A DNA stretch of 64,000 nucleotides from Paraescarpia echinospica (Eukaryota > Annelida > Polychaeta > Sabellida > Siboglinidae), in the NCBI GenBank assembly GCA_020002185.1, contig CM034531.1, forward strand, positions 40,905,690 to 40,969,689. Reading direction: 5' to 3'. The notes beneath the pieces are model-generated. The model was not told where the DNA came from, did no database searches, and was given only the letters and a program-made list of their open reading frames with translations. Positions 1 to 64,000 of this stretch are shown here, piece by piece. How positions within the stretch are numbered: the first letter of the stretch is position 1; each line of letters begins with the position of its first letter. The position numbers were made by a program, and so were the translations under genes.

Positions 1-147
1 ATTTACCAGAAATTCTCAGTCTTTTTTAAACACTTAAAACTAGCAGTCAGTATTTCTTTGGTTTCTCTGTCTTGATGTATATTGAGCATAAGGTCTTTAT
101 GGTGATTGTGTACAAGCAGTGTCACAGACTGGTGGTGTTTGCTGCAG

Positions 148-369
148 CCAAGGTCGGTGATCCTGCCAGAGAACGGTGGTCCGTGGAAGCTGTCTGACTG
201 GGTGAAGGGGAGCAAGGCTGAACCCCGGGACCACCTCAGGCCGTCTCACTCCACAGGGCGTCTCGGCAGTGCCCCCTCCAGTATCATCAACTCTCCCGCC
301 CACAACACCACCGAGCCGTCATCTATGTCATCTCCCTCTGAACAAGGCCTCAATCTGCTTGATGTTGTC
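148..369 (+). CDS. DNM1L: DRP1 exon, variable domain (B insert)
   Basis: Seventy-four codons, phase 0 at both ends, between acceptor ttgctgcag and donor gtaagt. The text is low complexity, rich in Ser, Pro and Asn ([19 protein letters not shown]), as expected for the disordered variable domain, and ends in the conserved NLLDV just before the effector domain. The last codons and the donor are the first copy of a 46-bp tandem array. Confidence 0.88.
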
Positions 370-3300
370 GTAAGTCACAGCTCACATGTACATCAGTTGT
401 CAGATTGATGTTGTCGTAAGTCACAGCTCACATGTACATCAGTTGTCAGATTGATGTTGTCGTAAGTCACAGCTCACATGTACATCAGTTGTCAGATTGA
501 TGTTGTCGTAAGTCACAGCTCACATGTACATCAGTTGTCAGATTGATGTTGTCGTAAGTCACAGCTCACATGTACATCAGTTGTCAGATTGATGTTGTCG
601 TAAGTCACAGCTCACATGTACATCAGTTGTCAGATTGATGTTGTCGTAAGTCACAGCTCACATGTACATCAGTTGTCAGATTGATGTTGTCGTAAGTCAC
701 AGCTCACATGTACATCAGTTGTCAGATTGATGTTGTCGTAAGTCACAGCTCACATGTACATCAGTTGTCAGATTGATGTTGTCATAAGTCACAGCTCACA
801 TGTACATCAGTTGTCAGATTGATGTTATCATAAGTCACAGCTCACATGTACATCAGTTGTCAGATTGATGTATCCAGTGCGTTGTAGTTTGCCTACGTCA
901 CAATCATCATTTTGCGTGTGACCTCCATCAAGCTTTACCTTTGCCACCAATGCTGATAACGGTTATACAGTGTATATATGAATTATATAACAATCGCTGC
1001 ATGACATCTTGTAAATCAAACATTCCTGCATACGGGTATCACTTTTAAAACTTTGCCTTATGTCCTTGTTATAAAGAGACACTTTTGTGGCCAGAATTTC
1101 CATAAAATATGTGCAAGAATGCACCATATGTTCGTCCATGTTTTAATGGCTTGGCAGAGCTTTTGCTAGGCAACAGCTCACATAATGGAGACATCAGTTG
1201 TACATAGTTCGCAGCTTTATTTATTGATGATAGTTATTTAATAATACTAATATGTATATTTCCACATAGAAATATATGATGATTGCTTGAGGGAAGCTTC
1301 GAAATTATAAGCTGCTTGTCTTTTTCATGTTCTTTTGTAAAATCACTAGCTCGAAGTTACGACTAACTACCGTGGTAGTCGCATTTGCGAGTATATTACG
1401 CCTGCGACTAGATAAATTGCTTTAGTCGCAATGCGTGACTTGGAACTTTGTCCATTAATTACTGTCCTGCCAGGCAACTGACCACTTGGGACCCTTATGT
1501 TGGTACAGCCATCAGACAAATTATGAATGATGACATTTTAACCCCATTCTCTGCCCCTGCTTACCCAATACAGCAGCAAATATTGATCAATTGTAGCAAG
1601 TGACTGATGACTTTTTGCCTAAGGCTATGAGTTCATAGTCCTATGCAGGCACCCTTGTACTGTCCACCCTTGTACTGTCCACCCTTGTACTGTCCACCCT
1701 TGTACTGTCCACCCTTGTACTGACCACCCTTGTACTGACCACCCTTGTACTGACCACCCTTGTACTGTCCATCCTTGTACTGTCCACCCTTGTACTGTCC
1801 ACCCTTGTACTGTCCACCATTGTACTGTCCACCCTTGTACTGACCACCCTTGTACTGTCCACCCTTGTACTGTCCACCCTTGTACTGTCCACCATTGTAC
1901 TGTCCACCCTTGTACTGTCCACCCTTGTACTGACCACCCTTGTACTGTCCACCCTTGTACTGTCCACCCTTGTACTGTCCACCCTTGTACTGTCCACCCT
2001 TGTACAGTCCACCCTTGTACTGTCCACCCTTGTACTGTCCACCCTTGTACTGTCCACCCTTGTACAGTCCACCCTTGTACAGTCCACCCTTGTACTGTCC
2101 ACCCTTGTACTGTCCACCCTTGTACTGTCCACCCTTGTACTGTCCACCCTTGTATCACTTGGTGATTTGGGCAACCAGCAGAAAGGGGTGCACTGGTCTG
2201 GAAGGAGGTTCTGGTCTGAGAGTAAATTCCGGTTCCATTTCCCGTATTGCGCATGCGATTGTACATGTCAAAGGTTAGCGCCTACTTTCAGCCCGCAGCT
2301 GTATAGTCTGGAAGTAATTTCCGTTCTAAGGGTAAGTTCCAGTTCCGTTTTGCTTATACACTGTACATGTCAAAGGTTAGCGCCTATTTTTGGCCAGCTT
2401 AAACACGGTGTTGGCCGAAACTATGTGTGACCAAATTATATTATAGTTTACGTTAATGATACGGTTACTTTTGTAATTGTTCGTATACATATCAAACCCT
2501 CATAATTAGCATAACTTGAAATTATTTGCCAAACAAATTGTTTTATTTTTGTCATTGTCTCAGAGCATTGTGTATCTTATGACTTCGTCACACAGAGCTG
2601 CATTTTTCAGCGCTGTTTATACGCACAGCGGGTTTTGTGGTAAACACAAATGACATATATCTGTGTCAGTTTGGCATGTATGAAGCTGAAATGGTGTGTG
2701 TAATCTAGCAGTCTCATTGGGGGTGGTTCGTAGATTTATATTTAAAAAAATTTGTGGGGGTGGGGATCCTGGGAGGTAATAATTTATAAATGACACATAT
2801 CTCTGTCAATTTGGCATGTGTCACTGTAGGGGGGCAAGTAGGTCAGTGGAGTAACGGTCGCTACAGCCAGCGAAAATTATTAATTATGTAACTCAGTGCC
2901 GCGAGCGTCGAACAAGGGTCAAAGGTGATCGGTCACCTGAGGTCACGTTGCTCACTGCGATGTAACTCAGTTGCCACATACTTCTGGCACGGGGTCAAAG
3001 TTGATTGGTCAGCTGAGGTCACATTGCTCACTGCGGGTGGCATTTGATGTACTGCACTTGCGCGAGCATGCGCAATACACAAAACGGAACCAGAACTTAC
3101 TCTCAGACCGGAACCTCCTTCCAGACCAGCACAGGGGAACTGTTTTTTTTTAAGTTTAAACTGAAATAGTGTGTGCCTATGCAAAATTAAACATAATGCC
3201 TGTCAAAATATATAAGGGATAATTTTCCTTGTGTTAATACTGTATGGATATAGAAAGTCAAAATAAATGTGTACAACGTAAAAGCATTCAATCGCTTAAG

Positions 3301-6300
3301 TAATTGTTATGTTTGTAAATATAAATATCAAAAATATTATTGGGTAGCATGCATGGCTAGGTCCAATTACATAACTGTATCTGCAGTTTGTTACAAACAA
3401 ATGTTATGTATACCTGTAGTAGCAAAGATAATAATTCAGAACGCTGTACATAGTGTTGATTATTTAATATAAAATTATGTTCAATGAAATCCCATGACAT
3501 GTTTAGTTTTGCATTATAAATAGTTAACACGTGTGCCCTAAAAAAAATTAGTTTGCTCCTAAATATTTCACTTTAGGAGCAGAGCGCCCCTAGCTCAGAA
3601 TGTTAACTTCGAGCCCTGGTATGGTTCTGTTTTATTTATATATCCTTTCAGTTTATATATTTATAAAATTTGCACCTATTTAGATACATTCAAGTTGTCA
3701 AAAAAAAAATATTTTGCAATGTCAGACACCTAGGCATCCGTTTGTAACCAAACAATGGCATTCTGTTTTTTAAATATTGTTCAGAATAGACAGTTGCAAA
3801 TTATACACACAGTTGTTTTCTATGTAGCTGTTTATCAGCCACCTGGTTATGAGGGTTTGTTCTGAGAAGACTTGTTGTGTGTTTGCAGCCATCCCTGCCC
3901 TATACCAGGCGGCTGTCAGTGCGGGAACAACAGGACTGTGATGTCATTGGTGAGTCACTGTCACCTACACAGGGGGCTGTCTTGTCATCTTATGTAATCA
4001 TACATGTGAAGTTATGAATGATTCGTTTATTCAAACATTGGCAACATGATACAAGAAAAAGACAACCGTGTACACATACATAACCATATACAGGCCTGTA
4101 TATATTTAATGCAATATAATTATACTTTATCTACAAGATACCATATACACATACAAGTGTGTATACAACGTTTGAAGTGGGTAAACATGAAGTCAGTGAC
4201 TTTTATGTAAGTTTACCCCGACAATCATAAAAGTGTTAGGTTTCCATCACGTGTACTTTTTCACACACTATAATTGATACATATTGTGCACCCTCTCCAT
4301 GTAGTTATTGTGATGGACGATATACAGGTTATCATATATTAGATACCATGATTCAATATGTTAACTGTTACATTTCCACAGTGACATATTTATGAAATAG
4401 ACGTTTTAGTCCTTTGGGCCGAACGTTCAACGGACTCACTCTGCATCCGCCGTTAGCTGCCATATCTCAGAAATCATTCGTCAACTTTTTCTCTAATTTT
4501 GTATAGACTTATCTTAGGGTACTGCCACTATGCACAAGAAATCTGTAATTGATTGAATCATTTTAATGGTCCCCCCAGGGCCCCGAAACTGGTAAATTTT
4601 CACATTTTGTCTATTTTTGGGCCGAAGGTCCAACGGACTTATGCCATCACTCTGCATGCGCCATCCGCCGTTCGCCGTTAGCTGCCATATCTTGGAAACT
4701 GTTCAGTAGCTTTTTCTCTGATTTTGCATAGACATATCTTAGGGTACTGCCACTATGCACGAGAAATCTGTATTTGATTGAATCATTCTAAGGGCCCCAT
4801 AGGGCCACCACGGCCCATATTTTGCCTGTTTTTTTCTCAAAAATTCTTCAGTAACTTTTTCTCTAATTTTGGACAGACATTACACGTGGAGTGCCACACA
4901 AGAGTGCGTACACAAGACATCTGTATTTGATTGAATCATTCTAAGTGCACCTCAGGGGCCCCCAAAATACAAAATGTTTACACTATCTAGTGATTTGGTT
5001 TTGAGAAGGGCCCTTGAGACCACCCCCTAACAGTAGATTTTGTGTATTGTGCCAGAAACAGAACCTGACAGTTATACCCCTTCCCTACAACATCTGTCAC
5101 ATGCGGAGTCTGTGTCTTGCATGGATATCTATTTTTATGCAGTTGTTTTATATGGAGGTTGTCTTTTCTGTTGTGTAATTATAAGCAGGATGTTTGTTAA
5201 ATTAGTTATTTTTAGGCCACAGAAAAGTAATTCCCAGTTTCTCATCAATGCATGTATTTAAAAATAGGTGCCACATTTTATTTTCTATTATAATTATTCC
5301 TCTAAATGCAAGACGTGGTGCAATAAGTGAACAGTAAACATGTCAACATTTTACTTCCAAACTTACCTTTATGATCTGTAACAATGATTCACCAAAAAAA
5401 CATTTGATTAATAATTACCTACAGGGTTGTTTGATTTATGCCGGGCAAAAACTGTTTCTGCCCAGCAGAAACGGCAACAATAGGAAATACATGCCATTGA
5501 TAGGCAAACATGTTCTTTTTATAGAAAACGTCAGTTTCTTTCTGTGTTGTTACCAACAAGGTTGTTTGATTTAAATCTTTTGATTTAAATCATTGAATTA
5601 AATCATGATTTAAATCACTCCAAAAAATTACAAAAACATTAATTTATGATTTTTGGGCCGAAGGTCCAATGGACTTATGCCATCACTTTGCGTCCGCTGT
5701 GCGCTATTAGCTGCCATATCTCAGAAACCGTTCAGCAACTTTTTCTGTAATTTTGCAACTATCTTATTCATGCAGTTACGTGTGTCAGTACAATCCACCT
5801 GAGTCATTCACCAGGTATCGCTGTGTTTCAGTACAGTCCCTCCAAGTCATTCACCAGGTGTCGCTGTATTTCAGAGCGCCTCATCAGGTCGTACTTCCTC
5901 ATCACTCAGAAGAACATCCAGGATTCGGTGCCCAAGGCAATCATGCATTTCCTTGTGAACTATGTGAAAGACAACCTGCAGAGTGAACTAGTCAGCTGTC
6001 TCTACAAGACAGATGGCATAGACCACATGCTTGAGGAGTCGGAACACATCGCAACTCGGCGCAGGGAGGCTTCAGAAATGCTCCAGGTCAGTTGCTGCAT
6101 TGTTTGTTATCTCTAGCTTTCACGTAAACAAACAGCGTTTCAAAGTTATTGGTCAGCCATATATAAATGCATATGCTATTTATTTGATATACAAGAACAA
6201 AAACGAGGTAGACAAAAAGGTCATGCAGTATTTTGTTTTTCAACAAATTCACAATCCGGAGGATGGGCATTTTTGCTAGGTATTATAATCAGGTAAATGT

Positions 6301-6520
6301 TCAATCATCTAGCCCAAAACTTATGCATGCTTTAAAAGTGCTGGTCTTAGATGTAGGACAGTGAAATAACATTGCTAAAAAAAGATGATGTATCACATAT
6401 CTACCTTTGTTTTCTAGTTTCTGGTCGGTTTCGTGTTGTTCTAAATGTGTTTGCTGTTTGTAGGCCCTACAGAATGCAAGTCACATCATCAGCGAGATCA
6501 GGGAAACACACTTGTGGTAA
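148..6520 (+). CDS. DNM1L: Dynamin-related protein 1 (DRP1), last four coding exons
   Basis: Coding segments 148-369, 3889-3949, 5875-6086 and 6464-6520 join in frame (phases 0, 1, 0) and end in TAA. They encode the C-terminal part of the mitochondrial and peroxisomal fission GTPase: the variable (B-insert) region, then the GTPase effector domain. The joined protein reads NLLDVV, then [19 protein letters not shown], then [20 protein letters not shown], and ends SEIRETHLW, a close match to animal DRP1. GTPase and middle domains lie upstream of the window. RRLS at 3907-3918 corresponds to the PKA-regulated serine of vertebrate DRP1 (established for mammals, inferred here). All four exons have consensus splice sites. 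The intron after 369 opens with a satellite that copies the donor. Confidence 0.95.
361..868 (+). repeat. 46-bp minisatellite that contains the DRP1 5' splice site
   Basis: About 11 head-to-tail copies of a 46-bp unit. Each contains gatgttgtc|gtaagt, the last three codons of the preceding exon followed by its donor. The copies are almost identical, with a few changes (gtcataag, atcataag) at the distal end. Confidence 0.93.
870..1640. other. DRP1 intron, unique sequence
   Basis: AT-rich intronic sequence. No coding frame, terminal repeat or RNA gene could be recognised. Confidence 0.5.
1651..2154. repeat. 15-bp tandem array in DRP1 intron
   Basis: About 33 copies of a 15-bp unit (acccttgtactgtcc) with scattered single-base variants. 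Because 15 is divisible by three, open frames run through it on both strands (repeats such as CPPLY and VQGWT). These are not proteins. Confidence 0.95.
2186..3142. mobile_element. Inverted-repeat element, roughly 0.95 kb, in DRP1 intron
   Basis: About 75 bp at 2190-2265 (ggtctggaaggaggttctgg and onward) recurs in inverted orientation at 3065-3139 with about 85% identity by eye. The left arm also has a diverged direct copy at 2303-2390 sharing catgtcaaaggttagcgcct. It looks like a degenerate MITE or foldback element. The ends and target duplication were not resolved. Confidence 0.5.
3143..3888. other. DRP1 intron, unique sequence
   Basis: AT-rich sequence with no recognisable feature apart from short A and T runs. 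Confidence 0.4.
3889..3949 (+). CDS. DNM1L: DRP1 exon, start of GTPase effector domain
   Basis: Acceptor gtttgcag, donor gtgagt, exit phase 1. It encodes [20 protein letters not shown]. The R-R-x-S site lines up with mammalian RKLS (Ser637 region). Confidence 0.92.
4402..5570. repeat. Dispersed repeat family Z, in DRP1 intron
   Basis: Contains diagnostic stretches such as gggccgaaggtccaacgg, gttagctgccatatctcaga and agaaatctgtatttgattga, each present more than once here. The 5040-5570 part (ccacagaaaagtaattccc, acagggttgtttgatttatg) recurs at 55855-56080 and 57955-58240 in the TMEM243 intron. The family therefore has a long, probably untranslated consensus. No coding potential was seen in this copy. 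Confidence 0.75.
5571..5870. repeat. Short palindrome cluster, family Z fragment and duplicated acceptor
   Basis: At 5572-5620 the 10-bp palindrome gatttaaatc occurs three times with a degenerate fourth. At 5650-5760 lies another family Z fragment (gggccgaaggtccaatgg). At 5786-5870 are two tandem 43-bp copies sharing gtcattcaccaggt and ending in tttcag before the DRP1 exon. Confidence 0.7.
5875..6086 (+). CDS. DNM1L: DRP1 exon, effector domain core
   Basis: Acceptor tttcag, donor gtcagt. It encodes [19 protein letters not shown] and onward to [10 protein letters not shown], the helical effector domain. The 43 bp before the exon are duplicated in tandem, so two extra CAG acceptors lie upstream at 43-bp spacing. 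Confidence 0.95.
6464..6520 (+). CDS. DNM1L: DRP1 terminal coding exon
   Basis: Acceptor gtttgtag. Eighteen codons, [18 protein letters not shown], then TAA at 6518-6520. The ending matches the conserved C terminus of animal DRP1. Confidence 0.93.
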   Translation, partial: ALQNASHIISEIRETHLW

Positions 6521-6637
6521 TGCACTGGTGTTCACACACAATGAGCAACTACACACCTACGGGAGTACACTGGTTGACACACATACTGGGCAACTACACA
6601 CCTGCAGTAGTGCACTGGTGCTCACAAACAGTTGGTA
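6510..6637 (+). repeat. 45-bp degenerate tandem repeat starting at the DRP1 stop codon
   Basis: About 2.7 units sharing tgcactggtg, cacacac and gcaactacacacct. The first unit begins within a few bases of the TAA, so the beginning of the 3' UTR has been copied. Confidence 0.7.
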
Positions 6638-7636
6638 ACAATGCATTGCAACATAGATGAACCTCAAGATGCGACATTGTTGTTGTCATCAAGTCATGGC
6701 TGAGTGCAGATCAATCCTATGTGGCAAATATGTCATTGCTCTGAATGCTGCTATCGTTCACATCTGATGTGTGTGTCAATTCTTTGGAGTTTTGTTCAAT
6801 CACAGACACAGTGTATAAAAGTTACACAAGATGTGACGGTGACAGGCTTGCTGAAGTACCCGGTAGTTTCAGTGTGGAAACAAATACGGAAGCACAAAGT
6901 TTGGTGTATTTGTCACCACTTTGTTGTTCTGCTCCATCTATCGCCAAAGATCATGTCGAATCTGAAAGTGAAACTCCAAGCTCGTGTCAAAACAGTGCAT
7001 TTATTGTTTATAGAAGGACTTATTTGGAGAATTTGGGTCCTTGCACACATTCTTCCACGTGCAGTGTGTGGTCCAATGTATGTAACTTTGTATGTTGTAA
7101 AAATATTAGGGTTTTCTGCTATTTAGAAAGAATGCACTACACGTGGAGTTTGGCCATGACACTTTGTTTCCGGTGGTATATAGCCAACACTGTAAAAATA
7201 ATAGTTTGAAATCCAAGATGTAATTCTATTTAAGATGATTTAAGGGTATGTATAAGAGATTGAGACTGTGATAAACCCCAGATAAAAGTCCTGTGGATGT
7301 GGCAAGATTTGGGAGGTAGGGTAGTCTGTAAGTAAGCATTTGGCCGGTACAGTACATAGCCTTGCAGGAAGAAATACCTACAGAATGTTGTTGGAAGTTC
7401 CAGTTTGCTGTAAAACAAATTCAGTTATGTTCCGGTGCTATGTTTTACATAGCTCTCTAGCTAGGAATTGACAGTTGACACAATGACATGAACTTTTATC
7501 CTGTTTGTCTTTGCTAAGACAAGACTGCCAAACATGAGGTTCAATAGAAACAGTGGTAAATGTAAAATGGACGTTGGATGTTTTGTAATTTAAATTTACA
7601 CAGTACTTTTTTGTCACAGTGTATTAATAGAACAAA

Positions 7637-8098
7637 AACGTATAGGTTCTGTGGTTTACACACACTGTTACTGTTGCAAACGTATAGGTTCTGTAAGGTT
7701 TACACACACTGTTACTGTTGCAAACGTATAGGTTCTGTATGGTTTACACACACTGTTACTGTTGCAAACGTATAGGTTCTGTATGGTTTACACACACTGT
7801 TACTGTTGCAAACGTATAGGTTCTGTATGGTTTACACACACTGTTACTGTTGCAAACGTATAGGTTCTGTAAGGTTTACACACACTGTTACTGTTGCAAA
7901 CGTATAGGTTCTGTATGGTTTACACACACTGTTACTGTTGCAAACGTATAGGTTCTGTATGGTTTACACACACTGTTACTGTTGCAAACGCACTGTTACT
8001 GTTGCAAACGTATAGGTTCTGTATGGTTTACACACACTGTTACTGTTGCAAACGTATAGGTTCTGTATGGTTTACACACACTGTTACTGTTGCAAACG
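7637..8098 (+). repeat. 44-bp tandem array in DRP1 3' UTR
   Basis: About 10-11 copies of a 44-bp unit with core cgtataggttctgtatgg followed by tttacacacactgttactg. It lies downstream of the stop codon and probably inside the 3' UTR. Confidence 0.92.
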
Positions 8099-9379
8099 TT
8101 TGAATCTGGACCATCCTGGTAGTTGTGATGTATTCCAGCTTTTTATTTGGAATGGGTCCTTGTTTACCTGCATTTATTTACAGTGTTTTGATAAAACCAT
8201 TAAAAAAAATTGAAATTCACATCCCTTGATATTGTTTGGGAGTCTTACCTGCTTTAGTTTTAAACTAAGGTGTACTTAATGAAAAGTCTAATGTGATTTA
8301 GACAGCTGAGCTGGTGAAAGTGAACAAGACATAAGCCAAGTATGGGGTTGTATGCATTCTCTTACTGCTACTATTAACTACAGGTACACCTGTGTGTGTA
8401 TTTAGGCAAATACTGAAGTGTGATGACCAACTACATTGCACCTTATAGAGTGCACAGCTATATTAGGTGTGGCTCACAATGAATGCACTACCCAAAGGAA
8501 AGCTGATACACTGCATCAATAACTTAACAGTGCTTCAATTGGAGTTCCGTATATTGTGAGTCTTCTTATGTGAGCATAATACATGCTATCTGTTTGTGTC
8601 TGAGTGTGTAAATGTCGAGAAATATATTCCTTGTTCTATCAGTTATACACAGTAAGCATGGAAGTTAATTAACAAGTGGACCTTAATGATGAGGCTTATG
8701 CAAGAGTGCTAGAACCGAGAAGTTTTTTGTTTACTACAATGAATTATTAAACATTAATTGTATTTATGATTATTCAGGATCACTCTGCAGTGGTGAAAGT
8801 GATTCAGCGAACTCGATTTGTACCTTGCTAAGCTAAAACAGTGTTACATGTGAGCCTCCGCTGACTGGAGAGTACATGGCATACAAGTTTAGACGACGAT
8901 TTCTCTTTCGAACTGTTCAGACCATTAACATTTTAACTTTTCATCTGATATTTTGCATGGAAGACCATAATTCCTACATTGGGAGAATCTGACACTTTTT
9001 TCTGTGATGTATATTTTGATTGGCAGTAGTTACCTCTTACAGTGCTATTGCTTACTGCATGGAAACAGGATATTGTAGAGGTATTTCTATTTCCTTCCAT
9101 GCATTGTCCTTACACAGCCAGTTTTTTATATGTTGCTGTAAATCCCACATAAAAATGTAGCTTCCACAAATTACTGTTGGTCGTTGAAAACACTACCATG
9201 ATAGCTAATGTGTCAACATACTAGTGAATTTGAAATATTTGGTGGCATTGACACATAAATATCCAACATAGTGAAACAACCCCTTATTGGCTGTCAGTGA
9301 TAATTTGTGGACTACTTTTGTAGGTATGGATACTTGATGTAAGCGATATTAAGTTAATTTCTGTAAATGTGAAGAATGT

Positions 9380-9385
9380 AATAAA
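9380..9385 (+). terminator. Candidate DRP1 polyadenylation signal
   Basis: AATAAA followed about 20-30 nt later by a GT/T-rich stretch (gtcgtgttttttat). This would give a 2.9-kb 3' UTR. No transcript evidence is available. Confidence 0.4.
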
Positions 9386-10620
9386 ACTAACTGATTAATC
9401 CACTGTCGTGTTTTTTATACAAAAGCATGCATTAGATAGATAATTGATTAAGTTACATATATAACAATTGAACATCATACTACTGTTATGTTACAAAACA
9501 GTTCCTTGGAACAAATGTTATTGTCATTATAAGTATATAGTAAGTTGAGTAGGCAACAACTTTCACAGGTTAAGTCATTGATTATATAATTATCAATCAA
9601 TATTTTATTTCAGACTCAACATTGCTGTCCATTAACAAGTTTAGACATACAAATTAAAAACACATGAAATGTACACAAAAATAAAAGGTTTGCACTATTA
9701 AAGTTGAAACCCAAATTTAGGTGGTTACAAACTTACAATTTGTTTAACTGAAAATGCAACATATATCTGGAACTACTGTACGAAAACTATTTGTACGCAA
9801 CTATTCACTATATGCAGTCAGGTCACACAATACACTCACGTCCAGAATATTTGGGGCAGGTCAAAATTCGTGGTACTGAAATCTTGTGTTTTAATGCTCT
9901 TGGCCTATTTTGATACACTGGTCTCGCACTGATTCGCATTAAAGAATGCCGGGTCTCCTATTATTTCCCTTTGTCGCATCTGCCTATTCTGTTTGTAGAC
10001 TCAGTATTCTAATTTGGGCACGTATTGCAACGTTCTTCCTCTGTGTTGATTTCCTAGATAATTTAGACATCAACTTACTCAGTTAGCCAATATGTCACTG
10101 TCTAATAGAAATCACACTCGGAGGAAGATTCTAATTACTCAATCATCGCAGAAGACTTTCCATTGTTCTTTCAAGAACTTTCATACAGATCAATATAATC
10201 AAAAAGTTGGTTCTCCTTGGGAACCAGACATGGTGTTACATGGTTTTCGCGTGCAAGTCTCTCCCAATCGCGCACTACTCTCCTTAAATACTGGCTACTT
10301 CCCTCTCTTCCTACATAGACTGGCCATTCCCATTGGTCAGTGCATCTTCTGCATTTCTTAATATGGCGCGCTACAGTCGGGCTCGCTACCTGGCTACCTT
10401 ATCTGTTAGCTGACTCATATCCGGACTATTAAAGCAACTAGGCTATGCTTGTCCAGCTATCTTTGGAGATTACCTGAGCTAAACCTAGGCTAGGGGAACT
10501 TCCTGTATCTCAAATCTAATTATACGACACCAAGCTACTAGGCGAAAGCAGTTGTAAAATATACTTATTAAGCATAACTTCTTATATAATAATTAATATA
10601 TTTCATGGATAAATAATTAC
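9386..10620. other. Intergenic spacer
   Basis: Between the likely DRP1 poly(A) site and the next repeat. An 89-codon open frame at 10092-10361 has no recognisable similarity and no splice context. Confidence 0.4.
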
Positions 10621-10623
10621 TAC

Positions 10624-10858
10624 CCAGCGGGCAAACTGACGTTGTAACGACGTTGTTTCGACGTCAGGCACCGACGTCGAAACAACGTCGAAAACACATT
10701 GGATTTGAAAGTTGTATCGATACCCGACGTTGTTCCGACGTCGGGTGACGACGTCGGATGATGACGTTGTTACGACGTTGGGTGACGACGTTGTTCCGAC
10801 GTCCGGTACCGACGTCGAAACAACGTCGATACCCGACGTCGGAGCAACGTCGTCACCC
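10624..10858. repeat. GACGTC/AACGTC-rich element with CCCAGCGGGCA end
   Basis: Starts tacccagcgggca and continues with dense variants of gacgttg, gacgtcg and aacgtcg on both strands. The same motif vocabulary fills 17740-18905 and 20630-21150, where the arrays end in the inverse complement gtgcccgctgggt. This suggests one family with short inverted ends and a GACGTC-rich interior. Confidence 0.7.
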
Positions 10859-11312
10859 GTAGTTTTTGCCATGTTTCAAACTAGTATGCATAATTGGGCT
10901 CACTGTGGAGCTTACGATGAACATGCAGATCCTAAGCTGAAGGGGTGACACCACACCTAAAAAGTTAATAACAAATACTGTATTCACCATATTCTGACAG
11001 CTTTCTGTATTAGCTGTCAATAAATGTCACAAACTATATAAACTAATTTGTGGAATATCTTGGGAGTATTGTAATTTGTTTGAATTTATAACGGTATAAT
11101 TGTGAAAGAAATATACTTTCAAATGTGTTAAGGTTTAGTGATGAAAAAATACCCATAACTTTTCTTTCAGTGTTATAATGTCTTGGATAAGCTATAATTC
11201 AGACCAAAAACAATTCCATTAATTGCGCAAGAAAATAAAATAATACTATGACAGCGTATCTATACAATTAAATATAAAGATATTCATTATGTCGTGGTAC
11301 AAATCACATCAT

Positions 11313-11318
11313 TTTATT
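11313..11318 (-). terminator. Candidate polyadenylation signal of the unidentified gene
   Basis: AATAAA on the minus strand, about 75 nt after the TAG. Confidence 0.4.
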
Positions 11319-11391
11319 TCGTACAAATAAAACAATTATTAAAATTAAATTAAAATCAAAACATTACCAATTACACAAGCTGGAATTCTAT

Positions 11392-11503
11392 CTAGTTGTG
11401 AGCCTTCCGTCCACCACCTCCAGCCCGGTCTGGTGTATATTTAAGGCATGCAGAGACGGCTGCAGTGACCTCTGTCTCCGTTCCGACCTGGTTCTTCAGG
11501 ACA
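11392..11503 (-). CDS. Terminal exon of unidentified gene
   Basis: Thirty-seven codons plus TAG. Frame continuity with the preceding exon requires the acceptor gcagcgag| rather than the CAG four bases upstream. The other frames hit stops within the exon. Confidence 0.65.
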
Positions 11504-14456
11504 CTCGCTGCAACATAATATTCATCATAGGATTGGAATCTTGTACGTTTGAATATCACACCCTTTACGCATAATCATTATAATTTTGTTGTGCCCATAT
11601 AGTAGAGAAGGTCTTACTGAGTAAAAAATATACTGACATTTTTTCTGACCGACTCCCCGTTTCCATGGTAACAAGCAAAACGGCCGCCAAAATACAACAC
11701 ATCTGAAAATTGTAAACTTTGGAAGTACCAATGATATGGCAATCTGGCTTTGATTGTCGTGAATTTTCAAACTATGTAATTGTGGATGTAACAATTTTAG
11801 ACACATTTTGGGATACTACACCAAAGATAAAGCATAAAACCAAAATGTTTTTATACAGATTGTTGAGATTATTAAAGAATACGCAGTAATCCAAACCAAA
11901 CAGAGAATGATCGCATTGATTGCTTGTAAGAGCCACACTTCATCCATCAATAAACGTGTTTTAGAGATGTGTAATTGTTATAAAAGGTATCTTTACTGAA
12001 ACATACAAAACTACTGAAATATGCAAGAAACACATTTTACGTATTTTACACATTTTAATTTTTACTCAAAAACCATAATTCTAGCTGTCATATATCCCCT
12101 TAATTCTGGATTTAGATATAGTTTATCAAGCTATACTGACACTGTTTTTGTGAAAAAAATTGGACACACTAAATAAATTAATTATGCTTGATTCACCAAT
12201 CCGCATGCTCCATTAATCCAGCCAAAAATCATTGGTAAATGTGAAATAGAAAGAATTACACTGATCACTGATGTATGGCTTAGGTAGATGTAATGATTTA
12301 CTATGTTAGACATAGCATAGTTCTTACCTCTTTGGTTTGGTGACAAAGCAAGCGATGGTAGTGATGGTAGCCGCTTCGTAGGAGGTGCCCATGCAGCTCA
12401 GCCGCACATCCAAGCCTAAAGCTGTGAGCACTGACCATTTCAAACTAGCCAATGGGTAGCTCTCATAATCCCACGGCCACTTAAAGGAAATAAAAACAAG
12501 GCATTAGCTAAAATCCGTTTTCCATGTGTACAGAAAGTTTAATATTGCATGTAACATTCCAGAACATTAAAAAAATACAGAAAAATACATTTGTAGCATA
12601 AATTCGATTTTAAATCTGTCTGTGTAGCGATTCCCGCGGAAAATAAAATTTTAATGAGCTAGGCGATCACGTGGTATCTTAACGTCACACATGACTCACA
12701 CTCGCAGCAGGCCGACCCTTTCTATGCATTCAGTGCATGTTTACATGGATAATGTTGGGGTCGAAACGAGCGTCAGAATGAGTTGTTATGCAATAATCCG
12801 ATGTAATACAAACACTAGTCATCATAGAGGAACAAGCAGTTATCTTACGGTTCCACATGAATTCAATTTTATTCAAAACAATGAATGCGAATGAGCCTAC
12901 AACTTGTAGTACAAGTCGACTAGGTTTCGCCGAGCTTGGGCTCGTTTGCAGAATAATTATATCGAATGCAACCAACGGGAGATAATGTACACCAATATAC
13001 ATACATAGCAAACATATATCGTATCCAGCTACAAAAAGTAACGTGTAAAATCTCATAATATCACTAGAATATTGATGTATGAAGGAGGACTTGTACAAGT
13101 TATCATAACAACTGAAATCAGTCAGCGAATTTCTGCCGGCTCTGATAGTTCACTTGGTAAACGCGTTGGTTCATTGGCGTTTGTTTTACAATCGGGCGAC
13201 GCCGGTTCAATCCTGACACCATGCAAATTATTGATTTTCTTTACACCTTTTTTGTTTATGTTTTCACGAAGTAATATAAACCAAATCATTTAGTATACTA
13301 TGATGCACTGTTTATAAATAATTTTTATTTTTGTAGTAATTATTTATTCGCCCCAAAAATGAAAATATGGTCATTATATAACGATGTTTCTAAATTTTAT
13401 TTATCCAAACAAATATAATGTAATGGATATATAATTTATTAATTGTAAATATATTGTACAGTAATATATTGTAATTATATATGTGAAAAAGATTGTGATC
13501 TGTCTGGATAAATACAATTTAGAAACATCGTTATATATAATGACCATATTTTCATTTGTGGCGAATAAATAATTACTACAAAAATAAAAAAAATATTTAC
13601 AAACAGTGCATCATAGTATACTAAATGATTTGGTTTATATTACTTCGTGAAAACATAAACAAAAAAGGTGTAAAGAAAATCAATAATTTGCATGCTGTCA
13701 GGATTGAACCGGCGTCGCCCGATTGTATAACAAACGCCAATGAACCAACGCGCGTACCCATTGAGCTATCGGGACCAGCGGAAATTGTGTAACTGATTTA
13801 AGTTGTTATGGTAAATTGTACAACTCCTTCATATATCGATATTCCAGTGATATTATGAGATTATACACGTTACTTTATGTAGCTGGATACACTATATGTT
13901 TGCTATGTATGTTTATTGGTGTAGATTATCTCCCGTTGGTTGCATTCGATATAATTATTCTGAAAACGAGCCCAAGCTCGGCGAAACCTAGTCGACTTGT
14001 AGGCCCATTCGCATACGTTGTTTTGAATAAAATTCGATTCATGTGGAACCGTAAGATAACTGCTTGTTCCTCTATGATGACTAGTGTTTGTATTACGTCG
14101 GAAAATTGCACAATAACTCATTCTGACGCTCGTTTCGACCCAAAAACTATACTTGTAAACATGCTCTGAATGCATGGAAAGGGTCGGCCTGATGCGAGTT
14201 TGAGTCATAAGTGACGTCACATCTCGGCATCCCGAAAAGCGCGCCAAAAATATGCATATTCGAAAATGTCCGGATGTTCAGCATAAAATGTGGAATTTCT
14301 AATTCATTGAATTTTTGTCATTTTTTTTGCTTGGTGGACGTGGAAATAGATAGCAGGATGTAATGTAACATGAATTCAAGCAATAGATGTTTTTATTCCC
14401 TTTAACTACAGCTTCTAAAATGACTACCATGTGTGTGTGACATGTGCCCGTGTCCA
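11392..14456 (-). CDS. Unidentified minus-strand gene, 3'-terminal exons
   Basis: Reading down the minus strand: 14456-14404 (VDTGTCHTHMVVILEAVV), a 1.9-kb TTAA-flanked insertion, 12480-12328 (KWPWDYESYPL to FVTKPK, donor gtaaga), then 11503-11392 (SVLKNQVGTETEV to GGGGRKAHN, TAG). Each segment has one open frame only, and the phases join. I do not recognise the family. Composition is that of an ordinary globular protein with a basic Gly-rich tail. Earlier exons should lie beyond 14456 on this strand but were not found in the repeat-rich 15-24 kb. The insertion is either spliced out as a new intron or disrupts the gene. Confidence 0.65.
12328..12480 (-). CDS. Distal half of the interrupted exon of the unidentified gene
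   Basis: A single open frame of 50 codons ending at donor GAG|GTAAGAA. It begins exactly at the TTAA boundary of the insertion, where ttttatttcctttaag| gives a usable polypyrimidine tract and AG. Confidence 0.65.
13136..13248 (+). ncRNA. tRNA-like Pol III module, left arm of copy A
   Basis: B box GGTTCAATCC at 13204-13213 preceded by a degenerate A box (gatagttcacttggtaa). A T6 run about 30 nt downstream could terminate Pol III. The cloverleaf is imperfect, so this is a tRNA-derived module and not a functional tRNA. Confidence 0.5.
13672..13782 (-). ncRNA. tRNA-like Pol III module, right arm of copy A
   Basis: On the minus strand, A box TAGCTCAATGGG, then B box GGTTCAATCC (13701-13710), then a T6 tract. 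It faces the left-arm module. Confidence 0.55.
14404..14456 (-). CDS. Proximal half of the interrupted exon of the unidentified gene
   Basis: Acceptor tgttatacacag|, then GAC ACG GGC and onward to GAA GCT GTA GTT, ending at the other TTAA. Removing the insertion and one TTAA joins GTA GTT AAG TGG in frame with 12480-12328. GCT|GTAGTT is a possible new donor. Confidence 0.55.
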
Positions 14457-14489
14457 CTGTGTATAACAGTCGACTTTGTACGTCACCTT

Positions 14490-15520
14490 GAGGGCAATCG
14501 GTATTGAGTGGGGTACCACAGGGATCAGTACTAGGACCTATATTATTCTTAATATATATCAACGATTTGGACGATGATATAACAAGCAAGGTGTTAAAAT
14601 TTGTGGATGATACAAAAGTGTTTAGAAGGATTAAAAGTGATGGAGACAGACAGCATTTACAAGATGATCTTGATAGGTTGATCAAATGGTCTGAAAAGTG
14701 GCAAATGCTGTTCAATTTTTGGAAATGTAAATGCCTCCACACAGGTCATGGGAATGAAGAGGTAAAATATAAAATGGGGGGTACTGTTCTAAGTACTACT
14801 GTAAAAGAAAAGGACTTGGGGTTAACCATTAGTGCTGATATGAAGGTTTCAGAGCAGTGCGGAATTGCAGCGTCAAAGGGAAATCAAATCCTTGGATTAA
14901 TTAGGCGAAATATAGCGTATAAGAAAAAAGAATTAATAGTACCGCTGTACAAAACAATAGTGAGACCTCATTTAGAATATTGTATACAAGCATGGAGGCC
15001 ATATCGCAAGAAGGACATAGATATGCTAGAAAGAGTACAGAGGAGAGCGACTAAAATGATACCAAATCTGAGGGATCTTAGTTACGAAATACGCCTAAAA
15101 GAATGTGGTTTAACTACACTAGAAACCAGGAGATTGAGAGGAGATCACATAGAAGTGTTTAAAATATTGAATGGTTATGAAAATATTGATAGAAACATTT
15201 TTTTCTCAGTTAAGAAAAATAGAAGGACCAGAGGACATGAAGCTACATTAGTAAAGGAGCAGTGTAGATTAGATATAAGAAAGTTCTCATTCTCACAAAG
15301 GACTGTAAATGAATGGAACAGATTATCTCCTGATTGTGTTGGTGCTAGTAGCGTGAATATGTTTAAAAATAAAATCGACACACACCTTAAAAAGGCGGGA
15401 TATATGTAGATAAAAAGTATTGGACTCTCGATAAGCCAAAAGGCTTCCTTGTCCACCTGCCATCCAGAGTAATTTTCTGGATGGCAATCTTGTTAAATCT
15501 TGTTAAATCTTGTTAAATCT
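14490..15520 (+). mobile_element. CR1/Jockey-type non-LTR retrotransposon, 5'-truncated
   Basis: Encodes the C-terminal half of a reverse transcriptase and its tail. SGVPQGSVLGPILFLIYIND (RT motif) is followed by FVDD at 14600-14611, where the usual motif is F/Y-A-D-D, then PLYKTIVRPHLEYC and the conserved tail RTVNEWNRLSPD. TAG is at 15407-15409. The 3' end carries three to four tcttgttaaa repeats, typical of CR1-like termini. The frame is intact over 301 codons, so insertion or decay is fairly recent. The N terminus, endonuclease and first RT motifs are missing, as in usual 5' truncation. Confidence 0.88.
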
Positions 15521-15624
15521 TATCTGACCGCCCTTTCTGTTATCTGTTAATGGAATAGAAAGATGTCACATTGTGCAGATGACTTGTGACAGACCCAGCC
15601 TTGTCATATGTTACTACACAATAT

Positions 15625-15690
15625 AACATTAATGAATACAGAGTATATATAATATATATATATATATATATACATATATATATAATTTTG
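15625..15690. repeat. TA/ATAC microsatellite
   Basis: Alternating (TA)n with ATAC interruptions. Confidence 0.85.
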
Positions 15691-16213
15691 GAACATTTTG
15701 TGGAGAAAGGGTGGATACACTTAAGAGTGGTGACGTGTACATGGAAATCATATTTTGGACAAATTTATATAAATCTGGTTGTTTAAATTTTTCACGTCGG
15801 ATAACAAGTACCAATTTGCCGTTTTTCGAGAAAAAAAAATTGAAAAGTTTATTTATGGTGATCATAATGTTTGGGTTGTTGATGCCAATTGGGCATATCT
15901 TTCTAATGAACCTTTTGTTATCATTCGGTATAGCTAGGGTTTAAAACCAATACATGGGTGAGTTTTGTTAACATTGTACCAATTGCAAAAAACGGACGAG
16001 ATTGCATTCCGTGGTCCATTATTTGAACCCAATCCATGGCGGATGTGTACAACGTATATAAAACGTAATTCTCGACACATAGCTGGATGGTCACTGGCGG
16101 ACGTGGCGATAGCGCAATATTGTTACGTTGTTGCTACGTATTGGTACACGTTTGTAGAATGCGTGTATAGAACGTACATATAAAACATAATTCATAATGT
16201 TACGAAACCATTA

Positions 16214-17035
16214 CCAGTTTCCCCAGTTCCACACTTGAATGAACAGGTGAATTCACGTGAATAGTCGATCCACTAGCACTGTACGTACCAGTGTCCTCAG
16301 TTCCACACGTGAATGAACACCTGAATTCACGTGAATACTCGTTCTCCTACAACCGTACCAGTTTCCACAGTTCTACACGTGAATGAACACCAGAATTCAC
16401 GTGAATACTCGTTCTCCTACAACCGTACCAGTTTCCACAGTTCTACACGTGAACGAACCCCTGAATTAATGTGAATACTCATTCCGCTAGAACTGCACCA
16501 GTGCCCCCAGTTACACACGTGAACGAACATGTGAATTCACGTGATTAATCGTTCCCCTATAACCGTACCAGTTTCCACAGTTCTACACGTGAACGAACCC
16601 CTGAATTAATGTGAATACTCATTCCGCTAGAACTGCACCAGGGCCCCCAGTTACACACGTGAACGAACATGTGAATTCACGTGATTAATCGTTCCCCTAT
16701 AACCGTACCAGTTTCCACAGTTCTACACGTGAACGAACCCATGAATTAATGTGAATGCTCATTCCGCTAGAACTGCACCAGTGCCCCCAGTTACACACGT
16801 GAACGAACATGTGAATTCACGTGATTAATCGTTCCCCTATAACCGTACCAGTTTCCCCAGTTACACACGTGAATGAACACTTGAATTCATGTGAATACAC
16901 CTTCCACTACGACCGTACCAGTTTCCCCAGATCCACATGTGAAAGAACACGTGAATTCACGTGAATACTCGTTCCGCTAGAACCGTACATGTGTCTCCAG
17001 TTTCACACCTGAATGAACACCTGAATTCACACGGA
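16214..17035. repeat. 70-bp CACGTG/TTCACGTGAA array
   Basis: About 11 units with core ttctacacgtgaatgaacac, then ttcacgtgaatactcgttc. Part of the array is organised as a 140-bp higher-order dimer repeated three times (16500-16860). Each unit holds one or two palindromic CACGTG cores. Confidence 0.9.
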
Positions 17036-17739
17036 TACTCGATAAAATGCATGTGATTTACTGAACGACACAATTATTAAGTATAAACAGTTTGACAATT
17101 TTTATTGTACTGAAAATTGTATAAATCATGTATTTGAAAACGCCACCCACGCCAATTCAAGCGGGACCAGACAATAAGCGGGACCGTTTAGAAACTATAA
17201 ATAAAACTAAACATTTGCAATTGCATTTGAATCATCTAATTTGAAACATTTGCATTTGAATATAGTTTCAAACACTTAAATTGCATATTTGCATTTGGCT
17301 AAGCTAAAACACTTGCATTTGCATTTAAATGCCTTTAAATGCCATCGAGGAGCTATTACTTCATGGAATGGGGGCAGAAAACCATATATGTCTGTCCTCC
17401 AACTGTACACACCTTTTACAGTAGAAAAAATACACATTAGTCGTCTCATAAAATTTTAATTTCCACCCGCCACTGACGCTCGCCACAAATACAAACATTC
17501 CCGTTCATATTTAATGGGGGGGGTGCAACCATATGTCTGCCGCTGGAGAAATTACAGCTAAGGAGGCATCTGCCAACTCTGCCTCCTGTTCCCCCGCCTA
17601 TATGTTCATATGTTCCCCGTTTACAAAATCTTCGGTTTTAGCTGCCGACATGATTTAAACGTCGTGGCACCAGATGTCAATGTCATTATAAAGTTGTTAA
17701 CTACATCCGACATCAAAACGACGCCTGCGCAGCGTTGAT

Positions 17740-18905
17740 GACCCGACGTTATACATAGACACGGATTTGGTTGTCGACGTAATTTCAACGTCGTGATAAC
17801 GTCAAGTTTCGATGCCCTTACAACGCTAATGACCTTACGTTTTCAAGACGTCAGTTTTGGTTGTCGACGTTATCTCAACGTCGTGTTTCGACTTCCTTAC
17901 CGCATTGATGAGTTGACGTTGTAAAGACGTCGGATTTGGTTGTTGACGTTATTTCAACATCGTGACAACGTCAAGTTTCGACGTCCTTACAACGCTGATG
18001 ACCCTATAGTATATGTTGTCAAGACATCAGTTTTTGGTTGTCGACGTTATTTCAACGTCGTGATATATAATAACTTCGTGTTTCGACTGCCTTACAACGT
18101 CGATGAGCTGACGTTGTAAAGACGTCGGATTTGGTTGTCGACGTTATTTCAACGTCGTGACGACGTCAAGTTTCGACGTCCTTACAACGTTGATTACCCG
18201 ACGTTGTAAAGACGTCGGATTTGGTTGTCGACGTAATTCCAATGTCATGATGACGTCGCGTTTCGACGTCCTTACAACGTCGATCACCCGACGTTGTAAA
18301 GACACCGCATTTGGTTGTCGACGTGATTTCAACGTTGTGATAACGTCTGTGTTTCGACGTCCTTACAACGTTGATTATCCGACATTGCAAAGACGTCGGG
18401 TTTGGTTGTCGACGTGATTTCGACGTCGCGACAACGTCAGGTTTCGACGTCCTCACAACGTTGATTACCCGACGTTGTAAAGACGTCGGGTTTGGTTGTC
18501 GACGTGATTTCAACGTCGTGATAACGTCGTGTTTCGACGTCCTTACAATGTCGATGACCCGACGTTGTAAAGACGTCGGATTTGGTTGTCGACGTGATTT
18601 CAACGTCGTTATAACGTCGCGTTTCGACGTCGTCACAACGTTGGTTACCCGACGTTGTAAAGACGTCGTATCTGGTTGTCAACGTTATTTCAACGTCGTG
18701 GCAACATCAAGTGTTCGACGTCCTTAAAACGTTGATTACCCGACGATGTAGCGACATCGGATTTGGTTGTCGACGTTATTTCAACGTCGTTATAACGTCG
18801 CGTTTCGACGTCCTTACAACGTCGAAGAACCGACGTTGTAAAGACGTTGTATATATGTTGTACGACGTCGCGATGTATATTCAACCAATAATCGACGTCG
18901 TACGG
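17740..18905. repeat. 90-bp GACGTC-rich array
   Basis: Units of about 90 bp with core gacgttgtaaagacgtcgg, then ttggttgtcgacg, then gtttcgacgtccttacaac. The unit length is divisible by three, so overlapping open frames arise in several registers. They are artefacts. Confidence 0.92.
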
Positions 18906-18925
18906 ACGTCGTGTGCCCGCTGGGT

Positions 18926-21160
18926 GGTGACGTGTACGTGGAAATCATATTTTGGACAAATTTATATAAATCTGGTTGTTTACATTTTACACATCGGATA
19001 ACAAGTACCAATTTGCCGTTTTTCGAGAAAAAATCTATAATTTGACAAGTTTATTAGTGGTGATCATAATTTTTGGGTTGTTGATGCCAATTGGGCATCT
19101 CTTTCTAATGAATCTTTTATTATCATTCGGTATAGCTAGGGTTTAAAACCAATACATGGGTGAATTTGTTTAACATTGTACAAATTGCAAAAAAACCGGA
19201 CGAGATTGCATTCCATGGTCCATAGTTTGAACCCAATCTATGGCGGATGTGTACAACGTATATAAAACGTAATTTTCGACACATAGCTGGATGGTCACTG
19301 GCGGACGTGGCGACAACGCAATATTGTTACGTTGTTGCTACGTATTGGTACACGTTTATAGAATGCGTGTATAGAACGTACATATAAAACGTAATTCACA
19401 ACGTTACGAAACAATTACCAGTTTCCCCAGTTCCACACTTGAATGAACAGGTGAATTCACGTGAATAGTCGATCCACTAGCACCGTACCAGTTTCCCCAG
19501 TTCCACACGTGAATGAACACCTGCATTCATGTGAATACTCATTCCGCTAGAACCGCACCAGTGTCCCCAGTTACACACGTGAATTCACATGTTCATTCAC
19601 GTGATTACTCGTTCCGCTAGAACCGTATCAGTGTTCCCAGTTCTACACGTAAATGAACACTTGAATTCATGTGAATACACCTTCCACTACGATCGTACCA
19701 GTTTCCCCAGTTCCACACGTGAAAGATCACGTGAATACTCGTTTCGCTAGAACCGTACCAGTGTCCCCGGTTTCACACCTGAATGAACACCTGAATTCAC
19801 ATGGATACTCATTCCGCTAGAACCGTACCAGTTTCCCAGTTCCACACGTGAACGAACACGTTAATTCACGTGATTACTCGTTCCCCTGGTCGATAAAATG
19901 CATGTGATTTACTGGACGACACAATTATTAAGTATAAACAGTTTGACAATTTTTATTGTACTGAAAATTTGATAAATGCTGTCTTTGAAAACGCCACCCA
20001 CGCCAATTCAAGCGGGACCAGACAATAAGCGGGACCGTTTAGAAACTATAAATAAAACTAAACATTTGCAATTGCATTTGAATCATCTAATTTGAAACAT
20101 TTGCATTGGAATATAGTTTCAAACACTTAAATTGCATATTTGCATTTGGCTAAGCTAAAACACTTACATTTGCATTTAAATGCCTTTAAATGCCATCGAG
20201 GGTGTGCTGTTGGACATTTTTGCCGCTGCGCCGCCTAGCTATTACTGCATGGAACGGGGGCAGAAAACCATATATGTCTACCCTCCAACTGTACACACCT
20301 TTTACAGTCGAAAAAATACACATTAATCGTTTCATAAAATTTTAATTTCCACCCGCCATTCATGCTCGCCACAAATACAAACATTCACGTTCACATTTAA
20401 TGGGGGGGGGAGGTGCAACCATATGTCTGCCCCCGGAGAAATTCAAGCTAAGGAGGCATCTACCAACTCTGCCTCCTGTTCCCCAGCTTATAAGTTCATG
20501 TTCCCCGTTTACAAAAGCTTCGGTTTTAGATGTCGACATGATTTAAACGTCGTGGCACCAGGTGTCCATGTCCTTATAAAGTTGTTAACTACATCCGACG
20601 TTAAAACGACGCCCGCGCAGCGTTGATGATCCGACGTTATACATAAACACGTCGGATTTGGTTGTCGATGTCATTCATTTCAACGTCGTGATAACGCCAA
20701 GTTTCGATGCCCTTACTGCGCTGATGACCTTACGTTTTCAAGACGTTTTGGTTGTCGACGTTATTTCAACGTCGTGATAACTTCGTGTTTCGACTGCCTT
20801 ACAACGTCAGCTCATCGACGTCGGATTTGGTTGTCGACGTTATTTCAACGTCATGACAACGTCAAGTTTCGACGTCCTTACAACCCGACGTTGTAAAGAC
20901 GTCGGATTTGGTTGTCGACGTAATTCCAATGTCGTGATGACGTCGCGTTTCGACGTCCTTACAACGTTGATTACCCGACGTTGTAGCGATGTCGGATTGG
21001 GTTGTCGACGTGATTTCAACGTCGTTATAACGTCGCGTTTCGACGTCCTTACAACGTCGAAGAACCGACGTTATAAAGACGTTGTATATATGTTGTACGA
21101 CGTCGCGATGTATATTCAACCAATAATCGACGTCGTACGGACGTCGTGTGCCCGCTGGGT
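18926..21160. repeat. Complex satellite block 2
   Basis: A shorter copy of block 1 (about 2.2 kb versus 3.2 kb) in the same order: unique part from 18926, CACGTG array 19417-19885, spacer, GACGTC array 20630-21150, end gtgcccgctgggt. The difference in length is mainly fewer array units. Confidence 0.85.
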
Positions 21161-21164
21161 AGGA

Positions 21165-22266
21165 ATGTATGCAAAACTTAATTCCGTACAACGTGACACA
21201 CGAACAATTTACACAGCGTAGATATAGGACACACGAATGTTGACGCAGGCGTCTTCGACGAGATTTGGATTTTATCGGTATATTTTCGTATGTACTTAAT
21301 TCAAAACAACTGTTGTAACAGTTTGTTTGTAGAAATTGTAGGGAATATGTGTTAGAGAATATATACAAGCGCGTGAGTATGTGTGGTAGTTATAATATTG
21401 GCATTGTTTCTGTTAAAAAGTAAAACAAAATAAGTCATACAAATAGCCAATAATTGTGTTCCCGTGGGTCAATTCTTTTTCGGTTGATGACCAATGCACG
21501 AGTCGGTGCTTCAACGAATTACACAATTTTGGGGGAGCATTCAGACTTCGGATGATTCATATATATTCGTTTATGTGAAAATGTTGTTAAATTGTGCATT
21601 TTGCTAATTAATTAATGTGACAAATTGAACTAAGAAGACGCAAATCATCATTTCCAGCTAGTTTTTTGTGTCACCATTAAGAGTGCAGGTTTGGAACAAA
21701 TTATGCACAATTTGTAAGACTTATTTTGTTTTTTACATTAAGTAAAAACCTTTCATTACCTGCAAACCATACTGATGATAATAATTATGCCTTAATTAAT
21801 CGAGCTACTTTTTAACAGAAACAATGCCAATATTATAACTACAACACACACTCACGCGCCTGTATATATTAACGATATATTATATTTATATCGCGCACGA
21901 ACATGTGTACCGTAATGACAGCGCCACTGTACGGAATTTCTGTGAAGCTCGACACAATATAAAGGGTAATGGTCGGAATGCACCTCTGCCTGAATGCACC
22001 AGTCGCAATGCACAAACTGCCTAGTCGCAATGCTCCAACCGTGTGGTCGCAATGCCCCAACCGCCTGGTCGCAGTGCTCCAATGCACCACTTTTGGTCGG
22101 AATGCCCCACTTTGGAGATAATGACATGGTCGCAATGCTGCAATGGTTTGGCGCAATGCACCTCTTATGGTATCTATATATTATAAAACTTTATGGTTTC
22201 TCTGTTTGTTTGTTTGTTTATTTGTTGGTTTGTTTTTCCCCGGGCAACGCCGGGCAAGTCGGCTAG
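21165..22266 (+). mobile_element. Helitron-like 3' end
   Basis: The sequence ends with a GC-rich hairpin at 22239-22254 (CCCGG, loop GCAACG, CCGGG) followed 8 nt later by CTAG and a T. This is the classic Helitron terminus (hairpin, CTRR, insertion before T). The 5' end is not established, so the start given is only the edge of the preceding satellite. At 21975-22160 are degenerate repeats sharing ggtcgcaatgc. No Rep/helicase was seen. Confidence 0.6.
21357..21878. mobile_element. MITE-like element with 65-bp inverted termini
   Basis: atatacaagcgcgtgagtat to ctgttaaaaagta at 21361-21422 is repeated in inverted orientation at 21812-21876 with few mismatches. The interior of about 390 bp is non-coding. 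The target duplication is not clear because both flanks are AT-rich. Confidence 0.75.
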
Positions 22267-25131
22267 TGTAATAACTTCTTTAAGTATCGTCCACGCGACT
22301 TTGCGTATATTACTTTATATATACAATATATATGGGTAGTGATATATGTACATGGACTTTGCTTGACATTTTAACTACACTATACTGTTAGTAGTGGGTG
22401 TCATAGTTAAACAATATACAACTTATTGTGAATTAGGTGATAAAAGAACGGAAGTTGGTAAATATGTAGAATAGTTCGTAGTTCGTTTTTTATAAAGACC
22501 TCCATGATGTATACATATATATTAATAATGTTATTATTATTACTAGATCGTTGCATTTGTTTCAGCTGATTCGTTCGCTACACATAAAACATAAGAATAC
22601 TGATGGATTGTTTTCAAAGACAATCTAGCCATCTCCTCATTGGTAACGAATGCACCAATCGAATACCTGCTATCGTCCGCGTGGCACAGACACTCAAAAG
22701 CACGTGTAGCGTTGACCAATCTTCACAAATCCACATCACAAAGGGGTCGCCAACATATGTGATATTCAGTGTTTACACAAACCATGACTACACTACACAC
22801 ATTCTTAGAGAAGAAGAGTATCAACAAATATTTATGAACATTAGTTACTATTATTGTTGTTACATCTACATATCTGATCTATTATAACAACTTAATTCAC
22901 ACGCTACACGTGGTATTATTATTACCTTGTTTACACAGTTATTCTGAGGTTGACCAGTTCACTAAATAAGTATTTATTTTATACTAGTTTAAATTAATGA
23001 ACTGGTTACAGCCTTGGTTGGCTCCACTGTCAGCCCGGAATTGAATGTCATTTCACCGTCTGTTACACTTGTTTGATTATGTGTGTATGTATTATTTACA
23101 CAATTCTATCTGTCTTGTCTATATATCTATTTTCTTGTTATTCGGAATGTAACGTAAGACAATATACTAACACAAATCTTACACGCAAGATCTGCTCAGT
23201 TCCTAACTTCTATTCAAAACATTCAAAGAGGACTTATTAAGAACTGGATTACACAGGTAGGCCTTCACGTCATCAAAGTCAACGGAAACCAACTTCAGCT
23301 AGAAGCTGCTAATGTGGGACGCGTTGTTTCAACGCACTTTGTACAATGCCGTTATTCAAACAAAAGGTCTGTTCGATGAAACAATACAAGGGTATTAAGC
23401 CAATTGCTATGGCCTCCAATTCAAAGAACAGACAACGTGCAACAATCTACTCAATAAAACAAAGCAGGAGTAGAGAAGCCAATTACACAACCCTCTAAAT
23501 ATTCTTGACATACACACGCCACTATTGTCACTGTTGTTGTTATCAGCCTGTCACATTAAAAGTCAAAGGTCATCATTTCAGTGTAATTTAATTATGAATG
23601 TCTACACTTATATAAGAAGATATAACCTTCAATTATTTATAGAAAATCAAAACGAAAACTTCCGCGAAACAATATAGTAACTATAATACAGTAATTGTTT
23701 TATTAGAGTCTCGATCACTCCGTGTATTGATTCATTAATAATTTCTATTTTCACTCGGTAACATACTTAGTTTACACTATTTTTTCGATGGCCAAGCCAT
23801 TCATGCATCATTTATATCGTACAACATATGTACAAAGGGTAAATTAAAATAGACAAATATTTGTTTTTAAATTAGCATTAAAAAAAAAATGTGAACATGC
23901 ATTAACACATAAAACACATAACTATGATATATATATATAAATCGAAAATAGTATATATATACCTTTATTATTTTATTTAATATCGTATGTATTATATATA
24001 TATGTATATATATATAATACATTTACGATATCAACCATAACCTAATAAAGGTATATATATATATGTAGTCCCTCCCCGTCTTCAACCCGCTGTCCAAACC
24101 AGACTATAATTCTATGTAATTCAATATAAATTGTACGGTAACCGCGGATAGTCGCCGCCGTAGAAGTCGAGTTTTATTTGAGTTTGTTTTCCGAAATTTG
24201 ATCGTTGTAGGAATGTAAAATAATTGTTTTTGTAACGTAGTGTGTGTATATGTATGTACAATATGTGAGAAGAAGTTTGGCGGCTGTAGGTGGTCGTTTT
24301 CATGGTTAGGTCAGAAAGTACAGAAGAATTTGGTCAGGTTTGAGTCAGATTATCTAACCACTACGCCACCACGTCGCATTGTCGTTCAGTTATACATCGC
24401 ACTAACCATGTTGACATTTTATGTGTTCTGGGAGGAACGACTTCCTATGTTCACTTGAACGTGACATCTGGCGGTTGCCGATAGACGCAATTTCTCAAGC
24501 AAACTTTTAGTGTAATTATATACCGTTAGGTAGCGCCGTGTTGGACACTATACGTTGCCGTAATATCGCTCTGTTTACTGTCTGTTGTGTTCACTTCGAA
24601 TTGTCTACTGAATTACCACCCTGTTGTCAATTTAGGAACACAAGTAGGTGAGTCATTCTAGAGCTTTGATTTGTGTGTGTTCACCATCGATGCAGCAAGT
24701 GGCTAGAATATTTAGAGTCGAATGATAAAGCGGCAGAGCAAGGCCAAGCCCAAGGGTCCACGGCCGTGGGCCACTGCTACTGTCGACCGGCGTTTTAAAA
24801 TGTGGGCAATTACGTTAGCCCCGTGTTGCCTGTTGTCTTTTGGAAGTGACAGTATAATTATATATATAAGCCGTTGGTCCTTTCTATAATATGGTGTATA
24901 AATCGTGCGTATACAGAACAGTGATCTCGACTCAATCAATCTCCCACGACACTGCCGCTGGTGTCAGTATCCACACAAAGTGACAAAAGGACTCAACCAG
25001 TTATTGACAACAAACGAACAGTGTCAATGAGGACGGTTTGTGTGCGTACGTGTGTGTATAAGTGTGCGTGCATGCGTGCGGGCACATTACATTATATAAT
25101 TGTACCACCCAGAATTGTAAAGCTGTTATAC
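22267..25131. other. Intergenic region upstream of INTS13, possible promoter zone
   Basis: No convincing gene was found. A hairpin-forming AT stretch lies at 23938-24070 (tatatatacctttatta and its inverted copy). A tRNA-like A box (ggcgtagtggttagataatc, minus strand) lies near 24345-24365 without a good B box. From about 24120 to 25080 composition is less AT-rich with scattered CpG, which is where an INTS13 promoter or 5' UTR exon could lie. A 55-codon ATG frame at 24721 could not be linked to any gene. Confidence 0.35.
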
Positions 25132-27338
25132 TAGGGACCTGCAAATCTGCAAGGGGCACGTCAGTAGGTCAGTGCTGTTTGTACACACTAGGGTTTTTCT
25201 GCTCATGAGGGGAAGCCCAGGGAATCTCTTTTATGAGCTCTGTATTACAGGGATGCCACATTGTTCACAGAGCCAAGATGATGGAGAATGCCTTTGTAAA
25301 AATGTAAACATTTTAGGCAAGTTATTTATTTTTGTTTATGATGAGTGAATACGCCATATGTTCGGATAAGTATATCTTTGTTGTAGTTTAATGATGTTTT
25401 CTGAAGTTTGGGTAGTAGATAGATGTGTATTTAGTAAAAACACCCTGAAAGTTTCATACAAATCAGATCGTTCACTTTGCGCCAATGTCGCTTTGAAATT
25501 ACTGCCCATTTCTTCTGGATTGCGCTGACATAATGGCGGCCATCTTGGAGTAATCTAATATATAATCTAACTGCATCTTTGAACACGATAATATTTAGAC
25601 ATTATTTTTGTGAGAATGAATATCTAAATATATAATCTTTCTAATGAGGCTAATATGTTGAATGTGTATGTTTATTTAAGGTTAAATTGAGCATCCTACC
25701 AATAAGTATTGGAACATTGGGAGCCTCCATGCACAATTTTACTCATATACAGATTTCCCATGCTAATAATTATTCAGCTTATAATGACTGATGGTTTTTA
25801 ATTTTATTTGAGAATCATCAGCAGACATGTCAAGGTTGACAAACAATGGTGCATTAGAAATATTCACTAAATATAAAAGCTAATGAAGTATGTGAAAAGG
25901 TTCTTGAAGCCTGTGGCAAAACGGTACGTGTATTGATTCTGTTAATTAGTATAAATATTTATAGTATGTATAACAATGATGATCAGTAATTATTTAACGT
26001 ACCTTTAACTTTTGTAATGATATGAAAAAAATATATGCATACCCACATTGTAATTTGCTGTTTTTTGTCTCTATGAAAATAAATAATTGGTGTACAGTTA
26101 ATTATTATAAACATATGTATGACATAATCATCTCTAATTATAGTATCCTTCTACCTTTTTAACTGTATAAATTTTAAACTTTTTCATATATTCGTCATAC
26201 GAGAGATAATTAAATTATATAATCAGAACATGCTTTATTGTACAGCTGAGTGACATTCATCCGCCGTCTGTTAATGCCAGTCTTAGGGTCGTTGAAGAAG
26301 AAACTGCATAGGCTTTCCATCCACATTGATTTCGTTGCACAGCTTTTACTAAGAGAAACCATGTCCAATAACCATGAATGAACATACTCAGGAGTGAGAT
26401 TGTGAGAGAGAGAGAGGGGGGGGGGGCAGGGAGAGGGAGGAGGAGGGGGGAGAGAGGGAGAGTCGTGTTAAAGAAATGTTCTGACTGTGTTACAAGCTTC
26501 AGCATCTGCAACAAATATACAAACATCTTCACAATGGTAGAAGGTATGGTCTTTCATTGAAATGTGTTTGTTTGTGTTAATTAGCTAGTATTAACTTATT
26601 TATTTGGTTAGTTTTAATAATATATGACTATATAATTTAGTCTATATACTGTAATAACAATATAGATATATATAAAACGTGTTACCCCCACCCTAATAAG
26701 GACTTGCATTGGTCCAGAATGTATTTCCATTTCCTGCTAATGCTAGGACATATGTATTTAAAAAACATTCAGTAAAATGAAAACAAAATTATAAAACCAA
26801 CCAGTAAATATAGTCAAATAATTAGGTTACTGTAAGGTTTCACATAAAAATTGTAAATGTTAAGGGTACACGTCCCTCGTGGGTGTAAACAAATATTTAC
26901 TGGGCCCTCGAAGACAGTTGAATAAAAAAATACCTAAATTTGGACAAATAATCATGTAAATAGACAAAATGTAGGTAATATCGAACATGAAATGTCATCT
27001 CAAGGTCATGTCCATCTCAAGGTCACACCATAGTGACGTCAACTTTGGGGAGAAATATTTTTACAAATATATTTTGACATGTGATAATGTTATAGAAGTT
27101 TTTAACTGCATTTCAATGCAGTGATCCAGCCCCCAGTATGAATGTATGCTACGGAGCAGGATGTGCAGAGGTCACAGATTTGGTATAATTTTCTAAAAAT
27201 TCAAATTGTCATAATTTTGGACGAAATGGAGATATTTAAATTCTGTATATGGTATCTTATTTCTTATCATACCTACAATCGACATGCGCCATTACAATTT
27301 TGGTGAATCTATTATTGATTTTTTTGTGCAGGTCCCTA
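25132..27338. mobile_element. TIR element immediately upstream of INTS13 exon 1
   Basis: Starts TAGGGACCTGCA and ends TGCAGGTCCCTA (12-bp perfect inverted ends; a 13th base also pairs). It is flanked on both sides by GTTATAC (25125-25131 and 27339-27345), or by TTATA if the 13-bp ends are used. The 2.2-kb interior has no transposase frame. The ends resemble hAT-type termini, but the duplication is 7 or 5 bp and not 8 bp, so the class is open. Confidence 0.75.
26397..26462 (+). repeat. Purine-only G-rich tract
   Basis: About 65 nt that are almost entirely A/G, including an eleven-G run and many GGG blocks. It can form G-quadruplex or triplex DNA in principle. Confidence 0.9.
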
Positions 27339-27453
27339 GTTATACAGTTGCAGTGACACAAATACAGAAGAGAATGTGACAAGCCAGTGTGACTACTTCT
27401 CTACATCAACCGACCACACCACAAGACGGTCCTCATCGCAAGAGGTTAGAACA

Positions 27454-27675
27454 ATGTCTTTCCCCCATTCTCACAAGACCGTCATTGTCCTGGACCGCAG
27501 TCCACACTTCCTTCGCAGCAGTAAGCAGAATGTAGAGTTTGACGTTTTCACCAAGTCTCGCACCCCGGGCATCATCCCCCTCGCTCCCATCGTCAAGTCT
27601 CTGTGGACGTGCAATGTGGAGGCAGCGATCGAGTACTGCCGCATTGTCTATGATGTCTACCCTCAGAATAAACTT
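27454..27675 (+). CDS. INTS13: INTS13 exon 1 (start codon)
   Basis: Seventy-four codons from ATG, ending VYPQNKL before donor gtgagt. The upstream 5' UTR part of the exon probably begins just after the TIR element (acceptor-like agttgcag near 27350). Confidence 0.93.
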
Positions 27676-30600
27676 GTGAGTACTGGTCAACTTTTCCTCA
27701 TCTTAGTCATTTCAGTTTCAAATGTGTAGTTTTATAATTAAGTGGTACATGTTAATCACTACCATTAAATGTCAGATTATTGTTGGAGACTCCCTGATGA
27801 TATTCCACTCTTACTTTGTAGTGCTCAACTTGATGACATACTTGAACAATTATTTTTAAAACATTTTTATTGATGACGTAAAGTTAATAATATCAGACAT
27901 TGCTTGGACAAACAAATGTAGCTGTAGCCAGGGTGTTATGCATGCTGTAATTGTAATTCGCAGTAAATGAGACCCTGTAATCAGTTGTCATAACGGCAAG
28001 TTAGGAAACATGACGTTATACATGTTTTGTAATCCATATATGTACGTTGTAGATTAGGCTCGTGTTGAGTGACACAGTAGCTACAACAGTGAACAGTTGG
28101 GAACAGCAGGAACAAAATATACAAAAGGTGTGTGTTTATCTAGAAATGTGTCACACCACTCAGAAGGACTTGAAGTCTGATGTAATACAAATTCTCAAAT
28201 ATTTACATAATCATAATATTAAAACAGTACACATCAGTTTGTTGGTGCTTTCAGGTTGTCATCAGAGAAGGGATGGTTACACCACAAGTTAGATTACTGT
28301 CAATATTTATGAGTATAAGTATGATTACTATTACTGGAACGATTGCTGCTAAATGAGTGTAATTTATTACTATTAATTTAGTAAGTAATCATGGTCACAG
28401 TCATGGCTTAAATGAATTGGCAATGTCTTATTTCTACATAGAAGTGTAGCTAAGACCATTATTTTAGTATATTTATTTAATTACTGTATTTATTTGTATT
28501 TTGCTAATATTAATTTTATAAGAATTTCTTTTAGAAAATGCATGTTTATTTAGCCATCATTATCATCTGGGTTCTACAAAGCGCATCTCCTTTATTCCTC
28601 TGCTGCTTTCAGTTGATGTTGACACTAGCGAGACAAGGGCCACCGTCTCAGGCAAGTTCGCGGTCGGATGAGAACAACATCATGAACGGCTTGACGGAGG
28701 CGGTAGGACTGCTGTGTCAAACGACAGCGACACAACACGCCCGACGCACAACACTCTCTGACTCACCTCTCTCTGTCACCAACCGGGGCCGCATCATCTG
28801 TCTCACCAGTCTCAAGAGGTCAGCACCAGTTGTTTATATCAAACCAAAGTGTCTTTGGTTCCAGCAGTATGTTGGACAATTTCATAAAAAATTGTCCGTG
28901 CATACCTTTGTAAGTGTAAACCAATAACATTCACTTCACAAACAAGAACTCATGTTGACTGGATACAACTTTTGCCGTTTAGTGTGATTTGTGACATTGT
29001 CCCACAGATGTGACATTGTCTAAAAAATATGACATTGTCCCATAGATGTGACAAAGATGTCCTTCATGCGAGATTTATACATTACCAACGGCAGTTCATT
29101 GGTTTGTTTGAAACTGGTTATTATTTGGTCCCACAAATAGTGATGTAATATTTATTGTAATGATGTTAGCCAGTGATTCTGTGTGTTGCAGTGAGTCCCG
29201 CATCCATGTGATAGAGGAATGTATGCAGGACGCACTCACCCAACACAACAGTCTGGCCGCCAGCACAGACAAGTAAGTGTCTGCTACCACATCCACTTAC
29301 AGTTGTCTGCTGACAGGTGTCTGCTACCACATCCACTTACAGTTGTCTGCTGACAGGTGTCTGCTACCACATCCACTTACAGTTGTCTGCTGACAGGTGT
29401 CTGCTACCACATCCACTTACAGTTGTCTGCTGACAGGTGTCTGCTACCACACCCACTTACAGTTGTCTGCTGACAGGTGTCTGCTACCACACCCACTTAC
29501 AGTTGTCTGCTGACAGGTGTCTGCTACCACACCCACTTACAGTTGTCTGCTGGCAGGTGTTTGCTACCTCATCCACTTACAGTTGTCTGCTGACAGGTGT
29601 CTGCTACCACATCCACTTACAGTTGTCTGCTGACAGGTGTCTGCTACCACATCCACTTACAGTTGTCTGCTGACAGGTGTCTGCTACCACACCCACTTAC
29701 AGTTGTCTGCTGACAGTTGTCTGCTGTGTCTGCTACTGCTGACATCCACTTACAGTTGTCTGCTGACAGGTGTCTGCTACCACATCCACTTACAGTTGTC
29801 TGCTGACAGGTGTCTGCTACCACATCCACTTACAGTTGTCTGCTGACAGGTGTCTGCTACCACACCCACTTACAGTTGTCTGCTGACAGGTGTTTGCTAC
29901 CTCATCCACTTACAGTTGTCTGCTGACAGGTGTTTGCTACCTCATCCACTTACAGTTGTCTGCTGACAGGTGTTTGCTACCTCATCCACTTACAGTTGTC
30001 TGCTGACAGGTGTCTGCTACCACGTCCACTTACAGTTGTCTGCTGACAGGTGTCTGCTACCACGTCCACTTACAGTTGTCTGCTGACACGTGTCTGCTAC
30101 CACACCCACTTACAGTTGTCTGCTGACAGGTGTTTGCTACCTTATCCACTTACAGTTGTCTGCTGACAGGTGTCTGCTACCACACCCACTTACAGTTGTC
30201 TGCTGACAGGTGTTTGCTACCTTATCCACTTACTGTTGTCTGCTGACAGGTGTCTGCTACCACATCCACTTACAGTTGCCTGCCAACAGATACTTAGGGT
30301 TCCTGGCAGTTATACCTCAGCAGAACAATATATGAATTACACCCCTGGGTTATTTGTTTTGGGCAATTGGTAAAACATGAGTTTTAATATGAAACTAATA
30401 GTGTATTGTAGCATGAAGTGGAACAGTTTTAAAGCAGTAGTAGTATGTTGAAACTTCTGTTGGGAAATGACTGGAAAAGTGCTGCTTTCATGTGTTAATC
30501 ACTCTGGGTACGTGCCCCGACAACGATACACCTTGTCAACAGGTGTGACAATAGCCAATCACCAAACTAAAGTACCTTGAGAGGACCATGCCAGGTGGTT

Positions 30601-33600
30601 GAATTCTTGGTCCACCCATCCTAGAAACAAAATTAATAAATGTTATATAATGTGATGGAGATATGTGACAAAATGAAATCATACTGTATTTTATTGACAA
30701 TAATAAAACTGTGTTAGTTGACCAGAATTTTGCAGTACTATTGTATGAATGCATTCTATAGTGGTGTTTATGTGATGCCTTTCAGTCTGATGCCTCTCAG
30801 TCATCTTGAGTTGGTGCTGGTGCATGTAGTGCCTGTGTCACATGAGAGTGCAATCACTCACAAGCCTAGCAGAGAGGTGAGCACTACTGATGCATATATG
30901 ACTTCTACTACAGAACATCTATTTCTTTGGACAGATATTTTCTTAATCTTTTCATATGCATAATGTCTGTGATACAGTGGTAGTATTCCCAAACATTAAA
31001 TATCAAAATTGTGAATACAAATTACAGTAACGAAATGAGTTGTCAACCAATATCTTCCCTGCTCAATAGATCTCGTCCTATCTGTCAAGTGAGGTTCACG
31101 TCAGTCAGTCGGGGAGGTTCATCGCCACCAAGATGGTCGAGTTGTCCATGCAACACTTCCAACTCTCATGTACCACCGTCACAGGCATACCCATGAAGGT
31201 AGGACACTGTGACATGAACATACATCACTCACAGGCATACCCATGAAGGTAGGACACTGTTACATGAACATACATCACTCACAGGCATACGTATGAAGGT
31301 AGGATACTGTCACATGAACATACATCACTCACAGGCATACCCATGAAGGTAGGACACTGTCATATGAACATGCATCACTCACAGGCATACGTATGAAGGT
31401 AGGGCACTGTCACATGAACATACATCACTCACACGCATACCCATGAAGGTAGGACAGTCTCACATCAACATACATCACTCACAGGCATACACGTGAAGGT
31501 AGGACACTCTCACATCAACATACATCACTCACAGGCATACCCATGAAGATAGGACAGTCTCACATCAACATACACCACTCACAGGTATACACACAAAGGT
31601 AGGACACTCACATCAACCTACATCACGTCAACCTACATAACTCACAGGCATACCCATGAAGATAGAACACTGTCACATCACTCGCAGGCATATCCATGAA
31701 GGTAGGACACTATCACATCAACATACATCACTCACAGGCATACACATGAATGTCAGCATCAGCTTACATCATAGTTACATGAACATAATTCACTGTCATA
31801 CGTGTTTACAAAATGGAAGAACATTTTACACATATAATCAAGAAATTGTCGATCCAATAGGTAGAACTGTGAATGGACATAACTACCAGAATAGTCAACT
31901 GTCATTACAGTGTGATACATTTGTAAAATGAGAATGTTTCCTGTTTCGAACTGACTCATCATTGAAGTGTATTGACACTGTTGTTTGTGTCATGACAGGA
32001 GGAACAGAATGCAAGTTCCTCAGCCAACTACGATGTGGAGTTGCTGCACAGTAGACAGGCCCACCTGGAGGTGTCTAGGACAGGTAAAATACAACAAACA
32101 TGCCCTCCTGGGGTTTCTAGAACTGGTACAATTTATTACTCATACAGATTGTAGGTTATCTGCTAGACAAATTTCAAGCGTTCCGTGTCAGGTGTAGGAC
32201 AAGTCAGCTATATGTGCTATATATCTGTATATGACGTCATAACATTAATGAATAATATGATGATGGTGTTGATGTTGATATTTGTGTGATTTCAGGAGTA
32301 GGAGCCGTAGAAGGGATGATCATGCCATCCAAGGAAGGCCTCTTCATAGACACGGTCACTCTCAAGTGGTGCACTCCTCGCACCAATGCAGTTGGTAAGG
32401 AATAGACAGTCACTCTCAAGTGGTGCACTCCTCGCACCAATGCAGTTGGTAAGAAATAGACAGTCACTCTCAAGTGGTGCACTCCTCGCACCAATGGAGT
32501 TGGTAAGGAATAGACAGTCACTCTCAAGTGGTGCACTCCTCGCACCAATGCAGTTGGTAAGGAATAGACAGTCACTCTCAAGTGGTGCACTCCTCGCACC
32601 AATGCAGTTGGTAAGGAATAGACAGTCACTCTCAAGTGGTGCACTCCTCGCACCAATGGAGTTGATAAGGAATAGACAGTCACTCTCAAGTGGTGCACTC
32701 CTCGCACCAATGGAGTTGGTAAGGAATAGACAGTCACTCTCAAGTGGTGCACTCCTCGCACCAATGGAGTTGGTAAGGAATAGACAGTCACTCTCAAGTG
32801 GTGCACTACTCGCACCAATGGAGTTGGTAAGGAATAGACAGTTACTCTCAAGTGGTGCACTCCTCGCACCAATCCAGTTGGTAAGGAATAGACAGTCACT
32901 CTCAAGTGGTGCACTCCTCGCACCAATGGAGTTGGTAAGGAATAGACAGTCACTCTCAAGTGGTGCATTCCTCGCACCAATGGAGTTGATAAGGAATAGA
33001 CAGTCACTCTCAAGTGGTGCACTCCTCGCACCAATGGAGTTGGTAAGGAATAGACAGTCACTCTCAAGTGGTGCACTCCTCGCACCAATGGAGTTGGTAA
33101 GGAATAGACAGTCACTCTCAAGTGGTGCACTCCTCGCACATATGCAGTTGGTAAGTAATAGACAGTCACTCTCAAGTGGTGCACCAATGAAGTAGGTAAG
33201 GAATAGGTTTCATCAACAATGCACAGTAATCTGCCACCTGACATTTTGGCTTCAATAGAAAATATATATTGTAATTGTAGTGCCACATAAAATATTAACT
33301 ACCATAAAGCAAACATGTTATGTTTCAATTGTAACAATGTTAGTTACTAGACTGAGAATAATCAGCACAACTGTTAGTAAACCTGTTATTTATTTTTGCA
33401 GAGCTGCACCCTTGCCATGGGGCTTTCCGCATCACCCCAGTTGACGTCAACAGTCGACCTTCATCATGTCTCACAAACTTCCTGCTCAATGGTCAGTATT
33501 GACTGCCCATCAACTGACCAACAGCCAACTACCGGCCGACCGACTGTAAACATATTATTTTGGGGTGAACCTTAGCTTTGTAGATACATTTAATGAGAAA

Positions 33601-36600
33601 TATGTTAATCGTATTGTGCAAGTTATTGTTACTGACATACTTTATATCTTGTAATATATAAGTTGACTGCCTCTATGATGTATAATATGAAATAAGAGTT
33701 AAATAGAATATTCTAGAGAGGCTATGCAAAATAAACTTATAAATGTCAAAGAATCTAATAATCATAAAGAAAGAACACATTTGATGATTTTTATACAGTT
33801 CAAACACTAGGATTATGACAACCAAAGTTAAGCTGCAATTAATTTGTTATTATTTAATATTATGTTTTTGATAATTGTGAACAAACTAATGGAATATGGT
33901 TACGTACAGTGTCTTCGTCAAAATGAGTGCATGGTGAACAACATATATGTGAAATAGTTCTGTCAACATGTACAAGATGTGATTGCTTCAGGTCGGTCAG
34001 TGATGTTGGAGCAGCCGCGCAAAACCGGCAACAAGGTCATCTCACACATGCTGACTAGTCACGGAGGAGAGATCTATATCCACATCCTGATGACCTCCAG
34101 GTCAATCCTAGAGGATCCTCCCTCCATCAGTGAGGGTTGTGGGGGCCGCATCACTGACTACCGCATCAATGTAGGTCACACTTCACTGACTACTGCATCA
34201 ATGTAGGCCACGCATCACTGAGTCGCATCATTGTGTAATAATAATAATTGTTTTTTAATATAGCGCTTTTTAAGTAAGTTAATACTAATCAAAGCGCATC
34301 ACATATTAAAATGAAGTGTTGACTAAATGCTAAAATATAAATTAATTAAATAAATAAGCTAAGATAAAAAAAACATAAATAAAAAAAAAAAAATTAGGGT
34401 GTAAAAATACAATTTCAAACAATGAAATTAAAAACCAATCAATACTATAAAATAGAAACCAGTGTCATTTAGATGTGGCAGCAGTGCTTGCATCAAGGCA
34501 TGCAGTGCAGGTGAAATAGATGGGTTTTAAGTTGTTTCCGAAAAGCCGCCAATGTTCCAACCGATCACATACACTTTGGCAAGCTATTCCACATATGTGG
34601 GCCTGTCACTGCAAAGCTGCCCCGTCAGATAGTTCTCTTAGACACAGTCACCGCGAGAAGCATTGTGTCACTCGCCGATCGCAATGCACGTGTGGGCATG
34701 TTGCGAACTATCGCACAGTTGAGGTAGTTTGGGGACAGTTGGGGCAGGATTTTAAATATGTAAGTACATATCTTGAAAATAATTCTCATTCTAATCGGCA
34801 ACCAATGCAGTGATTGCAGAATTGGTGTGATGTGATTTCGCATATAGGTCACGCATCATTGACTACTGTATCAATGTAGGTCACACATGACAGACTACTG
34901 CAGCAATGTAGGTCACACTTAACTGACTACCACATCAATGTTGGTCACACTTCACTGACTACCACATCAATGTAGGTCACACATCAGTGACTACCACATC
35001 AATGTAGGCCACGCATCGCTGATACCACATCAATATCGGTCACACATCACTGACTACCGCATCAATGTAGGTCACTCAGTACTGACTACAACATCAATGT
35101 AGGTCACACATCACTGGCTATTGTATCAATGTAGGTCACACTTAACTGGCTACCGTATCAATGTAGGTCACACTTAACTGACTACCACATCAATGTAGGT
35201 CACACTTAATTGACTACCACATCAATGTAGGTCACACATAACTGACTACTGCATCAATGTAGGTCACACTTAACTGACTACTGCATCAATGTAGGTCACA
35301 CTTAACTGACTACTGCATCAATGTAGGTCACACTTAACTGACTACTGCATCAATGTAGGTCATACTTAACTGACTACTGCATCAATGTAGGTCACACTTA
35401 ACTGACTACCACATCAATGTAGGTCACACTTAACTGACTACCACATCAATGTAGGTCACACTTAACTGACTACTGCATCAATGTAGGTCACACTTAACTG
35501 ACTACTGCATCAATGTAGGTCACACTTAACTGACTACTGCATCAATGTAGTTCACACTTAACTGATTACCACATCAATGTAGGTCACACTTAACTGACTA
35601 CTGCATCAATGTAGGTCACACTTAACTGACTACTGCATCAATGTAGGCCACGCATCACTGAGTCGCATTAATGTGTAATAATAATAATTATGTTTTTAAT
35701 ATAGCGCTTTTTAAGTAAGTTAATACTAATCAAAGTGCATCACATATTAAAATGAGGTGTTGACTAAATGCTAAAATATAAATTAATTAAATAAATAAGC
35801 TAAGATAATAAAAACACATAAATAAAAATAAATAAATTAGGGTGTAAAAATACAATTTCAAACAATGAAATTAAAAACCAATCAATACTATAAAATAGAA
35901 ACCAGTGTCATTTAGATGTGGCAGCAGTGCTTGCATCAAGGCATGCAGTGCAGGTGAAATAGATGGGTTTTAAGTTGTTTCTGGAAAGCCGCCAATGTCC
36001 CAACCGCTCGCACACACTTTGGCAAGCTATTCCACATATGTGGGCCTGTCACTGCAAAGCTGCCCCGTCCGATAGTTCTCTTGGACACCGTCACCGCGAG
36101 AGGCATTGCGTCACTCGCAGATCGCAATGCACGTGTGGGCGCGTTGCGAACTATCGCACAGTTGAGGTAGTTTGGGGACAGTTGGGGCAGGATTTTAAAT
36201 ATGTAAGTACATATCTTGAAAATAATTCTCATTCTGATCGGCAACCAATCCAATGATTGCAGAATTGGTGTGATGTGATTTCGCATATAGGTCACGCATC
36301 ATTGACTACTGTATCAATGTAAGTCACACATGACAGACTACTGCATCAATGTAGGTCACACTTAACTGACTACCGCATCAATGTAGGTCACACATAACTG
36401 ACTACTTCATTAATGTAGGTCACACTTAACTGACTACTGCATCAATGTAGGTCACACTTAACTGACTACTGCATCAATGTAGGTCACACTTAACTGACTA
36501 CCACATCAATGTAGGCCACACTTAACTGACTACTGCATCAATGTAGGTCACACCTAACTGACTACTGCATCAATGTAGGTCACACTTAACTGACTACTGC

Positions 36601-39600
36601 ATCAATGTAGGTCACTCTTAACTGACTACCACATCAATGTAAGTCACACTTAACTGACTATTGCATCAATGTAGGTCACACATTGCAGACTACCACATAA
36701 AAATAGCTCACACATCACTGACTACCGCATCAAAGTAGGTCACCTATAACTGACTACTGCATCAATGTAGGTCACACATCACTGACTACAGCATCTATGT
36801 AGGTCACACACCACTGGCTACTGCATTAATGTAGGTCACACATCACTGACTACCACATCCATGTAGGTCACACATCACTGACTACCACATCTATGTAGGT
36901 CACACATCACTGACTACCATGTAGGTCATGCATCATTGGTCATCATCATCAGTACTATTTCCCAATTACATAAGTCACGCATTACTGACTATTGCATCAA
37001 AGTAGGTCACACATCACTGACTACTGCATCAAAGTAGGTCACCTATAACTGACTACTGCATCAATGTAGGTCACACATCACTGACTACAGCATCTATGTA
37101 GGTCACACACCACTGGCTACTGCATTAATGTAGGTCACACATCACTGACTACCACATCCATGTAGGTCACACATCACTGACTACCACATCTATGTAGGTC
37201 ACACATCACTGACTACCATGTAGGTCATGCATCATTGGTCATCATCATCAGTACTATTTCCCAATTACATTAGGATGCACCATTCAGTCTCAAATTTCCA
37301 CAGCTTGCCATGTCTCCATCTTTGTTATAATCGCAAACTGTTGCCAGTTATTCACAATTATGTGCCGATGTTCAAATTAGGCATATTGCATCTTTTAGCA
37401 GATGTTAGTCTCAATCCTGGACCAGCTATCAGTTACAGTATGAGGTTTGCCATGACTAATATGCGTTCTATTTGTGGCAAGACAGCATCTTTGTGTGATT
37501 TGGTATTTTCTAAAATAATTGATATTCTTGCTGTCATGGAAACTTGGCTGAAACCAAACGATACTGAGGCACGTGTTGCTGATATAATACCTCCAGGATA
37601 GTCTTTCTTTCACCAACCATGGTTAGTTGGGAAAGATGGTGGAGTAGGTTTCCTCTTATCAGATCATTTTAAATTTAATGTACATTCAGTCCCTTCATAT
37701 TCCTGCTTTGAGTCGATGTGTGTTGACATTTCCGATTCTTCATTTTCAGCCTATTTCATCTGCCTTTATCATCCACCAGGACACCCAGTTAATTTCTTCG
37801 AAGATTTTCAAAATCTTCTAGATAACCTGATAATATTGCATTCAGATTTATACCGCTCAACTGCCTGTGCTAATGGGCGAATGGGTCATTATAAACTGGG
37901 ATTCCCAGAAGTCGTTTATCCGTCTTCAAATTGGGGCGGGTATTTGCGCTGTTCTTTCGGGTGATGCAGTCGCAACTGCCAAAATCAATCACCCAATTAA
38001 ATTATAATAAGAGTATTACAACATAATATTGTCTTTTTTTCCAAAGTTTATGACCCAAGCTGACAGGGGCATTTGTAATGAATGTACTACTTGTGATCCT
38101 TGGTGACGGAGGCATGATTTATAAACACGCTTTTAAAAATGTTTATTTTTCGGTGACAATTGTAATATTTAGCAAACATACATGAATTTGAAAACGTGCA
38201 ATTAATGACATGTATGGATGGATATTATTTTGTATAGCTATGAAAGGATTGCACTTTGGTCGGGAAGAGTTGAAAGTTGATGATGGGCGATAATATGGTG
38301 TCGGCGGTAACAAACGCTGTTCACGATGCTCGACTAAAGCTTATAAACAATGTCAACGACAGGCAAGGAGTAGGCAAGGCACAAGGGTATTGATTAGACT
38401 GTTCTCACTGTCCAATCATCAATGTAAGATGTAATTTAAATAACTCGGGCCGTTGTTCTGCTTGTTTTCCGCACGGCCGTTGTCTGTGTTCGGGCGCAGA
38501 CTGGAGCAAACCGGAGCGCTATTTGGGCCTCATAATGTGCTAAAGCCTAAGATGCAACATTTTTATAGCATAATTATGCTTGGGATGACGTTGAATGATT
38601 TGATTATCGCATCAACATGTCAAATTTAGGCAAAACTTTAGTTAATAACGGAAAAATCGAGGTGGGCCCGAATTCTACACTGGCTGACTGTCACGACTCA
38701 CAGGTGTGCCTAAATTTTCTCAGATTTCTCAGACACGTTTTTGTATGCGTCTTTTGGGCACATCCGACAAAAAAGTATGCGGCATTCCAGCATACAACGC
38801 GCTTCAAGGGAATCCCTGATGCATACACATTCTGTGTTAACACACACCTGTTGACTTATGTTTGCACTTGTCATAGCATGTGTGACCTTGCAGGACTTCG
38901 GGGAGATGATGCGTCAGAACTGGCTGGCACCAGTCGCAGACATTTCTGGCTTTGACGAGTTGCCCATACAAAGAGGTATTGTTCAGTCATTGTAACATTA
39001 AATCAAAGCATAGTCATAATATGAAAATAATGTGCAATAAATATGAGAAATTATATATTCCATTGTGAGCCTATGGTGATGATCAAAGTTGGATGTTCAT
39101 ATCAGGCCAAACAAATAATTCTGTTAAGATGTTTTTATTACAGTAGGGAGGTCGGATAGGATATTTTATATTATTTTGTATCGACGCATTATCATGCCAT
39201 GTAAATGAACAATGTTCCTTTCATGCAGTCAGCCTCCTGTTAATTGTGATTTATTTATGAGTGTTTCTGTTACACACGCATGCACGCCCACCCGCACACA
39301 CACGCATTGATGTATACTTGGTGACTATCATAAAACAAGTCAAGTATGAAAATAAATAAGACACACTAAGACATCAGTGTCTGAATTTTCCAGATGTCAA
39401 AATGAAATTATGATAGCACCAATATGACTTAGTTAAGAAGTGTAAGCCAGCAGTGCTGAACACATGTACAGTGTAGCATGCTTATAACGAACGTGGATAC
39501 AACGAATTGACGGATATAACGAAACAATTTCTTACGTATGGATTTTTTCCCTATCTTTTCCATTATAAGCATTCACGGTTATTACGAACACCTTTTCCCG

Positions 39601-42600
39601 AACAAATTTTGTCATATGAAAAATTTCTGTCCAATTAAAAATCGTCTGGTTGTTTGCAAATACTTCCCACCAGTTACCTGGAAGCCATGCTGTGGCCGCG
39701 CAAAGCACCAGTGCCAAAGTAATTAGGTCAATGAGGGAAATCATCAAAGGTGTTTGTCAGCTGCCCAATAAGCTGTGTTTAGATAAACATTGGTGCCTTT
39801 AGAAGTGTGAACTACATTACATGTAGTTCACACTCGGCAGATCACTCCGCCAAAATCTGAACCACATCACATGACATCAATGCGTGATCAAGATCCACAG
39901 ACGGTGGATCGAAACGAAACACTCCAAAGTAAGTGTTAATTCTTGCTGCCCATTCAAATCTTGGAGCCATGAACAATATTTTCCATATCGTTCTTCGTCA
40001 GCACTGATGAGAGGTCTTAAGTTAGCTCAGATTGGCAGAAAAGACAGTGAGGAAGATCACTCGATGGGAAGACCACAAACGGTTCAACATAAGATGCATT
40101 CGGAACAAGATCACCCCGACAAGATCACCCGATGGGAAGATCACAAACAGTTCAACATAAGATGCATTCGGAACAAGATCACCCCGACAAGATCACCCGA
40201 TGGGAAGATCACAAACAGTTCAACATAAGATGCATTCGGAACAAGATCACACCGACAAGATCACCCCGACACGCATCAACATGAATACAAATGTATCTGG
40301 CGCAAGAGCACAGCAAATTGTGAAGAAAGCAGAATTACGGCTGCTCGGAGTACACACACGACAATGTACGTACACAGTCAAGAAACTAAAAGAATCCCTG
40401 ACAGCAGATAAACAAAAATTGGAAGCCATCTTGAAGAGTGATGAGACAGCGGAAGCGGAGTGGTTGCTCGCAGCTGTGCATAAACACACATTCGAGGAAA
40501 TTAGGTCACAACAACAAAACAAGTTCGAGAGACTTTACAACAAACCTCAGGTTAAGAACAAAGTGACAGACACCTGCACAGACACTAACAGGTGGGTAAT
40601 GAACTTGAGTGACAGACAGATTAGTGATGATGAACAATCAATGCTTAGCAAAGGTTTAAACTTTGCCATTACCCCGAACATCCTCCCAGTTGAAGAAATC
40701 ATAGCCGGTACAGAGGCAGTCGCTAAACAAATGACAGACACCACTGCAGAAGAACTCCGAGGGGAGGTTGTCCGCACTGTCAAACGAGCAAAACTCCCTA
40801 AATCTAACATCACTAAAGGGGAGAGGGCGGCTCTACAGGAACTGAAAAAGGACAACTCCATCATCATAGTCCCTGCAGACAAAGGTAGAGCCACAGTAAT
40901 CATGAACACTACCGAACACAGAAAGACCCTACCCACGAATATAGAAACAGACTTATCAACATCCTAAGGAAGTGGAAGAAAAATTGATCAATCACAGACA
41001 AATTGTACTGGAAACTATACCCAGACTCGGAAGAACCTCCTAAATTATATTGGACCCCTAAAGCCAACACACCTCTGAGGCCCATAGTATCCAGCTGTGG
41101 CAGTATAACATACAATGCAGCTAAATACCTCGTCAACATCCTCACCCCCTTAGTGGGCACAGCATCAAAAACACAAACTGAGAGGGCTGAAAATACTACC
41201 TGGATGGAAACTAGTGTCATATGATGTCACAGCACTCTTCACCAGTGTTCCTGTAGACAAGGCACTGGAAATAATCACTGAGATGGTGCATGAAGATGAC
41301 CATCCCACAGATAGTGGAGCTCCTTGACTTCTGCCTGAACACCCACTACTTCATATACGAAGGTGCTTACTACCAGCAAACACATGGTTCAGCTATGGGG
41401 GTCACCTATATCCCCCCTAGTAGCTAACTGCTACATGGAACAATTTGAGAAATAAGCCATCTCTACAGCACCTCAACCCCCATCGCTATAGTTACGCTAC
41501 GTGTGTGACACATTCACTGTACTACATGAATATGATGTGGAAGAGTTCACTGAACACATCAACAACATTGACCCACACATCAAATTTCACCATCGAACCA
41601 GAGAAAGATAGCAGACTTCCTTTCCTGGATCTGTGCACCCACATTCTAGATGATGGAACCACCAAGCTAACCATATACAGGAAGCCTACACACATGGACC
41701 AGTACTTCAACTTCAAGTCACACCACCCTCTAACTCATAAAAGATCAGTTCTATGCACTCTCCCCAACAGGGCCCAGCTGTACAGCACTACAGCTGAAGA
41801 CAGGAAATCAGAACTTACACATGTACACAAAGCCCTGAGAGCCAATGACTATCCGGAATGGGTACTTGTAGTTCTGCCACCTAATGCGAACAGACCACCT
41901 ACGAACAACAACAATGCACAAACAATGAACTCAAACCAACCCATGTTGGGACTACCATACATGGCAGGGTTATCAGAACAACTCGGACGAATCTACAAGT
42001 CACACAATGTGCACTTGTACCATAAACCTGCCAATACCATCCGTTCAGTGGTAGTGCACCCAAAAGACAAAACCCCGAAAGAACACCAACGTGGAACTGT
42101 CTACCACATCACCTGTGACAACAACAGCAGCCACACTTACATCGGGGAAACAAAAAGACTACTCAGCCAGAGGTTCAAAGAACACACAAACCTGGACAAA
42201 CCTACAGGAGTAGGTCATTGTCTGGCCACAGGACACTCAGTGTCCATGATAACACCAAGGCTTTGGCCCAAGAACAGAACTGGCACAAGAGGAAAGTAAA
42301 GGAGGCCATATACATAAAACAGAGAACCCCCACCATGAACCGAGACCAGGGATACCACCTGCCTGCCATCTACAACCATATCATTCTGCCAAAATCTGAG
42401 CTATGTCACATGACATCAATGTGTGATCAAAATCCACAAATGGTGGATCGAAACGTTGCAAGTTTTCACTAAACACTCCAGAGTAAGTGTTAATTCTTGC
42501 TGCCCATACACCAGTGTTGACGCCAATCTGCCGACAACATCAGCCTTGACTGAAGACGAGCTCTTCGCACACGACACGACACCGACAGACGATTCCACAT

Positions 42601-45600
42601 CAGCAGATGAAAATGACGAATCCGACCCATCTCCTGCCAAGAAGACAAAGAACATTGCCGAGTGTTTCGACAGGCTGCACAATATACGACAGTTCATCTG
42701 TATGATCCGTAACAAGGCTATGCGAGGATTTCCTTTTGTCAACAGCAAACAAACGTCAATGGAAGACTTCTTCAAAGCAGATTAACTGGTGTCATTCTGT
42801 GTGTGTTGTCACTGTTGTATAGGTAGAAGTAGTTACTGTGGCTCCCTCCTGCCACAGTTTATATTTTAGTATGTTTGCATGCTATGTGTTGACATCATAT
42901 TTTTTTATTTTTTCACAACGGTGGACTGCGATGTTATACTATAACTACACTTAATAGTAACATTTGTAACTGTTCCATGTGTCATCTAAATAAATGTTAC
43001 ACAACAAAATATCTTTGCGTTTGATAGGCACCCGGCGAGTAGTTTAAAAATTGTCACATATAACACTGCCACCTATCAGGTAAATGTACAAACATAACGA
43101 ATTCACAGATGTAATGAACTCGTTAGCTATCCACAAAGTAGTTTGTTATAAGCGTGTTGCGCTGTAGTTGATTCTGCATTGCTGTAGTGGTGAGTGTTGT
43201 TTGCAGCGAGGGGTCAGTTGGAGAGAATGACCCGTCACTGGCCTCTGGTCATCAGTGACACCATCGTCTTCAACCTGCTTCCGGTCAGTGTCATTCCATG
43301 GTCATAGTTTACTTTGCTACTTGTGTAGTTGGACAGTTAGTGTGGTCAACCTATGTCACATGTTGTCTTTTTTTTTTCTAGTAACTATATTTAAGGTAAT
43401 GTTATATTTTTTACATATTTATTTCTTAATTAGCATTTCTTTTTATGTAAAATACTATTATATATGTGTGCATGTATGTAAAGCGCCAGAGAGCAATTTT
43501 AATTGGTTGGGCGCTATATAAGTACTTTTATTTTTTTTATTTATACAGTTTGGTCACTTGCAAAGTATTTGTCAATTTGAGAATGCAATGAACAACTGAA
43601 CGCATGATCCAAATATTAACATAAATTAGTAACTCATCAATTTTATGATGTTGGTTTAGCATGTATCATTTATAAGTTGTTAGTGCCCATGGTAGAAATC
43701 AGAAAAAAACTGATGTTGTTTTCTGAGGGAATCTCGGCTAAAATAAAATCTCCAATTACAGTTTAGATTATTATTACAAATGTTTACAAGATCAAACCTA
43801 TCAAATATCTGCTATGACAAATTAGCTCTTTTATGCAAACCTATGATGATTGGTGTGTTGCAGCAAGTGCAGCCACTTCCATCAGTCATCATCAAGGAAA
43901 CCATGACGGAATCCGAGTCACTAGAATGCAAGAAAGCCATCTATCGGCTTGTTTCCATGGAAAGTCACAATGAACCACTACCAGTGCCCCCTAGTGGCAC
44001 ACGTGGTAAAGGACCTAAACGGTGAGATTTCTCAGGAAATTTACATCTTCATGAAGATGCCAACCTGTACTTTTTCTGGGAAATAAATAGTTACATTTTA
44101 TAACATGATCTAAACATAAAATGGTATATAAGCAAGCTTGAAACTGAAGACTTCAAGAGATGACGGGAGGCACCAGGACCTTGTGGTGAGCTGTACCCTT
44201 GTAAGGGCTGTGACCTTGTACTGGGCTCGTAGCCTTATACTGGCACGTGGCTTTGTACTATGTGGATGAGATAACACAAGTTTTCATTGTTTTTAGTTGT
44301 TATGTCAGCAGTATTATTCAACATTATTTACATATAACCAGTGTAGCATTATCAATGCTGTTTAGCTATATAACAAGTGTAGCATTACATTTACGCATAT
44401 TATGAATTGGTAGCAGTAGATTCAGAATAATATATGAAAATTTCTGCCAACACTATTTTGTAGAGAAAATAATTTCATAATTATAGTGTTATATGTACAA
44501 GAGCATCTAAAAGAATAGTGTGATTAGTCAATTCTAACATTCAAATGCAAGGGCAGATGCAACATATGCAAATGCATTTGAACCCGAGTCTGACTGGTTT
44601 TGCTGTTAAGACAATAACCAACACTTAATGTGCAGGTATGTCGTTAATGAGACAGACAATATGTAAACATGAGAGACTTTCTGTTGGCCAGAGAGGAACA
44701 GTATCGCCAGATGTGGTCTGAACTGGAGAAGTTTGTGCGTGCGCATGCTGGCACGTCGAGCATGCACCAGAAGGTGCTTGAGTGCGTGTTGGAATGTAAG
44801 AAGCCGTCTGCGGATGACGGCCACGGGGGGTCACCCCTTGGGGAGGACAGGAAGCCTTCCCTCCTTGAGCTGGAGCAGGCCGCCTGGAAGGAGCTCGACA
44901 GGTGAACAATCTACACTGTTGGCAGTCAGGCCTTGTCTCTCGCACAGTCACAAGTTTGACTCATTTTTACTTGTTATATAAGAGTCAAAACATTGGTTTA
45001 TTTAATGGTGCAAAAAGAGCATTTATGTGGGAAAACATTTTATCATTCAGAAACAAGTCATAGGGGATGTGATATCACAGTGAGGGGGATGTGACATCAC
45101 AATGAGGGGGGGTGACATCACAGCGAGAACATGTCATCACAGTGGGGGAATATGACATCACGATAGGGGGATATCGCTTCGCTAAAAAACTTGTGAGCAC
45201 ATGATAAAACCTGCCAAATCTCCATCTAGTTATTACGAGTATTGAGAACTATACACTGGCCTGTTGTGAGTAAGTTGCTGTGTTGTTGACAGGTATGAGA
45301 AGGTGCCAGAGAGAAGGGATACGCTGAAGGTAGAGACTCCCGAGTCACCCCCTCCGACCAAACGCATCAAGTCAGAGAAACCACACAGTATAAGTCGCAC
45401 CACTGGTAAACACAGTCACACTTACACACGTTATGGTGTTAAAGTCAATTTGCCAAAATATCGATGACTACTATCAAACCAACAAGTCATACCTTTATTT
45501 ATTCACCATTTTAAATTTACCAGTAAGTTTGCTGAAAATTAAAACAGTTATATTCCAGTAAATGTTATGAAAGTGTAACAACAAAAAGATATTAAAGGAA

Positions 45601-48600
45601 ATAAAAATAAGGCATTAGCTAAAATTCTTTTTCCAGGTGTATACAAAGTTTAACATTGTATGTAACATTTGACAACATTAAACAAATACAGAAAAATACA
45701 TTTGTAGCATAAATTCGATTTTAAGCCCGTCTGTGAAGCGATTCCCGCGGAAAATAAAATTTTAATGGGCTAGGCGATCACGTGGTATCGTGACGTCACT
45801 TATGACACACACTCGCATCAGGCTGACCCTTTCCATGCATTCAGAACATGTTTACAAGGGTAGCTATTGGGTCGAAACGAGCGTCAGAATGAGTTATTGT
45901 GCAATAGTCCGACGTAATACAAACACTAGTCACCATAGAGGAACAAGCAGTTATCTTACGGTTCCACATGAATCGAATTTTATTCAAAACAACGTATGCG
46001 AATGGGCCTACAAGTCGACTAGGTTTCGCTGAGCTTGGGCTCGTTTTCAGAATAATTATATCGAATGCAACCAACGGGAGATAATCTACACCAATAAACA
46101 TACATAGCAAACATATATTGTATCCAGCTACAGAAAGTAACGTGTATAATCTCATAATATCACTAGAATATCGATATATGAAGGAGTTGTACAATTTATC
46201 ATAACAACTTAAATCAGTCGGAGAGTTTCCGCTGGTGCCGCTAGCTCAGTGGGTAGGCGCGTTGGTTACTTGTCGTTTATTTTACAATCGGGCGACTCCG
46301 GTTCAATCCTGACAGCATGCAAACTATTGATTTTCTTTACACTTTTTTGTTTATGTTTTCATGAAGTAATATAAACCAAATAATTTAGTATACCGGGGTA
46401 CTATACTGTTTGTAAACATTTTTTTTATTTTTGTAGTAATTATTTATTTGCCACAAAAATGAAAATATGGTCATTATATATAACGATGTTTCTAAATTTT
46501 ATTTATCCAGACAGATCACAATCTGTTTTCACATATATCATTACAATATATTACCGTACAATATATTTACAATTAATAAATTAAATATCCATTACATTAT
46601 ATTTGTTTGGATAAATAACATTTAGAAACATTGTTATATAATGACCATATTTTCATTTTTGTGGCGAATAAATAATTACTACAAAAATAAAAATTATTTA
46701 CAAACAGTGCATTATAGTATTAAATGATTTGGTTTATATTACTTTGTGAATACATAAACAAAAAAAGTGTAAAGAAAATCAATTGTTTGCATGCTGTCAG
46801 GATTGAACCGGCGTCGCCCGATTGTAAAATAAATGACAAGAAACCAACGCGCCTACCCACTGAGCTAGCAGCACCAGCGGAAACTCTCTGACTGATTTAA
46901 GTTGTTATGATAAATTGTACAACTCCTTCATATATCAATATTCTAGTAATATTATGAGATTATACACGTTACTTTCTGTAGCTGGATACAATATATGTTT
47001 GCTATGTATGTTTATTGGTGTAGATTATCTCCCGTTGCATTCGATATAATTATTCTGAAAACGAGCCCAAGCTCGGCGAAAAAACCTAGTCGACTTGTAG
47101 GCCCATTCACATTCGTTGTATTGAATAAAATTTGATTCATGTGGAACCGCAAGATAACTGCTTGTTCCTCTATGATGACTAGTGTTCGTATTATGTCGGA
47201 ATATTGCACAATAACTCATTCTGACGCTCGTTTCGGCCCAAAAGCTATACTTGTAACCATGCTCTGAATGCATGGAAAGGGTCAGCCTGATGCGAGTTTG
47301 AGTCATAAGTGACGTCACATCTCGGCATCACGAAAAGCGTGCCAAAAATATGCGTATTCGAAAATGTTCGGATGCACAGCATAAAATGTGGAATTTCTAA
47401 TTCATTGAATTTTTTATTTTTGTTGGCTTGGTGGACGTGGAAATAGATAGCAGGATGTAATATAACATGAATTCAAGCAATAGGTGTTTTTATTCCCTTT
47501 AAGTGTACCTTTAAAATATTGCATTTGCTCATATATGGTTTATTAACACATATCATTTTCAAGACCTACAATTTGTATTGCTGACATGTGTGGCCTTATC
47601 CATGCATTAGTCACATGTAGGTATGTTCCATTTGCGATATGCTATTGTTGCTGCAGGTCACGAGTCACTGCTGTCAATGTGGACCAGTAGACTGAAGGCA
47701 CAACACTCTAACCGTCATGCTGAGTTTGCAGGGCGGGCAGAGAGCATTGGCAAAAAGGCAGATCTGTATATACACCTCATTGACAACCCTAAGGGGTAAA
47801 TACCAATATTTAAAGTGGAAATCTTTTTTATATTCAGCACATTTTACTTGATGGTTTAAGAACATTAAAATGCATTTTGATCAAATATTTTCTTGGGAAT
47901 ATGTTATTGATGCGTTTTCGTTGCTATTCTGTCCAGTAATATACACCGTAATGTGCATACACAACCTTTGTATGGTGCAATTTCATTACCAAAAATAAAC
48001 AAAGAGTAGTTGATTGTAACTGGTCATGTAAGTTCTCAAATGAATTTATTTATTTATTCAATGTAAAATGTAAGCATGTACATATATAAAATATAAATAC
48101 AGAGTACATTATATAAGGATGATACAAAAAAGTGAAAGCACTTGTTTCCATTGTGGTTCTTAAAGGAAAAGAGTCTAGTGTTTAATATTGCCACCCACAT
48201 CCTTTACACGTGGTGTGGCACTCTGGATAATGCACATATATTTATATATTAACAGTCAAATTATGTCATTTTTATACTGAAGTATAAGCTCGGTGTGTAT
48301 TCACCACTGAAGTGAAGGCATGGTAAGGAGATAAGCCCACGTGATTAGTCATAGTTGTGATGAATTCTCTGGGTGTCCAAGAGCTCTTGGTTCATTCCTG
48401 ACAGTATGAATGATACAACGGCAGCTCAATACAATTCAACTGGTGTGACTCGACTATGAAGACACCACCTACCACTCTGCCCTGCTCTCATAGCCTCAAT
48501 GTATTTCACTTGTTAGGCAGTACCCTTGAATGATTTATTTGGAAAACCAATTTTCCATCTGCTAATACACAATGCTGTATTTGGAACTTAGCAAACTGAT

Positions 48601-48775
48601 GTGACTGCCCATAACATGTTTGGAATCACAAAACTAAATTGACATAATGTAGATCATTACTGTTGGTTTGTTTTGTAGAGACATGAAAAATGGTGGCTTG
48701 CCAGGGAAGACCAACGGGACACAGTCGGGAAAGCTTGGTGGGAGTGCAAGTGGGGGACTGCTGAAGAAATACTGA
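27454..48775 (+). CDS. INTS13: Integrator complex subunit 13 (Asunder), complete coding region, 17 exons
   Basis: Seventeen exons (27454-27675, 28053-28127, 28613-28818, 29192-29272, 30786-30876, 31070-31198, 31999-32083, 32296-32394, 33402-33491, 33992-34170, 38894-38975, 43207-43283, 43864-44021, 44692-44901, 45293-45405, 47657-47795, 48679-48775) join in frame to 710 codons plus TGA. The human protein has about 706. Start: first ATG in the exon, giving [17 protein letters not shown] against the family's SHKTV-D-P opening. Diagnostic blocks are [64 protein letters not shown] and GTRGKGPKR. The N-terminal half has the VWA-like fold known for INTS13. The C terminus keeps the SLLSMW and HAEFAGR region that binds the Integrator cleavage module. 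In animals INTS13 acts in the nucleus with INTS10/INTS14 in RNA 3'-end processing and in dynein and cell-cycle control. Confidence 0.96.
28053..28127 (+). CDS. INTS13: INTS13 exon 2
   Basis: Acceptor gttgtag, donor gtgtgt, phase 0 at both ends. Encodes [19 protein letters not shown] and onward, matching the family's SD..VLNSW block. Confidence 0.9.
28613..28818 (+). CDS. INTS13: INTS13 exon 3
   Basis: Acceptor tgctttcag, donor gtcagc, exit phase 2. Runs from [11 protein letters not shown] to [14 protein letters not shown], the conserved NRGRIIC block. Confidence 0.95.
29192..29272 (+). CDS. INTS13: INTS13 exon 4
   Basis: Acceptor gtgttgcag, donor gtaagt, phases 2 to 2. Encodes [20 protein letters not shown] and LAASTD. 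A 40-bp array starts a few bases after the donor. Confidence 0.92.
29277..30295 (+). repeat. 40-bp tandem array directly after the INTS13 exon 4 donor
   Basis: About 25 copies of a 40-bp unit (gtgtctgctaccacatccac, then ttacagttgtctgctgacag). The array abuts the donor. Its repeating tgacag|gtgtctgc resembles acagacaa|gtaagtgtctgc at the true exon end, with a 4-bp gap. Each unit also has a ttacag acceptor-like motif. Confidence 0.93.
30786..30876 (+). CDS. INTS13: INTS13 exon 5
   Basis: Acceptor cctttcag, chosen because it yields [17 protein letters not shown], aligned to the family's LM....ELVLIH. The CAG ten codons' distance downstream (ctctcag) would lose LMPLS. Donor gtgagc. Confidence 0.88.
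31070..31198 (+). CDS. INTS13: INTS13 exon 6
   Basis: Acceptor ctcaatag, donor gtagga, 43 codons, phase 0. Encodes [20 protein letters not shown] and ends TTVTGIPMK, matching TTITNIPMK of relatives. Its last six codons and donor are copied in a 50-bp array. Confidence 0.92.
31181..31765 (+). repeat. 50-bp array containing the INTS13 exon 6 end and donor
   Basis: About 11 copies, somewhat diverged, of acaggcatacccatgaag|gt followed by aggacactgtcacatgaac. The first copy is the real exon end; the others lie in the intron. Later units vary (cgtatgaag, acgtgaag). Confidence 0.9.
31999..32083 (+). CDS. INTS13: INTS13 exon 7
   Basis: Acceptor tcatgacag, donor gtaaaa, exit phase 1. Encodes [20 protein letters not shown], matching the family's [10 protein letters not shown]. 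Confidence 0.93.
32296..32394 (+). CDS. INTS13: INTS13 exon 8
   Basis: Acceptor tgatttcag, donor gtaagg, phases 1 to 1. Encodes [16 protein letters not shown] and [14 protein letters not shown], matching [11 protein letters not shown]. The last 13 codons and the donor form the first unit of a 54-bp array. Confidence 0.93.
32356..33193 (+). repeat. 54-bp array containing the INTS13 exon 8 end and donor
   Basis: About 15.5 near-identical copies. Each includes aagtggtgcactcctcgcac, then caatgcagttg|gtaagg. In the INTS13 frame every unit ends GTT GGT AAG GAA TAG, so any readthrough stops at once. Because 54 is divisible by three, long spurious frames (269 codons on +, 349 on -) span it. Confidence 0.95.
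33402..33491 (+). CDS. INTS13: INTS13 exon 9
   Basis: Acceptor tttttgcag, donor gtcagt. Encodes [20 protein letters not shown] and onward to TNFLLNG, the most conserved block of the family. Confidence 0.95.
33992..34170 (+). CDS. INTS13: INTS13 exon 10
   Basis: Acceptor ttgcttcag, donor gtaggt. Encodes [20 protein letters not shown], then [18 protein letters not shown] and ITDYRIN. The last seven codons and donor are copied in a 32-bp array. Confidence 0.95.
34236..34847 (-). mobile_element. Non-LTR retrotransposon 3' fragment, copy 1
   Basis: Minus strand: [18 protein letters not shown], then [12 protein letters not shown], the C-terminal domain typical of CR1/L2/Jockey-type RTs. It ends in a gcgctatatt and (ATT)n tail at its 3' end (34236-34265). 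The frame is broken after SKRTI. Confidence 0.8.
35677..36291 (-). mobile_element. Non-LTR retrotransposon 3' fragment, copy 2
   Basis: Same fragment as copy 1 at about 1,442-bp spacing, with an intact 119-codon frame that continues to [20 protein letters not shown] and FHLHCMP. Its flanking array units match those of copy 1, so it arose by duplication of the array and not by a second insertion. Confidence 0.8.
37272..37860 (+). mobile_element. Non-LTR retrotransposon 5' fragment with 2A-like motif and APE endonuclease start
   Basis: Contains [11 protein letters not shown] (37392-37424), a 2A-like ribosome-skipping motif, followed by the start of an APE-type endonuclease ([19 protein letters not shown] with the conserved ETW). 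A stop after DIIPPG interrupts it. The same reading resumes with [13 protein letters not shown] and [10 protein letters not shown] in other frames before the element is cut off. The arrangement of 2A ahead of APE is known from CR1/L2-like elements of marine invertebrates. Confidence 0.8.
37861..38893. other. INTS13 intron 10, 3' part
   Basis: Unique sequence with no recognisable element. A moderately CpG-containing stretch lies at 38440-38530. Open frames there lack splice or homology support. Confidence 0.4.
38894..38975 (+). CDS. INTS13: INTS13 exon 11
   Basis: Acceptor accttgcag, donor gtattg, exit phase 1. Encodes [20 protein letters not shown] and DELPIQR, continuing TDYRI(N)DFGE of the family. 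Confidence 0.9.
39846..42510 (+). mobile_element. Penelope-like element (RT plus GIY-YIG), degenerate, nested in the Tigger-like element
   Basis: Direct terminal repeats (39848-39958 and 42387-42510, about 85% identical by eye) act as pseudo-LTRs. Protein, in broken frames: [10 protein letters not shown] (N-terminal conserved motif, near 40878), [12 protein letters not shown] (RT motif near 41226), THGSAMG, RYVCDTF (near 41488, where YVDD is usual), [16 protein letters not shown], then GTVYHI and [16 protein letters not shown] (GIY-YIG endonuclease, 42090-42185). At least three frameshifts or stops occur, and the second catalytic Asp region is altered, so it is inactive. Confidence 0.9.
40056..40262 (+). 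repeat. 68-bp tandem triplication in Penelope 5' region
   Basis: Three units sharing acaagatcacccgatgggaa, then gttcaacataagatgcattc. They lie just upstream of the element's first long frame. Confidence 0.88.
43207..43283 (+). CDS. INTS13: INTS13 exon 12
   Basis: Acceptor tttgcag, donor gtcagt. Encodes [20 protein letters not shown] and FNLLP, matching the family's RYWPMIIS.TTIFN. Confidence 0.93.
43480..43560 (+). mobile_element. L2/SINE-type 3' tail remnant
   Basis: gtaaagcgccagagag, then gggcgctatataagtac, then a T/ATTT-rich tail. This is the same kind of gcgctatata tail seen on the 34-kb fragments, here on the + strand. Confidence 0.5.
43864..44021 (+). CDS. INTS13: INTS13 exon 13
   Basis: Acceptor tgttgcag, donor gtgaga, exit phase 2. 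Runs from [20 protein letters not shown] to GTRGKGPKR, the conserved basic block. Confidence 0.95.
44692..44901 (+). CDS. INTS13: INTS13 exon 14
   Basis: Acceptor ttggccag, donor gtgaac. Encodes [20 protein letters not shown], then [13 protein letters not shown], matching DEQYR.MW.ELE.LVRAH and HQRVLECL. The following acidic/Gly linker is longer and unlike vertebrates. Confidence 0.93.
45054..45175. repeat. Degenerate TGACATCAC repeat in INTS13 intron 14
   Basis: Five diverged units of about 25 bp, each with tgayatcac followed by a G-rich stretch. Confidence 0.75.
45293..45405 (+). CDS. INTS13: INTS13 exon 15
   Basis: Acceptor gttgacag, donor gtaaac. Encodes [20 protein letters not shown] and [10 protein letters not shown], a proline/basic linker that may act as nuclear localisation signal (inference). 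Confidence 0.88.
46232..46352 (+). ncRNA. tRNA-like Pol III module, left arm of copy B
   Basis: A box TAGCTCAGTGGG (46242-46253), B box GGTTCAATCC (46300-46309), T6 run near 46345. Box spacing is as in a tRNA gene, but the acceptor and anticodon stems are degraded. Confidence 0.6.
46755..46880 (-). ncRNA. tRNA-like Pol III module, right arm of copy B
   Basis: Minus strand A box TAGCTCAGTGGG (46867-46856), B box GGTTCAATCC (46809-46800), then a T6 run near 46766. Faces the left module across the palindrome centre. Confidence 0.6.
47657..47795 (+). CDS. INTS13: INTS13 exon 16, cleavage-module-binding region
   Basis: Acceptor gctgcag, donor gtaaat. Encodes [15 protein letters not shown], then [20 protein letters not shown] and HLID, aligned to the human SLLSLWS and HQEFAGR C-terminal motif. 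Confidence 0.94.
47796..48678. other. INTS13 intron 16
   Basis: Unique AT-rich sequence. No element recognised. Confidence 0.4.
48679..48775 (+). CDS. INTS13: INTS13 exon 17 and stop
   Basis: Acceptor ttttgtag. Gly/Ser/Lys-rich tail ending GGLLKKY, TGA at 48773-48775. Confidence 0.9.
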
Positions 48776-49067
48776 TGGGCAGTGGGAAGATAAGGCTGCA
48801 AACTATTAAGTTGATGAACATTGGGTTACAATTTCAGTTTGTGTGAAATGGTGTCAGCTGCAGCAGTTTGTGTGAACTGTGTCACTTGTGGGACAAGCTG
48901 GGATGAAATCACAATGTTAGGACTATCATTGAAATCTATGGTACATATTTATATACCATAGATAGCCTATTATATTTAGGAAATCTGATAGTTTTAATGT
49001 TATATTTTCTACCTTAAAATTAAGGGCACAAAGGATTTAATGTACCATTTTTTTGATGAAGTCAAAG

Positions 49068-49251
49068 AATAAAGTCATGAGTCACTGGTTGTAAGTGATT
49101 TGTTTAGTTACCAGTGTTTTGTATACACAGGAAGACATGTTTCTTTGATAATAAACATTGCAAGGAACACTGTCATAACTGTTTTTTTGGTAAATATGCA
49201 TTTCATTTTGTAAATATACAACAAATTAATTGTATACTGTAGATTAATAAA
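49068..49251 (+). terminator. Candidate INTS13 polyadenylation signals
   Basis: AATAAA at 49068-49073 (about 290 nt after the stop) and at 49246-49251, the latter followed by a T/GT-rich stretch. Confidence 0.45.
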
Positions 49252-50958
49252 CTTTTGTTTTCAATTTAAGTATCTTTTCATTGTTAGTAACGTCACACCA
49301 CCCATGTCAACAAACAGGTGTACACTTAATTTTGAGCATATGTATCTAGTTTTTTTTGTAGGAACAAGGGGTTTATGTCTTTTCCTCTGAAATTTTGTAT
49401 TAACCCGAGGTAAAATTAATCATTGTCCAGTATTCCAACTGTGACTGAGTAATACCATCTAGCAGGCTACAAAATATACATAAAAACAATAATTTTAAGA
49501 ACAAAATTAATTCATATATACATACAAGTGGTCACAATCAATATCTGATTATTCTGCCACTATTCTTGGGATCTGGCATTTGAAAAGAAAAACCTACCTC
49601 CTACAAAATACATAAAAATACACCCTACTAATAAACCCTAACTGTGGTGGAGTTGCCGGCTTCACCTGTTAAGTTATGCCAGAGGCTAGCCGGCCCTAAC
49701 CCTGCATAAGCCAGTGTCAGGCCCAAGGCAAGGAAACAAAACAAAACAGGCAGAAAAACAAAAACTACAAAGCTAATACTAATTTTGTACTGCTCTCTAA
49801 AAAAGAGAGTAGTAGAAAATTAGTTAACAATGAAAAAATTAACCAAACGAGTCACCTTGCGTGATGTGTCCATAGGTCATTTTGCCAGTCGGAATACAGA
49901 TACACGGATACTATGTTCACGCAAATTGCCGTGCTGTCACCCAAATCCGCAACTAGCTCGATCAGTGGTTCCATCTGGTGGACAAGTTTCGGTGTCATGT
50001 GACTTGTCATATGAACTGCTAGCGACAAAATACACGGCGAAATACATGGCGGACGACCGAGAAAGAATGAGTCGGTTGACTCAGCCTCATGCGTTTTAAC
50101 ACTTTTTTTTGCGACAGTTGTGACGCGATACAGCTATCCCACATAGCACTTGTTGTAGAATAACTCCCGTAGACGCCACCGTGGTTGCATGTTTACAACG
50201 ACGAGCTGACCCTCGGCCTCGATCGGTAGCTAACCCAACTGACAACTCCGTCTCCGAACTCGCCTAGTTTCGGCTGGAATCGTATCGATTTTGTTTGCGT
50301 GGCTAATTCGGTATCTCTATTAAACTATGTTTAGTTTTATTAAATGATCGGATACGTTACACTGGATCTTGGTAACTTCATTGCACTACCGTAAATACTA
50401 ATAGAATAATAAGAATGTTATTGACAGTGTCATCAATCATCCGTGGACATTATTGACAGTCAATGATAGTTTCGGTGACATACAGTTATCAGTCAACATG
50501 TGTTAGCTGTGCAGTGACAAGTACCTTTCATGATCCGCTAAGCAATCGATATGTTCAAACGGCAAAGTAAACTCAATTCCTGTGTGTATCCAGCAACACA
50601 TTTATAGGTGAGATGATTATCTTTGCGGTGATATAAAATTCTGCAATTGCAATTTTAGGTACAGCTTGAAACACCAACCCGCATAGATGCATGCTATGCT
50701 AAATCCTAGCAGTGCTACCTGCGGTGATGTCACCTGAGCCGCTAGGTAGCGCAACAAACTGTGCAGAAAAGCATGACCAAAAGGGGCCTTGATGGAGGGG
50801 GTTAAAAAATTATTGAATATCAGGACACTATCTTTAGAGTACATTTCATTCAGATTGGGAATAAAAAAGGTTCATTTCGCTTAGTACAACAACACATGGT
50901 CATGGACTGGAGAAATTCACCAGGCTTACAATCTAAGTCATTGAAATGCATGTTTCAG
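49252..50958. other. Spacer and probable TMEM243 promoter/5' UTR region
   Basis: From about 49830 to 50580 the sequence is richer in CpG than its surroundings (gacgagctgaccctcggcct near 50200). A promoter and non-coding first exon for TMEM243 are likely here. An 89-codon open frame at 49830-50099 has no recognisable similarity. Confidence 0.4.
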
Positions 50959-50970
50959 AGCAGTGAGGCC

Positions 50971-51036
50971 ATGGATAGCCGACATTATGAGGATGTTGGT
51001 GCTGAAAAGCCTCTTTTTGGTGAAGCTACTCGCAAG
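50971..51036 (+). CDS. TMEM243: TMEM243 first coding exon
   Basis: Acceptor atgtttcag at 50958, 12 nt of 5' UTR, ATG in a good context (gaggccatgg), 22 codons, donor gtaaac. Confidence 0.8.
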
Positions 51037-51592
51037 GTAAACTGGTTTGAGCAGCAACTCGTATATATGCAAGCCAAATGGACCATATCTACAGTAGACA
51101 TTTTATAATATAAAAATATTGTTATTAGTTATACTCTAGTATGTGTTAAATTATGTTTGTAAATGTAGGTTAGGCTAGTTTTGTTTCGGTTAACATTAAC
51201 TGACAATAATGACATCAGTGGGTTTAGAGACAGTAGTGATAATTATTGTTATCAATATTTGTAAATGATGGTATTACTCTTCTTGCACTTCAATTAATTT
51301 ACAGTTACAATTTTTGGGCCGAAGGTCCAAGGGACTATTGCCATCAGTCTGACGTCCACTGTTAGCTGCCGTATCTCAGAAACTGTTCAGCAACTTTTTT
51401 TCTAATTTTGCATAGACCAGTATCCTAAGATACTGGTCTATGCACAAGAAATCTGTATTTGATTGAATAATTCTAAGGGCGCCTCAGGGGCCCCAAAGTG
51501 CAAAAGTTTTACATTATCTAGTGATGTGGTTTTGAGAAGGGCCCTTGAGACCACCCCCAACAGTAGATGTTGTGTATTGTGCCAGAAACTGT

Positions 51593-51640
<48 letters not shown>

Positions 51641-54600
51641 CCTCACTCCACTCTGCATTGTTCCATTGAGACCTTGACTAATCTTGAATTGGTCACAGGC
51701 AGAGCAGACACGTTTGATCCCTGTTAAACGCAGTTGCCTGCAGCTTTTAAACTGTATCTTCAAAACTATTGATTTTCTGTAATTGCAAGTTGTATTTATT
51801 TTGATGTTCATTTAATTATTATAAAATGGTGTGACTGTGGTGTCTATTGGTTAAAGATGTATTGTCACCTGTAGGTGACAAACATAGAAAATTTATATTC
51901 TGGACAACTACAGAGTGAAATATCCTACGCTTTATTGATATCAAATGCATTCTACTGTTCTGTTTACACTTGCCATGCCTTGTGTAGACATGGTACTATG
52001 TAAATTAATTGTATCAATGTAGATTAATATTTACAGAATCACAATGTAGTTGACATCTGAAACAACCAAATGTCAACCATTAGAAGAGTTGACATAGTTC
52101 GGCTATACACAAGAAATCTGTATTTGATTGAATCATTCTAGTGTCATCAGCATATAGTAGAACATACATTTTCAAGAAAATGTCTACATCATCATCACTA
52201 AGGTTGTTGTAAATTTCGCCAGCTGCCATGTCAAGTCCCTTATAATTATGACTAACAGTGTTCAAAATTCAGGTAAACAGCAAATAACAATGGAGACAGG
52301 TCTTTGCCTTGCTGTACCTCTACATCACATGAGAAGAAGGCTGACACAGCCTGGCCCTTTTTTTTAAGTATTCAATTATAACATTATCAATACCACATGC
52401 CTTTTTGTTTTTGAGTTTTTTTATTTGCATTTGTACCTCATTTTGCGTGAATGGTCTGTTTATGTGTTCGTATGACTGGGAAATCTCCCAGTATTCTGCA
52501 GGCTTGCTATGTTTTAGGTTGCGCAAGTTTTCACGTAACTGTTTATGGTAGCATTTTGATATTTGTTTTATAAACCATTTATACCCACTAGCCAATTCTC
52601 TTAACTCTGCATTAGCTTTGTCATTTTTTATTTTCTTTAGTCTACCTTTTGCTCTCAAATTATCTGTCCTCTTAGTTTTACACATAAAGACATAATCTGG
52701 CATAACTTGCTAAGTCTTTGTAGCAGCACATTTGTACTTCCAGTGTATCATTGCAACATAACATACATACTGTGTGCCACATTTGAATGTCATTCATGTA
52801 ATATTTCCATGCAATCCATTTGCATATATAATATAAAACTTCAACAGCCGTTTTTTTTATTTTCACTTTTTGACCCTTACCATGTTCAATGCTCCATAAC
52901 TTTTGTAGCAGTCATAATTTTTGAAACCGTGTAAAGCACCCTTCCCAACCTTTACAAGAATGTAAGAAAACAATGTTACAATTTTTCCGACTTATTACTC
53001 ATTTATGCAATGACCAACACAAGTCCGATGTAGTTTGAGAATTGAAATTGGCCAAAGGATGACGTTTTATTGGAAAGTGGATTGCTTCTAATGCAGCCAC
53101 TTTTGGGCATAAAGATAGTAGGAATGTGATGTCTAACATGCAACCCAGTTGGGAAACTGAACCCTTGTACAGCCCCATCAAAGTTTCTCAGGCACACATT
53201 CCTACAACATGACGACAATATTACATACATAATTTGTCGCTATAGAGGTATAAAACCACTACGAATATAAACCTAAGCAAACAATACAAACATTCCACCA
53301 CCAATAGACACATGCAATTACAAAAAGGTGGGGCCATTCCGCCTATCCTGTATAAACATAAGGAGAAATATACCCTTTGTAAAACAAAAAGCCTGTCGAC
53401 GCACCAAAACCCAACACATTCAACAATTGGGGATATGCCCCTGTGTTCAAACCGAAATTTGGGAAAGCGTTGCAACATTTTCCAACTTCTTGTTCTACCA
53501 ACGGTGTACAATAGTTGTTTAACTAAACGTGCAAAGGCAAAAAGGTGGGGAGGAGGGCGGATTTAGAAGTATAAGGAAATACACGACATGACGCACAGCT
53601 ACCCAACGCAGAAGTGGCGGCTTAACCGTTAATCCAATTCAAAGGCTGGAGCCTAATCCTGCCATGTCGTGATTGGCTGAAGGCGTGACTGGCTGAAGGC
53701 ACTGGGCGGTTTCACTAGGCCAAATACCCCGCGTAGCTGGAAGTAATTATCGCCTCAGCCAGTTAGCTCGATACGCACGCTAGGCTTGTCCTGGCCACTG
53801 CATAAATTACAGTATGCGCTCCGTTCATACCTTTATTTATGCAATGACCAACACAAGTCCGATGTAGTTTGAGAATTGAAATTGGCCAAAGGATGACGTT
53901 TTATTGGAAAGTGGATTGCTTCTAATGCAGCCACTTTTGGGCATAAAGATAGTAGGAATGTGATGTCTAACATGCAACCCAGTTGGGAAACTGAACCCTT
54001 GTACAGCCCCATCAAAGTTTCTCAGGCACACATTCCTACAACATGACGACAATATTACATACATAATTTGTCGCTATAGAGGTATAAAACCACTACGAAT
54101 ATAAACCTAAGCAAACAATACAAACATTCCACCACCAATAGACACATGCAATTACAAAAAGGTGGGGCCATTCCGCCACAAGGTCACCAAGAGGAACCTG
54201 TGACCACCCCACCGTATGAACAATTTTTCCGACTTATTACTCATTTGGTCAGCCGGGGTCACATATCGACGTATTAATCCAAAGGACTTCAGGGCCTCTT
54301 GGCACATTTTTTAGTCCTTTGGCTGAAGGTCCAAGGGACTATTGCCATCACTCTGCGTCCGACGTCTGCCGTTAGCTGCCGTATCTCAGAAACCGTTCAG
54401 CAACTTTTTCTCAAATTTTGCATAGACATATCTTAGGGCACTGCCACTATGCACAAGAAATCTGTATTTGATTGAATCATTCTAAGGGCTCTCTAGGGAC
54501 TCCAAGGACCCCAAAACTGGTAGAAATGTAACATTTGGCCTATTTTTTCAAAAACTGTTCAGCAACTTTTTTTCTAATTTTGCATAGATGTATCTTAGGG

Positions 54601-57600
54601 TGGTGCCACTATATACAAGAAATCTGTATTTGATTGAATCATTCTAAGTGCAAAAGGTTTACATTATCTAGTGATGTGGTTTTGAGAAGGGCCCTTGAGA
54701 CCACCCCCAACTTTAGATGTTGTGTATTGTTCCACAAAACCAACAGCTGTGACTAATCTCTACAGCCCAATCCATTGAGACCTTGGCTAATCTTTAATTG
54801 GTCACAGCACCCAGGCAGAGTAGACACACTTGACCCCTGTTAGACTGAACAGTTGCCTAACACTTTTAAACTGTATCTTCAAAACTATTGATTTTCTATA
54901 ATTGCAAGTTGTGTTTATTTTGATGTTCATTTAATTATTATAAAATGGTGTGACTGTGGTGTCTATTGGTTAAAGATGTATTGTCTGTAGAAACCTGTAG
55001 GTGACAAACATAGAAAATTAATATTCTGTCACCTGTAGGTGACAAACATAGAAAATTAATATTCTGGACAACTATAGAGTGAAATATCCTACACTTTATT
55101 TATATCAAATGCATTCTACTGTTCTGTTTACACTTGCCATGCCTTGTGTAGACATGGTACTGTGTAAATCAATTGTATCAATATAGACTAATAATTACAG
55201 ATTCACAATATAGTTGACACCTGAAACAACCAAATGTCAACCATTAGAAGAGTTGACATAGTTAAGGCACAATAAAGCCTTTTGTGTCAAGACAAATACA
55301 ATTCAACCAATACCCCTGTCTGAACACTGCCTGTTCTTCACCTATTACATTCGCTTTGTTTAGGTATGTGGTTCTTTTTATATAAAATTTTAGTTTCTTT
55401 CTGTACCTGTCTACGTATGATAACCATTTGTCTGCCCTGCTCACAATAAACATCACATGAATGATAAAAGGAAGATCACTACCACTTAACTTGTGGATTA
55501 TTATTATTATAAAACTGCTCTGCTACTGCTTGGTGGACAGTTAATTAGTGGTTCAAATACATCAGCTCGTTTTTCACACCTGCATGGTAGTTTAGGCTCA
55601 GTAGTGTGCTGGCAGCTACTAAACCTATAGGCTTGTGTGAAAAGGATAGTTGGCAGAAGAACTAACTTCAAAGCACCATTGCATCCATTTAGCCAGGCAG
55701 CAGTCACACTGTCCCAGTGTCTGCTGCTATGTTTATATAATAATTATATAAGCTTAATGATCCCAATACACCAATCTGTTGGCACAATGTCAGATAATGG
55801 AACTAGGTTAAACATCTTAACAATAACTATAATTAGTTCTGTGGAGCTGTTTTTTTCAGTGAACAGTAAACATGTAAACATTTTACTTCCATCATAACCC
55901 TTAATGATCTGTAACTATGATTCACCAAAAAACATTTGATTAATAATTACCTACAGGGTTGTTTGATTTATGCCGGGCAGAAACTGTTTCTTCCCGGCAG
56001 AAACAGCAACAATAGGAAATACATGCCATTGATAGGCAAACATGTTCTTTTTATAGAAAATTTCAGTTTCTTTCTGTACCTCTCTACATATGATAACCAT
56101 TTGTCCGCCCTGCTCACAATAAACATCACATGAATAATAAAAGGAAGATCACTGCCACTTAACTTGTGGATTATTATTATTATAAAACTGCTCTGCTACT
56201 GCTTGGTGGACAGTAAGCTGCAACTGTCTTTGAGTTTGTTTACATTTTGACAAACTACTATTATATAGCACTAATTTTTGAATGAATCACATTTTGAGAA
56301 TGCATGTCATTGTTTGCGGTGTAACTTTTGTATGCTTCATTTTCTGCTGCTACAAGTTGCATTCATCTGAAAGATTATTCAAACACCTATCCAATGATAA
56401 TACATATGTTGTGGTGTTGGATATATAGCTTTGGTATATTGTACACGAGGGTTGTGATAGGAAACTATTGGACATTGCGACAGTGCAGAGAGACAGTACG
56501 AGATGTGTCACTCAATATATGAAGTGTGACTTTCAGATACTTCATTTTGTAGTGCTATGGATTATGATGGGCCTCTCCATTAGCTCCCTATATATTTGTA
56601 AGTTAGGTGAGTAACACCTTCGAAGTTCTGACAGCAGGACACCGCCTTCGGTGAAGTCGAGACAAAAGTTTTACAAAGGCTTCACTTTCAAACGGTCTAT
56701 CACCGTCCAGCTGACCCATTTTTTCAAAAACTTTTCAGTAACTTTTTCTTTAATTTTTCATAGACATTTCATGTGGTAGTGCCACTATACACAATAAATC
56801 TGTATTTGATTGATTCATTCTAAGGGCACCAAAGGTCCCCTGAAATGCTGAATTTGCTAACTAAAATTAATTGTCTACTTCAGAGTAGCTATATTTATAA
56901 CTTGTTGTGTATTACACCCAGCTGTGGAGCTAAGATTCTCTGCCTGCTATTGTTTGATGGAAACTGTGACTAATCTGTAATTGGTCACTGGCAGAAGCTT
57001 GTGTCAACAGACAGCATTAAGCCATTAGACCCCTGTTAAACTGGACAGTTGCCTGTAGGTTTTAAACTGTGTCAAACAGTGAGTCTACCTTTTGCTCTCA
57101 AATAATCTGTCCTCTTAGTTTTACACATAAAGACATAATCTGGCATAACTTGATAAGTCTTTGTAGCAGCACATTTGTACTTCCAGTGTATCATTGCAAC
57201 ATAACATACATATTACATACTGTGTGCCACATTTGAATGTTGTGCATGTAATATTTCCATGCAATCCATTTGCATATATAATTTCAACAGCCGTTTTCTT
57301 CATTTTCACTTTTTGACCCCTACCATGTTCAATGCTCCATAACTTCGCCAATTTTTGTAGCAGTCATATAATTTTTGAAACCGTGTAAAGCACCCTACCA
57401 AACCTTTACAAGGATGTAAGAAAACAATGTTACAATTTTTCCAACTTATCACTCATTTGGTCAGCCGGAGTCACATATAGATGTATTAGTCCAAAGGACT
57501 TCAGGACCACTTGGCCCATTTTTTTCAAAAACTGTTCAGCAACTTTTTTTCTATACAAGCAATCTGTATTTGATTGAATCATTCTAAGGGCACCTAATGA

Positions 57601-59838
57601 CCCCCCAAAAAAAAGGACCCCAAAACTACAAAAAAAATATATTTTGCCTATTTTTTTAAAAACTCTTAAGTAACTTTTTCTCTAATTTTGCATAGACATT
57701 TCATATGGTAGTGCCACTATACACAAGAAATCTGTTTGATTCAATCATTCTAAGGGCTCCAAAGGTCCCCTAAAATTTGTTAAGTAAATGGTCTACTGTA
57801 GCAGCAGATCTAGCTGGCTTCCAGTCCTTTTGTTCAACTAATCCCTTTTCCCACAATATCTGTCACACCTCACTGTGGCTGGCTGGTTAAAGTGTGACTA
57901 ATCTGTAATTTGTCACTGACAGGCAGAGGCTTGGGTCAACAAACACATCACCTTGTACCAGAAACAGAACACTATTCCCCTTCCCAAAACATCTGTCACA
58001 TGAGGAGTCTGTGTCTTGTATAGATATATATTTTTATGCAGTTTTATATAAGCAGAAAGTTAATTGAAATTAGTTATTCTTAGGCCACAGAAAAGTAATT
58101 CCCGGTTTCTCATCAATCCATGTATTTAAAAATATGTGCCACAACATTTTATTTTCTATTATAATTATTCCTCTAAATGCAAGACGTGGTGCAATAAGTG
58201 AACAGTAAACCTGTAAACATTTAGGAAATACATGCCATTGATGTATTAGTCCAAAGGACTTCAGGACCTCTTGGCCCATTTTTTTATATAACATCAGTAA
58301 GTTATATTTATACAGTCATATTTATGATATATTCGTCATGGTGCGATCTTGTAGGTCTTAGTGCAGGTCTCCATAGATCAATCATCATATATATTTATAA
58401 TAATGTATAAACTGTATTATTATGTACACAATTGATCTGAAATAAAATCTATCTCTATTATAGACAATTTTTTGAGTTGTATGTACATGTTTTTGGAGAA
58501 TTGGAGGTGGACTAGCCCTGGACAATCCTTTATATGCCAGTATATAAGTATTAACTAATCAGTTATGGTTATAATAATAATTGAACCCAATTATGCTGAT
58601 TCTCACTGGACACTAATATTATCTACATTTGTCCAAAGTGCTGCATGATGTTGTATCTACTGTTTAATTAAATTTACTATTCATATCACCCACTTTTATG
58701 GTATTCATTGTCTGTCTGCAGGATTATTTAAAGGAAATAAAAATAAGGCATTAGCTAAAATCCTTTTTCCATGTGTACACAAAGTTGCATTGTATGTTAC
58801 ATTTGACCACATTAAAAAAATACAGAAAAATACATTTGTAGCATAAAATCGATTTTAAACCCATCTGTGAAGCGATTCCTGCAAAAAATAAAATTTTAAT
58901 GAGCTAAGCGATCACGTGGTATCGTGACGTCACCTATGACCCATACTCACATCATACTGACCCTTTCCATTCATTCAGAGCATGTTTACAAGGATTGCTT
59001 TTGGGTCGAAACGAGCGTCAGAATGAGTTATTGTGCAATATTCAAACACTAGTCAAGATAGAGGAACATGCAGTTATCTTACGGTTCCACATGAATCAAA
59101 TTTTATTCAAAACAATGAATGCGAATGGGCTTACACGTCGACTAGGTTTAGGTTTCGCCGAGCTTGGGCTCGGTTTCCATATAATTATATCGAATGCAAC
59201 CAACGGGATATAATCTACACCAATAAACATACATAGCAAACATATATTGTATCCAGCTACAGAAAGTAACATGTATAATCTCATAATTGTTCCTCTATGA
59301 TGACTAGTGTTTGTAATACATCGGAATATTGCACAATAACTCATTCTGACGCTCGTTTCGGCCCAAAAGCTATACTTGTAACCATGCTCTGAATGCATGG
59401 AAAGGGTCAGCCTGATGCGAGTTTGCATCATAAGTGATGTCACATCTCGGCATCTTGAAAAGCGCGCCAAAAATATGCATATTCGAAAATGTCTGGATGC
59501 ACAGCATAAAATGTGGAATTTCTAATTCATTGAATTTTTTTTTTTTTTTTTGGCTTGGTGAACGTGGAAATAGATAGCAGGATGTAATATAACATGAATT
59601 CAAGCAACAGGTGTTTTTATTCCCTTTAAACTCTCTCTCGATTTACAGGACCGAGTGCTCAACCTGGTTGTAGGGTTGTTCACAGCTTTACTTGTCACTG
59701 TAAGTAGTCAACCTCATGGCCTTCTGCACTACACTGCACTAAACACACACAACCGTCTATAAAACACTGCACTACACACAAACAACCTTCTATAACACAG
59801 GGCACTACACACACTGCACTACACATACAACCTTCTAT

Positions 59839-59871
<33 letters not shown>

Positions 59872-60825
59872 CGGCTATAACTACCGCTGGTCGCCGTTCG
59901 CAGGTGGTTTATCATCAGTGCCAACTCGCGGTCTGGATGAATTTCATGGTATTGCCGCGCTGCCGCCTGCCGCCGCCTGGATGATCATCGATAGCGGCAT
60001 GCGGTCTCGACCGGCGCTGATTGAATACGCGCTTTCGGATATGATTGATCTCGGATGCCGCCGTGGATGTCATGCCGCCGCCGCTGATGCCGTCAGATTG
60101 ATCAATTACATCGGCAGGCCGATCTCAGATAGAACCTTGGCTCTTTTGCCTTCCTTCCTTCCTTCAAGGTCCCTTCCATCCTTCCTGCATGGTGCTCATT
60201 CTCCTGTCTCATCTCATCTTGGTCAGTGTCACATCATTCGTTCAACAACCTACACATTTTATCCGTTGCAATCAGATTTTTACTTTAAATTCTGTATAAA
60301 GCTGTTTAAATCTGTATAAACCATGTCATTTGTTAAACTGACTACAGCATTCCTTATTCTGATCAAATATCCCAAATTCCCAATTTATCTATATTGCGCT
60401 ACAAAATATACCACATGGAACAAAGGCTGCTAGTTTTGTATAATGAACACCAGAATTGTACTTTTTAATTATGTTCCATTTGAACAGTCATATATATTTA
60501 TACAAAAAATGTATATGTCATAATGGGAAATCTACACAGTATGGCTAAACTGTGGCTCTTGCGTACATTAACAGTTTGATTAAAGTAGCATGCTATCAGC
60601 AATACTAACCAATGCTTTTGATATTTGCTGCTCAATCTCACTAGAAGCTGTTACATGTCTACACCAGGTGATGTAAGTAAACTGCTGGTGTTTCTGTTAT
60701 TGTAGATCTATTGGTACAGACAAGGCGACTTGGAACCCCGCTTCAGAACTCTTATCTACTACAATGCATTCACAATCATACTGCTTTGTATTTGTGCCAA
60801 CATCTACATCCACGTTGTCGACTAG
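50971..60825 (+). CDS. TMEM243: TMEM243-like small membrane protein, one internal exon not found
   Basis: Exons 50971-51036 (MDSRHYEDVGAEKPLFGEAT and RK), 59649-59699 (DRVLNLVVGLFTALLVT) and 60706-60825 (IYWYRQGDLEPRFRTLIYYN to IYIHVVD, TAG). TMEM243 is a conserved protein of about 118 residues with several membrane helices and no well-defined biochemical function. Diagnostic matches are PLFGE, LNLVVG and YWYRQGDLEP. The three exons total 78 residues. The segment between LLVT and IYWYRQ (about 33 residues in relatives, one membrane helix) was not found in 59700-60705. The flanking exons are both phase 0, so they could be spliced together in frame, giving a shortened protein. Confidence 0.85.
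51314..52105. repeat. Family Z copy in TMEM243 intron 1
   Basis: Opens with tttttgggccgaaggtccaa and continues to aaagatgtattgtcacctgt and aaatgtcaaccattagaaga. The same order recurs at 54303-55262. A (CA)n tract lies at 51591-51638. Confidence 0.8.
51591..51638. repeat. (AC)n microsatellite
   Basis: About 22-23 AC units, uninterrupted. Confidence 0.97.
52080..52710 (-). mobile_element. Non-LTR reverse transcriptase fragments
   Basis: Minus strand: KTKRTDNLRAKGRLKKIK, HSKPAEYWEI, then IKKLKNKKACGIDNVIIEYL (the linker and first RT motif, K.KA.G.D.....L). Further on comes LLYADDT (RT catalytic YADD) at about 52150. The RT middle between them is deleted. Confidence 0.75.
53001..54177. repeat. 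Pair of identical 343-bp direct repeats with 491-bp spacer
   Basis: 53001-53343 and 53835-54177 appear identical by eye. The unit between has its own gactggctgaaggc doublet and CpG-richer sequence. The whole block is flanked by a 27-bp direct duplication (52978-53004 and 54220-54246). A related, uninterrupted site exists at 57430. Confidence 0.88.
54303..55262. repeat. Family Z, second long copy
   Basis: Parallel to 51314-52105, with an extra doublet of gtcacctgtaggtgacaaac at 54990-55050. Confidence 0.8.
55262..55460 (-). mobile_element. Non-LTR RT fragment
   Basis: Minus strand: VIGEEQAVFRQGYWLN, matching the RT block I.EEQ.GFR.GYS; upstream DKWLSYVDRYRKKLKFYIK. Other fragments of what may be the same element lie at 52080-52710 and 57090-57350. 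Confidence 0.6.
55463..58300. repeat. Mosaic of family Z fragments
   Basis: 55855-56080 and 57955-58240 match the DRP1-intron segment 5100-5560. 56700-56830 and 57495-57790 match the gttcagcaactttttctct part. 57090-57430 matches 52680-52980 (RT 5' side, minus strand). Order and spacing are scrambled, indicating repeated insertion and recombination of one family. Confidence 0.7.
58301..58727. other. TMEM243 intron, unique sequence
   Basis: AT-rich. Ends in an acceptor-like tctgtctgcag just before element copy C; no coding content follows it. Confidence 0.4.
58728..59629. mobile_element. TTAA-flanked palindromic element, copy C (short), in TMEM243 intron
   Basis: TTAA at 58728-58731 and 59626-59629, same ends as copies A and B, body of about 894 bp. 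The central part, including both tRNA-like modules, is deleted. Outer arms are retained. Confidence 0.85.
59649..59699 (+). CDS. TMEM243: TMEM243 exon 2
   Basis: Acceptor gatttacag, donor gtaagt, 17 codons, first membrane helix. The acceptor lies 19 nt after the TTAA edge of palindromic element copy C. Confidence 0.85.
59735..59868. repeat. Degenerate 33-bp repeat and (CA)n
   Basis: About three units sharing cactacacac and aaccttctataac, then (CA)n at 59838-59868 abutting the GC-rich segment. Confidence 0.75.
59869..60140 (+). other. GC-rich bacterial-looking coding fragment
   Basis: About 270 bp, markedly GC-richer than all surroundings. One frame is open from the (CA)n tract: GGYNYRWSPFAGG, GLDEFHGIAALPPAAAWMII, YALSDMIDLGCRR, then DAVRLINYIGRPISDR. 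Codon choice (GCC, GCG, CTG, CGG) is unlike the local genes. No splice sites fit, and the protein is not recognised. It is bounded by (CA)n on the left and a ccttccttcc tract on the right. Confidence 0.6.
60141..60705. other. TMEM243 last intron, remainder
   Basis: After the ccttcc tract, ordinary AT-rich intron. Searched by eye for the missing TMEM243 exon; not found. Confidence 0.5.
60706..60825 (+). CDS. TMEM243: TMEM243 terminal exon
   Basis: Acceptor ttattgtag, 39 codons plus TAG. Contains YWYRQGDLEPRFR and a C-terminal helix rich in Ile, Leu and Cys. Confidence 0.92.
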   Translation: MYWYRQGDLEPRFRTLIYYNAFTIILLCICANIYIHVVD

Positions 60826-61127
60826 CAACTGTGTCCAAGCACCTATCACACAGGTTGCCTAGCAATTGGCTCCAGGCAGTTGTCAGCCAAGCTGCCTAGC
60901 AACTGTGTCCAAGCACCTATCACACAGGTTGCCTAGCAATTGGCTCCAGGCAGTTGTCAGCCAAGCTGCCTAGCAACTGTGTCCAAGCACCTATCACACA
61001 GGTTGCCTAGCAATTGGCTCCAGACAGTTGTCAGCCAAGCTGCCTAGCAACTGTGTCCAAGCACCTATCACACAGGTTGCCTAGCAATTGGCTCCAGGCA
61101 GTTGTCAGCCAAGCTGCCTAGCAACTG
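60824..61127 (+). repeat. 74-bp dimeric array starting at the TMEM243 stop codon
   Basis: Four copies of a 74-bp unit made of two related 37-bp halves (tagcaactgtgtccaagcac and tagcaattggctccaggcag). The first unit starts at the TAG itself. Confidence 0.93.
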
Positions 61128-62310
61128 CTTCCAGACAAGGAGGCATCAGCGTCTACTTTGCCTTCTGCATGGAGGCATCAGTGTGGATTTGTGCCGTCGT
61201 ATGCGAAATCATCCGATAATAAGCATATGTTAAGGGCTACCACCGAAACCTTTCAACATCTGAACTGTCTAGCCCACATGTTATATATCTGAAAGTTTTG
61301 TCAAGTTAATAGTAATTGTTGTTTTGGAGATAATCATGACTTTTATATGCTAGTTCACTTTGAAAACACCTTTTTACAGATCCACTAAACATCAGCATAA
61401 AAATAAACACCTCTCAACAGTTAAAGTTGTATTAATATCTGCAGTTAGAAAGTCACATTATTTCTGCTTCCTTCATTTTTATAGTTGGGGCACATTTTTA
61501 TCAACAAATGTAAAATGTCTCTCTGTAAATGAATGAACAAAGTTATTTTGGTTGGCCAAATTGTGCTCGGACGAGTGGTCAAGCAATGTGAGGACACAGA
61601 TGCACTTGGACACATCACTGAGGACAGATTTGTGGAATCGGATGTGGCAAGACTTCATTTGATCTTTGTATAAGAAATGTTCAAGTGTTAATAGCTCTCA
61701 TGTAGCATTCTATCATTGGTCTTGTGGAGGCTTATACATTGAACTACTAATATGTGCACGTGATTTTTTTCTTCAAAATGTGGGCCATTTTATTATTATT
61801 TTTATTACCATACCAAGAAGCTGATTGACAGCTGTCAATCTTCTAAGTGTGTGTAGCGCTGGTCAGTGTTCATTTATGTTTTCTACATTGACAGCCTTAA
61901 ATGTATTGCTACGAACATGTTTCATAGTTATTGAGTTAACAAACAATACGTTATATATAACATCTAGACACATGTACGATGTTCATAGTTCGTACTCTGA
62001 TGCATGTAAGTTAATAAATTATAAAATATTTAACATGGGTGTGAGGTGTAAATATGATATGCACAGCTTGTATATAGTATGTATATACATTTATGTACAT
62101 ATATATGTACATATATACATACATACAGGCTACAGCTGTATTTATAGCATTATATAGCGTATTTGACATCACATATAATGCCGGCCTGTTTACAATTAGT
62201 TAAGACCACTGAATGTTACGAGGTCATTTGTTGATGTGTCAGTGGTCTTATACAAGTTATTTCTGAGTGAGCAGGTTTAACGGTGAATGTGTGTACTCAA
62301 TAAAATAGGT
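61128..62310 (+). other. TMEM243 3' UTR and flank
   Basis: No further exon. Candidate AATAAA signals near 62014 and at 62299-62304. A TA/TAC-rich stretch lies at 62070-62130. Confidence 0.4.
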
Positions 62311-62616
62311 GATTGGCAGTGTTTAAGTTGCTGTTTCGGGTAGTATGAGTCTCGTCCACCACTGTGTACATGACATGACCCGTGGCCATATCGTGATTAC
62401 CCTTGGTCCATCCACCTCAACAAACATATAAGATCCTTATGGGAATGCGCTTGAAGTTAAATAATTCAAAATTGTTGCACAATGAGGGACAAGTACATAA
62501 ATTGTACATCTACAGCAAGTGTTTACAGGTAGAAATTTATGGAGGTCCCCTTACTTTGCATCTAAAAATGACATATGTTCAGTATAGAACTAGATCAAAT
62601 AGTATCGTGCTCGGTG

Positions 62617-62762
62617 TGAATCCTACACGGAGAGCATAACTTACTGGGTCATGTGAATCCTACACAGAGAGCATAACTTACTGGGTCATGTGAATCCTAC
62701 ACAGAGAGCATAACTCACTGGGTCATGTGAATTCTACACAGAGAGCACAACTTACTGAGTTT
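62617..62762 (+). repeat. 37-bp tandem repeat
   Basis: Four copies sharing gtgaatcctacacagagagc and ataacttactgggtcat. Confidence 0.93.
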
Positions 62763-63553
62763 GTAATGCCTTGGTGCAAAGGCTCAGCCACCCACAGCAA
62801 CTAATTGGGTCTAATCAAAACCATCACACAACAAATGTACCAAGTAAAAACGTGTTTAATTTCACATTAGATTTATTTTGCCAGTCACACAACAGAATAA
62901 AGGAACAAACATGCAACAATTTTATCACCAGAAAACAATGTGCTTCACAAAATGTATTACAACAGACTGCACTGAAACATGAATTATTGATAAACTGCCG
63001 GACATATCACACCCTTAGAACATGTACTACCCAAATATACATGTGCATGAGTTTTCAAATCAGTTGGTGATGCACTGAGAGACATGGGGCCATGGCCCCC
63101 ATTGGCAATTTTTCTGTAATTTTTCCTGTATAATCTGTTGCGCAACTACACTTTAGCAAAGACAAAGTGAAGAATGACTAAGCTAGGGCCTTCCCTAGAT
63201 CACTGATAGGTCACTGGTGATGCTTTACAGTGAATATATGATACAGCAGCAATCCAATCATGAAAAAATGTACTGGTATAACTGACCCCAAACTTTGTCA
63301 GCAGTACTGGTTATAAACATGTCGACAAAACATCTAAAGCTACACCGATATGAAGGTAGACAAAATAAAACACCATACATGAACAATATTGTTGACTTCA
63401 AGGTACAGCAATGATGAGATTTTTCAAGAATTGTTAGCTCTATTTACATGATAATATATATCATGTTTGGGATATCACCAAAATACTTCATTATAATGTC
63501 CAGTTGCAATCGGGTACAATTCATCGATATCGCAAAATACACATAAAAAACCA
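62763..63553. other. Downstream intergenic sequence
   Basis: No gene, RNA or repeat recognised. Confidence 0.4.
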
Positions 63554-63709
63554 GGGGCCGGTTTCATGAAGTGGCTAAGAACATTCTTAATGCTAAGATG
63601 ATTTCTTAGTAAATTACGTTTTTTTAATATAAGCGAGCATAGGAGTTTACACAAACACCTGACACTAAGTAATTGCGTAACTTTAAGTACGCTTCATGAA
63701 ACCGGCCCC
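63554..63709. mobile_element. 156-bp MITE with 18-bp perfect inverted ends
   Basis: Ends GGGGCCGGTTTCATGAAG and its exact complement. Non-coding interior. Ends of this ggggccggtttca type occur in many invertebrate genomes (recollection, not checked). Confidence 0.88.
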
Positions 63710-64000
63710 AGATATTTTGATATGTCTATTTATAGCTTTTTTTTGTATAATAATAATATGGTGCAATCTTCTTATATGAATTTCAATCAAAATAATTACC
63801 TTAACACCAATTCATTTACTAATTGTTATGGGTTGTAATGAAAACACAGCCTAACATCACTGTTAACATGCCTTCAAAGCTGTAAACTACGTTTTGTCTT
63901 GTGAAGTACGATATTTTCCAGAACAACATTTTATTACAGTCACCATAAAAAAATGAGAATTCTTACAACATTTTGACATATTTCAGAAATATTCAAGCAT
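63710..64000. other. Downstream intergenic sequence
   Basis: AT-rich; nothing recognised. Confidence 0.4.

Follow-up and report, generated by a model that had tools for sequence, protein, structure and literature searches.

Why should tandem arrays begin at 5' splice sites, so that a gene offers dozens of near-identical donors where one would do? The question is raised by the window analyzed here, 64,000 nucleotides of Paraescarpia echinospica (contig CM034531.1, positions 40,905,690 to 40,969,689 of the forward strand) from an assembly of 1,083,790,144 bp (1.08 Gb). An earlier note had described such arrays at four donors, one in DRP1 and three in INTS13 (exons 6, 8 and 10), and had suggested that tandem duplication is nucleated at donors or that selection keeps arrays there. 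With arrays called by TRF and exons identified by spliced translation and homology, all four were confirmed and a fifth, at INTS13 exon 4, was added.

148..369, + strand: DRP1 (DNM1L) exon ending in LLDVV, with donor GTAAGT at 370; open frame joining the DNM1L-matching exons
359..871, + strand: DRP1 donor array (TRF), 46 bp, 11.2 copies, beginning 11 nt inside the exon
27454..47799, + strand: INTS13 gene, whose 16 coding exons splice to an open frame, stop TAA at 47797-47799
29277..30283, + strand: array (TRF) at INTS13 exon 4 (29192-29272), 40 bp, from intron base 5
31179..31750, + strand: donor array (TRF) at INTS13 exon 6 (31070-31198), 50 bp, 11.4 copies, beginning 20 nt inside the exon
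32346..33184, + strand: donor array (TRF) at INTS13 exon 8 (32296-32394), 54 bp, 15.5 copies, beginning 49 nt inside the exon
34149..37216, + strand: donor array at INTS13 exon 10 (33992-34170), 32 bp, beginning 22 nt inside the exon, in three blocks (34149-34221, 34845-35651 and 36288-37216) with one inserted sequence, present twice, between them

As described before, the array starts within the exon, by 11-49 nt, in four of the five cases; the exon 4 array as delimited by TRF contains no exon sequence, and its units carry a weaker donor-like CAG/GTGTCT. From array to array the units differ in sequence, judged from the TRF consensus units. Above a low threshold (1.7-2 bits), and with the functional donor counted in, the DRP1 array holds 9 donor copies and those of INTS13 exons 6, 8 and 10 hold 9, 14 and 43. 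The DRP1 exon 148-369, which gave no tblastn match of its own, was assigned through its reading frame, which continues into the following DRP1 exons, and through LLDV read by eye. Its 46-bp unit combines 11 exon bases with 35 intron bases, and the array measures exactly 11 units and a further 7 bases that match its beginning, so that a 7-bp direct repeat, TTGATGT, stands at its exon end and its intron end; this exact measurement of end homology refers to the DRP1 donor array only.

The claim that the conserved protein comes from the first donor alone is borne out for INTS13, whose exons, joined via the first donors, form one open frame, with exons 3-10 (320 residues) matching human INTS13 at E 4e-118. 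Use of the first donor is thus predicted from conservation of the protein. Eight donor arrays have a further donor above threshold downstream of the first; in seven of them an in-frame stop comes before it, and its use would therefore truncate the protein. The eighth, ABCC1 6600, has as its sole later donor-like site one that lies 171 nt on, at the acceptor junction, with no preceding stop, and two further arrays have a stop and, in the scanned block, no second donor above threshold.

Donors are not the only edges of coding segments at which arrays are found. In the window, one acceptor and two stop codons have them as well:

5780..5874, + strand: DRP1 acceptor array, 43 bp, 2.2 copies, ending exactly at the AG that precedes the DRP1 exon 5875-6086
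6506..6630, + strand: DRP1 stop-codon array, 45 bp, 2.8 copies, beginning 12 nt upstream of the stop 6518-6520
60822..61127, + strand: TMEM243 stop-codon array, 74 bp, 4.1 copies, beginning one base before the stop TAG 60823-60825

Two of the three stop codons in the window thus lie inside an array or one base past its start. In 6501-26402 and 48001-62999, where whole frames of both strands were scanned with Pfam (stops read as X), a reverse transcriptase and TMEM243 were the only matches, and Rfam gave no matches in the window at its gathering threshold. Outside the window, ABCC genes of the same genome carry arrays at donors as well as at acceptors, and in ABCC1 one array begins 40 nt after the stop codon. 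In total, edge arrays were seen in six genes on two contigs (DRP1, INTS13, TMEM243, DRC11 and two ABCC genes) and in 13 of the 45 introns in the genes examined. With acceptor and stop-codon arrays found in DRP1, TMEM243 and the ABCC genes, the donor-only reading was dropped.

Selection might retain the arrays, either as backup donors or as regulators of intron length or expression, and the many strong donors that have been kept would be in line with this; the ABCC1 32-bp array, whose unit joins 18 exon bases to 14 intron bases, has 50 donors above 2 bits. In the four arrays tested, however, the donor bases of the extra copies show neither consistent conservation nor loss: mismatch per site in the donor 9-mer versus the rest of the unit was 0.033/0, 0.028/0.119, 0.018/0.019 and 0.072/0.083, and the GT was lost in 2/11, 1/9, 2/15 and 3/52 aligned copies. 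Moreover, acceptor and stop-codon arrays would require different functions. The selective half of the earlier proposal therefore finds no support in these copies, and we regard it as very unlikely.

Are there more arrays at exon edges than chance would place there? As a null, each array was slid within its own intron, over 45 introns. Arrays at donor edges numbered 9 versus 3.0 expected (p 0.0009) and arrays at acceptor edges 6 versus 3.0 (p 0.06). The window alone, which is where the pattern was first noticed, gave 5 donor-edge arrays versus 1.14 (p 0.0013) and no acceptor excess (1 versus 1.15, p 0.72), while the ABCC introns outside it gave 4 donor-edge arrays versus 1.85 (p 0.09) and 5 acceptor-edge arrays versus 1.85 (p 0.02). 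On these figures, replication beyond the window is real but modest. The ABCC2 intron 31399-34521 was kept out of the 45, as it has an uncertain acceptor and was chosen after arrays had been seen at both of its edges; including it changes the ABCC values to 5 versus 1.94 for donors (p 0.026) and 6 versus 1.94 for acceptors (p 0.005), and those for 46 introns to 10 versus 3.1 (p 0.00025) and 7 versus 3.1 (p 0.02). With this intron counted in, the donor excess persists when the limit is widened to 40 or 100 nt (12 versus 4.2 and 14 versus 6.4), whereas the acceptor excess fades (7 versus 4.2 and 7 versus 6.4).

The test also leaves out the TMEM243 intron after exon 2, for which exon 3 was not found (array 59731-59859, 31 nt past the donor); the ABCC1 introns round a poorly conserved linker (joined 16255-29727; arrays 17877-21762, 21769-21852, 22732-22897 and 23310-29320); the cassette-exon region of ABCC2 (10052-27874), which has arrays at 11042, 19968 and 22588; the introns preceding ABCC2 exons 1817 and 7908, where arrays reach 18 and 27-46 nt into the exon and counting them would raise the acceptor total; and arrays upstream of the first or downstream of the last exon in each set.

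Such an excess could still stem from errors of assembly, or arise by chance in a genome full of repeats. Tandem arrays are indeed abundant, since evenly spaced stretches totalling 200 kb, 10.5 kb of it N, contain 50 of them, and the donor excess outside the window has by itself a p of 0.09. Against this stand the donor p of 0.0009 over all 45 introns, the differences among the copies of an array and the spread of edge arrays over six genes and two contigs, and we consider this explanation improbable, even if copy numbers may be wrong.

A process tied to donors, such as transcription- or splicing-coupled breaks or U1 binding, might instead nucleate tandem duplication at 5' splice sites. The donor-edge excess across all introns tested, which holds at 40 and 100 nt while that of acceptors fades, speaks for it, as does a DRC11 exon in stretch L006 that ends in an 80-bp donor array. 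However, acceptor edges in the ABCC genes have arrays as often as donor edges do, and arrays start at two stop codons of the window and 40 nt past that of ABCC1. In the evenly spaced stretches of one contig, moreover, only 3 of 35 minisatellite units have a donor of at least 4 bits versus 1.8 (p 0.32), and these minisatellites are mostly not derived from donors. Of the mechanism that the earlier note placed at donors, the excess at donor edges thus stands while its specificity for donors does not, since ABCC acceptor-edge arrays are as many as donor-edge ones and two of the three window stops lie at arrays. Nucleation by a donor-tied process seems to us unlikely.

Our results lead us to favor, at a probability of roughly 0.6, the view that these arrays are "mirages", minisatellites whose unit holds the edge of a coding segment, and that duplications straddling such an edge survive while their extra copies drift. 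A short tandem duplication would arise between nearby short direct repeats, one of them exonic, the other intronic or in the untranslated region, and would then grow by slippage or unequal exchange. Duplications entirely within coding sequence would be purged, while edge-straddling ones would persist because splicing would keep to the site beside the real exon, the first donor or the last acceptor, or because the ribosome would halt at the first stop codon. The remaining copies would then drift as near-neutral decoys. This model, of which we infer the birth mechanism, the choice of splice site and the cause of the edge excess, is supported by the presence of arrays at all three kinds of edge (donor, acceptor and stop), by the result of the sliding test, by the direct repeat at the ends of the DRP1 array, by the in-frame stops ahead of later donors and by the lack of consistent constraint on the extra donors. 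Plain survival predicts no excess at edges, whereas the one found is about threefold, and an extra cause is therefore needed; duplications may, for instance, arise more often within exons or close to them. Against the edge-mirage model are the lack of an excess at window acceptors, the weakness of the donor excess outside the window taken by itself and the fact that, among 59 predicted exons of the evenly spaced stretches, many of which resemble transposon frames or false exons, only 2 have a donor array, while 3 have an acceptor array.

The arrays might also be traces of introns gained through tandem duplication, a model that PMC3087553 takes from Rogers. One ABCC1 intron speaks for this: its 171 bp (6601-6771 of the joined stretch) are a single 32-bp array that starts at intron base 3 and stops 7 bases short of the intron end, and its acceptor can be read as belonging to the final unit. 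Elsewhere among the donor cases, though, the array occupies just part of the intron, and as a general explanation intron gain appears highly improbable.

Returning to mirages, a stronger and more doubtful version would hold that coding-segment edges (donors, acceptors and stops) are birth places of arrays in this lineage and that a sizeable share of the introns of ordinary genes, like those examined here, carry a mirage. If so, mirages would be a general property of genome architecture, and exon identity would come almost wholly from exon-side signals, because dozens of equally strong adjacent splice sites would be ignored. Each array is a natural experiment on splice-site choice, with up to about 50 near-identical donors of which only the first gives the protein, and in an array-rich genome exon definition, the birth of tandem duplications and intron gain would become measurable at many loci rather than a few. 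For annotation, exon ends are easily misplaced in such genomes.

Structures of this kind are already in print as the mirages of lancelets and as a 31-bp VNTR of human CBS. Amphioxus mirages, reported from Adh3, troponin C, the globins BflGb6 and BflGb9 and PGBD5 (PMC3087553, PMC3902484), are likewise minisatellite-like tandem copies across an exon-intron boundary, at donor or acceptor, with many copies carrying AG/GT signals, and regular splicing is reported to be unaffected by them (PMC3087553). Correspondingly, the unit spans the exon and intron of one boundary in four of the five window donor arrays, and the units copy the splice signal (donor copies were counted, acceptor copies read), except in the ABCC1 array at 31128, which has no second donor above threshold. 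In contrast to those gene-by-gene reports, whose available text mentions no stop-codon arrays, edge arrays here recur among the introns examined and at stops. The published cases that go by the name of mirage, as far as covered here, come from cephalochordates, and one abstract credits amphioxus with 16 GFP genes; in the present analysis, searches for the GFP family and for COX1 gave no matches, although for the GFP family such a result need not mean absence. The human CBS VNTR, c.1444_1467+7(16_21), repeats the last 24 exon bases and 7 intron bases in 16-21 copies, a polymorphic number (PMC2630376), and the DRP1 and ABCC1 units are built in the same way, from exon end and intron start in many copies, although the VNTR is a single human locus. 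Another CBS variant, 844_845ins68, resembles our arrays in duplicating a junction, that of intron 7 and exon 8, but is one duplication rather than an array; the splicing machinery strongly prefers one of the two sites and the mRNA is normal (PMC2630376). Internal tandem repeats that alter gene structure in human segmental duplications are similar, being minisatellites of roughly 30 bp that in some cases lie at exon-intron boundaries and sometimes come with new introns, yet they belong to recent primate paralogs and have about 4 units (PMC2812944). What is new here is the number of edge arrays in this lineage, together with the stop-codon cases.

The window lies at 40.9-41.0 Mb on a 96.7-Mb contig of the 1.08-Gb assembly, and three genes were recognised in it, each on the + strand. 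DRP1 is represented by its 3' part and TMEM243 by parts, while INTS13 has 16 coding exons (human INTS13 matches the residues of exons 3-10 with E 4e-118). Merged TRF arrays (score at least 80, period at least 10) number 24, a single 32-bp array accounting for three of them as separate blocks. Five donors in the window have an array start.

Donor arrays in the window (TRF)
DRP1 donor array, + strand, starts 11 nt inside the exon
INTS13 exon 4 donor array, + strand, starts four bases past the junction, in the intron
INTS13 exon 6 donor array, + strand, starts 20 nt inside the exon
INTS13 exon 8 donor array, + strand, starts 49 nt inside the exon
INTS13 exon 10 donor array, + strand, starts 22 nt inside the exon

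The earlier note had listed arrays at four of these donors, all of which we confirmed, but its count was incomplete, as INTS13 exon 4 is a fifth. Its statement that the first donor alone gives the conserved protein held in every case for INTS13, while for DRP1 the evidence is that the frame is kept into the next exons.

Such arrays are not specific to donors, as they are also found at a DRP1 acceptor, at the DRP1 and TMEM243 stop codons and at ABCC acceptors. Directly upstream of DRP1 exon 5875-6086, a 43-bp array ends exactly at the AG. The DRP1 stop codon lies 12 nt downstream of the start of a 45-bp array, and a 74-bp array starts one base upstream of the TMEM243 stop codon. Because an acceptor and stop codons carry arrays besides donors, the common feature is the edge of a coding segment. 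No TRF array of the window lies at the INTS13 stop codon.

Outside the window, we took the 50 kb and 40 kb surrounding matches of the ABCC family TIGR00957 (ABCC1 and ABCC2), chosen by family match and not by repeats, and placed exons with the help of PDB matches to MRP1, tblastn with human MRP1 and a small scan for splice sites and codons, for which the window served as the training set. Arrays start inside the exon or within 10 nt at ABCC1 donors 6600, 6918, 31132 and 32274 (joined positions) and at ABCC2 donor 31398, and they end at ABCC1 acceptors 4886, 6772, 9410 and 45192 and at ABCC2 acceptor 38293 and, less surely, 34522. In one ABCC1 donor array a 32-bp unit, made up of 18 bases of exon and 14 of intron, occurs 52 times. 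A third array near a coding end, a 22-bp array at joined 45765-45965 (L026), starts 40 nt 3' of the ABCC1 stop codon; no array lies within such a distance of the ABCC2 and INTS13 stop codons. Five similar, consecutive predicted ABCC2 exons of ~311 bp each (joined 9741, 20440, 23008, 24216 and 27875, L027-L030) resemble mutually exclusive exon cassettes.

In a sliding null, every array was moved uniformly in its own intron, up to 70 nt into exons being permitted. The window (19 introns, 13 arrays) gave 5 donor-edge arrays against 1.14 expected (p 0.0013) and 1 at acceptors against 1.15 (p 0.72), a portion of the test that depends on how the finding arose, the pattern having first been noticed there. 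The ABCC genes (26 introns, 17 arrays) gave 4 against 1.85 at donors (p 0.09) and 5 against 1.85 at acceptors (p 0.02), and ABCC1 alone (19 introns, 15 arrays) 4 against 1.61 (p 0.049) and 4 against 1.59 (p 0.050). Over all 45 introns and 30 arrays, donors had 9 against 3.0 (p 0.0009), acceptors 6 against 3.0 (p 0.06) and either edge 14 against 5.9 (p 0.0001); 13 introns carried an edge array, two of them at both edges. In a 46-intron variant, to which one ABCC2 intron was added after arrays there had been seen, the donor excess stayed at limits of 40 and 100 nt (12 against 4.2 and 14 against 6.4), while the acceptor excess was lost (7 against 4.2, p 0.10; 7 against 6.4, p 0.46). Coding-edge arrays in the named genes exceed the sliding expectation, with modest support from outside the window.

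Twenty evenly spaced 10-kb stretches of the contig, a sample not convertible to a rate, count against the idea that edge arrays are everywhere as common as they are in the named genes. The same kind of scan predicted 59 exons there, transposon frames and probably false exons among them; an array started between 60 nt before and 40 nt after the donor in 2 and ended near the acceptor in 3. One donor case is genuine, a DRC11 exon (in L006) whose end, ATTGAGTGTCG/GTGAGT, opens an 80-bp array and whose part of a PDB match has E 1e-11; the second is a short repeat 8 nt past a predicted exon that has no Pfam match. Of the 35 minisatellites in these stretches, most of which are unrelated to donors, 3 had units that held a donor of at least 4 bits, the expectation from matched sequence being 1.8 (p 0.32).

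As to origin, the DRP1 array consists of 11 units plus TTGATGT, so this 7-bp repeat was probably present in both exon and intron, 46 bp apart, prior to the first duplication. Minisatellites reportedly often start by slippage between short direct repeats (Haber and Louis, in 1998), and the DRP1 end repeat matches the pattern expected from this. For the INTS13 exon 8 array, the bases shared in this way are ATAG, as judged by eye. The INTS13 exon 10 array (window 34220-37260) holds two copies of one inserted sequence, and it seems to have been amplified with the insertion inside, because the insert-plus-array block is itself duplicated (89% identity over 1.47 kb). An acceptor array and its exon are 89% identical over 404 bases between ABCC1 (L026, joined 44637-45389) and ABCC2 (L030, joined 38097-38490), paralogs 9.4 Mb apart. 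Identity in four further exon stretches aligned between them is 74-83%, and the difference suggests gene conversion at the array. In four arrays, donor bases of the extra copies were preserved neither consistently better nor worse than the remainder of the unit. Of the 8 arrays for which a later donor was listed, 7 have an in-frame stop ahead of it. The site beside the exon would be chosen through exon-side signals.

Other elements of the window include a reverse-transcriptase frame (PF00078, 14492-15406) and a GIY-YIG frame (PF01541, 41424-42296), which we take to be Penelope-like, both outside coding exons. Directly 3' of a CA repeat in a TMEM243 intron, at the expected site of exon 3, a stretch at 59869-60110 has a GC content of 0.58 against 0.40 and 0.36 in its flanks and is accompanied by a long open frame (59708-60316); a Pfam search of it gave no match. 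It differs from its surroundings and is perhaps foreign or misassembled.

Edge arrays are a genuine, known kind of structure. Among the matches listed, a literature search, with most subscription papers outside its reach, found no genome-wide count of edge arrays and none at stop codons. PMC3087553 and PMC3902484 describe such arrays in lancelet Adh3, troponin C, globins and PGBD5, and trace the name 'mirages' to an earlier Adh paper. The human CBS 31-bp VNTR is likewise a donor array, as its designation in PMC2630376, c.1444_1467+7(16_21), shows.
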